64,000 nucleotides of DNA from Halichondria panicea (taxonomy: Eukaryota; Porifera; Demospongiae; Suberitida; Halichondriidae), in contig NC_087390.1 of NCBI RefSeq assembly GCF_963675165.1, forward strand, positions 1,817,501 through 1,881,500, given 5' to 3'. Below the pieces are notes generated by a model. That model was given only the letters and a program-made list of their open reading frames with translations. It was not told the origin of the DNA and did no database searches. Position numbers and translations under genes: made by a program. The first letter of the stretch is position 1. Each line of letters begins with the position of its first letter. Below, piece after piece: positions 1 to 64,000 of the stretch.

Positions 1-56
1 GGTGTGGGGTGGGGTATGAATCAAGTGATTGGTAAAGATCATTAATGCAACAAAAT
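1..56 (+). other. Intron edge of USP40-like copy 0
   Basis: These bases match the first part of the intron after exon 10 in copies A (from 12018) and C (from 52458), so the window opens at the splice donor of a further USP40-like copy lying to the left. After 56 the match is lost and inserted repeats follow. No exons 11-29 of this copy are visible in the window, although its last exons reappear at 7489-8274. Confidence 0.75.
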
Positions 57-190
57 ACATTACGGTGATTACATGCATTACGGTGATTACATGCATTACG
101 ATGATTACACCCATTACTGTAATTACATACATTATGGTGATTACACCCATTACAGTGATTACACCCATTACACACTTATTACAGTGATTA
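57..190. repeat. Degenerate 18-bp minisatellite
   Basis: About seven imperfect copies of a unit like CATTACGGTGATTACATG. A single leftover unit occurs at about 4863-4880, so the elements between may have landed in a once continuous array. The units sit directly against each other with no spacers, so this is not a CRISPR array. Confidence 0.8.
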
Positions 191-1053
191 GTTATTAGTA
201 AAACCAGTAGGTTTTACATAGGATTGGCAGTGGGTTTACCCGTGTTTAGCAATATTTCAATTATTTTGACTCATGTTCAAACTGTTCTATCTCTGCAGGG
301 AAAGGCCACATCAAGAAACTTGCTAGACAGATAGTTTATTTAGCCTTTTCTCTCTTTGTATCTCTCATTTCATAATCCATGAACATTTTAATGAATGAAT
401 ATTGTCATTTTAAAAATTGTACTATTTCTACGTTTCACCGCTCTTTGTCTGACTGACTAAGCAAGTAAGTAAGTGAGTAAGTAAGTTTCTTGCCCAGCAT
501 TTGCTCCAAGTACAGCCATCTCCAGGACATTCTACACAGGATTTCCAAACGACTACAACCTGGATTAAAAAGCGCTTCTTTAGATTTGCGATTGCTTCCA
601 CAAGGCAGATGACCTCTCAGTCTCTATTTCTCTTACCTAGACAATTCCGCCATCTTTAATGACTCAGCAATTGCGTTGTGGCCAATAATTAATAATAGAT
701 AGGCGTGGCTAATAAACCGTGCCTAAAATCAGTGCAGTGCTTTTCCAGAGCCTGAGGTGTTGCTTTTCTTCACACTGTTCAGCTCTAGCTCCCTTTCTCT
801 GACAGGCATGCTATATGCACTGGCTAGATATCATGCTCTTAATGGCTGTCATTTAATACTGATTCACAAATTCAACATATCAAGCAATATTACTCATTAC
901 TATAATTAGTATAGCTAATTATTAGTCCAGAGATATTCGAGAAGATATCTGATTAGTCCTGTCTTCTCTTCTTGAACTTCTGTACTGCCTCTTGACTTTC
1001 CACTTTTATGCATGTCATGATACGTAAACTGTACTGAAAAAGAAAGGGAATCC

Positions 1054-2468
1054 AGGGGCGGATCCAGGATTTAAGGAAGGGGGGTTCTTATAGTAATTCT
1101 TGTCCGCGCAAAAAGTTCACTCGGTGCGCAGCGCCGAAATTTTTGTGACCACGCCCCTTTTAAAGTACCACGCCCACTAATTAACCCTCATGTTCTCCCT
1201 CATGATTTATAAACACAGGAGAGATGGTTGTGACTGGAGGAGAGATAGTAGTGGTCCCCAGTGGAAAGACAGCCGGTGGTGGCTGGTGAAGAGGAGACTT
1301 GGCTATATATAGACTTGTAGAACTTGACCATCAATATATTATTGATTTTATAGCAATTATACATGTAAGTATGCAGTGTCATGCACTCTCCCTTACCTGA
1401 AACTTTCCTCTTCTTACACCAGGAGTCAAGGATTCATGGCTAGATATAATAATCGCTTGACCACAGTGCAAATCAATGTGGCTGCAGTAGCCAGCCCCAC
1501 CCTCTTGTTATGTAGACTCGCAAGCCACTCCCTTTTCTCTGATTGGACGGGGGCGGGAGAAAAGGGACTGGTGACTCTGGGACACATTTTGTGTCTCTAC
1601 CAGAATTTGGGTAGAGATTATTCATTGATTTTTCCACGTGATCCAAAAATTGCGTGAGGTTAAGTAGAATTGCGTAGCCTGCAAAAGTGATCGCGGGCTT
1701 CTTAGCTACAGTTTAAGAATGGATGCTAGTGCTAGAAAAGAGAAGATGATGGAGTAATAACATCATCAGGCATTCAGCTAGGATATAGTCATCTAAGACA
1801 CCAGCAGAGATTAGCTTGTTTTAGTTTTACGTGATGAGAACTGGCAGCCGAAAGTCATTGGTTGCCTAAAGCTTTTAATAACCTGTACAATACAAGACAG
1901 ATAATGGCAGACGGCAGCAGTTGAATTGAGAGTAGTCAGACTTGTACAAGCTGTCTTAAATCGCTGCCACTCCTCGGTTTAAAGAAGGACTGCCAAGATT
2001 TCTACGTTCATCAGCTGTTCCATGCTAATCCACAAGTTGTGGCACAACAGACACTGGTACAAGGATCTATAAAATCAAAAGGCTGGCTAGATAGATCTGT
2101 ATACTTGTCTTCTGTGTCTTTAGCTTTTAACGCATCAGAATAAATTGGATAATTTGCACGTGACATTAATATTTAATAGCATTCCTGATTTACATAAGCT
2201 GTAGCCCAGAGTCACCAGTCCCTTTTCTCCCGCCCCCGTCCAATCAGAGAAAAGGGAGTGGCTTGCGAGTCTACTTGTTATGTAGAGAGAACCAGCCCCA
2301 CCCTTTTATTATGCAAAGAGAACCAGCCCCACCCTTTTATTAAGCAGAGAGGACGTACTTTGTACGACTTTGTCACGACAGTACTGTACAGTTAGCTAGC
2401 TAGCTAATATATACTAGCTGGAAGGGTAGTTCGTACGAACCCAACGAACTACCTCTGGATCCGCCCCT
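1054..2468. mobile_element. hAT-like non-autonomous element, 8-bp target duplication
   Basis: Terminal inverted repeats start AGGGGCGGATCCAG and end CTGGATCCGCCCCT. The flanks at 1046-1053 and 2469-2476 are both GGGAATCC, and the empty site at about 54160 has that octamer once, so the boundaries are well fixed. An 8-bp duplication is typical of the hAT superfamily. Inside, 1500-1585 and 2206-2280 form a second inverted repeat. No transposase is present. Confidence 0.85.
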
Positions 2469-2780
2469 GGGAATCCGACTAGAAAAACATTTGCAATGTG
2501 AAAAATTGCTAGGATTGGCCAGGGGAACCACAAAAAAGCGTGGAAACAAGAAATCAGACGAGAGCATAACTCCAATCCGTTACAACGTCATGAACATGTA
2601 CAATACATAGTATATAGACTGTGTTCCAGATCCATCTACCAGCTTCCATCCACCACAGCAGGCCACCAGTATGTCCGTGCATGTTACTACACATGGATGG
2701 ACTGTGTGTACCTGTGCTCAACACTGCATGTGTTAATTCATCACAAATCATCATGATTATAATTATACCCGCACAATTTT

Positions 2781-3198
2781 GTGACAGGCTCTGGGAAAAC
2801 AGACCAATTGGCGCAAGCTATAATTTTTGCGATCTATATACCAGATGATAGAGCAAAGAATTGCCTACGCATTGATATGCTTAGTTTGCACATAACTCGT
2901 TCCATGCCTGAGTTATGCGCGTTGGAAACTCGAAGTTATAAAACAGCAGTATTGAGAAACGCCCACTCAAAGATTGCTAAATTGGGAAAAGTAAGGTAAT
3001 GGTGCCTGCTTAGACAAGCGCTTTGGTGGAACGAGTTGGATTCAGAGCATCAGATTTTGCAGAGAGGTAGTAGAAACACTGTAGATAACCATAAGCCAAG
3101 AAAAAAATTTATGAGATTATATACTGTAGTCTATAAATCTGGCTATTGCTCAAAACCAATATCTGCTCCAATTGGTCTGTTTTCCCAGAGCCTGTCAC
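2781..3198. mobile_element. Nested MITE with about 33-bp inverted repeats
   Basis: The left end reads GTGACAGGCTCTGGG and the right end is its complement; the arms match for about 33 bp. It interrupts the composite element, as the uninterrupted relative around 53800-53850 shows. No coding capacity beyond chance frames. I could not fix a target duplication. Confidence 0.75.
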
Positions 3199-3695
3199 AA
3201 ATGGATGTATAATAAATATATAGGGATTGGTCATCACCCCCACCAGTAAAAATTGCGTGGTATATTGACCGGGAAAACTTGGAAAACTACCAGTACATGT
3301 GATTGACATTGTAACGGATTGGAGTTATGCTCTCGTCTGATTTCTTGTTTCCACACTTTTTTGTGATTCCCCTGGCCAATCCTAGCAATTTTTCGGCACT
3401 ACTGAGCCAATATATCCCATGTGCGCAGGAGTGAGCTGTGTAACAACTGCATTCCTTGTGCATTTCTTTCGTGTACACATCACTCCTTTTATAGGACAAC
3501 TAGTTTCAACTACTTGTGGTCGGCTGTGGAATGCACCAGACGCATGAAAAAAGTTTTCTGCCTACCACTGAATCTGTTAACAGTGTTATACTATAAAAGG
3601 GACCATTTCAGGTTACTGGGTGGAGGATTGGCTTTAGGTAACTTCAGCCATACTATGCCAGTATCTAGATAGTGGCACAGTTCAAGGCTTGACCT

Positions 3696-4787
3696 TAGCC
3701 TCGATCCCAGGCCGAGTTTTCGCTTTTATAACGGTTAGGCGAACAACTCCTGGTACTAGTTGTCTGCGCATGCGTCAGTCGTTCGTCAGATTCTGACGAA
3801 TGGATATTCTCGTTCACTTTCGTGACATTTATATTCGTGTACTATCGTGTACTAGAAGTCAGTTCCCGTTTTATCATTATTGGAATCGATTGGAATCGAT
3901 TGGAATGGCTCTTAGCTGAAGCTTCTCTCTTCTCTGAAGCTTATTCTGAAGACTGAACAACAAGGGAAGAGGTATAAAGCTTTGTCAAGCTTGTTAAGGT
4001 CAGATATTTTTGTGTGGGCCCTATGGCCGGCTATGCTATCAAGTCTTGTTCATGTTTGGCAAGAATGTAGGTAGACTATAGTTTCATCATTAATATGGTG
4101 GATCAAGTGAAGAGTGTGAGCTAGAGAACTTGGTGCTGCCATCATCAGCTCGTCGACAATGACACTATAACCGAGAAATTTCTACACGTATTTAAAATGT
4201 CTACTTCTCTGTACAGGAGCAATGGCTAATATCCAGCTGTCCCAACAGTGCTCCTCTTGGCTATACTAACGGACGAGACTGGACAGTTTGAGGTAAGGGT
4301 TTAACCGTCTTTGGTTTCTTTTAATATTGTCCTATACTCACAGACACAGGACTGGAGTATGACCTGCTCATTCGAGCGTTGCTGGGTAGCTCAGAGACAT
4401 CAAGAGAATCTACGTTTTCTCAAGCAATGAGTTACGAGTTGGGGCCTAGAATCAGAGAAGTCCAGCAGCCTGCTAAATCTTTTTGAAACGTAATTTGAAG
4501 GCATTCAATCATCCTGAAGTTTCCCTGGGTCACTGTAATTGTGCTGCAGCACAACTGGCAACTCCCCAGGCCTTTGTGAAGCAGCTCCCTATGTGCATCT
4601 TTTGTGTACTCACTCTGTGCATTTTCTGTGTAGAAATTTCAATTATTGATTTATTAAATATTTTTGCCGACCACAAATATACAATGAAAATTTGACACAT
4701 GCGCAGACAACTAGTACCAGGCCCAGTTGTTCGCCTAACCGTTATAAAAGCGAAAACTCGGCCTGGGATCGCTTTTATAACGGTTAG
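3696..4787. mobile_element. 9-bp-duplication family, member 1
   Basis: Flanked by GCTTGACCT at 3687-3695 and 4788-4796. The left end starts TAGCCTCGATCCCAGGCCG, shared with the members at 37177 and 39405. The arms extend over about 75 bp as an inverted repeat (3703-3775 against 4700-4772). The right tip is altered: the last bases repeat an internal piece of the arm instead of the usual terminal bases. No convincing ORF inside. Confidence 0.8.
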
Positions 4788-4938
4788 GCTTGACCTGTGC
4801 CATATGGCAGATATTGGCACAGTGTTTCCTTTGATCTGCCCACTCAAAATGCAACAACACCTATTACGGTGATTACACGATTCATGACAACATTACATTG
4901 ACATCACTGCTTTCTCCTAGTGCTTTCACTTTCTAGAT

Positions 4939-5550
4939 ACAGTATACATCAATAAAAAGTTCCCGTTCCATTTCTAAAAACGCACGTTTAAACGGTAGCG
5001 TTAAAACGCGACCAATTTCTCATTATAAATTAAAACGGTGACGTCATCATGAAAAATTTAAATTACTTACACAATGATACTATACTGTATAATTTGTAGT
5101 ACAATGAGCTAGCTAGCTAGCTAGCTATTATAAAGTACGCAGCCATGCAGTCAGACATACTGGAAAAGAGACAATGGTCTTCAAAAACGGTCATTCCAGG
5201 TCACAAATAACTTGCATGGAGGGCAACTTAGTCTTGGGGCTGATGCGAGACCGAGAACAACTGGGGAAACGGTACACTGTTGCAAAATAGCATCTATAAG
5301 CTATAACTAAGAGGATTAAAGCGCTAGATATACTGTAGTACACAAGCTAGCTAGCTAGCTACTGCTACACTGTACGCACGATCACAAGTTAACGAATCTG
5401 CTTACTCAGCAATTTTTCTGCACATGCGTGAAAACGGTAGCGTTTTGCATAATACAATGCGTTCATTATGCGTTTTGTTTTATGCGTTTAAACGGGAACG
5501 GTGCGTTTTACGCAAACGGAACGGGAACTTTTTATTAATGGGTACTGTAC
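4939..5550. mobile_element. MITE with ATCAATAAAAAGTTCCCG ends, copy 1
   Basis: The ends are inverted copies: the left contains ATCAATAAAAAGTTCCCG and the right contains CGGGAACTTTTTATTAATG. A related element in opposite orientation lies at 14707-15281 and shares the interior. No ORF. Confidence 0.75.
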
Positions 5551-5600
5551 ACTTTACATGAGCCCACTACCACATTATTTCCCACCAAACAACGATCATA

Positions 5601-5741
5601 ATGACTACAGTTTCTCGAGCCCCCTTCAGCAACATCTCCAACGAAGAAAATGAGGCACGTGCACCAACCACAGTACCAATGAAGAAAAGCTGTCAACCTT
5701 TGGCTCCACTGCCAGTAGAAGAGCCTATCCTTGAAGAACAG
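5601..5741 (+). CDS. Possible single exon, cyclin-B-like N terminus
   Basis: An open 47-codon stretch begins with ATG at 5601 and ends at a plausible donor (CAG followed by GTTAAA). Residues 6-14 read RAPFSNISN, which fits a loose destruction-box pattern (R-x-x-F/L-x4-N), and the rest is rich in Pro and Glu, as in B-type cyclin N termini. No cyclin box follows. The next bases match the 3' flank of the TRAF-like copies, so this may be a stray exon left by rearrangement. The assignment rests on one short motif. Confidence 0.25.
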
Positions 5742-5877
5742 GTTAAACAGTCTTTCTTTCTATTTACTAACCAGGCCTCTGTGCAGACGTTAATTACACT
5801 CACAATCAAAATTGATAATTAACTTTTAAAATCTGCTAAGATACAGTCACGGTATAGTTCCCAACATTGTGTACTAT

Positions 5878-7272
5878 TTAGAGAGCCTTCACTTTCATAA
5901 ACAGTCTGAACTTGAGATAGTCGTCTTTGAGGTACTGAGTGTTTGTGTCAGCACAGTAACCTAGGCGATCCAGGGGGAAGAATTTGCATGAGTCGCCAAA
6001 ATATGTTGCTTTCCCCTTCAAAATTTTTGTTTCCGATCCTATGTTGTGTCCATGGTCACCCAGCTGGTTGAGCATCTGTAGGATAGCTACACCTTCTGTT
6101 TTGCTATCATCATGGTCTTTATAGATGCAGACTGACAAATGTGTTCCGGTACCAGATCCAACACCTTTTGTAAACGCTTTGAATGAGAACTGCCACCCTT
6201 GTGTAGTAAACCCTCCACTATCCCAGCGTCCATTGATGGGTTTTGTTTGTTGTTTTGTAAACTCAGTGAGAGTAAACTCGTGGCAAGAAAATCCATTTAG
6301 CAATAACAAATCATTCTGTATCTTCATTGTGTTGGCTTCCATCGTGGTCTTTAGGTCACTGACCTTTGTGTCAAGGTTTCTAGCTTGTTGCTCTAGATCT
6401 TGGAAGTTGGTATTGACTTTAGCATCAAGATTTTCCAATTTGGTAGCAACTTTTGCGTCCAATTGTTGAATCTTGGTATCAATGGTATTGCCCTGTTCCT
6501 TCACCTGTTTCACATATTTCTGCAAGTCGACTATTTGTTGGTCTTTCTCCTTCATTTTCTGGTGTAGCTCTCTCGTTAGTTGCAGGTTGATGAGGGTGGC
6601 TGTCAGGAGGTGGTGTTGGGCACTCTCTGTCATGTGACCCACCAGATCTCTTCGAGAAACCTTCACGTCACATCCAGCTCCAACAAACTCACACTCCACA
6701 AGTTGTAGGGGGCACTCCAGCAGGTGGCTATCAGCTTGGCAGCGAGGGACGATACCGATCTCACATTGGTTGGGACAAGGCAGGGGGTAGTTGTCACAGC
6801 AAGGGGTGTGGTCATTTGTTCCAATATCGTGGGTGGACACAAAGTCGCAATATTGGCAATTCCAGGGACGTTTTGGACAAGAGGTGGTGTGGTGGTTCAA
6901 GTCCCCCAGTTCCCCCGTCCACTCACACCCACTCTTTTTGTGGGGACAACGAACATTTAATTTGTTGATTGTGTTTCGTTTGAAGAACTTGTCTTTCAGT
7001 GTTTTAAAGGGAGCGTTGTTACACATAGGACAAGGCTTGTCATCTCTGATGATCCTTTGAGCAGCTTTCTCTGAGATGTGCTGTCCACAGCAGTCGGTTT
7101 GATGTGGCTCCACCAGAATCTCAAGAGTAACTGGACAGTACAAGTCCTTGTCAGGTTGTTCAACAAGGTCGTAGTCAGGTTCAGCTGGCTGGGTGATCTG
7201 TTCTGGGGGGTGGGTAGCAGCTGGTTCTTGGTTCCTCACTGAGTTAGAACAGTCACTGTTACTGGTAGCCAT
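5878..7272 (-). CDS. TRAF-like RING/TRAF-zinc-finger/MATH protein (TRAF-A), intact
   Basis: A single uninterrupted 464-codon frame. Residues 46-84 form a RING-type cysteine/histidine cluster (CPVT, CCGQH, CPMC). Residues 109-205 carry repeated Cys/His pairs of TRAF-type zinc fingers. Residues 222-312 are heptad-rich with a repeating LDAKV/LDTKV pattern, a likely coiled coil for oligomerisation. Residues 328-464 look like a MATH/TRAF-C domain (CHEFTL, FTTQGW, GTHLSV). Known relatives are cytoplasmic adaptors or ubiquitin ligases in receptor signalling. The gene has no introns and lies antisense between the lost middle and the tail exons of USP40 copy 0, so it was nested in that gene. It is the only one of the three TRAF copies without a frameshift. 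Start chosen at MATSNSD, shared by all copies. Confidence 0.85.
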   Translation of the reverse strand: MATSNSDCSNSVRNQEPAATHPPEQITQPAEPDYDLVEQPDKDLYCPVTLEILVEPHQTDCCGQHISEKAAQRIIRDDKPCPMCNNAPFKTLKDKFFKRNTINKLNVRCPHKKSGCEWTGELGDLNHHTTSCPKRPWNCQYCDFVSTHDIGTNDHTPCCDNYPLPCPNQCEIGIVPRCQADSHLLECPLQLVECEFVGAGCDVKVSRRDLVGHMTESAQHHLLTATLINLQLTRELHQKMKEKDQQIVDLQKYVKQVKEQGNTIDTKIQQLDAKVATKLENLDAKVNTNFQDLEQQARNLDTKVSDLKTTMEANTMKIQNDLLLLNGFSCHEFTLTEFTKQQTKPINGRWDSGGFTTQGWQFSFKAFTKGVGSGTGTHLSVCIYKDHDDSKTEGVAILQMLNQLGDHGHNIGSETKILKGKATYFGDSCKFFPLDRLGYCADTNTQYLKDDYLKFRLFMKVKAL

Positions 7273-7488
7273 ATTTAGGCTGGGTTAGTTTGTAAACAGC
7301 CACTCCCTCAGTTTATCTGTGGTGTGTGTGGTAAAAATAATCATTGCTCTGCATGCTCTGTGTATAACAATATACATTGTCTTTGTATCTGTACCCAATC
7401 GCCCTAAATGGCAACAAACAGTATATTCATCCATTAGCACTATAAACCATGCTAATTATCTGTTCCATCTTTCCCCTATTACACGTAG

Positions 7489-8274
7489 ACTACGTCAGAA
7501 ACTGTCGTCAGAGTCAAATGACAACAAAGGTTGCCTATACACAGTGCTGCACCAAGAAAAGGAACTATACAGTAAGTCAGTGAAGTGATACTGTAGTAAA
7601 TAATTCAGTTAGTCTCGAGGCTGGGCACGCTCTGCCCAATTTGTCTTGCTAAGAGGCTGGAATTCGAGATTACATTTCAGTGTACATGCTGTATGTAATA
7701 CGCTTATTTCCACTTTTTTCACCAAATACGTATTATGATATCCCAACAAATTTATCCCCCTCTGTTCTAAATGCCCCCATGCAGGACTACTATATATATA
7801 TACAGTGGTGTTCAACCTGTGTGTGAGGTTACCTGGAGAGAGGGGATATGGACCACACACTGAGGTAATGGTGGCTCTGTAGTGGTAATATTTAATTTGG
7901 TGCCATAACTTACACAGAAACGATGTATTATACTGTTCTCACAAATTTATTGGATCTACTACACGTATTTACGTATGATTGTGCGAAATGTGTACCCACT
8001 ATATACATTGTATTCCCATACCCGTAACCATGCACTATTTCCATTCCAATTTCACATATAATCCAGTGGTTAAAATCCAGACCCATCCGTGGATGAAGAT
8101 GCCTACTCTCTCACTGACATCACTATTCAAGAGACGGGGAAAAAACTACCCACAAGACCACCTCAACTAAATACACAGGAGCTAAGCAAGGAGCGTCTTC
8201 CAGGAAGTAAGAATAATCGTCTGGCCGCAAAGAAACTACAAAAGCAAATGTGGATCAGATCATCTACCCAATAA
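7489..8274 (+). pseudogene. 3' exons of USP40-like copy 0
   Basis: Exon pieces are at 7489-7571, 7785-7864 and about 8067-8274. The first two join in frame and give CVRLPGERGYGP, which resembles the late ubiquitin-like region of human USP40 (recalled as VRIPGERTYAP). The last piece encodes an acidic VDEDAYSLTDI stretch, like the acidic segment near the human C terminus, and stops at 8272-8274. The exons expected between these parts in human are not visible, and the last piece is not obviously in phase. The copy also lacks exons 11-29, so it is probably dead. The next copy starts about 620 bp downstream. Confidence 0.6.
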
Positions 8275-8762
8275 TTATACTGACACGCTGCAGCAAGCCC
8301 AGCCCCTCCCCTGCTCCCAACGCAACTCCATTCCCTCCCCACAAGGCTCCATCACCACCACTATCACTCAAGGTTGCTACTGCCCCTCTCAATCTGGATC
8401 TATAGCAGTCTGAAGGATCTCTACTCTATATAAGAACAGATTTTATGATAGTCTAAGGAACAGTTTGTGTGAACAGTTGTATAGTTTAGCAGGCTAGCAG
8501 GTAGAGTCAGCAATCAATGTTCAATTTTAGTTGGAAGTTTCAAGTATCTAGCAACATTTCTCGGGACCTTTATACGTGGGTGTAATGGCTTGTTGTCATA
8601 GTTACTTATCTGAGATGAGGGGGTGACTGACTATAAACAGTAGCCACAAAAATGAATTTCTTTAACCTCTGCACCATTATTTAATATGAGAGAGACTCTA
8701 AAATTAGCTAGCTATAGCCGCGGCCAAGCTATATTAAAGAAACTATAAAGACATAAGACAAG

Positions 8763-8776
8763 TATAATATATAAGC
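8763..8776 (+). promoter_or_regulatory. TATA-like element upstream of USP40-A
   Basis: TATAATATATAAGC lies about 125 bp before the first ATG and is repeated at the same distance in copy C (48504-48517). Conservation reflects recent duplication, so the functional evidence is weak. Confidence 0.35.
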
Positions 8777-11700
8777 AGAGGGCAGCTCAGTAAGTCTGAT
8801 GTGGATCATTGATCTACTATTGTACAATTCCTACAGGGTTGTGTCCATTGCCGACCGATAGTCGACTACCCACCTGATCTCACCACACACACACACAATG
8901 CTTGAGGGTCTGTTTGACGAGGAGACTGTCGAGTACGATGCAAAGTCTGCAGGGGGTAACGAGAGCTCACGAGTGCCCCGCCCACCCACCCCCCGGAACA
9001 ACACGAGGCTGTGTGGTCTCAGTAACCTTGGTGCCACCTGCTACCTCAACTCACTGTTACAGACTCTGCATTTTACTCCAGAGTTGAGAGGTAGGCAAAT
9101 TTGTATCCTGTTCATAAAAGTTGAGTTTTATAAGTACTGAAGCGATGGGAATTAGCTACATAGGTGACTCGTGTACATGACTCTATTGGATGGTAGTATC
9201 CATGCAGTTTAGTTAGTCTTAGTGAATGAACATGACTGAATGCAAGTTTCTTTCGGGACAGGGGTGCTAGATCTACATCTGGGACAGTCTCGGCTAATTC
9301 GGGACAGTTGGCAGAGACTGGTATATGCACAGCTTGCTTGTAGATAGATCTAATACTTTTTTTAAAATTGTGATCATTTTCCTGTTCACAAAATTGATAT
9401 GCTGAATTTTTTGTCCGTAAATGATCCAGCAAATGTGGCAAGTGGGCAGATTTCAGTGTTATTAGTTCTCACCTCATGTGTCAGTGTCTGTTAGCTCAAC
9501 AAGTAATGTGCTCTCAATGAACACCACCATTAATGAATCTACCCACTGTACTGCAGAGGAACTATTCAAACTGACTGAGACAGAGTTGGGCATCTTCTCC
9601 ACTCAGGAGGGAGCAGACAACTCCATGGTAACCAGGAGCACTATAATTATTAACTATTTGCAGTTGTCTAGGAAAAATTAACGCCCTATATAGTGGAACA
9701 CACTTTATACAGTGTTTTACAGATGTGGCCTTTGTTGAGAAGTTCTACACAAACTGCTCATTTGGGACCTGTGGGCTTTTGTTCAGAGGGTGGTTGGTTC
9801 CATTGTAGTTTGATTGTTGTCATGGCTGCCCTCTGGCTGTTTAGCACATCTATATAATCTCTGTCTGTGCTCAGGTGCGAGTGATTCCTGTCCAGCTGCA
9901 GAAGTTGTTTGCCAATCTCCTGCTGCTCAACCAGCAGAGTTGCAGTGTGGACGCTCTCACAAACAGCTTTGGTTGGAGCAACAGTGAGGTATGTGGTTAA
10001 TGCAGTAACAGCATGAATATTGAATATGAAGTAGGGAGCATTGTTTGTAGAGCAGTGCTGATCCACTGTACAACTATACATCACCGAGGGTTACAAGTGG
10101 TACAGCCTTATAACACTCCAAATCTTGCTTTCACAATTAGAACTGGCCAACATAATCCACTTTCCCTTCTTCCCCAATATCCCCCACTCCCGCAATCCAT
10201 CTTTAACTTCAATTCCCCCTCCCTCTCCGTCAGATAATCTGTCAGGTATGTGGTCGTGTGAGTGAAAGGGAACAAGAATACCTAGACCTGGCCGTGGCCC
10301 TCTCCACTAGCCCCTCTTTGGAGGGGGTGCTCCAGGAATCGTACATCGAACAGGAGTTGCTGGAGGGAGCCAACCAATATCGTTGTGAGAAGTGTGGCAA
10401 GCTCGTCGACGCTAAGAGGGTGAGAGTTGCACTCTTAAATGACAGACTACTCGTTTACTCTTGCCATAGTGATGTGCATTTTCAAAGTGGTGATTTTTTG
10501 CCTAGCCTGTGGTAAACTTGTATAGGCCTAGAAGGTGGTTAGTACCGACCAGTGTGGGCACATCCCTGTAGTCTGAAAGACTTATAGAAGGCGCTACAGT
10601 TGTGAAGAAATTGCCATACAACTAAAAGCCTGTACAGCTTAATGAAAGTGATAATTATGTTATACAACGATGCTATAATGCACCATTGCTCTACATGTGT
10701 TTCATACACTTCTCAGGGCTGCAAGATTCGGCAGCTGCCACAGATTCTCACGATAGCCCTCCTCAGGTTTCTCTATGACTACGAGAAGGGTGAGAGATAT
10801 AAGGTAAGAAACTGATAGTAGTACAATGTTTGAGATATTTACTTAAAACCACAAATTGCATAATCGCTATGTATGAGAAAAGAAACGTTTTACGTACGTG
10901 TGCTTATAACTTGGCTGACCGTACAATAGACACCTTTCAAGTATTCCAAGCTATAATTCCTCCAGGACACTAGCAAATTCAAGTTCCCACTTGAGTTGGA
11001 CATGGCCCCCTACTGTGAGAATGGCTCGGTGGGGGGTAGCAGTGTGTACGAGCTGTTCTCGGTGGTCATTCACAGTGGCAGCACTCACTCCGGACACTAC
11101 ACTGCCTACATTCGGGACATTGATGGACTTGGAACTTGGGCTTCCCCCGTGAGTCAACCTAAATTCTCATTCGGTGGTTTCATATTCTTGACAATGTTAG
11201 GGAGTACCTGTTACAGTAAGAGTACAATTGTACAGGGAATGCCTATATAAAGGGGCACAACGTTTTGGCCATTATTATACAGAGTTGAAGAGTTGTTTTG
11301 TACATGCTCATTTTAGACCTGGATGCCTGGCTTTTATATCACAGTTGACCCCTCTTCAGTGGTGGAAGAGTTCCATTAATTGTAGTTTTACACATACTAC
11401 TCCACCCCCTCCCCTTCCCAGGACGAGGAAGTGGTCCAGTTGCCACGGGACCCGGCCTCTGGTAGTGTGGACCTCATCGACTTTGATAATCCTGCTGACC
11501 TCATGCTGGAGCTCCTCAAACAATGTGGGGGGTCTTCCACCATCTCCAAGCTCACAAAGGTGTGTGGGGGGTAGGGTTAATTTACTGAACAACCGTAGTG
11601 TGTTATGTTGGTGTATGTTAGGATATATGAATTCTGTTAGCAGTTTTATAGCACATGCATTGTTTGCTTTGATGGAAATTATCTGTACGCAGGCTCTACA

Positions 11701-12656
11701 GGACAAGACTGGAGTGACGTGGAATAAGAGGTTCAAGAAGCAGTTTGGGCCCATTACAAAGGTGTGGTCACTTCCCCAGGGTAGCTATAGTATGACTGTA
11801 AACTTAACTTACTTCGATCCATTATTGTGTATTTATTTGCCAAATATGTGTGATTTTCAATTATTATAAATGTGATATCAAAGTTGCCATTTTATGATAT
11901 AATTATTAACTACTCCCCCACACACACAGTTCCTGGGTAGCTGTCCTGACTTGTTCTCAGTCAATGAATCTAACCTAGTGTCACTGGGTGGAGCCAACAA
12001 GACAGACACACAACAAGGTGTGGTGTGGGGTATGAATCAAGTGATTGGTAAAGATCATTAATGCAACAAAATGACATTGACTCTTAGAGCCACGTACGAC
12101 TGTGTTTCATTAGGGGAATTTATGGATGGATGGATGGCTTAATGAATCTTTTTCTAATTGTCTCTTGCACACAGCTTCCTCTGGTGACAAGTCAGGGGGC
12201 AGTCCCCTTATTGTGAGGGTCAATGTAGAGCAGGCCGTCAATGCTGGGGGTGGGGAGGAGGCGGAGTCACAAGGTACAGCAGGTGACTATCATGCATCTC
12301 AAGTTACCCTTCCCTTCGTTTTTGATTTTTTTCTATAATGGCGAGAGATTTTCAACTACACCCCCCTTCGTTAAATCAATGGTTTGGAACCACTTGTTTT
12401 TTGTAGTCTTAGCATCTTGTTGTACAAACTTGACATTCCTGAAATGTAGTATCCATTTCTTCACTTCTTTCTCCCAGTCTCGACTGAAGGTGGCAGCGTT
12501 GGTGCAGTGAGGGGTGGAGCTAGCGAGGGTGGCCAAGACAAGAAGAATGGTGGGGAAGGGAAGAAAAAACCTGTGAAGAAAGAGTAAGTTAGGCTTCTTA
12601 GTGTACTATAATAATTATCGTCAAGTTTTAGAAAAATGGCATGGAGGGAGAAGTAC

Positions 12657-13066
12657 CGTATTTACTTGATTAAACACCCTCCTTGAATAAACGCCCATCT
12701 CGTTTAAACTCCCAGGGTAAAAGCTCTGTCTTTGTCAATAAACGCCCATCTTAAATAATTGCCCATATATGGGGTGTGGCACTGTGGGTGGAGCTGAAAT
12801 AGCAAATGGAACCCAGTTGCAAGCATGGCAGCATAGAATAATGATACTTTTTATGATGCATCAATGGCAGAGAGAGAGATACCGACACAGAGGGCACTCC
12901 TATGACTTAAATTTAAGCTGAGACAGCAGCCCAAAAAGAGCACAATAACTGCTGCTGTGCAAGAGTTTTAGAGCAGACATAACAATAAACGCCCTCCTGG
13001 ATTAAACGCCCCCTCTAAAGACTTCGATCTGGAATAAACGCCCGGGCGTTTAATCAAGTAAATACA
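12657..13066. mobile_element. MITE with TTTACTTGATTAAACGCC ends, GTAC site, copy 1
   Basis: Inserted in the intron after exon 12 of USP40-A. GTAC flanks both sides (12653-12656, 13067-13070), and copy B has the empty site AAGTACATGTAAAG at about 29730. The interior is rich in AAACGCCC repeats. Two more copies lie downstream of T2 and T4. No ORF. Confidence 0.85.
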
Positions 13067-14097
13067 GTACATGTAAAGGGTGTGTTGTATGTGTCAAACC
13101 TTTAATACCAGATCATGTACTTTATGGCCTGCCCCCTCCCCCTCACAGGTCCCCTCCGGCCCAAGGGCAGTGCTGGTTTGAGTTCAACGACACCCATGTA
13201 TCTCCCATCATGGCCAAACAGATGGAGAAGATGTACCAGGGCAAGCAGAGCGCTTACATGCTCTTCTACAGGAAGAAGGACATGCAAAGACCACCTCAAG
13301 GTATAGGGACTGCTGTGGTTTGCATATCATTATGTTCCCTCTAGAGGTATAATTATACATGTACGTAGGTGCACAGTTTTTCTGGTTTAGAAATGTATTA
13401 TAGTTGTCCTACATGTAGCCTATATGTTTTTGAGCATTGTAAATAACCAGGGTGATCAGTATAAACTGTGTATGCATGTGTATACGTCCCTGTACATAAT
13501 TATGCTCTTTCACACTTCACAGCGCTAGGCAACAAATTGTTTGGTGTTCCTGAGATATTTCAAGTGGAGGTGGCCCGGGCTAACACAATACTGGACCAGG
13601 AGAGGTGAGGGTAGTGAGGGTGTGGCCAACCACACCTCTTCACGAGTTGACTCAATATAGATATACACTGTGTCGTATGTTAGGAGTGTCATGTATTACG
13701 TATGTGTAATGGCCAGTCTGCTTGTTTCGGGTCATAGTAAAGATAGAGCTTGTGAATAGTAGAGAGAGAGACAGAGAAAACTATCTGTGTGGTTGCAGTT
13801 GTATGTGTATTTATGCCAGGTTACCTAAAGGCACAGGTGCTCCTTGAATTCATTTAAGTGCATGGTCAAACTAATTGTTATTGTGCTTCCACGTACGTAT
13901 AATTATGCTCTCTATCCTATAGAGTAAATGAATTATTCAGTGATTAGTCTAAGAGATTTTTATTGTGGCCATACATTTTTGTATTAATTAAACTTTTCAG
14001 GTATGAGTATGACATCGCCATCAACACACTTCAACTTATCATTCATTTCTCACTGGAGTTTGTGCTGGCCAACGGAGCACTGCAAAGAATTGACGAG

Positions 14098-15829
14098 GTG
14101 GGTTTGGTTTATAATTACATACCTGTACAGTGGCTTTAAATAGAAGCACCTCTATTAAAAATCTCACAAGCACCACAGTGCTTAAGTTTGCTTCGGTCAA
14201 AAAGTAGATAAGAGAAAAAGTAGAGACTCATATGATCTTCACGATAGAAGTGTAGAGCTATGATCACAGAACTTTAGTGATACATGTATATATATGACAT
14301 TGTGCTTTTCCTGTCAATGATTAAAAAAAGGGACAGATATGCATAGAGGTCAGAGTTCACAATAACTGCACATTTACAGCTCTCTTCCATGGTAGCTTTA
14401 TAACCAATAGGTAGCGCTTTAGTGCAAGGCAAACTCACTACATACATTTTGTGCGAACAGATGGTACTTGCTATAATTATACAAACGATTCTGAAGAGAC
14501 TGCAACAGCCTCGAGGCATAATCAGGACACTCAACCAAGGTCCAAATCAATAGAAGCATATAGAAATTAAACCCTTAAATTATGTAGGACACCACCGTCA
14601 ACAAAATGTCCATATCCTAAATTTAGACATTCACTGCGTGCATACATGCACATACTCTGCAACATGATTGTTAAATTAAAAATCGCCAATTATATATAAT
14701 TATATACAGTACCCATCAATAAAAGTTCCCATTCTGTTTGCGTAAAACACACCGTTCTTGTTTAAATGCATCAAAAAAACGCCCAATAAACGCATTGTAA
14801 TATGCAAAACGCTACCGTTTTCACGCATGTGCAGAAAATTGCTGAGTAAGCAGATTCGTTAATTTGTGATCGTGTGTACAGTGTAGCTACATGTAGGTAG
14901 CTTGTGTACTACAGTATAGCTGATTGTCTAGCGTTTTAATCCTTTTAGTTAGCCTTTTTAGTGCACCGTTTATCCCGTTGTTCTTGGTCTCGCATCAGCC
15001 CCAAGACTAAGTTGCCCTCCGTACAAGTTATCTGTGACCTGGAATGACCGTTTTTGAAGACCATTGTCTCTTTTCCAGTGCTGTATCAGTATGTCTGACT
15101 GTCTGCGTACTTTATAATAGCTAGCTCATTTGTACGGTATCATTGTGTAATTTTTCATAATGACGTCACCGTTTTAATTTATAATGAGGGAAGTGGTTGG
15201 TCGATGCAATCGGTTTAACGCTACCGTTTATACGTGCGTTTTAAGAAACAGAACGGGAACTTTTTATTGATGGGTACTGTACTTCAATTCCTTCCAAATA
15301 CACCTGCTGAGTATAATAATATTATTTACTATACCTCTGACATTCACTGTATGAATGGTATATAGAGCTGGGTGTTTGTTTTAACAAGGAGAGCGTTTTA
15401 TTATGAGCATTTTATCCACAGCAAATGTTATTTGATCGATACAATGCATGTTGTATGTAACACGAACGTGAGGTGGACATGTACTGCTAATGTTTGTTTT
15501 CATTATTTGCATTCATGTAAACAGTTTATCAAGGGACACTTATTGTTTGATGAGTTTTAACGAATAGTACAAATACTGAAACCTACTCACTTTTAATAGC
15601 AACGTGATTCATGGCCATTTAGGGATTGTAGTTATGTTCCACTATTATTACATGTATGAACCAACATTTTAGATAATTGCACAAGTGTGTGTCCGTGCAA
15701 GAGAATAGTTCACTCAGAAATGCAATAGAAACTGTTGGCACTAGATATTTTCTGCTAGCTATAGTACCTAGTTACAGTATAGTGTATAGCAACCATTCCT
15801 ATACATGCATGCATGTGTGTATGTGTTCA
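14098..15829 (+). other. Intron start and T1 upstream region
   Basis: Gene-free start of the large USP40-A intron. Apart from the MITE at 14707-15281 I see only AT-rich sequence. A stretch at 15362-15560 resembles the region ahead of the other transporter copies, but no TATA or CCAAT arrangement like those before T2 and T4 is evident. Confidence 0.5.
14707..15281. mobile_element. MITE with ATCAATAAAAAGTTCCCG ends, copy 2
   Basis: The ends read ACCCATCAATAAAAGTTCCC and its near complement at 15250-15281. The interior matches the element at 4939-5550 in inverted orientation. It lies in the USP40-A intron upstream of T1. No ORF. Confidence 0.8.
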
Positions 15830-17398
15830 ATGAGACAAACGAACTCTACGAATGGAGGCAGCCCTCTGGTATCAAGGAATGGCTGCAGGTGCAAGTACAG
15901 AGTGAGGTGGTTCTATTCCAAGGGAGCCTTTCTCGTTCTGGTCTGGGTTATGTTGTTGACTATGGCCTGTCTATCAGTGTCTCACGTGTTACATGTGTTT
16001 CGTCAACGATCTGTTGTCGATTTTGTAATTCCAAAATGGGTATTTGCTATCCCAGTTGTGTTTGGTTTGTTGGGAGCTGTTTTCTCAGGATGGCTAGCCG
16101 ACGCTAAGCTGGGGAACTACAAAGTGATGAAATACAGTTTTGTACTGTTATTCTTCCTTTGTTTGCTTTTTAGTGCATTCACCCTAGTTCCTGACATTAC
16201 ACATTACGTGTATGTTACGAGTGTCTTGTATTGCATAGGCGGGAGTCTGTTTCTAGTAGTTGTAGTAGCATGCTTTGTTACCTCACTACAACTAGGCCTG
16301 GATCAGATGCCTGATGCTTCATCTTCCAATATCACTAGTTTTATTGCCTGGTTCGTATTCAGTATCTATGCTGGTGTTTGGATCCCTTATGTTGTCAATT
16401 TGCTAATTACATTAGATATAACTTTGTGCAGCAGTCAATCACCATACTGGGTTATCCAACTGTACAGTTTGCTGCCACCATTGTGTATGAGTGTTGTTCT
16501 TATCTTTGACTTTCTCCTAGCTAAGAAATGGCTTGTAATTGAGCCAAAGTCACCTCAATCCCTCAAAACCATCTACCGTGTTCTCAAGTTTGCAGCTAAG
16601 CACAAAGCTCCCCTCAATCGCAGTGCTCTCACATACTGGGAGGAAGACGTACCTTCAAGAATGGACCTAGGAAAGTCGAGATACGGTGGACCATTCACTA
16701 CAGAGCAAGTTGAAGATGTGAAGACCATCTTACGTTTGTTACCCCTCTGCTTAACGCTATGGCTTCTCTGGTGCTCACTTGCACTCTTTCATCCACCATC
16801 TTATGCTATTTTTTATTCTCCTGACTGGAATTGTTACGTTTCAAGGCTTCTGCCCTTGTTCACATATCACTTTTACTGGTGTGGAATGGTTTGGACTGTC
16901 TTTTATGAGTTTGTGCTATACCCAGTGATACGTAACAAACTTCCCAGCATTATTAGAAGAATTGGGACAATTTCTCTCCTTATCACGGTTGTCAGTATTG
17001 TGTTTCTAATTCTGAAACTACTACAAAACAATTACGGTGATTTAGTTGAAATCAAGTATGTTACAATCGTCTTTAATTCAATTTCTAGAGGATTGCTCAC
17101 AATGTTGCTTTTTAGCGCCATGATGGAATTAGTTTGTGCTCAAGCTCCATACAACATGAGAGGATTGTTTGAAGGGTGTATGGTGTTGGTGTTGTTATCA
17201 TCTCTTAGTATTGGCACAATTTCTCCATCGAACATCACCCTAACAATGTGTGGGGTTGGAGTAGGTATCAGTCTGCTGGGATTCATCCTGTACTGCCTCC
17301 TGGCTCGCTGGTACAAGAGGAGAGTTAGAGACGAGGACTACAATGCACACAGAGTGGTGGAGGAGGTCTATGATCGATACTTGTCAGCTCAGCATTGA
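15830..17398 (+). CDS. SLC15/POT-like transporter T1, intact, intronless
   Basis: A 522-residue multi-pass membrane protein. The frame is open upstream to 15677, but the start is placed at MRQTNST because all five copies share it. Support for the proton-coupled oligopeptide transporter family: GAVFSGWLADAKLGNY early (motif G-x-L-A-D-x-x-L-G), LGLDQMPDASSSNITSFIAW in the middle (matching the GADQF/SFFNWF motif), and AQAPYNMRGLFEG late (matching SQAP-x-SMRG). The long central loop has YWEEDVPSR and YGGPFTTEQVEDVK. The ExxER motif that POT proteins use in helix 1 is not seen. The gene lies in the sense direction in the exon-15/16 intron of USP40-A. Substrate is unknown; a peptide or amino-acid-like solute would be the default guess. 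Confidence 0.75.
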   Translation: MRQTNSTNGGSPLVSRNGCRCKYRVRWFYSKGAFLVLVWVMLLTMACLSVSHVLHVFRQRSVVDFVIPKWVFAIPVVFGLLGAVFSGWLADAKLGNYKVMKYSFVLLFFLCLLFSAFTLVPDITHYVYVTSVLYCIGGSLFLVVVVACFVTSLQLGLDQMPDASSSNITSFIAWFVFSIYAGVWIPYVVNLLITLDITLCSSQSPYWVIQLYSLLPPLCMSVVLIFDFLLAKKWLVIEPKSPQSLKTIYRVLKFAAKHKAPLNRSALTYWEEDVPSRMDLGKSRYGGPFTTEQVEDVKTILRLLPLCLTLWLLWCSLALFHPPSYAIFYSPDWNCYVSRLLPLFTYHFYWCGMVWTVFYEFVLYPVIRNKLPSIIRRIGTISLLITVVSIVFLILKLLQNNYGDLVEIKYVTIVFNSISRGLLTMLLFSAMMELVCAQAPYNMRGLFEGCMVLVLLSSLSIGTISPSNITLTMCGVGVGISLLGFILYCLLARWYKRRVRDEDYNAHRVVEEVYDRYLSAQH

Positions 17399-17709
17399 TT
17401 GAATTTAGTTTCGTTATACTGTCATTTTGTTGATCATGCATGCATGTTCAGAACAATGGTCGTGTTTTAGCTATACGTTGATGTAACCATGCAATTTGTA
17501 TTGGTAAGTGTTTGCACACATAATCAGTTACTCATTCTTTTACAGTGTTATACATGCAAGTTGTCAATGGATACCAGTCTTTTCAGCTTGTAGCACCTCT
17601 TATAGTCAGGACTTAACCATGCAAGTCCCAATTAACTCACATAGAAATTAACCCCTTGAAATAAGGACACCCTCGATATTCTGTCCATACATGTATATAA
17701 TTATAATTA

Positions 17710-17772
17710 CAGTGAAACCTCTAAATTTAGGACCTATATATTATATAGGTCCTAAATTTAGAGGTTTCACTG
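17710..17772. repeat. 63-bp near-perfect hairpin at a TA site
   Basis: CAGTGAAACCTCTAAATTTA is followed within a few bases by its reverse complement, flanked by TA on both sides. This fits a minimal Tc1/mariner-type MITE with almost no loop. Confidence 0.8.
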
Positions 17773-18346
17773 TACTCATAGACGAACGAGCATATATATA
17801 GCGGTGTATATTTGGTGAATCCGGTGAGGATTGCCTATGTTTCCTAGTAATGCGTGATCAATAGAATGCCATGCAGCATGATCTTCAAATTAGAAATAGC
17901 CATTCAGCCATGATTATAATGCTTGCCAAATACACCGTAAATTACTTTTTTTTATCTGTCAGTTTCATTTTTCCATTGTATTCACTGTATTTGGTTTGTT
18001 TTTGACACGAGCTTAACTTTCTACCATACAGATATGTACCAATAACTTTTGTTTTTTATTTGCACAAACGTATACATATTATTTTTGATTCCATCATTCT
18101 TCGGTATGCAGTATAATTATGCAAACAAATTGTCAATAGACACTCATTGTTTGATGATGTTTGTGTTTGTATAGTTTGTATAGTACAATAATTGTTATAC
18201 TTATAGATCTGTAACTTATGATTGATGGCATGTACAAATACTGAGACTGACTCATGATCATTTAGGGGACGGTCCACTATGTTGTTGGTTAAATATACGA
18301 ACCGCTCATGCAGCAATCATCCCAGTTTTATTTTTCGCGTTAACTG

Positions 18347-18690
18347 CTTTGTGCTATTGATACGTAACAAGCTTCCCGGGCATCCTTAGAAAAATCGGAA
18401 TCATTTCTCCTCATCACGGCTCTCAATATTGTGTTTCTGATTCTGGAACTAGTATAGTACTAGTACGGTAATTTAGTGGCAGTCGATTATGTCAGTGACA
18501 TTATACATTCATTTTCTCAGGGTTTGTTCACAATGTTGCTTATACTAGCAACATGTTGCAGTTACTTTGTGTGCTCAAGCCCTAAACATAATGAGAGAAT
18601 TGTTTGGAGGTTGGATGACACTTGTTGATTTATTCTTTATCTTTGGCGAGATTTTTCCACCGAACATCACATTAGAATTATGGGGTTAGG
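18347..18690 (+). pseudogene. Decayed transporter C-terminal fragment
   Basis: Sequence from TGTGCTATTGATACGTAACA onward aligns with the last third of the transporter copies (compare 21000-21260). It includes recognisable TTGTTTGGAGG and TTTTTCCACCGAACATCACA, but carries several indels and stops. It ends before the conserved C terminus. It is an old copy between T1 and T2. Confidence 0.7.
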
Positions 18691-18713
18691 TGTGGTATGT
18701 CTGACTTATATAC

Positions 18714-18738
18714 CACGTGACCGCAGCACTATAAAAGG
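18714..18738 (+). promoter_or_regulatory. E-box and TATA box
   Basis: CACGTG at 18714-18719 is followed by TATAAAAGG at 18730-18738, a canonical-looking core promoter. It is 58 bp before the ATG of the small frame at 18796. It could belong to a gene or to a retroelement terminal repeat. Confidence 0.45.
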
Positions 18739-18795
18739 ACCTCCCCCTAGCAACTTCAATCCATTCATGGTGTAGACTGCAAAAAGAGCAAGACT

Positions 18796-18951
18796 ATGCC
18801 GGATTTTTTAGCCGTCAAAGAGCTAGTTGAGCAGCACGTCGACTCCTACAGATACTCAAGAGCCTCTTTGGTCCAAGCGTTGGCCATTAGACGTCTCTTA
18901 CTAGAGTTGCAAGCTTTCTTGGTATCTAAACCACGCCCATGCACCCATTGA
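18796..18951 (+). CDS. Hypothetical 51-residue ORF or first exon
   Basis: The frame starts MPDFLAVKELVEQHVDSYRY and continues as a charged, leucine-rich, probably helical peptide to a stop at 18949-18951. A possible splice donor (TTGGTATCT) lies at 18921, so it could be the first exon of a longer product. It sits 58 bp after a good TATA box between transporter copies, and I see no second copy in the other units. I do not recognise the family. A chance frame or an LTR-internal frame remains possible. Confidence 0.3.
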   Translation: MPDFLAVKELVEQHVDSYRYSRASLVQALAIRRLLLELQAFLVSKPRPCTH

Positions 18952-19469
18952 GTCTTAGCCATCTTGTTAGAGAGCAGCTTCCATGTTTCTGCCGTTGCTT
19001 TGGAGTCTTAGTACCGTCAATCATGACTTCTTTCTCTTTGCTTACTTTCTTGAACAAATAATAACACCTTTGAAAACTGTGCATGCCTGGGGCTTATGTT
19101 GTTACCCGAGGCGCGCATGGGCGGCCACGGGTATAGTAGTCTGTTGGTTTGTTTGTTTGTGTATTCTGAATCTACTCACCGGATATCACATGCAGCACTG
19201 CGTTTACAGCATGGATAGCCTTCACACAACAAGTTATTATTTTAATAGTGACAGATTTTGATATTTGTATATCTATAGAGTACCACTACCTGTTCTCAAA
19301 TGTTTCAGCATGTCTCTCTCTCTGTAGTCTGGTTTAGTTATGAGTTGCTGTGCTAGACAGCTCAGTCACTACCTGGTACCTAGTTCTTCTGGTTTCTTTG
19401 TAATCATGTCACCAGCCGAGGGTTTGCACTTTAGTGCTCTAGTTTTTCTATGTATCACACAGCTGTTGA

Positions 19470-19510
19470 CCAATGAGATTAATTAGTGGTGATGTAAGTA
19501 TGGTATAAAG
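19470..19510 (+). promoter_or_regulatory. CCAAT, CRE-like and TATA cluster upstream of T2
   Basis: CCAAT at 19470-19474, TGATGTAA at 19490-19497 and TATAAAG at 19504-19510 lie about 350 bp before the T2 start. The same order and spacing occurs before T4 (31827-31867), where the middle site is TGACGTAA. T1, T3 and T5 lack it. Candidate shared promoter. Confidence 0.45.
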
Positions 19511-19860
19511 TCAATTATTCTTTCTCATGCAGTATTGTTGTATACATGCAATTTGTCAATGGACACCAGTCCTTTCATTATCTTTGAGCTTGTGTTACAA
19601 TTGTTGACATGTACAAATACTGAAGCTATACATTCTTAATAGCAACATGACCATTTGGGAGAAATCTTATAATTATAATAATTATGCCAGCTTTTAGATT
19701 ATACATGTATAGGTGTGCTGTATACAAGAATAGTGAATAGTTCACTGAGGATTGCAGTGACTAGATATTTGCTCTCAAATTACTGTTACAGTATATACCT
19801 AGTTACAGTATCTCTGTAATTATAGTGTTTAGCAACAGTCGCTGCATGTGCATGTCTGTT

Positions 19861-21408
19861 ATGAGACAAACTAACTCTACGAATGGAGGCAGTTCTCTGG
19901 TATCAAGGAATGGCTGCAAGTGCAAGTACAGAGTCAGGTGGTTCTATTCCAAGGGAGCCTTTCTTGTTCTGGTTTGGGTTATACTGATGACTATAGCTTG
20001 TGTATCAGTGTATCATGTGTTCCATCAACGATCTGATGTCAAATTTGTCATTTCAAAATGGCTACTTGCTATCCCAATTGTGTTTGGTTTGTTGGGAGCT
20101 GTTTTCTCAGGATGGCTAGCCGACGCTAAGCTGGGGAACTACAGAGTGATGAAATACAGTTTTGTACTGTTATTCTTCCTTTATTTGCTTTCTAGTGCCT
20201 TCACCCTAGTTCCTGACATTGCACAATACGTGTATGTTGTGAGTGTCTTATATTGCATAGGTGGGAGTCTCTTTCTAATAGCTGTGGTAGCATGCTTGGC
20301 TACCTCACTACAACTAGGCCTGGATCAGATGCCTGATGCTTCATCTTCCAATATCACTAGTTTTATTGCTTGGTTCATATTCAGTATCTATGCTGGTGCT
20401 TGGATCCCTTTTGTTGCCGATTTGCCCATTACATCAGATACTTCGTTTAATAGTCACTTGCCATACTGGGTTGTCCAACTGTACAGTTTGCTGCCACCTT
20501 TGTGTATGAGTATTGTTCTTATTCTTGACTTCCTCCTAACTAAGAAATGCCTTATAATTGAACCAAAGTCACCTCAGTCCCTCAAAACTATGTACCATGT
20601 TCTCAAGTTTGCTGTCAAGCACAAAGCTCCCCTCAATCGTAGTGCTCTCACATACTGGGAGGAAGACGTACCTTCAAGAATGAACCTGGGAAAGGCGAGA
20701 TACGGTGGACCATTCACTACAGAGCAAGTTGAAGATGTGAAGACCATCCTACGTTTGTTACCCCTTTGCTTAACGCTATGGATTCTTGGGTGCTCACTTG
20801 CACTCTTCCATCCAGTAACTTATGCTAGTGTTTATCCCCCTGATTGGAATTGTTATGTTTCAAGGCTTCTGGCCTTGTTCACATATCACCGATACTGGTG
20901 TGGTATGGTTTGGACTGTCTTTTATGAGCTTGTGCTATACCCAGTGATACGTAAGTGGCTTCCCAGCATTATTAGAAGAATTGGGATAATTTCTTTCTTC
21001 ATCACGGCTCTCAGTATTGTGTTTCTAATTCTGGAACTATTACAAAACAATTACGGTGATTTAGTTGCAATCATAATCGTCTTAAATTCCATCTCTAGAG
21101 GTTTGCTCCCTATGTTACTTTTTAGTACCATGATAGAGCTAGTTTGTGCTCAAGCTCCATACAACATGAGAGGATTGTTTGGAGGGTGTATGGTGTTGGT
21201 GTTGCTATCTGCTCTTGTTATTGGCGAGATTTTCCCACCGAATAACACATTAACAATATATGGGGTTAGAGTAGGCATCAGTCTTCTTGGATTCATCCTG
21301 TACTGCCTCCTGGCTCGCTGTTACAAGAGAAGAGTTAGAGACGAGGACTACAATGCACACAGAGTGGTGGAGGAAGTTTATGATCGATACTTGTCAGCTC
21401 AGCATTGA
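19861..21408 (+). CDS. SLC15/POT-like transporter T2, intact, intronless
   Basis: 515 residues. Family motifs: GAVFSGWLADAKLGNY (80-94), LGLDQM with SFIAWF (152-172), and CAQAPYNMRGLFGG (429-442). The cytoplasmic-type loop 240-295 (HKAPLNRSALTYWEEDVPSR, GGPFTTEQVEDVK) is nearly identical to T1 and T4. Differences cluster in probable extracellular loops near 185-203, 316-331 and 455-468. Relative to T1 and T4 it has a three-residue in-frame loss near residue 404. It ends with the shared tail RVVEEVYDRYLSAQH. Nested in the large USP40-A intron, with a likely own promoter at 19470-19510. Proton-coupled solute uptake is expected from the family; substrate unknown. Confidence 0.75.
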   Translation: MRQTNSTNGGSSLVSRNGCKCKYRVRWFYSKGAFLVLVWVILMTIACVSVYHVFHQRSDVKFVISKWLLAIPIVFGLLGAVFSGWLADAKLGNYRVMKYSFVLLFFLYLLSSAFTLVPDIAQYVYVVSVLYCIGGSLFLIAVVACLATSLQLGLDQMPDASSSNITSFIAWFIFSIYAGAWIPFVADLPITSDTSFNSHLPYWVVQLYSLLPPLCMSIVLILDFLLTKKCLIIEPKSPQSLKTMYHVLKFAVKHKAPLNRSALTYWEEDVPSRMNLGKARYGGPFTTEQVEDVKTILRLLPLCLTLWILGCSLALFHPVTYASVYPPDWNCYVSRLLALFTYHRYWCGMVWTVFYELVLYPVIRKWLPSIIRRIGIISFFITALSIVFLILELLQNNYGDLVAIIIVLNSISRGLLPMLLFSTMIELVCAQAPYNMRGLFGGCMVLVLLSALVIGEIFPPNNTLTIYGVRVGISLLGFILYCLLARCYKRRVRDEDYNAHRVVEEVYDRYLSAQH

Positions 21409-21544
21409 CTATATAGTTTCAGTTTTTAGTTCTGTTTAATTACATACATCTGACTATTTAAATACCAATGTACAACATGTGCATGTAGTAGTGCGCTTTA
21501 GTGTATCGTTTTTGTGACATTTATATACGTATCAATCTATGTAC

Positions 21545-21979
21545 CGTATTTACTTGATTAAACGCCCTCCATGAATAAACAACACCCATCTCGTTTAAAC
21601 GCCCAGGGTAAAAGCTCTGTCTTTGTTAATAAACGCCCATCTTAAATAATCGCCCATGTATGGGGCGTGGCACTGTGGGTAGAGCTGAAAGAGGACCTGG
21701 AACCCAGTTGCAAGCGTGGCAGCATAGAATAAAAATACTTTTTTATGATTCATCGATGGCAGAGAGAGAGATACCGACACAGAGGGCACTCCTATGACTT
21801 AAATTTAAGCTGAGAAATAGATTTAAGCTGAGACAGCAGCCCAAGAAGAGCACAATAACTGCTGCTGTGCAAGAGTTTTGGAGGAGACATACCTGGATTA
21901 AATGCCCTCCTCGTTTAAACGCCCCCTCTAAAGACTTCCATCTGAAATAAACGCCCGGGCGTTTAATCAAGTGAATACA
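21545..21979. mobile_element. MITE with TTTACTTGATTAAACGCC ends, GTAC site, copy 2
   Basis: Flanked by GTAC at 21541-21544 and 21980-21983. The interior matches 12657-13066. It lies about 130 bp downstream of T2. Confidence 0.85.
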
Positions 21980-22530
21980 GTACATAAATAGGATTTTGAA
22001 GTAGAGGGGGAAATAAGAAAAGTAACTATAGAAAATGTTGCTAAAAAAAAGGTCAATCGTTAATTTCAATACCCTGCATTTAGACCCCAACTAGTACCTG
22101 GATGCAAATTTTAGGGGGGGAGGGTATCCCCCTTTCCCCTGTATGACACCCTGATATTATTATATTCTTCCACATTTATTTTGTATACGTGCAACTTGTC
22201 AATGGACACCAGTCCTTTCATTATCTTTGAGCTTGTATTAACAGTTTATGGGATGTACAAATACTGAAACTATACTGTCCTTTCATTATCTTTGAGCTTG
22301 TATGTACAAATACAACTACATTCATAGCAACATGAACATTTGGGAGAAATCTGTTGATCTATATAAGTTTTTAGATTGTACAGTTGTGTGTCTGCAAAAA
22401 TAGTGAATAGTGCACTGAGAATTGCATAAACTGTTGCCAATAGATAATTATATATCACTCTCAGTTACTGTATATACCAGTATCGCTAGTGTTTAGCAAC
22501 AGTCGCTGCATGTGCATGTGTGTGTCGATT

Positions 22531-24089
22531 TTGAGACAAACTAACTCTACGAACGGAGGTATATTCCTCTGTCAAGGAATGGCTATAAGTGCAAGTACAG
22601 AGTGAGGTGGTTCTATTCCAAGGGAGCCTTTCTCGTTTTGTTCTGGGTTATGCTGATGACTATAGCCTGTGTATCAGTGTCTTTTGTGTTTTGTCAACGA
22701 TCTGATGTCAAATTTGTCATTTTAAAATGGCTACTTGCTGTCCCAATTGTGTTTGGTTTGTTTGGAGCTGTTTTCTCAGGATGGCTAGCCGACGCTAAGC
22801 TGGGGAACTACAGAGTGATGAAATACAGTTTTGTACTGTTGTTCCTCCTATGCTTGCTTTCTAGTGCCTTCACCCTAGTTCCTGACATTGCTCATTACGA
22901 CGTGTATGTTGTGATAGTCTTCTTTTGCATAGGTGGTAGTCTCTTTATAGTAGCTGTGGTAGCAAGCTTCGTTACCTCACTACAACTAGGCCTGGATCAG
23001 ATGCCTGATGCTTCATCTTCCAATATCACTAGTTTTATTGCCTGGTTTGTATTCAGTGTCTATGCTGGTGTTTGGATCCCTGATGTTGCCAATTTGCCCA
23101 TTTATTATGGTGTTTCGTGTAACAGTAATTTATCATACTGGGTTGTCCAACTTTACAGTTTGCTCCCACCTTTGTGTATGAGTGTTGTTCTTATTCTTGA
23201 CTTCCTCCTAACTAAGAATTGGTTGATACTTGAGCCAAAGTCACCTCAGTCCCTCAAAACCATCTACCGTGTTCTCAAGTTTGCTGTCAAGCACAAAGCT
23301 CCCCTCAATCGCAGTGCTCTCACATACTGGGAGGAAGACGTACCTTCAAGAACGAATCTGGGAAAGTCAAGATACGGTGGACCATTCACTACAGAGCAAG
23401 TTGAAGATGTGAAGACCATCCTACGTTTGTTACCCCTCTGCCTAGCGCTATGGCTACTTGGGTGCTCACTTGCAACATTCCATCCAGTAACTCATTCTAA
23501 TGTTTATCCCCCTGATTGGAATTGTTTTGTTCCAATTCTTTTGTCCTTGTTCACATATAACCATTGCTGGTGTGGTACGGTTTGGACTGTCTTTTATGAG
23601 TTTGTGCTATACCTAGTGATACGTAACAAGCTTCCCAGCATCCTTAGAAGAATTGGGATAATTTCTTTCTTCATCACGGCTCTCAGTGTTGTGTTTCTAA
23701 TTTTGGAATTAGTACAAAACAATTACGGTGATTTAGTTGCAATCTAGTATGTTACAATCGTCTTTATTTCAATTTCTAGAGGATTGCTCACAATCTTGCT
23801 TTTTAGCACCATGTTAGAGTTAGTTTGTGCTCAAGCTCCATACAACATGAGAGGATTGTTTGAAGGGTGTATGGTGTTGGTGTTGTTATCATCTCTTATT
23901 ATTGGCTTCTATATTCCATCAAACAACACATTATCAATATATGGGGTCAGAGTAGGCATCAGTCTGCTTGGATTCATCCTGTACTGCCTCCTGGCTCGCT
24001 GGTACAAAAGGAGAGTTAGAGACGAGGACTACAATGCACACAGAGTGGTGGAGGAGGTCTATGATCGATACTTGTCAGCTCAGCATTGA
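22531..24089 (+). pseudogene. SLC15/POT-like transporter T3, broken
   Basis: Full-length homology to T1 and T2, but the start ATG is TTG at 22531, the N-terminal segment has a one-base loss near 22560, and a lysine codon has become TAG at 23745-23747. After the stop, the frame continues unbroken to the shared C terminus. The central loop and family motifs are preserved, so the damage is recent. Third transporter in the USP40-A intron. Confidence 0.85.
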
Positions 24090-24533
24090 CTATAGTTTCA
24101 GTTTTTAGTTCTGTTTAATTACATATCTGACTATTTAAATACCAATGTACAATATGTGCATGTAGTGCGCTTTAGTGTATCGTTTTTGTGACATTTATAT
24201 ACATGTACGTATCGATCTATCTATTAGTAGACCTGTTTATATTGAATGAACTGCATGTGATCAATTGATGGTGTTTTGGTAGTGTGCCAAGCTCAATGCA
24301 GAACTGCATGCAAGCTACATAGTATAGTTTGTGTCAGTCTATATTTACCGTATGCACCCTATAAAGCTCAGACTCAGACCCTTGTTTTCTGAGGGCTCGT
24401 GCAGATCCTTGCTTTTACATGCATGTATATGCATGTGCATGCCACTGTGTCTATAGAGTACTTTGTGTATACTGCACCTTGCTTATACTACTTATGAAGC
24501 TAATGTATATATACCAACCCCTCTATACTGCAG
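24090..24533 (+). other. Intron end before USP40 exon 16
   Basis: Gene-free sequence shared with 59249-59654 and 35510-35906, which precede exon 16 in copies C and B. Nothing further seen. Confidence 0.6.
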
Positions 24534-25706
24534 GGCTCTGATCCTTGTGTGCTGACTGTAGACCGGAGGAAGAGCATTGGTGAGCTCAAGGAAGCCATTG
24601 CTGAAGTAAGAGCTCTATAGTGTGTGTTCTTTGCATGGCTACTTGAATAATCAATATAAAGTTTACGATTAACCTAGATTTATTATGGGAAAGCCTTGTA
24701 GTCACAGAATAGCCGAGTTATTGTATAGAGAACACACTACATTGAAAACCAATGTCAAACAAGTTCGCGATCGGTACCCACTGAAATAAATGAAGACATG
24801 CACTTAACAGTTTACTAGTGAAAATATCAAATTACCTTTCTCCCTTTTAGACCTACTCTGGTCTCTACGATGCTGACCATGTGGTAATACACACAGCCAA
24901 GTTCCCGGACAGCTGGACGAGGTCGGTGTGTTGGAGATCAGTAAAGAGGCCACATTAAGTAGTTCCTTCAAATATAGACTCATGCATGTTTTTGCATGGT
25001 TCTCAAAGTTACCCCCGCCCCCACAGATGGAGAATGTGACAGTACCGTTGCTAGGGTTACTGCGAGTGGGGAAAGTGGTTAATGGCAAACCAGCCAAGAT
25101 ATTCAAACTACACAGCCACACTTTGAGGTACAGTACGAGGGCATACCGTATTGTTACTACAATGTAACTAAAGTTTGTACGTGCATGTATAGTGTTTGGA
25201 ATCATTAGAGGCATTCCGTGTTTATTAGTGTGTATTTAATAGTGCCGGATAGTGTTATTACACCCTACTATGTGTAAGATATAAGGCAGAGCGTTTGAAC
25301 GCAGCCCCTATATATACGTGTGTACAACGATGTCAAAATCAATGTTAAATTAGAATATAAATACATTTTGTGTACATATATTTTGTGTACCGTTATAATT
25401 TATTGTTGCCAGGTTTTCCAGTGTAGTTTGAAAAATTAATGTGGTACATGTATGTACTTGGCGAATGAGACAAGTGACGGGTGCCCTGCACTGCGTTCAC
25501 CAGAAATGTCACGGAGAGCACACAGTTACTAAAATCCCTACCTAATTTTCCTGCTTTACAGCACTTTTAATTGAGACCATGCAGTAACATTATTTCATAA
25601 TAGGCTACGTATATATATATACTTTATAGGCCTCTATTTACTAACCAGGCCTCTATTTGAGACCAGACGTTAATTACACTCACAATCAAATGAATCATTA
25701 ACTTTC

Positions 25707-25907
25707 AAGAATATACCTTATAAGGTGAGATATTTTCACAGGTAGATTTGTTTGCGTTTTTACAGTTTTGTACATTTTGCAACGAAATGTCGATCTGGAT
25801 ACATTAAACAAGGGCCAATTATTTGCGAGTACTAATTTTTGCGATTTTACTCTCATTCGCAGAAATAGCAGAAATTAATACACGCGAAAATATGTCACCT
25901 TAAGGTA
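25707..25907. mobile_element. Short MITE, CCTTATAAGGTGA ends
   Basis: CCTTATAAGGTGAGATATTTTC at the left has a near reverse complement at 25885-25905. Located in the late USP40-A intron beside TRAF-B. No ORF. Confidence 0.55.
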
Positions 25908-25969
25908 CGTAGTCCAAATACACTAATTGCTAAGATACAGTCATGGTATAGTAACCAACATTGTGTACT

Positions 25970-26185
25970 ATACCGTACGGGTGGAAAATTTCGAGGGTGG
26001 AAATTTTCGTGCAATTCAATATTCTGTCTTATTTGGAAAATTTCGCGGGTAGTAAATTTCGTGGAGTTAGGGTGTGGCACTATCTCGCATGCATATACGA
26101 AGCCTTCCATGAGTTTTAATTTTCGTGTTCTGCAGCCACCCACGAAAAACGCAAAATTAAAAACACCTCGAAATTTTCTACCCGT
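25970..26185. mobile_element. Short MITE, CCGTACGGGT ends, TA site
   Basis: CCGTACGGGTGGAAAATTTC at the left is mirrored at the right end. It interrupts a duplicated piece of the TRAF 3' end: the intact version at 26445-26465 runs straight through. Confidence 0.75.
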
Positions 26186-26275
26186 ACGGTATTTAGAGAG
26201 CCTTCACTTTCATAAACAGTCTGAACTTGAGACAGTCGTCTTTGAGGTACTGAGTGTTTGTGTCAGCATAGTATC
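26186..26275 (-). pseudogene. Extra copy of the TRAF-like gene 3' end
   Basis: About 90 bp matching the last coding bases of the TRAF-like genes (compare 26453-26540), in the same orientation. It is cut off beyond 26275. With the stretch at 25915-25970 it forms a partial tandem duplication beside TRAF-B. Confidence 0.75.
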
Positions 26276-26454
26276 CAAACAAACGCTTTTAGACGAGACC
26301 ATCCAGTAACATTAATTCATATATATAGTTACGTATACAGGCCTCTATTTACTAACAGACGATAATTACGCTCACATCATTAACTTTCAAAAATCACACT
26401 AATTATTGCAAGATATACAGTCACGGTATTGTAGTAACCAACATTGTGTACTAT

Positions 26455-27803
26455 TTAGAGAGCCTTCACTTTCATGAACAGTCTGAACTTGAGACAGTCG
26501 TCTTTGAGGTACTGAGTGTTTGTGTCAGCACAGTAACCTAGGTGATCCAGGGGGAAGAATTTGAATAGTGAATCGCCAAAACATGTTGTTTTCTGCTTCG
26601 AAATGTTTGTTTCCGTTTCTATATAGTGTCCATGGTCACCCAGCTGGTTGAGCATCTGTAGGATAGCTACACCTTCTGTTTTGGCAGCATCATGCTCTTT
26701 ATTGATGCAGACTGTCAAATTTGTTCCAGCAGCAGCAGATAAACCTTTTGTATACACAATGAATGTGAACTTCCACCCTTGTGCAGTAAACACTCCACCA
26801 TTCCAGTATCCATAGACGACTTGTACTTGTTGTTTCATAAACTCAGTGAGAGTAAACTCGTGGCAAGAAAACCCATTTAGTAATAAAAAATCATTCTGTA
26901 TCTTCACTGTGTTGGCTTCCATTGTGACTTTTAGATCACTGACCTTTGTGTCAAGATTTATAGCTTGTTGCTCCAGATCTTGGAGCTTGGTATCAACTTT
27001 TTGAATTTTGGCATCCATGGTATTGCCCTGTTCCTTCACCTGTTTCTGTAATTCGACTATTTGCTGATCTTTCTCCTCCATTTTCTGGTGTAGCTCTTTT
27101 GTTAGTTGCAGATTGAGGAGGGTGGCTGTCAGGAGGTGGTGTTGGACATTCTCTGTCATGTGACCCACCAGATCTCTTCGAGGAATCTTCGCGTCACATC
27201 CATTACCAGCAAACTCACACTCCACAAGTTGTAGGGGGCACTCCAGCAGGTGGCTACCAGCTTGGCTGCGAGGGACGGTAGTCTACCGATCTCACATTGG
27301 TTGGGACAAGGCAGGGAGTAGTTGTCACAGCAAGGGGTGTGGTCATTTGTTCCGATATCGTGGGTGGACTCAAAGTCACAATATTGGCACTTCCAGGGAT
27401 GTTTTGGACAGGAGGTGGTGTGGTAGTTCAGATCCCCCAGTTCCCCCGTCCACTCACACCCACTCTTCTTGTGGGGACAACGAACATTCAACTTGTTGAT
27501 GGTGTTACGTTTGAAAAACTTGTCTTTCAGCGTTTTAAAGGGAGCGTTGTTACACATAGGACAAGGCTTGTCATCTCTGATGATCCTTTGAGCAGCTTTC
27601 TCTGAGATGTGCTGTCCACAGCAGTCGGTTTGATGTGGCTCCACCAGAATGTCAAGGGTAACTGGACAGTACAAGTCCTTGTCAGGTTGTTCAACAAGGT
27701 CATAGTCAGGTTCAGCTGGCTGTGTGATCTGTTCTGGGGGGTGGGTAGCAGCTGGTTCTTGGTTCCTCACAGAGTTAGAACAGTCACTGTTACTGGTAGC
27801 CAT
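26455..27803 (-). pseudogene. TRAF-like protein TRAF-B, frameshifted
   Basis: Starts at 27803 with the shared MATSNSD and carries the same RING, TRAF zinc fingers, coiled coil and MATH region as TRAF-A. A four-base insertion at about 27279-27284, in the third zinc-finger block, shifts the frame. The upstream frame ends near 27156, while the rest (26455-27225) is open in another frame. The coiled coil is shorter than in TRAF-A. The gene lies antisense in the intron between USP40-A exon 29 and its tail exon. A truncated RING/zinc-finger protein of about 215 residues could still be made. Confidence 0.8.
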
Positions 27804-28010
27804 ATTAGTGTTAGTTTGTAGCCACTCCCTCAGTTATCTGTGGTGTGTGCATGTGGTAAAGATAATCATTGCTCTGTGTAACAATGTAGATCTACATGTC
27901 TTTGTGTGAGAAAGATCTGTACCAATTTCCCTATATGGCAACAAATGGTATATTCATCCATTAGCACTATAAACCATGCTAATTATCTATTCAATCTTTT
28001 CCCCTAATAG

Positions 28011-28077
28011 ACGTCGGAACTGTCGTCAGGGTCAAAGGTTGCCTGCACAGTGCTGCACCAAGAAGAGGAACTATATA
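28011..28077 (+). pseudogene. Remnant tail exon of USP40-A
   Basis: Homologous to 7489-7571 and 47242-47316 and followed by a donor (GTAAGT). The exons that should follow are missing: at about 28254 the sequence jumps into exon 6 of the next copy. Confidence 0.7.
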
Positions 28078-30721
28078 GTAAGTGAAGTGATACTGTAGTA
28101 AATAATTCAGTTAGTCTCGATCGAGGCTGGGCACGCTCTGCCCAATTTGTCTTGCTAAGAGGCTGGAATTTGAGATTACATTTCAGTGTGCATGCAGTAA
28201 TACGCTTAGTTTTCACTTTTTTCACCAAATACGTATTATTCCAACAAATTTATCTAAGGGTTTCTATGACTACGAGAAGGGTGAGAGATACAAGGTAAGA
28301 AACTGGTAGTAGTACAATGTTTGAGATATTTACTTAAGACCACAAATTGCATAATCGCTATGTATGAGAAAAGAAACCTTTTACGTACGTGTGCTTATAA
28401 CTTGGCTGACCGTACAATAGACACATTTCAAGTATTCCAAACTATAACCTCCAGGACACTAGCAAATTCAAGTTCCCACTTGAGTTGGAAATGGCCCCCT
28501 ACTGTGAGGATGGCTCTGTGGGGGGTAGCAGTGTGTATGAGCTGTTCTCGGTGGTCATTCACAGTGGCAGCACTCACTCCGGACACTACACTGCCTACAT
28601 TCGGGACATTGATGGACTTGGAACTTGGGCTTCCCCCATGAGTCAACCTTATCTCTGTAGACTGTCCATACATGTACTTTATTATTATGCCTTTAGTACT
28701 TCTACATTTTCATTCGGTGTTTTCATATTCTTGACAATGTTAGGGAGTACCTGTTGGTACAGTAAGAGTATAATTGTACAGGGAATGCTTATATAAAGGG
28801 GCACAACGTTTTGGCCATTATTATACAGAGCTGAAGAGTTGTTTTGTACATGCTCATTTGAGACCTGGATGCCTGGCTTTTATATCACAGTTGACCCCTC
28901 TTCAGTGGTGGAAGAGTTACATTAATTGTAGTTACACATATTACTCCACCTCCTCCCCTCCCAGGACAAGGAAGTGGTCCAGTTGCCACGGGATCCGGCA
29001 TCTGGTAGTGTGGACCTCATCGACTTTGATAATCCTGCCGACCTCATGCTGGAGCTACTCAAACAATGTGGGGGGTCTGCCACCATCTCCAAGCTCACTA
29101 AGGTGTGTGGGGGGTAGGGTTAATTTACTGAACAATCGTAGTGTGTAATGTTAATTTTGTATATAATTGTTAGGGGAGCTTTATAGCACATGCACTATTT
29201 TGATGTAAATTATCTGTATGCAGGCTCTACAGGACAAGACTGGAGTGACGTGGAACAAGAGGTTCAAGAAGCAGTTTGGCCCCATTACAAAGGTGAGGTC
29301 ACTTCTCCAGGGTAGCTACAGTATGACTGTATACTTAACTTAACAGGGTAGCTACAGTGTAAACTTCTAAGCTGAAGTATTATTGTGCATTTACTTGCTA
29401 AATATGTTTGATTTCAATTATAAAATTCAACTACATCCCACTCTCCATCAATCGTTTGAGACCACACGTTTTATAGGGATTTGTTGTAAAAACTTGACAC
29501 TATCTGAAATGTATAGTGTCCATTTCTTCACTCCTCACAGTTTCAACTGAAGGTGATAGCGTCGATGCAGTGAGGGGTGGAGCTAGCGAGGGTAGCCAAG
29601 ACAAGAAGAATGGCGGGAAAGGGAAGAAAAAACCTGTGAAGAAAGAGTAAGTTAGGCTTCTTGGTGTACTATATAATATATATCGTCAAGTTTTCTTTAA
29701 GACTACAAGAATAATGGCATGGAGGGAGAAGTACATGTAAAGGTATTAATTTAGTATTCTGTTCTATGTCTGTGTGTCAAACCTTTAATACCAGATCATG
29801 TACTTATCGGCCCGCCCCCTCCCCCTCACAGGTCCCCTCCAGCCCAAGGGCAGTGCTGGTTTGAGTTCAACGACACCCACGTATCTTCCATCAGGGCCAA
29901 ACAGATGGAGAAGATGTACCAGGGCAAGCAGAGCGCTTAAATGCTCTTCTACAGGAAGAAGGACATGCAGAGACCACCTCAAGGTGGGGACTGCTGTGGT
30001 TTGCATATCGTTATATTCCCTTTCACACTTCACAGCGTTAGGCAACAAATTGTTTGGTGTTCCTGAGAGATTTCAAGTGGAGGTGACCCGGGCTAACACA
30101 ATACTGGACCAGGAGAGGTGAGGGCAGTGAGGGTGTGGCCAACCACACCTATTCACGAGTTGGCTCAATGGATATACACTGTGCCTTTAGGAGTGTCACG
30201 TATTATACTGTATACATGTATAATGGAATAGTCGTTCTGCAGTTTTTATGAGGGAAATCTCTTGCTGTTACTATTTGGGTTGTATAGTAATTATATAGAG
30301 AGAGAGAGACAATTAGTGGTTGCAGTTGTATGTGTATAACTGGGTCATAAAGGCACAGGATTGTATGGTGCTCCTTGGATTCGTGCATGGTTAGCAGGTT
30401 CTTGTTCTTGCATGTGCTTCCACGTATGTATATGCTCTCTATATCTTATAGAATAAAATATTTATTCAGTAAGAGATTTACTTGTGGCCATAGTAAATAT
30501 GTATTAAACTGCACAGATATGAGTATGACATCACCATCAACACACTTCAACTTATCATTCATTTCTCACTGGAGTTTGTGCTGGCCAACGGAGCACTGCA
30601 GAGAATTGACGAGGTGGGTGTGGTTTATTATGTTACGGGAATAATTATATAATTATGTAGTTGTACGAATGTGGTATATAGAGGTGTTTGTTTTTACAAG
30701 GAGAGCTTTTTATTATGAGTA

Positions 30722-31105
30722 CAGTAGAACCTCGCTAATCTGAATAGAACCAGACCAGACCCCATCGGAATACATGCATGATATTTCCGGATTAACGGAT
30801 GTCATTAATGAATAATTATCATTAACGAAGACACTTTTGTACATCTATTATGATAATTATTACTGTGGCCAGAAGGGAAGCTGCTAGCTGGAATAGTCTT
30901 TTTCTCTCTCTAATACAGTGATCGAGTCTTGTGAGCTCTCTCTTCGTTTTCTTTACAGTGGCTATTGTTTAAGCAGTTTATTATTGCTGATTCAGCAAGA
31001 TTGCGCATGCATAATAGTTTATTCTATTGACAGCCCCTCCTCTTTTTCAGTTTGCCGTTATCTGGATTTTGGACTAAAGAGGTCCGGATTAGCGAGGTTC
31101 TACTG
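30722..31105. mobile_element. pogo/Tigger-like MITE at TA, copy 1
   Basis: Ends CAGTAGAACCTCGCTAATC and complement, flanked by TA. The same element sits at the matching place in copy C (55397-55780), so it predates the duplication. No transposase. Confidence 0.75.
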
Positions 31106-31324
31106 TAGTGAATAAGTTTTACCCACAGCAAATGTTATTTATTTTTAGTAGTGTTATAGATGATACAATGCATACATGCCTTGTGTATAATTGTAATCAC
31201 AAACGTGGGATTTTTATACAAGTTGTACATGCATGTACTGCTAACGTTTGTTTTCGTTATTTGCATACATGTATGTAAACTATGGGGTGCCGTTTGTCAA
31301 AATATTGATGACAAAAACACACAA

Positions 31325-31560
31325 GTTTTGGTGGTATTTACTAAACATTTGAGGGTATTTGGTAAACAACTGAGGGTATTTAGCAAAGGACTGGGGGTAT
31401 TTACTAAACAACTGAGGGTATTTAGCAAAGGACTGAGGGTATTTACTAAACAACTGAGAGTATTTAGCAAAGGACTGAGGGTATTTACTAAACAACTGAG
31501 GGTATTTAGCAAAAGACTGAGGGTATTTAGTAAACAACTGAGGGTATTTGGCAAAGGACC
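31325..31560. repeat. 42-bp minisatellite, open on both strands
   Basis: Tandem units like GGGTATTTAGCAAAGGACTG alternate with GGGTATTTACTAAACAACTG. The unit length is a multiple of three, so long frames appear on both strands. I take these as by-products, not genes. Located in the USP40-B intron upstream of T4. Confidence 0.85.
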
Positions 31561-31648
31561 AATACATATTGCTCTCTGCTAGTATACCTATGTATAATAT
31601 CAGTGTATAGTGTTAGCAATCATCCCTATATACATGTGTGTGCATGTT

Positions 31649-31750
31649 ATGAGACAAACTAACTCTACGAACGGAGGCAGCCCTCTGGTATCAAGGAATG
31701 GCTGCAAGTGCAAGTACAGAGTGAGGTGGTTCTATTCCAAGGGAGCCTTG
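31649..31750 (+). pseudogene. Transporter N-terminal fragment
   Basis: The first 34 codons of the transporter (MRQTNSTNGG to YSKGA) are intact, then join to sequence homologous to 19055, upstream of T2. A deletion has fused a lost transporter's start to the T4 promoter region. Confidence 0.85.
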
Positions 31751-31826
31751 AACAAATAATAACACCTTGAAAACTGTGTATGCCTAGGGCTGTATGTTGT
31801 TTTTCTATGTATCATACAGCCGTTGA

Positions 31827-31867
31827 CCAATGAGATTAATTAGTGGTGACGTAAGTGTGGTATAAAG
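31827..31867 (+). promoter_or_regulatory. CCAAT, CRE-like and TATA cluster upstream of T4
   Basis: CCAAT 31827-31831, TGACGTAA 31847-31854 and TATAAAG 31861-31867, about 310 bp before the T4 ATG. Mirrors 19470-19510 before T2. TGACGTAA is a good CREB/ATF-type half site. Confidence 0.5.
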
Positions 31868-32172
31868 TTTCTTGTGCAGTATTAGTGTATACATGCAATT
31901 TGTCAATGGACACCAGTCCTTTCATTATCTTTGAGCTTGTATTAACAATTGTTAACATGTACAGATATACTGAAACTACATTCATTTGGGAGAAATCTGT
32001 TGATCTTATAAGCTTTTAGATTTGTACAGGTGTGTGTCTGGAAGAATAGTTCACTCAGGATTGCAATCCATTAGTTGCCAATAGATATTGCTTTCAGTTA
32101 CTGCATGTATGTACCTATAGTTACAGTATCTCTATAATAAGTGTTTAGAAACAGTCATTGCATATATCTGTT

Positions 32173-33720
32173 ATGAGACAAACTAACTCTACAAACGGAG
32201 GCAGTCCTCTGGTATCAAGGAATGGCTGCAAGTGCAAGTACAGAGTGAGGTGGTTCTATTCCAAGGGAGCCTTTCTCGTTCTGGTGTGGATTATGCTGTT
32301 GACTATATCTTTTATATCAGTATCTCATGTGTTCTATCGACAATCTGATGTCAAATTTGTAATTCCAAAATGGCTACCTGCTATCCCACTTGTGTTTGGT
32401 TTGTTGGGAGCTGTTTTCTCAGGATGGCTAGCCGACGCTAAGCTGGGGAACTACAGAGTGATGAAATACAGTTATGTACTGTTGTTCCTCCTATGTTTGC
32501 TTTCTAGTACCTTCACCCTAGTTCCTAACATTACTCATTACGTGTATGTTGTGAGTGTCTTGTATTGCATAAGTGGGAGTCTCTTTCTAGTAGCTGCAGT
32601 AGCATGCTTGGTTACCTCACTACAACTAGGCCTGGATCAGATGCCTGATGCTTCATCTTCCAATATCACTAGTTTTATTGCCTGGTTCGTATTCAGTATG
32701 TATGCTGGTGCTTGGATTCCTTATGTTTCTGATTTGCCCATTAATTCTAGTTTTGTGTGTAACAGTCATTCATCATACTGGGTTGTCCAACTTTACAGTT
32801 TGCTGCCACCTTTGTGTATGAGTGTTGTTCTTATTCTTGACTTTCTTCTAGCTAAAAAATGGCTGATAATTGAGCCAAAGTCACCTCAGTCCCTCAAAAC
32901 CATTTACCGTGTTCTCAAGTTTGCAGCTAAGCACAAAACTCCCCTCAATCGCAGTGCTCTCACATACTGGGAGGAAGACGTACCTTCAAGAATGGACCTG
33001 GGAAAGTCGAGATACGGTGGACCATTCACTACAGAGGAAGTTGAAGATGTGAAGACCATCCTACGTTTGTTACCCCTCTGCTTAACGCTATGGCTTCTTG
33101 GGTGCTCACTTGCAATATTCCATCCAGTAACTTATACTAATGCACATTGGAATTGTTATGTTTCAAGGCTTCTTTCGTTGTTCACGTATCACCAATACTG
33201 GTGTGGAATGGTTTGGACCGTTTTTTATGAGTTTGTGCTGTACCCAGTGATACATAAGAGGATTCCCAGCATTATTAGAAGAATTGGGATAATTTCTCTC
33301 TTCATCACGGCTCTTAGTATTGTGTTTCTAGTTCTGGAACTATTACAAAACAATTACGATGATGTAGTTGCAATCAAGTATGTTACAATCGTCTTAAATT
33401 CAATTTCTAGAGGTGTGCTCCCTATGTTGCTTTTTAGTACAATGATAGAGTTAGTTTGTGCTCAAGCTCCATACAACATGAGAGGATTGTTTGGAGGGTG
33501 TATGGTGTTGGTATTTTTATCAGTTCTTTTTATTGGCTATATATTTCCATCGAACAACACATTAACACTATATGGGGTTAGAGTAGGCATCAGTCTGCTT
33601 GGATTCATCTTGTACTGCCTCCTGGCTCGCTGGTACAAGAGGAGAGTTAGAGACGAGGACTACAATGTACACAGAGTGGTGGAGGAAGTTTATGATCGAT
33701 ATTTGTCAGCTCTGCATTGA
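32173..33720 (+). CDS. SLC15/POT-like transporter T4, intact, intronless
   Basis: 515 residues from MRQTNST to RYLSALH. It keeps all family motifs (GWLADAKLGNY, LGLDQM, AQAPYNMRGLFGG) and the conserved loop with YWEEDVPSR and YGGPFTTEEVEDVK. Compared with T1 it is shorter in the loop before WNCYVSRLL, and its variable loop reads SDLPINSSFVCNSHSSYW. It lies in the exon-15/16 intron of the dead USP40-B, with a candidate promoter at 31827-31867. Its open frame inside a decayed host suggests it is kept for its own function. Helix 1 lacks ExxER, as in the other copies. Confidence 0.75.
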   Translation: MRQTNSTNGGSPLVSRNGCKCKYRVRWFYSKGAFLVLVWIMLLTISFISVSHVFYRQSDVKFVIPKWLPAIPLVFGLLGAVFSGWLADAKLGNYRVMKYSYVLLFLLCLLSSTFTLVPNITHYVYVVSVLYCISGSLFLVAAVACLVTSLQLGLDQMPDASSSNITSFIAWFVFSMYAGAWIPYVSDLPINSSFVCNSHSSYWVVQLYSLLPPLCMSVVLILDFLLAKKWLIIEPKSPQSLKTIYRVLKFAAKHKTPLNRSALTYWEEDVPSRMDLGKSRYGGPFTTEEVEDVKTILRLLPLCLTLWLLGCSLAIFHPVTYTNAHWNCYVSRLLSLFTYHQYWCGMVWTVFYEFVLYPVIHKRIPSIIRRIGIISLFITALSIVFLVLELLQNNYDDVVAIKYVTIVLNSISRGVLPMLLFSTMIELVCAQAPYNMRGLFGGCMVLVFLSVLFIGYIFPSNNTLTLYGVRVGISLLGFILYCLLARWYKRRVRDEDYNVHRVVEEVYDRYLSALH

Positions 33721-34413
33721 CTTAAATTCTGTACAGTATAATTATAGATACGTATTTTTTATCATAGTTTGTATGTTTTTGTCTATCATTCTTTGTCTGA
33801 ACAATTGTTTAATTGCCTCATATGATGCTTGTCAAATACATCCGCTATAATCTTATATACGGTATAATTATACTACTTTAAAATTTTTATCTGCAGCCGT
33901 TTCAAGTGTCCTTTGAAATCTGTTTGCAATAATGATGATGATTATGTGTATTTGCAAATAATGTACTACATAAAAGCTTTGTCAAAACAAACCCTCCTAT
34001 ATATACTACATTCATACAGTGAATGTACGGTCTGTATAACATGCATATGGAAAATTGATTGATTTTTGAGCTGTATATAGTAACAATAGATGGAATGTAC
34101 GAAAACTAAAACCCACTCTCACTCTAATAGCAACGTGACTCGTGATCATTTATGGAAATTGCATGCTGATGTTCACGTTGCTGATTAATAATATTTAGTA
34201 GCATCATGTTATGTATAGCTTTGACACCTCCACCGAGGCATCTGTTGGTTTATATCATGCATGCATGTCTACTAGATTTATAGCCTGTTATATACTACAT
34301 CAAAGTCTTTTTTCGATATCATTCCAGGATGTGGTAGCAACATCACCCATGCAAGGAAGCGCTTTTCACCTAAATCACCCCCTTTTATAAATTATTTTTG
34401 TATATTTGCATAC

Positions 34414-34832
34414 CGTATTTACTTGATTAAACGCCCTCCTTGAATAAACACCCATCTCGTTTAAACGCCCAGGGTAAAAACTCTGTCTTTGTCAATAAAC
34501 GCCCATCTTAAATAATCGCCCATGTATGGGGCGTGGCACTGTGGGTGGAGCTGAAAGAGCATGTGGAACCCAGTTACAAGCGTGGCAGCATAGAATAAAA
34601 ATACTTTTTTATGATGCATCGATGGCAGAGAGAGAGATACCGACACAGAGGGCACTCCTATATGACTTAAATATTATTTAAGCTGAGAAATAGATTTAAA
34701 CTGAGACAGCAGCCCAAGAGCACAATAACTGCTGCTGTGCAAGAGTTTTGGAGGAGACATACCTAGATTAAACGCCCTCCTCATTTAAACGCCCCCTCTA
34801 AAGACTTCCATCTGTTTAATCAAGTAAATACA
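34414..34832. mobile_element. MITE with TTTACTTGATTAAACGCC ends, copy 3
   Basis: Same family as 12657-13066 and 21545-21979, downstream of T4. The right end lacks part of the AAACGCCC array, so the boundary is approximate. Confidence 0.75.
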
Positions 34833-34845
34833 GTACATACAGTAC

Positions 34846-35508
34846 ATTATTCTTGACTTCCTCCTAACTAAGAATTGGTTGATACTTGAGCCAAAGTCTC
34901 AAGTTTGCTGTCAAGCACAAAGCTCCCCTCAATCGCAGTGCTCTCACATACTGGGAGGAAGACGTACCTTCAAGAATGAATCTGGGAACGTCAAGATACG
35001 GTAGACAATTCACTATATACAGAGCAAGTTGAAGATGTGAAGACCATCCTACGTTTGTTACCCCTCTGCTTAACTCTATGGCTTCTTGGGTGCTCACTTG
35101 CAACATTCCATCCAGTAACTCATTCTAATGTTTATCCCCCTAATTGGAATTGTTTTGTTCCAATTCTTTTGTCCTTGTTCACATATCACCATTACTGGTG
35201 TGGAATGGTTTGGACTGTCTTTTATGAGTTTGTGCTATACCCAGTGATACGTAACAAGCTTCCCAGTATCCTTAGAAGAATTGGGATAATTTCTTTCTTC
35301 ACACGACTCAGTGTTGTGTTTCTAATTCTGGAATTATTACAAAACAATTACAGTGATGTAGTTGCAATCAAGTATGTTACAATCGTCTTTATTTCAATTT
35401 CTAGTGGATTGCTCACAATGTTACTTTTTAGCGCCATGCTAGAGCTAGTTTGTGCTCAAGCTCCATACAACATGAGAGGATTGTTTGGAGGGTGTACAAT
35501 AATGTGTA
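34846..35508 (+). pseudogene. Transporter fragment (middle and C-terminal part)
   Basis: Begins abruptly at TTCTTGACTTCCTCC, beside the MITE end, and resembles T3 most closely. It has small deletions before 34905 and near 35300, and a 158-codon open piece at 35037-35513. It ends inside GLFGG, joined to transporter 3' flank, so the last helix and the tail are lost. Confidence 0.85.
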
Positions 35509-36065
35509 TGTAGTGCGCTTTAGTGTATCGGTTTTGTGACATTTATATATACGTATCGATCTAGTGTATCGGTTTTGTGACGTATCGATCTATCTATATA
35601 GTAGACCTGTTTATATCGAATGAACTGCATGTGATTAATTGGTGTTTTGGTAGTGTGCCAAGCTCAATGCAGAACTGAATGCAAGCTACATATACAATTA
35701 TATAGTGTGTCAGTCTATATTTACCGTATGTACCCTATAAAGCTCAGACTTAGACCCTTGTTTTCTGAGGGCCATGCAGATCCTTGCTTTTACATGTATA
35801 TGATGCATGTGCATGACACTGTGTCTATATAGAGTACTTTGTGTATACTGCACCTTGCTTATACTACTTATGAAGCTAATGTGTATATACAACCTCTCTA
35901 CTGCAGGGCTCTGATCCTTGTGTGCTGAGTGTAGACTGAGGAAGAGCATTGGTGAGCTCAAGGAAGCCATTGCTGAGGTAAGTATATACCAGAGCTATAA
36001 TTATAGTGTGTGTTCTTTGTATGGCTACATGATAGAGAGCGTACTAGATTTATTATGGGAAAGCC

Positions 36066-36644
36066 CCTCTCACTAGAACCACCGTTTGCGCGTGGGTGGA
36101 TTCAATAGTAAATTTGTTAGTAAAACTCTTTGTAATTTATCAATTAACCTTTGTACTATGGTCACCCACGTGGTTGATTAAACTATTAGTGTCAAGAGAG
36201 AAATCGCCATCACAACTCTAGGATCATACAAGGAGCACTGATCTTACTGAGATGGCATCAAACAAGCGTCTGGAAGCAAGTAGACTTGCCAGAGCCGGTA
36301 GGTACTGACAGAAAAACGCCCACCACTCTACCATATGCACAGTACAAAAGAAGACAAAACTTGAGTTTTCAACACTGGAGAGAGCTTGAGCAAGAGCAGA
36401 ACAGAAGTACAAGCCATCACAACAAAACTAGTCACTAGTCTAGGTCATAAATGTTGTAAGTAGCTGTGTTATTTTATTAAAACTGCTGTGATTTGTGCAA
36501 TGACATCATTGTAAATATATACAATATACTGACTAATTTACTAAGATATCTCGATCCCCAAGAATCGTGGGGCAATTGACGCATGCGCAGACAGTGTATA
36601 CCAGGCCGTCTTTCTCAATTGAGAGCGGCCTGGAATCGAGGCTA
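36066..36644. mobile_element. 9-bp-duplication family, member 2 (one-ended)
   Basis: GGGAAAGCC at 36057-36065 and 36645-36653; copies A and C have an empty site there. The right end carries the family terminus (CGGCCTGGAATCGAGGCTA). The left end lacks it and starts CCTCTCACTAG. A short frame MASNKRLEASRLARA at about 36252-36296 ends at a possible donor and might be a remnant first exon. Confidence 0.75.
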
Positions 36645-37176
36645 GGGAAAGCCTTGTAGTCACAGAATAGCCGAGTTATTGTAGGGAACACACTACATTG
36701 AAAACCAATGTCAAACAAGTTCGTGATTGGTACCCGCTGAAATAAATGAAGACATGCACTTAACAGTTTGCTAGTGAAAATATCAAATTACGTTTCTCCC
36801 TCATAGACGTACTCCGGTCTCTACGATGCTGACCATGGCCATGTGGTAATACACACAGCCAAGACCCTCCCAGCTGGCACACACCTCTACGACCTAGTCT
36901 CAGGTACATGTACTGTATGTGCATGAGTTAACTATTATTATTGCTTCCAACTTTCAGACTGTAAATCCACAATAATCATATGCCACACACTACACCTAAT
37001 CAGCATGCAGTCGTATAGATATTTCGTGACTTTTATTCGGTGATAGAAATGACATTTCTTAATTCATTCACCAACTACATGTATGTACCAACTTAGAGTG
37101 GGTAATTTTCTTAATATCTACTTGTATTTGATTGGCAATTATTGATTGGCAATTATATTCGTGGCTTGTAAAATCC

Positions 37177-38395
37177 TAGCCTCGATCCCAGGCCGATCCG
37201 TCTCTAATTGAACGCTAGGTCGCCTCCTCGGCCTGGTATTGATTGTATCTGGGCGTGTATCTGGGCGTGACTTCGTTATTATTATTAAGTCCATGTGGTC
37301 AATTGAAAATTGAGATAAAATTAAAATGGCTTCTAAGTTTGTTCTTTGTAGGTTATGTTGCAGCACTGATGCCATACAAAACAGAAGATATAAACATTAA
37401 TTTTGTTCAGCAGTAAGGCTCTCAAAGAAGATATTCCAGGGAGGCTCAATCACATTCCTCATAACGTCTGTCACAGTAGCCGTTGCAGCCAACATTGGAG
37501 CACCAGGAGGGGCAAATGCTCTAAGCTCACCTAGGTGTGCATAGGCAGGACGAAAGTCAGAGCTCCTACAGAACATACATAATAATTATTATTTCACAAC
37601 GGGAGTTATTAATAACTTACCACTTGTAAACACAGTGTGCTTCGTCCACAGCTATTGCCACTAAAGAGGAATTGAGTGGAGGCTCTAGTAATAGCATCCT
37701 CCAACGATGGTCTTCAACAACAGCCTCTGGGGCAGTGAACAGCAGACGGTACTTTCCATCCGACACATCTTTGTTAGTGGCAACAAGACTTCTGTCGATT
37801 CCCTTATTACTACTGAGGATGGCAGCAGAAACACCTCTAGTGTTCAGACTCCTGACCTGGTCAATCATGAGAGACACAAGGGGAGAGATGATAAGAACTA
37901 CACTTCTGGCGACAAGGGGACCCTTAGTCCTACCAAGCTTGTAGTCCATCAAGAAGGGTAGCAATTGATAGCACAGAGACTTGCCATAATTAATCGGGGA
38001 ACCACACAAAAACGTCCCTTCCTTCCGACAGGAGCTTGAGAGCACGGACCTGCTGTTCCTTGAGGATCAGTCCTTCTCTTGCTTCACACAAGACAGTGCT
38101 TATGCTAATGCTTCTTGGAAATCAAAAGACGTTGAAATTGCCATAGTACAGTGTATAGCTAGCTAGCTTTACGGAGCTATTCATGAGATTACAATTACGT
38201 TTACGGAGTAGGTGCTCATACACATACACCATTAGTGTTAAGTCGCTCAGGAATTCGCTCTTTTTTAGCGAATACCTGAGCGAGGTGGAGCCAATAAGAG
38301 CACGCCCAGATACACGCCCAGATACAATCAATACCAGGCCGAGGAGGCGACCTAGCGTTCAATTAGAGACAGATCGGCCTGGGAGATCGAGGCTA
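37177..38395 (-). mobile_element. 9-bp-duplication family, member 3, with helicase remnant
   Basis: GTAAAATCC at 37168-37176 and 38396-38404; copy C has the empty site at about 60065. The ends start TAGCCTCGATCCCAGGCCG and are inverted over about 85 bp. It is inserted in the intron between exons 17 and 18 of USP40-B. It is the only member here with coding sequence. Confidence 0.85.
37397..38095 (-). pseudogene. Truncated RecQ-type SF2 helicase inside the transposon
   Basis: Exon at 37621-38045 (continuing upstream out of frame to about 38095) and exon at 37397-37565, joined by a GT-AG intron. Motifs: YGKSLCYQLLPF (Walker A region; the usual Gly/Ser before GKS is changed), ISPLVSLM (Ia), VDEAHCVYKW (DEAH box and RecQ-specific W), then DFRPAYAHLGELR and LAATATV (motif III). 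A stop follows after 55 codons of the last exon, so helicase lobe 2 is missing. Upstream, VRALKLLSEGRDVFVWFP continues the match in another frame. Likely a remnant of the element's own or captured helicase. Confidence 0.8.
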
Positions 38396-38872
38396 GTAAA
38401 ATCCTAAAAAACTATCTCTCTCAAAAATGTGTAGTGTGCTCCATACAATAATAGCCATCGCAACTTGTATTATGTAAATGTTCATTCTTTATTCAGGCAA
38501 TGATCAGACGAGTGTGGCTGATGCTGGTATCACCACCAACTCTCAGCTGTTTGTGTGGGACGGTCAGACTTTGCGAGGTGAAGCCATAGCGGTGGGGTGG
38601 TCATGTGATCCGATCCTCCTGCATGTGATGTACCCATCGGAGGAGGGAGAGTGTGAACTGAGCAGTGGTTTCCCCAAGAACTCGACTATTAGTCAACTGA
38701 GGGTGAGATAATTGTGTGGTATTGATTTTTCATTGAATGAGTGTCCGATCGAAGAAAACTCTCATTTTTATTCACGTCTCCATTGTGTGATATCCTTGGT
38801 ACATGCATGTATGCTGTATGGTATAGTAATTTTGATTAGTGAAGCACATGCATGCACATACGTACATAACTA

Positions 38873-41403
38873 CCGTATATGCTTGATCAGGAGCCGCGGC
38901 TACTAAATGTTTCATTTTGCTGGAAGAGGATGCTACAATTCAAGAGGGGCCACAGTTCAAGAGCGGCGTTTATTAGCTCCAGATAATTATGCCTCGGTGC
39001 GCATGCGCAAGCGAGGTATACGGTAGTGTGTTTGTGTGTCTGTGTGTCTGTGTGTCTGTGTGTCTGTGTGTGTGTCTGTGTGTGTGTGTGTAGACCGCTA
39101 CAGCTGCCCAAGGATGAATCAAGTGCAAGTAAGAGTTTCTATAGGCTTCTAGTCATGTTTACTTGGATTTTAATTCGTGGATTTGCAAAATAATGCTTCG
39201 TTCTCGAGTTATGCCTAGTTTTGCTTACTTGGCAGTGGCGTGTACAATGGGGGGCTTTGGGGGCTTGAGCACCCCCCTGTCCTCCCAGACAACCATGAAA
39301 CTAATCGTATCACTCAGTATAGCTAGCTAGCTAACTGTGCAGCTCTATCTCATTGACACAACGATTACAAGTCATGACCACGCCCAATTGAGCATGTGCA
39401 ATCATAGCCTCGATTCCAGGCCGCTTGAACAAGGCGGCCTGGTATACCTTGTATGCGCATGCGCGAAATAATTGACAACAATTTCATCATACAAATTGTA
39501 AAAAAACGGACAAAGTTACAAAAGGGAATAACACGTATGACAATGTGACCACAATGGCAGCTTTCAGAGACACTAATCAAAGTAGAATAATTATGCTGCA
39601 GCAGTGTTGCTTCTTCTAGCTCTGTTTATCAAAGAGACAGTTTAAGAAAGCCTCCCAGACAGCTAGAGCTGCCAGCTAGGAAGAGTGGTGGACTCTTTAA
39701 TACATCAGTAGATCTTGAGTGAATAACTTCCTGAGTGTCGAGTTAAAGCTTATTAAAAACTTTCAAGAGTAATTATTAGCTCTTCAGCAATGGCTTTTTG
39801 TCAAACATAAAGGCAAGATTTAGTAGCAGAACACTTGCCTGGTCCATATTACCACAGCCTCATCAGGGGACCCATAGGAACACATCATGCCTTTCCTATA
39901 ACATCTGTAGCCTTACAGTGTAGGGTGTCGTTAAGTAGAGACTTGGCTTGATACAATAAAGGGCGTAAGAACTCAGTCATCTTTGCACAATACTTCTATG
40001 TAACGGACTGTAAAATCAGAATACAAATAGTATACGGTTTATTTTACTGACAGTATCCACAAATACACGGATTACCCCCTTTTTGGGGTAATGTACACGC
40101 ATGCGCATACAAGGTATACCAGGCCGCCTTGTTCAAGCGGCCTGGAATCGAGGCTAGTGCAATCAGTATTGCCATTCCAATGTTGTTATGTAATGCTAGC
40201 ATAATAGATCCTCTGCACTATCCCAGTCACCTCTTGCTCCACTGAGAGATACTGAGAAGCAATGACTAACACTAGAATGACTGGACATCCCCATTGTGAT
40301 TGACCAGTTTGCTAGGATGTACCCCAGGAGAATAGTGCACGGAGATCGTATAAGATGACTGACTCATAATTATGTCTTATTATCACGCTATGCATGTATT
40401 AGATCCCATTTGAGTGTATTTAGCAGGAAACTATGAGCTATAGTACCGGTACTATAGATTACTCTGGGCTACAAACTACAACATTATACATTGTATTGTC
40501 ATTTACAAGAAGATACACAGAAAAATTATTGTAGCTAGATGCTTTGTCTAGTAACATAGTAACAGAACTAGAATGGAAGAGAGAAGCTCTAGAGGAGAAT
40601 AGTAGGAGCCGCTCTTTTCTTGGGCAGTGTGCTGTACTTTTTTGCTGCAAGGCTGCATGGGGGAGGAGCTGGATGTATGAAAGATACGCCGCAATAAATG
40701 CGGGGGCGTAAAATCGCGCGCGCTATGCGCGCGGCTCCATTTTTTTTCTGTACTTTTGAGCACCCTCCTGCTTCGATCTCTAGAAACACCCCTGCTTGGA
40801 ATGCCATTGCAGCCTTTTCAGAAGAGTCCGTAGCAAAACTTGTTCACCGAGTGTTACTACTCTACTTAGTAGTTAGCTCTGCACTAGAACGCTAGCTATT
40901 GGTAGCTGCAAAAGTGAGCAGAGAGCTGCAAGGCTCTGCTGACTTGCAGCCATTAATTTTAGACTTGAACTTTTGGCATCGATCGTTTTTAACAACAATC
41001 ATGGTTGATCATTACCCACTATTGGGTTGATTGTGTGTATAAAAGCATAGATTGATAAAAGCTAGCTTTTATGTTATGTAGCTTTGGCACCTCCACCGAG
41101 GCATCAGCACCCGCGGTGCTTTCATTTAGTTTGTCATCAAAAGTTGTTTTCACCTGCATAAACTTAAACTCTGCCATGAGAAAGTCTTTGTGAAGCGCTA
41201 ACAAGCTGCTACTCATAGCTACGTACATGTAGCTAGCTGCTAGTAATAATTTTTTTGGCTGCCACGTGCAGAAATGCTAGAGTCAAAGTTCACTGAGGCT
41301 ACTATTTGAGAGCGGCTACTAAATGTTTCATTTTGCTAGCAAGGGAGGCTACTATTTGAGTGCAGCCTTTATACAAGAGCGGCCTCTGATCGAGCATATA
41401 CGG
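38873..41403. mobile_element. 2.5-kb TIR element at TA, with nested insert
   Basis: The ends read CCGTATATGCT-GATCAG and complement, flanked by TA. Copy C lacks it (intron 60364-60606 is 243 bp against 2.8 kb here). It contains a TGTGTCTG microsatellite at 39027-39092 and the member-4 insertion at 39405-40156. Repeated GCGGCTACT-type blocks near each end extend the arms. I see no transposase frame. Confidence 0.75.
39405..40156. mobile_element. 9-bp-duplication family, member 4
   Basis: GTGCAATCA at 39396-39404 and 40157-40165. Arms start TAGCCTCGATTCCAGGCCG and run about 55 bp, including a CGCATGCGC palindrome. Interior non-coding. Confidence 0.85.
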
Positions 41404-42988
41404 TATATTGCTTCGTCCCAATGGGAAACTGTTAAATCTTTGTCTCCAAATTATGACATATATTAATGTGTCTCCATGTGTAATACATGTACGTAGGTGT
41501 CCCTGTCGGAGCTACTAGAGATCCCTCCCAGTCATGTGACCATCAGCCATGTCAAGCTCTCCGAGAGACAGGACACACAGACACCCATCGTTGTCCTATC
41601 ACCTAGCAAGGTGAGGGAAGGTGTGGTCTATAATCATTAGGTTCCCCCACCACCCCTCGTGTTGTGTGAAGATTGGTAAATGTTTGCGTTGAATTCCACT
41701 TCTAAATCATTACTTGCATGTCTATCTTCACTAACTGTCAGCAAGATTCCTCCCTTTTATAGGATGGCAGCACTCTAGAGGAGCTGAAGCTACAGGACGG
41801 AGACAGACTCACAGTGGAGAGGAGTATCAAGAAAGGGTGAGGATGTTGCTAGAGAAAGCATAATTTATGACGATTATACTAGTTTTGAACAAAAGTCGTA
41901 TTCTTTCGAGGTTCATAACTTGAATTTTAGTCCAATTTTAATGATATTCGTGATTTTCTGAAAGCAGATGATAATCATTTTTAGTTTATACATTTTTTCA
42001 GGCCTAATTTTGGACTCTTCTGTCACCAATATTGACATCGAAATGACCTTCGATTGAAGAGCTCATCTCAGAAAATTATAATTTGAGCAACAGAACTTAA
42101 CGGTTGTTTCAAGAAAATTATCGTAATACATGCACATATACAAGAATATTATTGATAACATCATGTATTGTCATGGTTGCAGTGTGAAGTCACTAGCTCA
42201 CTCTGTAGCAGACAAACACAGCAAGATGCTGTCAGTCATCATTGAGAGCAGGCTACTGGTGAGAACCACACACACACACACACAATAATGGTCACAGCTC
42301 TACAGTTTAATTTTTTTAACAATAGTGTAATCCTTTACTAGATCCCCCCCTTCCCCTATGTCCACAGCCTCTCACTGATGCTACTGGCTTGTATCCTATG
42401 TTTCCAGTAGAGGTAGGAAAAGACGAATGCGTCGCCACTCAAAACAATGGCCTTGACAACAGCTAGCAACCAGCAATTTATTGGTGAGCATAAATAAGAA
42501 AGTGATCACTTAAGTCAGTGGCAGGTGAATGTCGTCTTCGTGGTGATGATGATGTCACTGGAATAGGGCCTCCGCTGTATGAGTCTCAGACACTGACTGA
42601 CGCTGGAATCAGTCCTGGACAGAGGATCATTCTGGAATCAGGCCAAGCACCAACCAGTTAATCAGTTGCAACTATAAATACCGTAACTTAATTAGGGTGC
42701 CGCTTTTTAATAATTACATTTGATAATGTACATGTATATAAAGCAAACAAATTTATATGGTGCGGAAACCATAAAAGCGGCCCTTATTTCGAAGATAACT
42801 AAATTTCCGTCCTGACTGTACGGCATCTCTGCAAGTTGCTCTCAATTGTCAGCTGTGGAGTGTTTGTGTGCATGTCGAGTGTGGGTGTGTGTGAGGTGAT
42901 CCTGGGGAGGGATGTGACTGTGAGGGAGTGTATGTGTGTCATGGTGACAACCCTCGGTATATCTGATCACATTTGACTATAATATTAT

Positions 42989-43136
42989 ATACACTGTAAA
43001 AAATGGTGTGTGGTTTTGACGCAAGTGCGTGACTATTGTGGCAATTATCAGGAAAAAACGCAACAAAAAACGCACGTTTGCCACAATAGCCACGCACTCT
43101 GCGTCAAAACCACACATCATTTTTTACAGTGTATAT
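42989..43136. mobile_element. Foldback MITE with CACTGTAAAAAATG ends
   Basis: About 60-bp arms, nearly perfectly complementary, form one hairpin. Present in USP40-B intron 24 and absent from copy C. Confidence 0.8.
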
Positions 43137-43403
43137 ACATTAATAATGTTGTCTTAATTCTCGGCTAATGTGTGTGCTTCTTTAGAGGTCCATTTTATGT
43201 ATCTATACTAACATGAGAAGTACTCAATGCTATACCACTGTACATGTAGGCGGAGACTGGCACCTGCAAAGGACCAACTGGTGCGGAGAAGCAGCTGACG
43301 TGTTGGAAGATGAGGTGTGTGCATGGAGGCAGCACCTGCATGACTGTAGTACATGCAGTACAGTGCAGTAACTGTATAGTACTGGCCTGGTTAGGGTTAG
43401 GGT

Positions 43404-43571
43404 TATCTTCTCTATACATGCAGTGATGTGTTAATAGTTTGCCAACTGGTGGTGTAATTTTACTAGGATGCCAGTCTGGAACAGGAGGGTTATCTTCTCT
43501 ATACATGCAGTGATGTGTTAATAGTTTGCCAACTGGTGGTGTAATTTTACTAGGATGCCAGTCTGGAACAG
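43404..43571 (+). repeat. 84-bp tandem duplication across exon 26 of USP40-B
   Basis: The segment from GTTATCTTCTCTATACATGC to CAGTCTGGAACAGGAG occurs twice in tandem here and once in copy C (about 62673-62758). It duplicates the acceptor and the first 21 bases of exon 26. Confidence 0.9.
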
Positions 43572-44278
43572 GAGAGACTGAAGTCTGGTGACGTACTGCT
43601 CCTTGCAGAAGGGAGACTACCTCCCAAAGTGAGTGCACTGTTGTTCAGTAATGCATGTATTGTAAATGGATTCACACGTGTACATGAATGTACATGTATG
43701 TATATGCAAAATGACAGATTAGTTATGACATCAGTGTTGTCAGGAGTGCATGAATATTCGCACTCCTGGTATTGTTTTTACCACGCCCACGCCCACCCCC
43801 TCATATATGTCCAGGGTTTTATTCGTCTCCAATCTACTCCCCCGAGTCCAGCCCTTCCCCTTACCCACCAGCTGACCTCCCTCAGGACGTACGTTCCCTA
43901 ACTGGGTTCAACGCACGTGTATAGTGTTCTGACAGTATGATCACACAAGCTACGTATAATGTACACATGTACATGTATGTAGTATTTTTTAGTAGCCCCG
44001 CCAGATGCTTTCTCATCTTGCACAGAATTCTGTACACAATACATACACACACACCTCACTCTTCACACCCCTCACCACACGCCCCCACAGGTCCCCCTCC
44101 ACCTGGTCCCTCCGTCCCTCTGCCACCCCCCTGTTCCCGGACAGCTGGACGAGGTCGGTGTTTTGGAGATCAGTAAAGAGGCCACTGTCGAGGAACTCAA
44201 GATCACCATCCTTGCACTACCTACTGTATGTCATGTGACAGTCATAGCCGGTACAGTCTACTGTAGCTTCACTATATG

Positions 44279-44443
44279 CAGGGCGGGTCGAAGAGATATT
44301 TTGAAAAAAGGCTACTGAAAGCTCACAAGAGGCTGTTTTCCTTGGCTCTGGCCGCCATTTTAAGTGGAGTTAGTCTACATATTATTATTTTGTGAGAGTT
44401 TGTTGGCCTGGAAAGAAAAAAACGCTTCGACCCGCCCTCCATA
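44279..44443. mobile_element. Short MITE, GGGCGGGTCGAAG ends
   Basis: GGGCGGGTCGAAG near 44281 and CTTCGACCCGCCC near 44427-44439 form inverted ends. It lies in intron 28 of USP40-B and is not present in copy C. Confidence 0.65.
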
Positions 44444-45618
44444 ATGGTAAGAAGCATCATATAAGACCAAGAACACAGAGCTAAAAGTGTTTTTGGAAGT
44501 TTAAAATGACTACTAGTTTTGTGTTGTTTCTAGTAACTTGATGATCGCTCAGAGCTTCCACTGAAAGATGTTTTGAAGATTGATACTTGTCATACAGATT
44601 GATACAACGATATATTTATCATGTATGTGCTTCAAACTTCTCTCATGGCATTTATAGTTTCACAAAAATCATTATAAGATTATCATGAATATTCATGAGC
44701 AAACTGTTTACCGCAACCATTAAAGCTCCCTGTATTATAGTGGCCATTTTGACGGGAAAAGCAAATCTCTAGCCTTTCGGTCGTATATTTTTCGGCATTG
44801 GATTAAGTAGTTCCTTTATAGAGTTACTGCATGAATACAAATATTGAATCTATAGACTCAGGTTTTTGCATGGTCCTCAAAGTTACCCCCGCCCCCACAG
44901 ATGGAGAATGTGACGTTACCGTTGCTAGGGTTACTGAGAGTGAGGGAAGTGGTGAATGGCAGACCAGTCAAGATATTCAAACTACACAGCCACACTTTGA
45001 GGTACAGTACGAGGGTATACCGTGTTTATGTTACTACAATGTAACTATTACTTTGTACGCGCAGGTATTGTGTTTGGAATCATTAAGGGCATTCTGTGTT
45101 TATTAGTGTGTATACATATAAAATTAATATCGCCAGATAGTGTTTGGAATCTTATTACACCCTACTATGTGTAAGATAGGCAGAGTGTTTGCACGCAGCC
45201 TTTATATAGGGTTATACGTGTGTACAACGATGTCAAAATTTTAATATATTTTGTGTACCGTTATAATTTATTGTTGCCAGGTTTTCCATTTACTGTGTAG
45301 TTGGAAAAATTAATGTGGTATAATGTATTTGGCGAATGAGACAAGTGACAGGTGCCATGCAGAATTGTCATAGAGACCACAAAGTTGCTAAAATCCCTAC
45401 CAAATTTCCCGCTTTAGAGTAACAGCACGCTTTTAATCGAGACCATGCAGAAACATTATTGGCCTCTAGCCTCTATTTACTAACCAGGCCTCTATTCGAG
45501 ACCAGATGTTAAACACTCACAATCAAAATTGGATCATTGACTTTCAAGAATAGTCAAACTTCACACTAATTGCTAAGATACATTCACGGTATAGTAACCA
45601 TACAACATTGTGTACTAT

Positions 45619-47027
45619 TTAGAGAGCCTTCACTTTCATAAACAGTCTGAACTTGAGACAGTCGTCTTTGAGGTACTGGGTGTTTGTGTCAGCACAGTAA
45701 CCTAGGCGATCCCGGGGGAAGAATTTGTATGAGTCGCCAAAATATGTTGGCTCCTTCAAAATTCTTGTTTCCGTTCCTATGTAGTGTCCATGGTCACCCA
45801 GCTGGTTGAGCATATGTAGGATAGCTACACCTTCTGTTTTGCTAGCATCATGCTGTTTATTGATGTAGGGGTCAAATGTGTTCCGATACGAGATCCAATA
45901 CCTTTTGTAAACACATTGAATGAGAAGCTCCACCCTTGTGCAGTAAACTCTCCACCACTCCAGTGTCCACTGGTTGGTTTTGTTTGTTGTTTTGTAAACT
46001 CGGCAAGAGTGAACTCGTGGCAAGAACACCCATTTAGCAATAACAAATCATTCTGTATCTTCACTGTGTTGGCTTCCATCGTGGTCTTTACGTCACTGAC
46101 CTTTGTGTCAAGTATTGCAACTTGTTGCTTAGCCTGCACATCAAGATCTTGGACTATAGTTTGTAAATCATGGAACTTGGTATCAGTTTTTTTGTCTTGT
46201 TGTTGGAATTTGGTATCAACTTTTGCGTCTAATTGTTGAATTTTGGTATGGATGTTATCGCCTTGTTCCTTCACTTGTTTCTGCAAGTTGACTATTTGCT
46301 GGTCTTTCTCCTCCATTTTCTGGTGTAGCTCTCTCGTTAGTTGTAGGTTGAGGAGGGTGGCTGTCAGGAGGTGGTGTTGAACACTCTCTGTCATGTGACC
46401 CACCAGATCTCTTCGAGGAACCTTCACGTCACATCCATTACCAGCAAACTCACACTCCACAAGTTGTAGGGGGCACTCCAGCAGGTGGCTATCAACTTGG
46501 CAGCGAGGGACGGTACCAATCTCACATTGGTTGGGACAAGGCAGGGGGTAGTTGTCACAGCAAGGGGTGTGGTCATTTGTTCCGATATCGTGGGTGGACT
46601 CAAAGTCACAATATTGGCACTTCCAGGGACGTTTTGGACAGGAGGTGGTGTGGTGGTTCAGGTCCCCCAGTTCCCCCGTCCACTCACACCCACTCTTCTT
46701 GTGGGGACAGCGAACATTCAACTGGCGAACTTTTCTCCTCAAGTACTTGTCTTCTTGAGTAGCCATGTTGTCTTGCTTGCACATAGGGCATGGTTTTAGT
46801 TCTTTGGTGAGTCTGTTGGCAGCTTGCTGGGAGATGTGGTGGCCGCAGCATGTTGTTTGGAGTGGCTCAACAAGTAGCTCTAAGCTCACAGGACAGAAGT
46901 AGTCTTGGTCAGGTTGTTCAACAAGGTCATAGTCAGGTTCAGCTGGCTGGGTGATTTGTTCTGGGGGGTGAGTAGCAGCTGGTTCTTGGTTCACAGAGTT
47001 AGAACAGTCACTGTTACTGGTAGCCAT
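45619..47027 (-). pseudogene. TRAF-like protein TRAF-C, frameshifted, with divergent RING
   Basis: Starts at 47027 with MATSNSD. RING at about residues 44-82 (CPVSLELL, CCGHH, CPMC), zinc fingers, coiled coil, then MATH. A one-base loss near 45861-45879 shifts the frame in the MATH domain after GTHL, so the first frame ends at 45825 and the rest is open at 45619-46029. The RING and the linker after it differ strongly from TRAF-A and B, while the zinc fingers are almost identical to theirs. The coiled coil has extra heptads (FQQQDKKTDTKF). It lies antisense in the late intron of USP40-B. A 400-residue protein lacking most of MATH is possible. Confidence 0.8.
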
Positions 47028-48503
47028 ATTTAGGCTGGGTTAGTGTTAGCAGGAAGCCACTCTTCAGTAGTTATCTGTGGTGTGTGTGGTAAAAACAATC
47101 ATTGCTCTGTGTAACAATATACATTGTCTTTGTGTGAGAAAGATCTGTACCCAATCGCCCTAAATGGCAACAATTTAATGGTATATTCATTCATTAGCAC
47201 TATAAACCATGCTAATTACTATTCAATCTTTCCCCTAATAGACGTCGGAACTGTCGTCAGGGTCAAATGATGACAAAGGTTGCCTGCACAGTGCTGCCAA
47301 GAAGAGGAACTATATAGTAAGTGAATTAGTGATACTGTAGTAAATAATTCAGTTAGTCTCGAGGCTGGGCACGCTCTGCCCAATTTGTCTTGCTAAGAGG
47401 CTGGAATTCGAGACTACATTTCAGTGTGCATGCAGTAATACGCTTAGTTTCCACTTTTTTCACCAAATACGTATTATCCCAACAAATTTATCCCTCTCTG
47501 TTCTAAATGCCTCCATGCAGGACTACTACAGTGGTGTTCAACCTGTGTGTGAGGTTACCTGGGGAGAGGGGATATGGACCACACACTGAGGTAGTGGTGG
47601 CTCTGTAGTAGTAATATTTAAAATTGGTGCCATAACTTACACAGAAACGATGTATAATACTGTTCTCAACCTTTTGATTAGACCTACTATTTACGTATGA
47701 TTGTGCAAAATATGTACCCACTATATACATTGTATTCCGATCCCATACCCGTAACCATGCACTATTTCCATTCCATTTTCACATACAATCCAGTGGTTGA
47801 AATCCAGACCCATCCGTGGATGAAGATGCCTACTCTCTCACCGACATCAAGAGACGGGAGACAAGCAAGGCTACCACTAAAGACAAGCAAGGAGCAAAAT
47901 ACACAGGAGCTAAGCAAGGAGTGTCTGGCCACAAAGAAACTACAAAAGCAAATGTGGATCAGATCATCTACCATACTGCCACGCTGCAGCAAGCCCAGCC
48001 CCTCCCCTGCTCCCAAGGCAGCTCCAGTCCCTCCCCACAAGGCCCACCACCACCACTATCACTCAAGGTTGCTACTGCCCTTCTCAATCTGGATCTACAG
48101 CCGTCTGAAGGATCTCTACTCTATATAAGAACAGATTTTATGAGACTCTAGTCAAGGAACAATTTGTACGAACAGTTGTATAGTTTAGCAGGCTAGCAGG
48201 TAGAGTCAGCAATCGATGTTCAATTTTAGTTGAAAAGACTTGAAGTTTCAAGTATCTAGCAACATTTCTACCTTTGTACGTGGGTGTAATGGCTTGTTGT
48301 CATAGTTACTTATCTGAGATGAGGGGGTGACTGACTATAAACAGTAGCCACAAAGATGAATTTCGTTAACCTCTGCACCATTATTTAATATGCTAAATTA
48401 GCTAGCTAGCTATAGCCGGCCGGCCATGCTGCCGTAAACGTGTGCTGACCAGCTATTCATTGGCTCCAGCTATATTAAAGAAACTATAAAGACATAAGAC
48501 AAG

Positions 48504-48517
48504 TATAATATATAAGC
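48504..48517 (+). promoter_or_regulatory. TATA-like element upstream of USP40-C
   Basis: TATAATATATAAGC, 122 bp before the ATG at 48639, as in copy A. The preceding USP40-B tail stops at 48151, so the whole upstream region is about 490 bp. Confidence 0.35.
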
Positions 48518-48638
48518 AGAGGGCAGCTCAGTAAGTCTGATGTGGATCATTGATCTACTATTGTACAATTCCTACAGGGTTGTGTCCATTGCCGACCGAT
48601 AGTCGACTACCCACCTGATCTCACTACACACACACACA

Positions 48639-51600
48639 ATGCTTGAGGGTCTGTTTGACGAGGAGACTGTCGAGTACGGTGCAAAGTCTGCAGGGGGTAA
48701 CGAGAGCTCACGAGTGCCCCGCCCACCCACCCCCCGGAACAACACGAGGCTGTGTGGTCTCAGTAACCTTGGTGCCACCTGCTACCTCAATTCACTGTTA
48801 CAGACTCTGCATTTTACTCCAGAGTTGAGAGGTAGGCAAATTTGTATCCTGTTCATAAAAGTTGAGTTTTATAAGTACTGAAGCGATGGGAATTAGCTAC
48901 ATAGGTGACTCGTGTACATGACTCTATTGGATGGTAGTATCCATGCAGTTTACCGTTGAGCATATCTTAGTGAATGAACATGACTGAATGCAAGTTTCTT
49001 TCGGGACAGGGGTGCTAGATCTACATCTGGGACAGTCTCGGCTAATTCGGGACAGTTGGCAGAGACTGGTATATGCACAGCTTGCTTGTAGATAGATCTA
49101 ATACTTTTTTTAAAATTGTGATCATTTTCCTGTTCACAAAATTGATATGCTGAATTTTTTGTCCGTAAATGATCCAGCAAATGTGGCAAGTGGGCAGATT
49201 TCAGTGTTATTAGTTCTCACCTCATGTGTCAGTATCTGTTAGCTCAACAAGTAATGTGCTCTCAATGAACACCACCATTAATGAATCTACCCACTGTACT
49301 GCAGAGGAACTATTCAAACTGACTGAGACAGAGTTGGGCATCTTCTCCACTCAGGAGGGAGCAGACAACTCCATGGTAACCAGGAGCACTATAATTATTA
49401 ACTATTTGCAGTTGTCTAGGAAAAATTAACGCTCTATATAGTGGAACACACTTTATACAGTGTTTTACAGATGTGGCCTTTGTTGAGAAGTTCTACAAAC
49501 TATTCATTTGGGACCTGTAGGCTTTTGTTCAGAGGGTGGTTGGTTCCATTGTAGTTTGATTGTTGTCATGGCTGCCCTCTGGCTGTTTAGCACATCTATA
49601 TAATCTCTGTCTGTCTGTGCTCAGGTGCGAGTGATTCCTGTCCAGCTGCAGAAGTTGTTTGCTAATCTCCTGCTGCTCAACCAGCAGAGTTGCAGTGTGG
49701 ACGCTCTCACAAACAGCTTTGGTTGGAGCAACAGTGAGGTATGTGGTTAATGCAGTAACAGCATGAATATTGAATATAAAGTAGGGAGCATTGTTTGTAG
49801 AGCAGTACTGATCCACTGTACAACTGTACGTCACCGAGGGTTACAAGTGGTACAGCCTTATAACACTCCAAATCTTGCTTTCACAATAATATTATTAGTG
49901 CATTAGAATTATTAGTTGTTAACGTACGTATTATAAACAGAAGGTGTATGCCCTAGCTAGCTTTGTTGTAATGTATAGCAATTTCTCCCACTCTCAATCG
50001 AGCCACTCACCACTCGCTTCTCCACTATCTCTCCCTCCATTCTCAGGAGTTCCAGCAGCACGATGTACAGGAGTTGAATCGGATACTGTTCAGTGCCATC
50101 GAGTCCTCTTTACTGGGCACCTCAGGAGAGCAGCTCATCTCTAAGCTCTATCATGGCGTCTTTGTGCAACAGGTAAGTAAGTGAGTGTTATAGATATTGC
50201 AATTAGAACTGGCCAACAGAATCTACTTTCCCTTCTTCCCCAATAATCCCCCACTCCCAAAATCCATCTTCCTAACTTCAATTCCCCCTCCCTCTCCGTC
50301 AGATAATCTGTCAGGTGTGTGGTCGTGTGAGTGAAAGGGAACAAGAATACCTAGATCTGGCCATGGCCCTCTCCACTAGCCCCACTTTGGAGGGGGTGCT
50401 CCAGGAGTCGTACATCGAACAAGAGTTGCTGGAGGGAGCCAACCAATATCGTTGTGAGAAGTGTGGCAAGCTTGTCGACGCTAAGAGGGTGAGAGTTGCA
50501 TTCTTAAAATAATGACAGACTACTCGTTTACTGTTGCCATAGTGATGTGCATTTTCGAAGTGGTGGCCACTACATTTTTTGCCTAACCTGTGGTAAACTA
50601 CTATAGGCCTAGAAGGTGGTTAGTACCAACCACCACCGACCAGTGTGGGCACATCCCTGTAGTCTGAAAGACTTATAGAAGGCACTACAGTTTTGAAGAA
50701 ATTGCCATACAACTAAAAGCCTGTACAGCTTAATGAAAGTGATAATTATTATGTTACACAACAATGCTACACATTGCACCATTGCTTTACATGCACTCCT
50801 CAGGGCTGCAAGATTCGGCAGCTGCCACAGATCCTCACGATAGCCCTCCTAAGGTTTCTCTATGACTACGAGAAGGGTGAGAGATATAAGGTAAGAAACT
50901 GGTAGTAGTACAATGTTTGAGCTATTTACTTAAGACCACAAATTGCATAATCGCTATGTATGAGAAAAAAAACGTTTTACGTGTGCTTATAACTTGGCTG
51001 ACCGTACAATAGACACATTTCAAGTATTCCAAACTATAACCTCCAGGACACTAGCAAATTCAAGTTCCCACTTGAGTTGGACATGGCCCCCTACTGTGAG
51101 GATGGCTCTGTGGGGGGTAGCAGTGTGTACGAGCTGTTCTCGGTGGTCATTCACAGTGGCAGCACTCACTCCGGACACTACACTGCCTACATTCGGGACA
51201 TTGATGGACTTGGAACTTGGGCTTCCCCCGTGAGTCAACCTTATCTCTGTAGACTGTCCATACATGTACTTTATTATATTTTGCCTTTAATACTTCTACA
51301 TTCTCATTAGGTGGTTTCATATTCTTGACAATGTTAGGGAGTACAGTAGAACCTTATCCGGCCCTCGATTATCCGGCTTGGCAGTTTTCTTGTTATCAGA
51401 TCAGAAAATGGGCGTGTCCCTCAAATGCGCATGCGCGTTGCAGCTGTTACCATGGAGACATGCCTGCTTATCTTTTGCGCATGCGCAGACACAATGTGGC
51501 ACTGCTGTTTATCAATAAAGTGGGTGGATCAAGGTGTGGTTTATCTATTCGATTATCCGGCATATTCACTTATCCGGCCTGCTTCTGGAACCAAGGTGTC

Positions 51601-54600
51601 CGGATAATCGAGGTTCTACTGTACCTGTTGGTACAGTAAGAGTATAATTGTACAGGGAATGCCTATATAAAGGGGCACAACGTTTTGGCCATTATTATAC
51701 AGAGTTGAAGAGTTGTTTTGTACCTGCTCATTTGAGACCTGGATGCCTGGCTTTTATATCACAGTTGACCCTCTTCAGTGGTGGAAGAGTTCCATTAATT
51801 GTAGCTACACATACTACTCCACCCCTCCCCTCCCAGGACGAGGAAGTGGTCCAGTTGCCACGGGACCCGGCCTCTGGTAGTGTGGACCTCATTGACTTTG
51901 ATAATCCTGCCGACCTCATGCTGGAGCTACTCAAACAATGTGGAGGGTCTGCCACCATCTCCAAGCTCACTAAGGTGTGTGGGGGGTAGGGTTAATTTAC
52001 TGAACAATCGTAGTGTGTTAATTATGTTGGTGTATGTTAGGATATAAATTAGGATATAATATTATTATGAATTCTGTTAGCAGTTTTATAGCACATGCAT
52101 TGTTTGCTTTGATGGAAATTATCTGCATGCAGGCTCTACAGGACAAGACTGGAGTGACGTGGAACAAGAGGTTCAAGAAGCAGTTTGGGCCCATTACAAA
52201 GGTGTGGTCACTTCTCCAGGGTAGCTACAGTATGACTGTAAACTTAACTTACTTCGATCCATTATTGTGCATTTACTTGCCAAATATGTGTGATTTTCAA
52301 TTATTATAAATGTGATATCAAAGTTGCCATTTTATGATATAATTATTAATTACTCCCCCACACACACAGTTCCTGGGTAGCTGTCCCGACTTGTTCTCAG
52401 TCAACGAATCTAACCTAGTGTCACTGGGTGGAGCCAACAAGACAGACACACAACAAGGTGTGGTGTGGGGTATGAATCAAGTGATTGGTAAAGATCATTA
52501 ATGCAACAAAATAACATTGACTTTTACCATGACTGTGTTTCATTAGGGGGGATTTATGGATGGATGGCTTAACGAATCTTTTCCTTAACCATATCTCTTG
52601 AACACAGCTTCCTCTGGTGATAAGTCAGGGGGCAGTCCCCTTATTGTGAGGGTCAATGTAGAGCAGGCCGTCAATGCTGAGGGTGGAGAGGAGGCGGAGT
52701 CACAAGGTACAGGTACAGCAGGTGACTATCATGCATCAGTCTCAACTTTCCCTTCCCGTACATTTATAATATCGTATGGTGAGAGACTTTCAACTACATC
52801 CCACTCTCCATCAATCGTTTGAGACCACACGTTTTATAGGCTTAGCATTTGTTGTAAAAACTTGACACTATCTGAAATGTATAGTGTCCATTTCTTCACT
52901 CCTCACAGTTTCAACTGAAGGTGATAGCGTCGATGCAGTGAGGGGTGGAGCTAGCGAGGGTGGCCAAGACAAGAAGAATGGTGGGGAAGGGAAGAAAAAA
53001 CCTGTGAAGAAAGAGTAAGTTAGGAAGAAGTACATGTAAAGGGTATTAATTTAGTATTCTGTTCTATGTCTGTGTGTCAAACCTTTAATACCAGATATCG
53101 GCCCGCCCCCTCCCCCTCACAGGTCCCCTCCAGCCCAAGGGCAGTGCTGGTTTGAGTTCAACGACACCCACGTATCTCCCATCAGGGCCAAACAGATGGA
53201 GAAGATGTACCAGGGCAAGCAGAGCGCTTACATGCTCTTCTACAGGAAGAAGGACATGCAGAGACCACCTCAAGGTGGGGACTGCTGTGGTTTGCATATC
53301 GTTATATTCCTTTCACACTTCACAGCGTTAGGCAACAAATTATTTGGTGTTCCTGAGAGATTTCAAGTGGAGGTGGCCCGGGCTAACACAATACTGGACC
53401 AGGAGAGGTGAGGGCAGTGAGGGTGTGACCAACCACACCTCTTCACGAGTTGGCTCAATGGATATACACTGTGCCTTTAGGAGTGTCACGTAATATACAT
53501 GTGTAATGGAATAGCCGTTCTGCAGTTTTTATGAGGGAAATCTCTTGCTGTTACTGTTTGGGTTGTAAAGTAGAGAGAGAGACAATTAGTGGTTGCAGTT
53601 GTATGTGTATCCGACTAGAAAAACATTTGCAATGTGAAAAATTGCTAGGATTGGCCAGGGGAACCACAAAAAAGCGTGGGAACAAGAAATCAGACGAGAG
53701 CATAACTCCAATCCGTTACAACGTCAATCACATGTATACTGGTAGTTTTCCCATGTTTTCCCAGCCAATATGCCACGCAATTTTTACTGGTGGAGTGATG
53801 ACCAATCCCTATATATATTTATTATACATTAGAATGTGGGGCACATAATCATGATGATTTGTGATGAATTGATGTTCCTAATACATGTAGTGTAGAGCAA
53901 AGGTACACACAGTCCATCCATGCGTAGTAACATGCACGGACCGTACTGGTGACTGCATGGAATGATGTGGTGGATGGAAGCTGATAGGTGGATCTGGAAC
54001 ACAGTCTATTATTTAATATACTATGTATTGTACACGTTCATGACGTTGTAACGGATTGGAGTTATGCTCTCGTCTGATTTCTTGTTCCCACGCTTTTTTG
54101 TGGTTCCCCTGGCCAATCCTAGCAATTTTTCACATTGCAAATGTTTTTCTAGTCGGATTCCCTTTCTTTTTCAGTACAGTTTACGTATCATGACATACAT
54201 AAGTGGAACGTCAAGAGGCAGTACAAGAAGAGAAGACAGGACTAATCAGATATCTTCTCGAATATCTCTGGACTAATAATTATAGTATAATGAGTAATAA
54301 TTTATTGCTTGATAATTATTTTAAATTTGCGAATCAGTATTAAATGACAGCCATTTTAAGAGCATGATATCTAGCCAGTGCATATAGCATGCCTGTCAGA
54401 GAAAGGGAGCTAGAGCTGAACAGTGTGAAGAAAAGGAACACCTCAGGCTCTGGAAAAGCACTGCTGCACTGATTTTAGGCGCACGGTTTATTAGCCACGC
54501 CTATCTATTATTATTGGCCACAACACAATTGCTGAGTCATTAAAGATGGCGGAATTGTCTAGGTAAGAGAAATAGAGACTGAGAGGTCTTCTGCCTCGTG

Positions 54601-57600
54601 GAAGCAATCGCAAATCTGAAGAAGCGCTTTGTAATCCAGGTTGTAGTCGTTTGGAAACCCTGTGCAGAATGTCCTGGAGATGGCTGTACTTGGAGTAAAT
54701 GCTGGGCAAGAAACTTACTTACTCACTTACTTACTTACTTACTTAGTCAGTCAGACAAAGAGCGGTGAAACGTCGAAATAGTGCAATTTTTAAAATGAAA
54801 ATATTCATTCATTAAAATGTTTATGGATTATGAAATGAGAGATACAAAGAGAGAAAAGGCTAAATAAACTATCTGTTCAGCCAGTTTCTTGATGTGGCCT
54901 TTCCCTGCAGAGATAGAACAGTTTGAACATGAGTCAAAATAATTGAAATATTGCTAAACACGGGCAAACCCACTGCCAATCCTATGTAAAACCTACTGGT
55001 TTTACTAATAACTGGGTCATAAAGGCACAGGATTGTATGGTGCTCTTTGGATTCGTGCATGGTTAGCAGGTTCTTGTTCTTGTGCTTCCACGTATGTATG
55101 GTCTCTATCTTATAGAATAAAATATTTATATTCGGTGATTAGTCTAAGAGATTTACTTGTGGCCATAGTAAATATGTATTAAACTGCACAGATATGAGTA
55201 TGACATCGCCATCAACACACTTCAACTTATCATTTATTTCTCACTGGAGTTTGTGCTGGCCAACGGAGCACTGCAGAGAATTGACGAGGTGGGTGTGGTT
55301 TATTATGTTACGGAAATAATTATATAATTATTTAGTTGTACGAATGTGGTATATAGAGGTGTTTGTTTTTACAAGGAGAGCTTTTTATTATGAGTACAGT
55401 AGAACCTCGCTAATCTGAATAGAACCGGACCAGACCCCATCCGAATACATGACATTTCTGGATTAACAATTGATTAATGAATAATTATTATTAACGAAGA
55501 CACTTTTGTACATGTATTATGATAATTATTACTGTGGCCAGAAGGGAAGCTGCTAGCTGGAATAGTATTTTATCTCTCCAATACAGTGAGTCTTGTGAGC
55601 TCTCTTCGTTTTCTTTGCAGGGGCCATTATATTTGAGCAGTTTATTATCGCTGATTCAGCAAAGAAAGTTAGATTGCGCATGCGCAATAGTTTATTCTAT
55701 TGACAGCCCCTCCTCTTTTTCAGTTTGCCGTTTTATCTGGATTTCGGAGTAAAGAGGTCCAGATTAGCGAGGTTCTACTGTAGTGAATAAGTTTTACCCA
55801 CAACAAATGTTATTATGCCTCGGTGCGCATGCGCAAGCGAGGTATACGGTAGTGTGTTTGTGTGTCTGTGTGTGTAGACTATTTCAGCTGCTCAAGGATC
55901 AATGAAGTGCAAGTAAGAGTTTCTATAGGCTTCTAGTCATGTTTTCTTGGCTTGCAATGGTTGGATTTGCAAAATAAAGCTTCGTTCTCGAGTTATGCCT
56001 AGTTTTGCTTACTTGGAATGCCATTGCAGTCTTTTCAGAAGAGTCCGTAGCAAAATTTGTTCATCGAGTGTTGCTACTCTACTTAGTAGTTAGCTCTGCA
56101 CTAGAACGCTAGCTATTGGTAGCTGCAGAGTGCTGAGTGAGAAGAGAGCTGCAAGGCTCTGCTGACCTGCTGACTTGCCATAATTTTAGACTTGAACTTT
56201 TGGCATCGATCGTTTTTAACAACAATCATGGTCGATCATTACCCACTATTTGAGTTTCCCGCATGCAGCAAAATTATTCGTCATGATAATTATAAATCAA
56301 TCAATGTGTGTATAAAAGCTAGCTATAATATTATGTTATGTAGCTTTGGCACCTCCACCGAGGCATCAGCACCTGCGGTGCTTTCATTTATTTTTAGTAG
56401 TGTTATAGATGATACGACTTGTGTATAATTGTAATCACAAACGTGGGATATTTTATACAAGTTGTACATGCATGTACTGCTAACGTTTGTTTTCGTTATT
56501 TGCATCTACATGTATGTAAACAGTTTCTCAATGGACACTCATTGTTTGATGAGTTTTGAGGTTATATTAACAATAGATGGAATGTATGAATATTGTACGG
56601 TGGCCCTGAGCGCTACTCTAGTTGGTAGTTCATACTTGATAGTTCAAACGCGTAGTTGGTAGTTCGCAGTTGCTACTTGATAGTTCAAATGCGTAGTTGG
56701 TATAGTTCGCAGTTGCTACTTGATAGTTCAAACACGTAGTTGGCAGTTGGCAGTTGGTAGTTAGGAGTTGGTAGTTGGCAGTTGGCAGTTGGTAGTTGGG
56801 AGTTGGTAGTTGGCAGTTGGCAGTTGGCAGTTGGTAGTTGGCAGTTGGCAGTTGGCAGTTGGCAGTTGGTAGTTGGGAGTTGGGAGTTGGGAGTTGGCAG
56901 TTCGTAACCTAAACTTTGCAACAATAATTAGCTTGCTTTTAAATTATGATACTGGCACCGATATCTAGCTGGCCTAAGACGGCAATATTAATCTTATATG
57001 TACACATCTAGGTAGGGAGATCATTTCAAGTCTAATCCTCATGTACCTATATTTCCAGATCCCAGCAGGGAGGGGGGAATTATAGAAACAGGTTTTGCAT
57101 GGCACTTTTAGAGGCTATTGAGGTTATTTAAAGTTATGGTTAAAAGATTAGAGGCAGTGCAAAGATCTATATACAACATTTGCTAACTGCAAAGTTTAAA
57201 GGTCACGAACTACCAACTGCTAACTCCCAACTGCCAACTGCCAACTGCCAACTACCAACTGCTAACTGCCAACTGCCAACTGCCAACTCCCAACTCCCAA
57301 CTGCCAACTCCCAACTGCCAACTGCCAACTGCCAACTGCCAACTCCCAACTGCCAACTCCCAACTGCCAACTGCCAACTGCCAACTGCCAACTACCAACT
57401 ACCAACTGGAGTAGCACTCAGGGCCACCGTAATATTGAAACCCACCCACTCTTAATAATTATATAGCAATGTGATTCATGACCGTTTAGGGAAAGTAGTA
57501 TGTTTGAACCAGCATTTTAGACAATTTGCACAAGTGTGTGTCCGTGCAAGAAAATAGGGCAATAGATTGTTCTCCTATAGCTATATTTATAGTACCTAGT

Positions 57601-60600
57601 TACAGTATAGTGTGTATAGCAACCATTTCTATATACATGCATGTGTGTATATATATATGTGCGTGCATGCGTTTGAATGAGACAAACTAACTCTACGAAC
57701 GGAGGGAGCCCTCTGGTGTCAAGGAATGGCTGCAAGTGCAAGTACAGAGTGAGGTGGTTCTATTCCAAGGGAGCCTTTCTCGTTCTGGTCTGGATTATGC
57801 TGTTGACTATAGCCTGTGTATCAGTCTCCCATGTATTTCATGTGTTTCGTCAACGACTTGATGTCAATTTTGTAATTCCGAAATGGCTCTATACTATCCC
57901 AGTTGTGTTTGGTTTGTTTGGAGCTGTTTTCTCAGGATGGCTAGCCGACGCTAAGCTGGGGAACTACAGAGTGATGAAATACAGTTTTGTACTGTTGTTC
58001 CTCATAAGTTTGCTTTCTAGTGCCGTCACCCTAGTTCCTGACATTACACATTACGTGTATGTTGTGAGTGTCTTTTATTGCATAGGTTGGAATCTCTTTG
58101 TAGTAGCTGTGGTAGCATGCTTTGTTACCTCACTACAACTAGGCCTGGATCAGATGCCTGATGCTTCATCTTCCAATATCACTAGTTTTATTGCCTGGTT
58201 TGCATTCAGTATGTATGCTGGTATTTGGATCCCTACTGTTTCTGATATGCCCATTAATTCCGGTGTTTCGTGTAACAGTCAATTATCACACTGGGTTGTC
58301 CAACTTTACAGTTTGCTGCCACCTTTGTGTATGAGTGTTGTTCTTATTCTTGACTTCCTCCTAGCTAAAAATGGCTGATAATTGAACCAAAGTCACCTCA
58401 GTCCCTCAAAACCATCTACCTTGTTCTTAAGTTTACTGCTAAGCACAAAGCTCCCCTCAATCGCAGTGCTCTCACATACTGGGAGGAAGACGTACCTTCA
58501 AGAATGGACCTGGGAAAGTCGAGATACGGTGGACCATTCACTACAGAGCAAGTTGAAAATGTAAAGACCATCCTACGTTTGTTGCCCCTCTGCTTAACGC
58601 TATGGCTTCTTGGGTGCTCACTTGCACTCTTCCATCCACTAAATAATGCTAGTGTTTATCCTCCTGATTGGAATTGTTATGTTTCAAAGCTTCTGCCCTT
58701 GTTCACATATCACTATTACTGGTGTGGAATGGTTTGGACTGTCTTTTATGAGTTCGTGCTATACCCAGTGATATGTAACAAACTTCCCAGCATCCTTAGA
58801 AGAATTGGAATAATTTCTCTCCTTATCACGGTTGTTAGTATTGTGTTTCTAATTATGGAACTACTAAAAAGCAAATACGGTGATTTAGATGAAATCCATT
58901 ATGTTACAATCGTCTTTATTTCAATTTCTAGAGGATTGCTCACAATCTTCCTTTTTAGTGCCATGATGGAATTAGTTTGTGCTCAAGCTCCATACAACAT
59001 GAGAGGATTGTTTGGTGGATGTATGGTTTTGGTGTTGTTATCATCTCTTAGTATTGCTGAGATTTCTCCATCCCTGCGGCAAAGTCACATTAACAATGTG
59101 TGGGGTTGGAGTAGGCATCAGTCTTCTTGGATTCATCCTGTACTCCCTCCTGGCTCGATGGTACAAGAGGAGAGTTAGAGACGAGGACTACAATGCACAC
59201 AGAGTGGTGGAGGAGGTCTATGATCGATACTTGTCAGCTCAGCATTGACTATAGTTTCAGTTTTTAATTACATATACTACCAATGTACAATATGTGCATG
59301 TAGTGCGCTTTAGTGTATCGTTTTTGTGACATTTATATATACGTATCGATATATCTATTAGTAGACCTGTTTATATTGAATGAACTGTATGTGATTAATT
59401 GGTGTTTTGGTAGTGTGCCAAGCTCAATGCAGAACTGCATGCAAGCTACATAGTATAGTTTGTGTCAGTCTATATTTACCGTATGCACCCTATAAAACTC
59501 AGTTTCTGAGGGCTCATGCAGATCCTTGCTTTTACATGTTATAATTATTTATGCATGTGCCACTAGCTGTGTCTATAGAGTACTTCTTGTATACTGCACC
59601 TTGCTTATACTATACTTATGAAGCTAATGTATATATACCACCTCTATACTGCAGGGCTCTGATCCTTGTGTGCTGAGTGTAGACCGAAGGAAGAGCATTG
59701 GTGAGCTCAAGGAAGCCATTGCTGAGGTAAGTATATACCAGAGCTATAATTATACTGTGTGTTCTTTGTATGGCTACATGATATAGAACTTACTAGATTT
59801 ATTATGGGAAGCCTTGTAGTCACAGAAGAGCCGAGTTATTGTAGGGAACTCACTACATTGAAAACCAATGTCAAACAAGTTCGTGATCGGTACCCACTGA
59901 AATAAATGAAGACATGCACTTAACAGTTTGCTAGTGAAAATATCAAATGTTTTTCTCCCTCTTAGACGTACTCTAGTCTCTACGATGCTGACCATGTAGT
60001 AATACACACAGCCAAGACCCTCCCAGCTGGCACACACCTCTACGACCTGGTCTCAGGTATATGTAAAATCCTATCTCTCTCAAAAATGTGTAGTGTGCTC
60101 GATCCATACAATAATAGTCCATTACAACTCGTATTATGTAATTCATTCTTTATTCAGGCAATGATCAGACGAGTGTGGCTGATGCTGGTATCACCAACAA
60201 CTCTCAGCTGTTTGTGTGGGACGGTCAGACTGTGGGAGGTGAAGCCATAGCGGTGGGATGGTCATGTGATCCGATCCTGCTGCATGTGACGTACCCATCG
60301 GAGGAGGGAGAGTGTGAACTGAGCAGTGGTTTCCCCAAGAACTCAACTATTAGTCAATTGAGGGTGAGATAATTGTGTTGATGTTCATTGAGTGAGTGTC
60401 GATCGAAGAAAGCCTTCATTTTTGTATTTACATGAATTGTACTATTGTGTGAGATATCCTTAATAGCTTGGTACATTGATTAGTGAAACACAGTATCGTA
60501 TGCACATACGTACGTATAGCTATATTGCTTCATCCCAAATGGGCAACTGTTAAAAATCTTTGTCTCCAAATTATAACGTATATTAATGTGTCTCCATGTG

Positions 60601-61359
60601 TGATAGGTGTCCCTGTCGGAGCTACTAGAGATCCCTCCCAGTCATGTGACCATCAGCCATGTTAAGCTCTCTGAGATACAGGACACACAGACACCCATCA
60701 TTGTCCTATCACCTAGCAAGGTGAGGGAAGGTGTAGTCTATAATCATTAGGTTCCCCCACCACCCTCGTGTTGTGTGCAGATCGGTAATAGTTTGCGTTG
60801 ATTAATCATTACTTGCATGTCTATCTACACTAACTGTCAGCAAGATTCCTCCCTTTTATAGGATGGCAGCACTCTAGAGGAGCTGAAGCTACAGGACGGA
60901 GACAGGCTCACAGTGGAGAGGAGTATCAAGAAAGGGTGAGGTTCTTGCTAGAGAAAGCATAATTGAAGTTTATAGTCTCATATTAATTTTTGTCGTATTC
61001 TTTTGAGGTTCATAATTGAATTCTAGTGGTCCAATTTTATTGATATTTGTAATTTTCTGATAATGAGTTCGTCCAGATGATGATCGTTTTTTAGTTCATA
61101 AAATGTTGTCAGACCTAATTTTGGCACCAAAATTGGCCTTGAAAATGACTTAGTTGAGCATTCATAAAAATTAATCGTGAAATCTTGTAATTAGAACATT
61201 AAGTTACGGTGGTTTAAAGATACCGTACATGCATATAATAATAACTAGATAACATCATGTATTGTCATGGTTGCAGTGTGAAGTCACTAGCTCACTCTGT
61301 AGCAGACAAACACAGCAAGATGCTGTCAGTCATCATTGAGAGCAGGCTACTGGTGAGAA

Positions 61360-61433
<74 letters not shown>

Positions 61434-61470
61434 CAATAATGGTTACAGCTCTACAGTTTAATTTTTTTAA

Positions 61471-61511
<41 letters not shown>

Positions 61512-63679
61512 CACCCTTCAATAATGGTTACAGCTCTACAGTTTAATTTTTTTAACTATAGTGTACGTATAATCCTATAATATAGACCACCCTCACCCTT
61601 CCCCTGTATCCCCAGCCTCTCACTGATGCTACTGGCTTGTATCCTGTGTTTCCAGTGGAGGTAGGAAAAGACGAATGCGTCGCCACACTCAAAACAATGG
61701 CCTTGACAACAGCTAGCAACCAGCAATTTATTGGTGAGCATAAATAAATCTGCTATAAGAAAGTGTTGATTAGAATTTTAAATTGCAGGTGAATGTCGTC
61801 TCCGTGGTGATGATGATGTCACTGGAATAGGGCCTCCGCTGTATGAGTCTCAGACACTGACTGACGCTGGAATCAGTCCTGGACAGAGGATCATTCTGGA
61901 ATCAGGCCAAGCACCAACCAGTAATCAGGTGCAACCATATATAATTACATAATTATGGTGCCGCTTTTATAATTACATTACATGTATAGCGAGACTATAG
62001 TATATAATTAATAATTAATAATTATTATACAAAACAAATGTTATAAGTATGGTGCTATATTTATATTTTTATATTTATGGGGGGAATGTCCAGGGGCGCT
62101 TAAGTACATGTAAAAGCGGCCCTGTATTTCATTGGACAGCTAAATTTAATATTTCCGTCCTGGCTGCGGGATCTCTGCAGGTTGCTCTCAATTGTCAGCT
62201 GTTGAGCTCTGGTGTGTCGAGTGTGGGTGTGTGTGAGGTGATCCTGGGGAGGGATGTGACTGTAAGGGAGTGTATGTGTGTCATGGTGACAGCCCTCGGA
62301 CTGACGGGTGAGCTGGAGCTAGGGGAATACCCTAAACTACACCTCCAGCATTTCCATTAGTATATCTGATCACATTTGACTATAATAATTATTATATATA
62401 TACATTAATAATGTTGTCTTAATTCTCGGCTAATGTGTGTGCTTCTTTAGAGGTCCATTTTACGTATCTATCTAATATTAGAAGTACTCAATGCATATAA
62501 TTATACCACTGTATATGTAGGCGGAGACTGGCACCTGCAAAGGACCAACTGGTGCGGAGAAGCAGCTGACGTGTTGGAAGATGAGGTGTGTGCATGGAGG
62601 CAGCACCTGCATGACTGTAGTACATGCAGTACAGTGCAGTAACTGTATAGTACTGGCCGGGTTAGGGTTAGGGTTATCTTCTCTATACATGCAGTGATGT
62701 GTTAATAGTTTGCCAACTGGTGGTATAATTTTACTAGGATGCCAGTCTGGAACAGGAGAGACTGAAGTCTGGTGACGTACTGCTCCTTGCAGAAGGAAGA
62801 CTACCTCCCAAAGTGAGTGCACTGTTGTTCAGTAATGCATGTATTGTAAATGGAATTCACACGTGTACATGCTTGTACATGTATGTACGCAAAATGACAG
62901 ATTAGTATTGTTTTTACCGGCCCACCCCCTCGTACATATGCAGGGTTTTATTCGTCTCCAAGTGTACCTCTACTCCCCCGAGTCCAGCCCCTCCCCCCAT
63001 CCACCAGCTGACCTCTCTCAGGACGTACGTTCCCTAGCTGGGGTTCAAGGCACATGTACAGGGCATGCTCTGGCAGTATAATATATAGTATGCACAAGCT
63101 ACATACATGTACATGATTATTTTAGTAGCCCCACCAGATGCTTTCTCATCTTGCACAGAATTCTGTACACAATACACACACACCTCACTTTTTACACCCC
63201 TCCACCACACGCCCCCACAGGTCCCCCTCCACCTGGTCCCCCCGTCCCTCTGCCACCCCCCTGTTCCCGGACAGCTGGACGAGGTCGGTGTATTAGAGAT
63301 CAGTAAAGAGGCCACTGTCGAGGAACTCAAGATCACCATCCTTACATTACCCGCCGTAAGTCATTTGACAGTCATGTGATAAAAAATGTTATATCAGCTC
63401 CTAGATTCAAGTATAGTAAACCATTAAAGCTCCCTGTATTATAGTGGCCATCTTGACAGGCAAGAAAATCTCTAGCCTTTCAATTGTGCGGCATTGAACT
63501 ATTACAGTTCTTTTAGAATGGTTTATAGACTCAGGTGTTTGCATGGTCCTAAGTTACCCCCCCCCCCCCCCTCCACAGATGGAGAATATGACGGTACCGT
63601 TGCTAGAGTTACTGAGAGTGAGGGAAGTGGTGAATGGCAGACCAGCCAAGATATTCAAACTACACAACCACACTTTGAG
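48639..63679 (+). CDS. USP40: USP40-like ubiquitin carboxyl-terminal hydrolase, copy C (3' end beyond window)
   Basis: Exons: 48639-48831, 49305-49375, 49625-49738, 50047-50172, 50303-50488, 50804-50890, 51047-51229, 51837-51974, 52133-52201, 52370-52457, 52608-52706, 52909-53014, 53123-53274, 53326-53407, 55192-55288, 59655-59726, 59966-60056, 60158-60363, 60607-60720, 60862-60935, 61277-61352, 61616-61733, 61789-61928, 62181-62307, 62521-62585, 62738-62812, 62944-63024, 63221-63355, 63579-63679. All phases join with no stop. A cysteine protease that removes ubiquitin: Cys box NLGATCYLNSLLQTLHF (exon 1), QQHDVQEL (exon 4), a CxxC pair, CQVC and CEKC (exon 5), and His box HSGHYTAYIRD (exon 7). 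Exons 13 on match human USP40 from memory (QGKQSAYMLFYRK, FVWDGQTVGGEA, GDWHLQRTNWC). Intron 55289-59654 contains T5. The only host copy that looks functional. Confidence 0.85.
51344..51621. mobile_element. pogo/Tigger-like MITE at TA, copy C only
   Basis: Ends CAGTAGAACCTTATCCGG and complement, with TA on both sides. Copy B has the empty site GGGAGTACCTGTTGG at about 28742, and copy A also lacks it. The insertion therefore followed the duplication. Confidence 0.85.
53611..55008 (+). mobile_element. 1.4-kb element with 116-bp inverted arms at one end
   Basis: Filled site in the intron after exon 14 of USP40-C; copy B has the empty site GTGTATAACTGGGTC at about 30335. Arms 53611-53727 and 54041-54156 are inverted copies around a 310-bp core, followed by an 850-bp unpaired segment. 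An inverted, further-interrupted relative is at 191-3395. No ORF. Confidence 0.8.
55397..55780. mobile_element. pogo/Tigger-like MITE at TA, copy 2
   Basis: Matches 30722-31105 in position and sequence, so it was carried along by the unit duplication. Confidence 0.75.
55812..56395. mobile_element. Partial copy of the 38873-41403 element
   Basis: Matches pieces of 38985-39240 and 40795-41130 joined together, so it is an internally deleted relative without clear ends. Located upstream of T5. Confidence 0.6.
56596..57431. mobile_element. Foldback-like element with minisatellite arms
   Basis: Flanked by ATATTG (56590-56595 and 57432-57437). Ends TACGGTGGCCCTGAG and complement. The arms (about 56610-56905 and 57205-57415) are tandem arrays of a 7-bp unit, GTTGGCA or GTTGGTA, in opposite orientations, around a 290-bp unique core. 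Long frames in the arrays are by-products of the repeat. Confidence 0.85.
57677..59248 (+). pseudogene. SLC15/POT-like transporter T5, broken
   Basis: The start MRQTNST and the first 233 codons are intact. A single A is missing from the homopolymer at about 58368-58373, shifting the frame. A second lesion, a net gain of seven bases near 59074-59085 before the last helix, shifts it again. Between them the frame is open at 58504-59178, and the shared C terminus is open to 59248. Only transporter in the USP40-C intron. Confidence 0.85.
59249..59654 (+). other. Intron end before exon 16 of USP40-C
   Basis: Gene-free sequence homologous to 24090-24533; nothing else seen. Confidence 0.6.
61360..61510. 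repeat. CA microsatellite, duplicated
   Basis: Long CA runs at about 61360-61430 and 61473-61508, separated by a block that follows both runs, so run plus block were duplicated. In copy B the same intron has only about eight CA units (42266-42284). Confidence 0.95.
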
Positions 63680-64000
63680 GTACAGTACGAGGGCGTACCG
63701 TGTTTATTGATGTCAGTAATACGTAGTTACTACAATGTAACTATTACTTTGTACGTGCAGGTATAGTGTTTGGAATCATTAAGGGCATTCCGTGTTTATT
63801 AGTGTGTATACATATAAAATTAATATCGCTGGATAGTGTTTGGAATCTACATATTATTATTATGTGTGAGATTGGCAGAGCGTTTGCACGTAGCCTTTAT
63901 ATAGGGTTATACGTGTGTACAACGATGTCAAATTTTAAATATATATTTTGTACATATATTTTGTGTACTGTTATAATTCAGGTTTTCCATTTACTGTGTA
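63680..64000 (+). other. Intron after exon 29 of USP40-C
   Basis: Homologous to 45002-45320, which leads into TRAF-C. By analogy a further antisense TRAF-like gene and the last USP40 exons should lie beyond the window. Confidence 0.6.

Follow-up and report, generated by a model that had tools for sequence, protein, structure and literature searches.

Genes that lie within the introns of other genes are frequent in animals, several sponges included. One comparative account gives 2,432 nested genes for Aphrocallistes, 3,358 for Amphimedon and 5,032 for Sycon, together with 83 for Oopsacas and 0 for Ephydatia, and attributes the last two numbers in part to annotation method (PMC10282587); for a ctenophore, 2,357 nested genes have been reported (PMC8527503). 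The locus described here resembles animal nested genes of this kind, in which a longer gene holds intronless or small genes, of either orientation, in its introns, and differs from them in that two unrelated families share one host, and in that the host and its nests are arrayed in tandem. A case in which host and nested genes have multiplied together is that of the LRRTM genes, which are nested in alpha-catenin genes. Like one of the families described below, the nested genes in that system are antisense and were multiplied with their host, with later loss of the host or of the nested gene in some lineages (PMC3933685). Whereas that account concerns dispersed pairs in vertebrates, the present copies form a local array with incomplete inner hosts. 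In the literature on sponge USP40, on tandem co-duplication of host and nest, and on intronless sponge TRAF genes, we found no direct precedent. Because gene nesting is widespread in animals, several sponges among them, and because co-duplication of host and nest is already on record in the published account of LRRTM, the array is a further example of nested genes and not a new kind of arrangement.

We read the locus as a tandem array of USP40-like genes in which SLC15A4-like genes (sense, intron 15) and TRAF-like genes (antisense, intron 29) would be nested, an interpretation of the DNA to which we assign a probability of roughly 0.85. The window is a stretch of 64,000 nt from Halichondria panicea (contig C14, 1817501-1881500). 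All coordinates follow window numbering, such that a C14 position equals the window coordinate plus 1817500, and values that are negative or exceed 64000 lie outside the window. The region examined comprises 224 kb (-119999 to 104000, the window with 160 kb of flanking DNA), and the genome searched comprises 131 Mb in 39 contigs.

A USP40-like host gene in head-to-tail copies

Comparison of the window with itself revealed head-to-tail blocks that share approximately 76-96% identity. Probes for the head, the catalytic exons, the middle, the transporter, the TRAF copy and the tail located USP40-like heads at -3415 (unit H0), 8898 (unit A), 48639 (unit C) and 67264 (unit D), along with a headless unit B that begins at 28254 and further remnants to the left of H0, the leftmost of which (U1, at approximately -114.6 kb) is a decayed USP40 head. 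When the head and catalytic exons were searched against the genome, 29 of the 35 matches fell on C14 in the array stretch, including U1 at 43% identity, and the remaining six, which lie outside the array, showed 34-58% identity; no second USP40-like locus was found by this search.

Exons were read by eye from three-frame views and then checked in each unit, with unit C as the reference. Since splice sites were chosen by eye with phase in view, agreement of phase is by itself weak evidence. In C, exons 1-29 keep an open frame and the phase and are flanked by AG and GT, and the same 29 exons recur in D, where exons 30 and 31 follow in phase. Unit D as a whole (67264-89276) comprises 34 in-phase exons with GT-AG introns and no stop codon, and a 35th exon that completes an open frame of 1,289 aa; it is the only unit with all of its exons in phase, and it lies entirely beyond 64000. 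The protein encoded by exons 1-15 of D matches the Pfam model UCH (PF00443, 2.7e-53), with USP47 and USP7 as its best matches in the PDB. Two motifs seen by eye, GATCYLNS in exon 1 of D and HSGHYTAY in exon 7, correspond to the Cys and His boxes of ubiquitin-specific proteases. The protein encoded by exons 16-31 matches UBL_USP40 (PF25822, 1.4e-30; 105.6 bits against a cut-off of 23.2), and the two domains bear out the earlier note in its description of the host as USP40-like. All seven matches to UBL_USP40 in the genome lie in units B, C and D, and a search of the PDB with the C-terminal half yielded no useful match. The host is like USP40 in possessing UCH and UBL_USP40 domains, and the tail of D may resemble the human tail; the difference is that the inner copies of the array are without exons 32-35.

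Because the UCH part precedes the transporter copies and the USP40-specific part follows them, the transporters are placed within the gene. An alternative would be a plain gene cluster without nesting, in which USP40 ends before the transporter and two further genes follow, one made up of exons 16-29 and the other of the tail exons. The arrangement is read from genome sequence, and in B, C and D exon 31 sits in a short open frame with an ATG at its start (MPPCR before the exon), which is compatible with such a cluster. We nevertheless consider it highly improbable, given that UBL_USP40 occurs after the transporter, that no ATG lies in the open frame upstream of exon 16 in C and D or of exon 30 in D, that exons 15 and 16 of units A, C and D meet in phase 0 (exon 16 of B being frame-broken), and that head-type matches of at least 67% identity, like those to UBL_USP40, are confined to the array stretch.

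Codon changes between C and D comprise 7 synonymous and 5 nonsynonymous changes in exons 1-15 (p 0.015) and 16 synonymous and 7 nonsynonymous changes in exons 16-29 (p 2.5e-5), and eight later exons of B and D differ by 18 synonymous and 13 nonsynonymous changes (p 2.5e-4), D being common to the C-D and B-D tests. These changes support coding on either side of the transporter, with purifying selection on both halves of the host. For exons 1-29 of C and D, dN/dS is 0.155 at a dS of 0.03; relative to D, it is 0.116 for A (15 exons), 0.146 for H0 (8 exons) and 0.218 for B (14 exons), values that rest on unbroken exons, with absent or frame-broken ones excluded, which favours low estimates. A dS of only 0.03 between the exons of C and D is also what might be seen if haplotypes had been placed end to end during assembly. 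This explanation is very unlikely, as the units differ in large deletions, in an insertion present in C, in the two TRAF copies of D and in their 3′ ends.

Intronless copies in introns 15 and 29

Between exons 15 and 16 of the host lie intronless SLC15A4-like copies in the sense orientation, in agreement with the initial proposal that SLC15-like genes occupy a USP40 intron. A phmmer search of the PDB matched SLC15A4 (3.2e-10, over approximately 310 residues), and all seven matches at E of 1 or below were to SLC15A4. None of three SLC ORFs matched a Pfam model up to an E of 1, and among the 55 genome matches listed for PTR2 (PF00854) none lies on C14; because PTR2 is unmatched, we refer to the copies only as SLC15A4-like. 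They share this match with SLC15A4/PHT1 and differ from it in that the array copies are intronless and unmatched by PTR2 and have at least 87 matches in the genome, mostly on C14 and C6. Structure prediction by AlphaFold for one SLC ORF, with 3 sequences, returned a mean pLDDT of 36.7, a value too low to be informative.

Intron 15 of unit A, which follows USP40-like exons 1-15 (8898-14097, plus strand), contains two open copies, A1 (15809-17398, plus strand, 529 aa), which is the ORF that matches SLC15A4 at 3.2e-10, and A2 (19846-21408, plus strand, 520 aa), as well as a copy with one stop codon, A3 (22569-24086, plus strand), and one relic. Intron 15 of B holds one open copy, B1 (32173-33720, plus strand, 515 aa), a partial copy (34792-35510) and a fragment, and the copies in this intron of C (C1, 57677-59245, plus strand) and of D are broken into three and two frame pieces, respectively. 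A satellite with a repeat unit of 7 bp (AGTTGGC) occupies 56738-56902 and recurs in inverted orientation at 57208-57408, approximately 300 bases away. Three of the five near-full-length copies in the window are open, and in the 224-kb region, with fragments counted, 11 of the 36 SLC rows are open from end to end. Ratios of dN/dS range from 0.39 to 0.65 for the 6 of 10 pairs that are valid (the 4 pairs with copy L1, an out-of-frame cut with 27 stops, being excluded), and are looser than those of the host.

The second nested family had been described as an antisense TRAF-like gene in another USP40 intron, and intronless copies in this orientation do lie between exons 29 and 30. The TRAF-like ORF in H0 matches zf-TRAF (5.4e-10; 40.3 bits, above the cut-off of 27) and, below the cut-off of 32, MATH_2 (7.6e-5; 23.4 bits). 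Weak matches in the PDB are to TRAF4, TRAF6 and LNX, those to LNX and TRAF6 covering RING-region residues 38-137, and no Pfam model for a RING was found in the ORF at a threshold of 0.001. The copy in H0 (5878-7284, minus strand) is open for 464 aa from its first methionine and lies between the last surviving early exon and exons 30-31 of that unit. Copies at 26455-27833 and, in intron 29 of B, at 45622-47039 (both on the minus strand) are each broken into two frame pieces; an antisense copy in intron 29 of C (64296-65682) lies beyond the window; and D carries two open antisense ORFs, 81458-82909 (483 aa) and 83800-85179 (459 aa). One of the three copies in the window is open, as are 4 of the 9 TRAF rows over their length in the 224 kb. 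In all six pairs compared, dN/dS (0.29-0.49) is looser than in the host.

For both the SLC15A4-like and the TRAF-like intronless expansions, most of the matches listed lie away from the array stretch, and chance is for this reason the simpler reading of a ubiquitin hydrolase wrapped around a RING/TRAF gene. It is very unlikely that the nest is functional as such, with antisense TRAF transcription or the intronic transporters regulating USP40 in a ubiquitin/immune module. Remnants to the left of H0 keep the same gene order, and mammalian SLC15A4 is described as acting in innate immune signalling, both of which would fit such a module; however, a shared order is expected from the copying of one unit, and among the matches listed 21 of 87 for the transporter and 14 of the 161 counted genome-wide for TRAF fall in the array stretch.

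Tail exons and the duplication joint

Exon 29 ends in phase 2. In unit D, exon 30 (85375-85440, 66 nt) and exon 31 (85555-85624) are both in phase, and exons 29-35 are phase-continuous across the two open TRAF ORFs, so that at the level of sequence the suggestion that TRAF is intronic holds. Exon 31 (TTTVVFNLCVRLPGERGYGPHTE) is present in four copies within the 224 kb and varies at 2 of 64 sites across all four surviving tails; the intron that precedes it is 72-93% identical between copies. Exon 30 is poorly conserved. In H0, where exons 30-31 occupy 7483-7872 (plus strand) and exon 31 reads RLPGERGYGP, it measures 89 nt and has lost its acceptor AG; in B (exons 30-31 at 47242-47590, plus strand) it measures 75 nt, and the codon formed where it joins exon 31 is TAG, with phase kept. 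The 77-nt exon 30 of C (at 65874) breaks the frame if used, its omission keeps phase, and C may either skip this exon or be broken. The 66 nt of exon 30 in D and the 75 nt in B keep phase.

Exons 32 and 33 of D were found with a probe for the putative human USP40 C-terminus, a lead that was chosen before exons 32-35 were read. Beyond exon 31, the best matches to this probe were three collinear ones downstream of D, at 85844-85996 (32.3 bits), 86492-86569 (30.8 bits) and 88882-88926 (24.6 bits). Since the best of 60 shuffled probes scored 25.8, the third match would not reach significance by itself. Exons 32 (85850-85996), 33 (86471-86569) and 34 (88864-88964) have GT-AG ends and keep phase, and exon 35 (89156-89276) closes the frame of 1,289 aa, or of 1,288 aa if an acceptor 3 bases further on is used. 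The tail of D thereby extends 3.6 kb past the one originally described, and the donor that follows its exon 31 is plain (gttgtg). Neither by DNA nor by protein do exons 32-35 have a second match in the 224 kb besides D. As exons 28-31 alone and exons 29-34 alone matched no Pfam model, the USP40 identity of the tail exons rests on phase and on the putative human probe. Two other assignments were considered and dropped: one took exon 31 to be the last exon, with VMVAL or VVVAL before a stop codon in all four copies, until exons 32-35 of D were found, and the other took the tail exons to be a separate gene.

The C-terminal part of USP40 had earlier been assigned two exons downstream of the TRAF gene. 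The RLPGERGYGP exon is exon 31 and lies in phase with the USP40 chain; the acidic DEDAY reading, by contrast, is not a USP40 C-terminus. It arises when the 3′ end of a kinase gene that lies upstream, carried in at a joint between units, is read out of frame. The DEDAY DNA occurs again just upstream of U1, in a place that gave no match to exons 30 and 31, and from the last tail to 104000 it is unmatched. Upstream of U1 it forms the 3′ end of a kinase open frame of 343 aa in one piece (L009:3905-4933; Pkinase 2.5e-69; nearest solved structures MARK, AMPK and TSSK), whereas the inner units have these bases in a different frame, as DPSVDEDAYSL. Kinase-like pieces on the opposite strand also occur near this open frame.

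The joint, CCAGTGGTT(G/A)AAATCCAGACCCATCCGTGG, is the same in all three junctions examined, H0/A at 8064, B/C at 47791 and C/D at 66416. Together with the kinase 3′ end it occupies 8064-8430, which holds the DEDAY reading, and, in a second copy, 47791-48125 (both on the plus strand, with approximate right ends). To the right of the joint lies a close kinase match, and to its left the DNA is like intron 31 of D up to the start of exon 32, with many gaps, which makes the exact left breakpoint less sure. Successive joints are 39,727 and 18,625 bases apart, the larger spacing spanning both A and B because the joint between these units was lost in a deletion at 28254. The simplest reading of this structure would be one duplication, bounded by the 3′ end of the kinase gene and by USP40 exon 32, that was then recopied.

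Decay of the inner units and probable history of the array

The units differ greatly in their state. H0 has a frameshifted head and a shortened exon 10, its exons 11-29 were unmatched in an exon-by-exon test, and only its exons 30-31 and TRAF copy lie inside the window. Unit A gave no match for exon 4, which reads HDVQEL in C and D, nor for exons 18-27 or exon 31; the segment at 24534-25127 (plus strand) retains exon 16, a broken exon 17, a stub of exon 28 and exon 29, and exon 30 survives at approximately 28 kb. Unit B (28254-45001, plus strand) retains exons 7-9 and 12-29, with no match for its head or for exons 10-11, and the frame is broken or stopped in exons 13, 16, 22, 23 and 27. It starts in exon 6 at the 28254 deletion, which fuses intron 30 of A to exon 6 of B and has removed exon 31 of A, the joint and exons 1-5 of B. 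A perfect 87-bp tandem duplication at 43399-43574 in this unit is, because it is perfect, probably young. The host of unit C spans 48639 to approximately 66216, with exons 1-15 (48639-55288) and 16-29 (59655-63679) open on the plus strand with AG/GT ends and exon 31 at 66147-66216. Its intron 14 contains an insertion of approximately 1.4 kb (53610-55008) that is absent in B and D and is possibly a mobile element; an inverted copy of part of this insertion lies at 190-1053 (92.7%). Judged from sequence, D is the only copy that looks complete.

The earlier note had proposed that the whole nest was duplicated, and had placed it at 5878-64000. Head-to-tail copying is real, but those units that fall in the window are either incomplete or, in the case of C, doubtful at exon 30, and the proposed span starts inside the unit whose head lies at -3415 and ends before the TRAF copy of C. 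The condition of these units raises the possibility that the entire array consists of pseudogenes, with the nested ORFs as passengers lacking a working host. H0, A and B have lost exons, none of the four units H0, A, B and C has exons 32-35, and across the 224 kb, with fragments counted, 25 of the 36 SLC rows and 5 of the 9 TRAF rows lack a frame that is open throughout. We regard a dead array as unlikely, however, since D is open from exon 1 to exon 35, host dN/dS is 0.12-0.22 (with frame-broken exons excluded), and D has both of its TRAF ORFs open.

What can be read directly in the DNA is the chain of exons, the positions of the introns, the strands of the nested copies and the duplication joint, and the history that we favour for the array would run as follows. 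Nesting would have come first. The left remnants keep the same order: exon 13 lies at approximately -113.7 kb, SLC copies come next, remnants of exon 29 follow at -79 and -52 kb, and a TRAF copy lies at -51 kb. For this reason we infer that the nest predates the array; exchange between copies could instead have spread the shared order. The array then probably began as a single tandem duplication, in which the 3′ end of the kinase gene lying upstream was fused to USP40 at the start of exon 32. Unequal crossing-over would subsequently have multiplied the unit, and the inner copies, without exons 32-35, would have decayed by deletion and frameshift, with the leftmost remnant retaining the kinase neighbour and the rightmost unit, D, retaining the C-terminus. 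We would expect D to be a working USP40 gene that is transcribed through both nests, with the nested ORFs having promoters of their own and being removed along with the introns. The introns would in effect have carried the transporter and TRAF genes as the array expanded. A more speculative extension, which we think rather unlikely, is that the USP40 introns serve as a lasting nursery, in which transporter-like and antisense TRAF-like genes multiply because decaying USP40 copies go on providing homology for unequal crossing-over, and that the antisense TRAF genes in intron 29 of D tune USP40.

The joint between units is still legible, and it points to a host and two nested families that would have been amplified together, followed by decay of the host. 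The locus also carries two warnings for annotation: tail exons that lie past a nested antisense gene can be mistaken for a separate short gene, and a fragment of a gene imported at a duplication joint for an extra exon.
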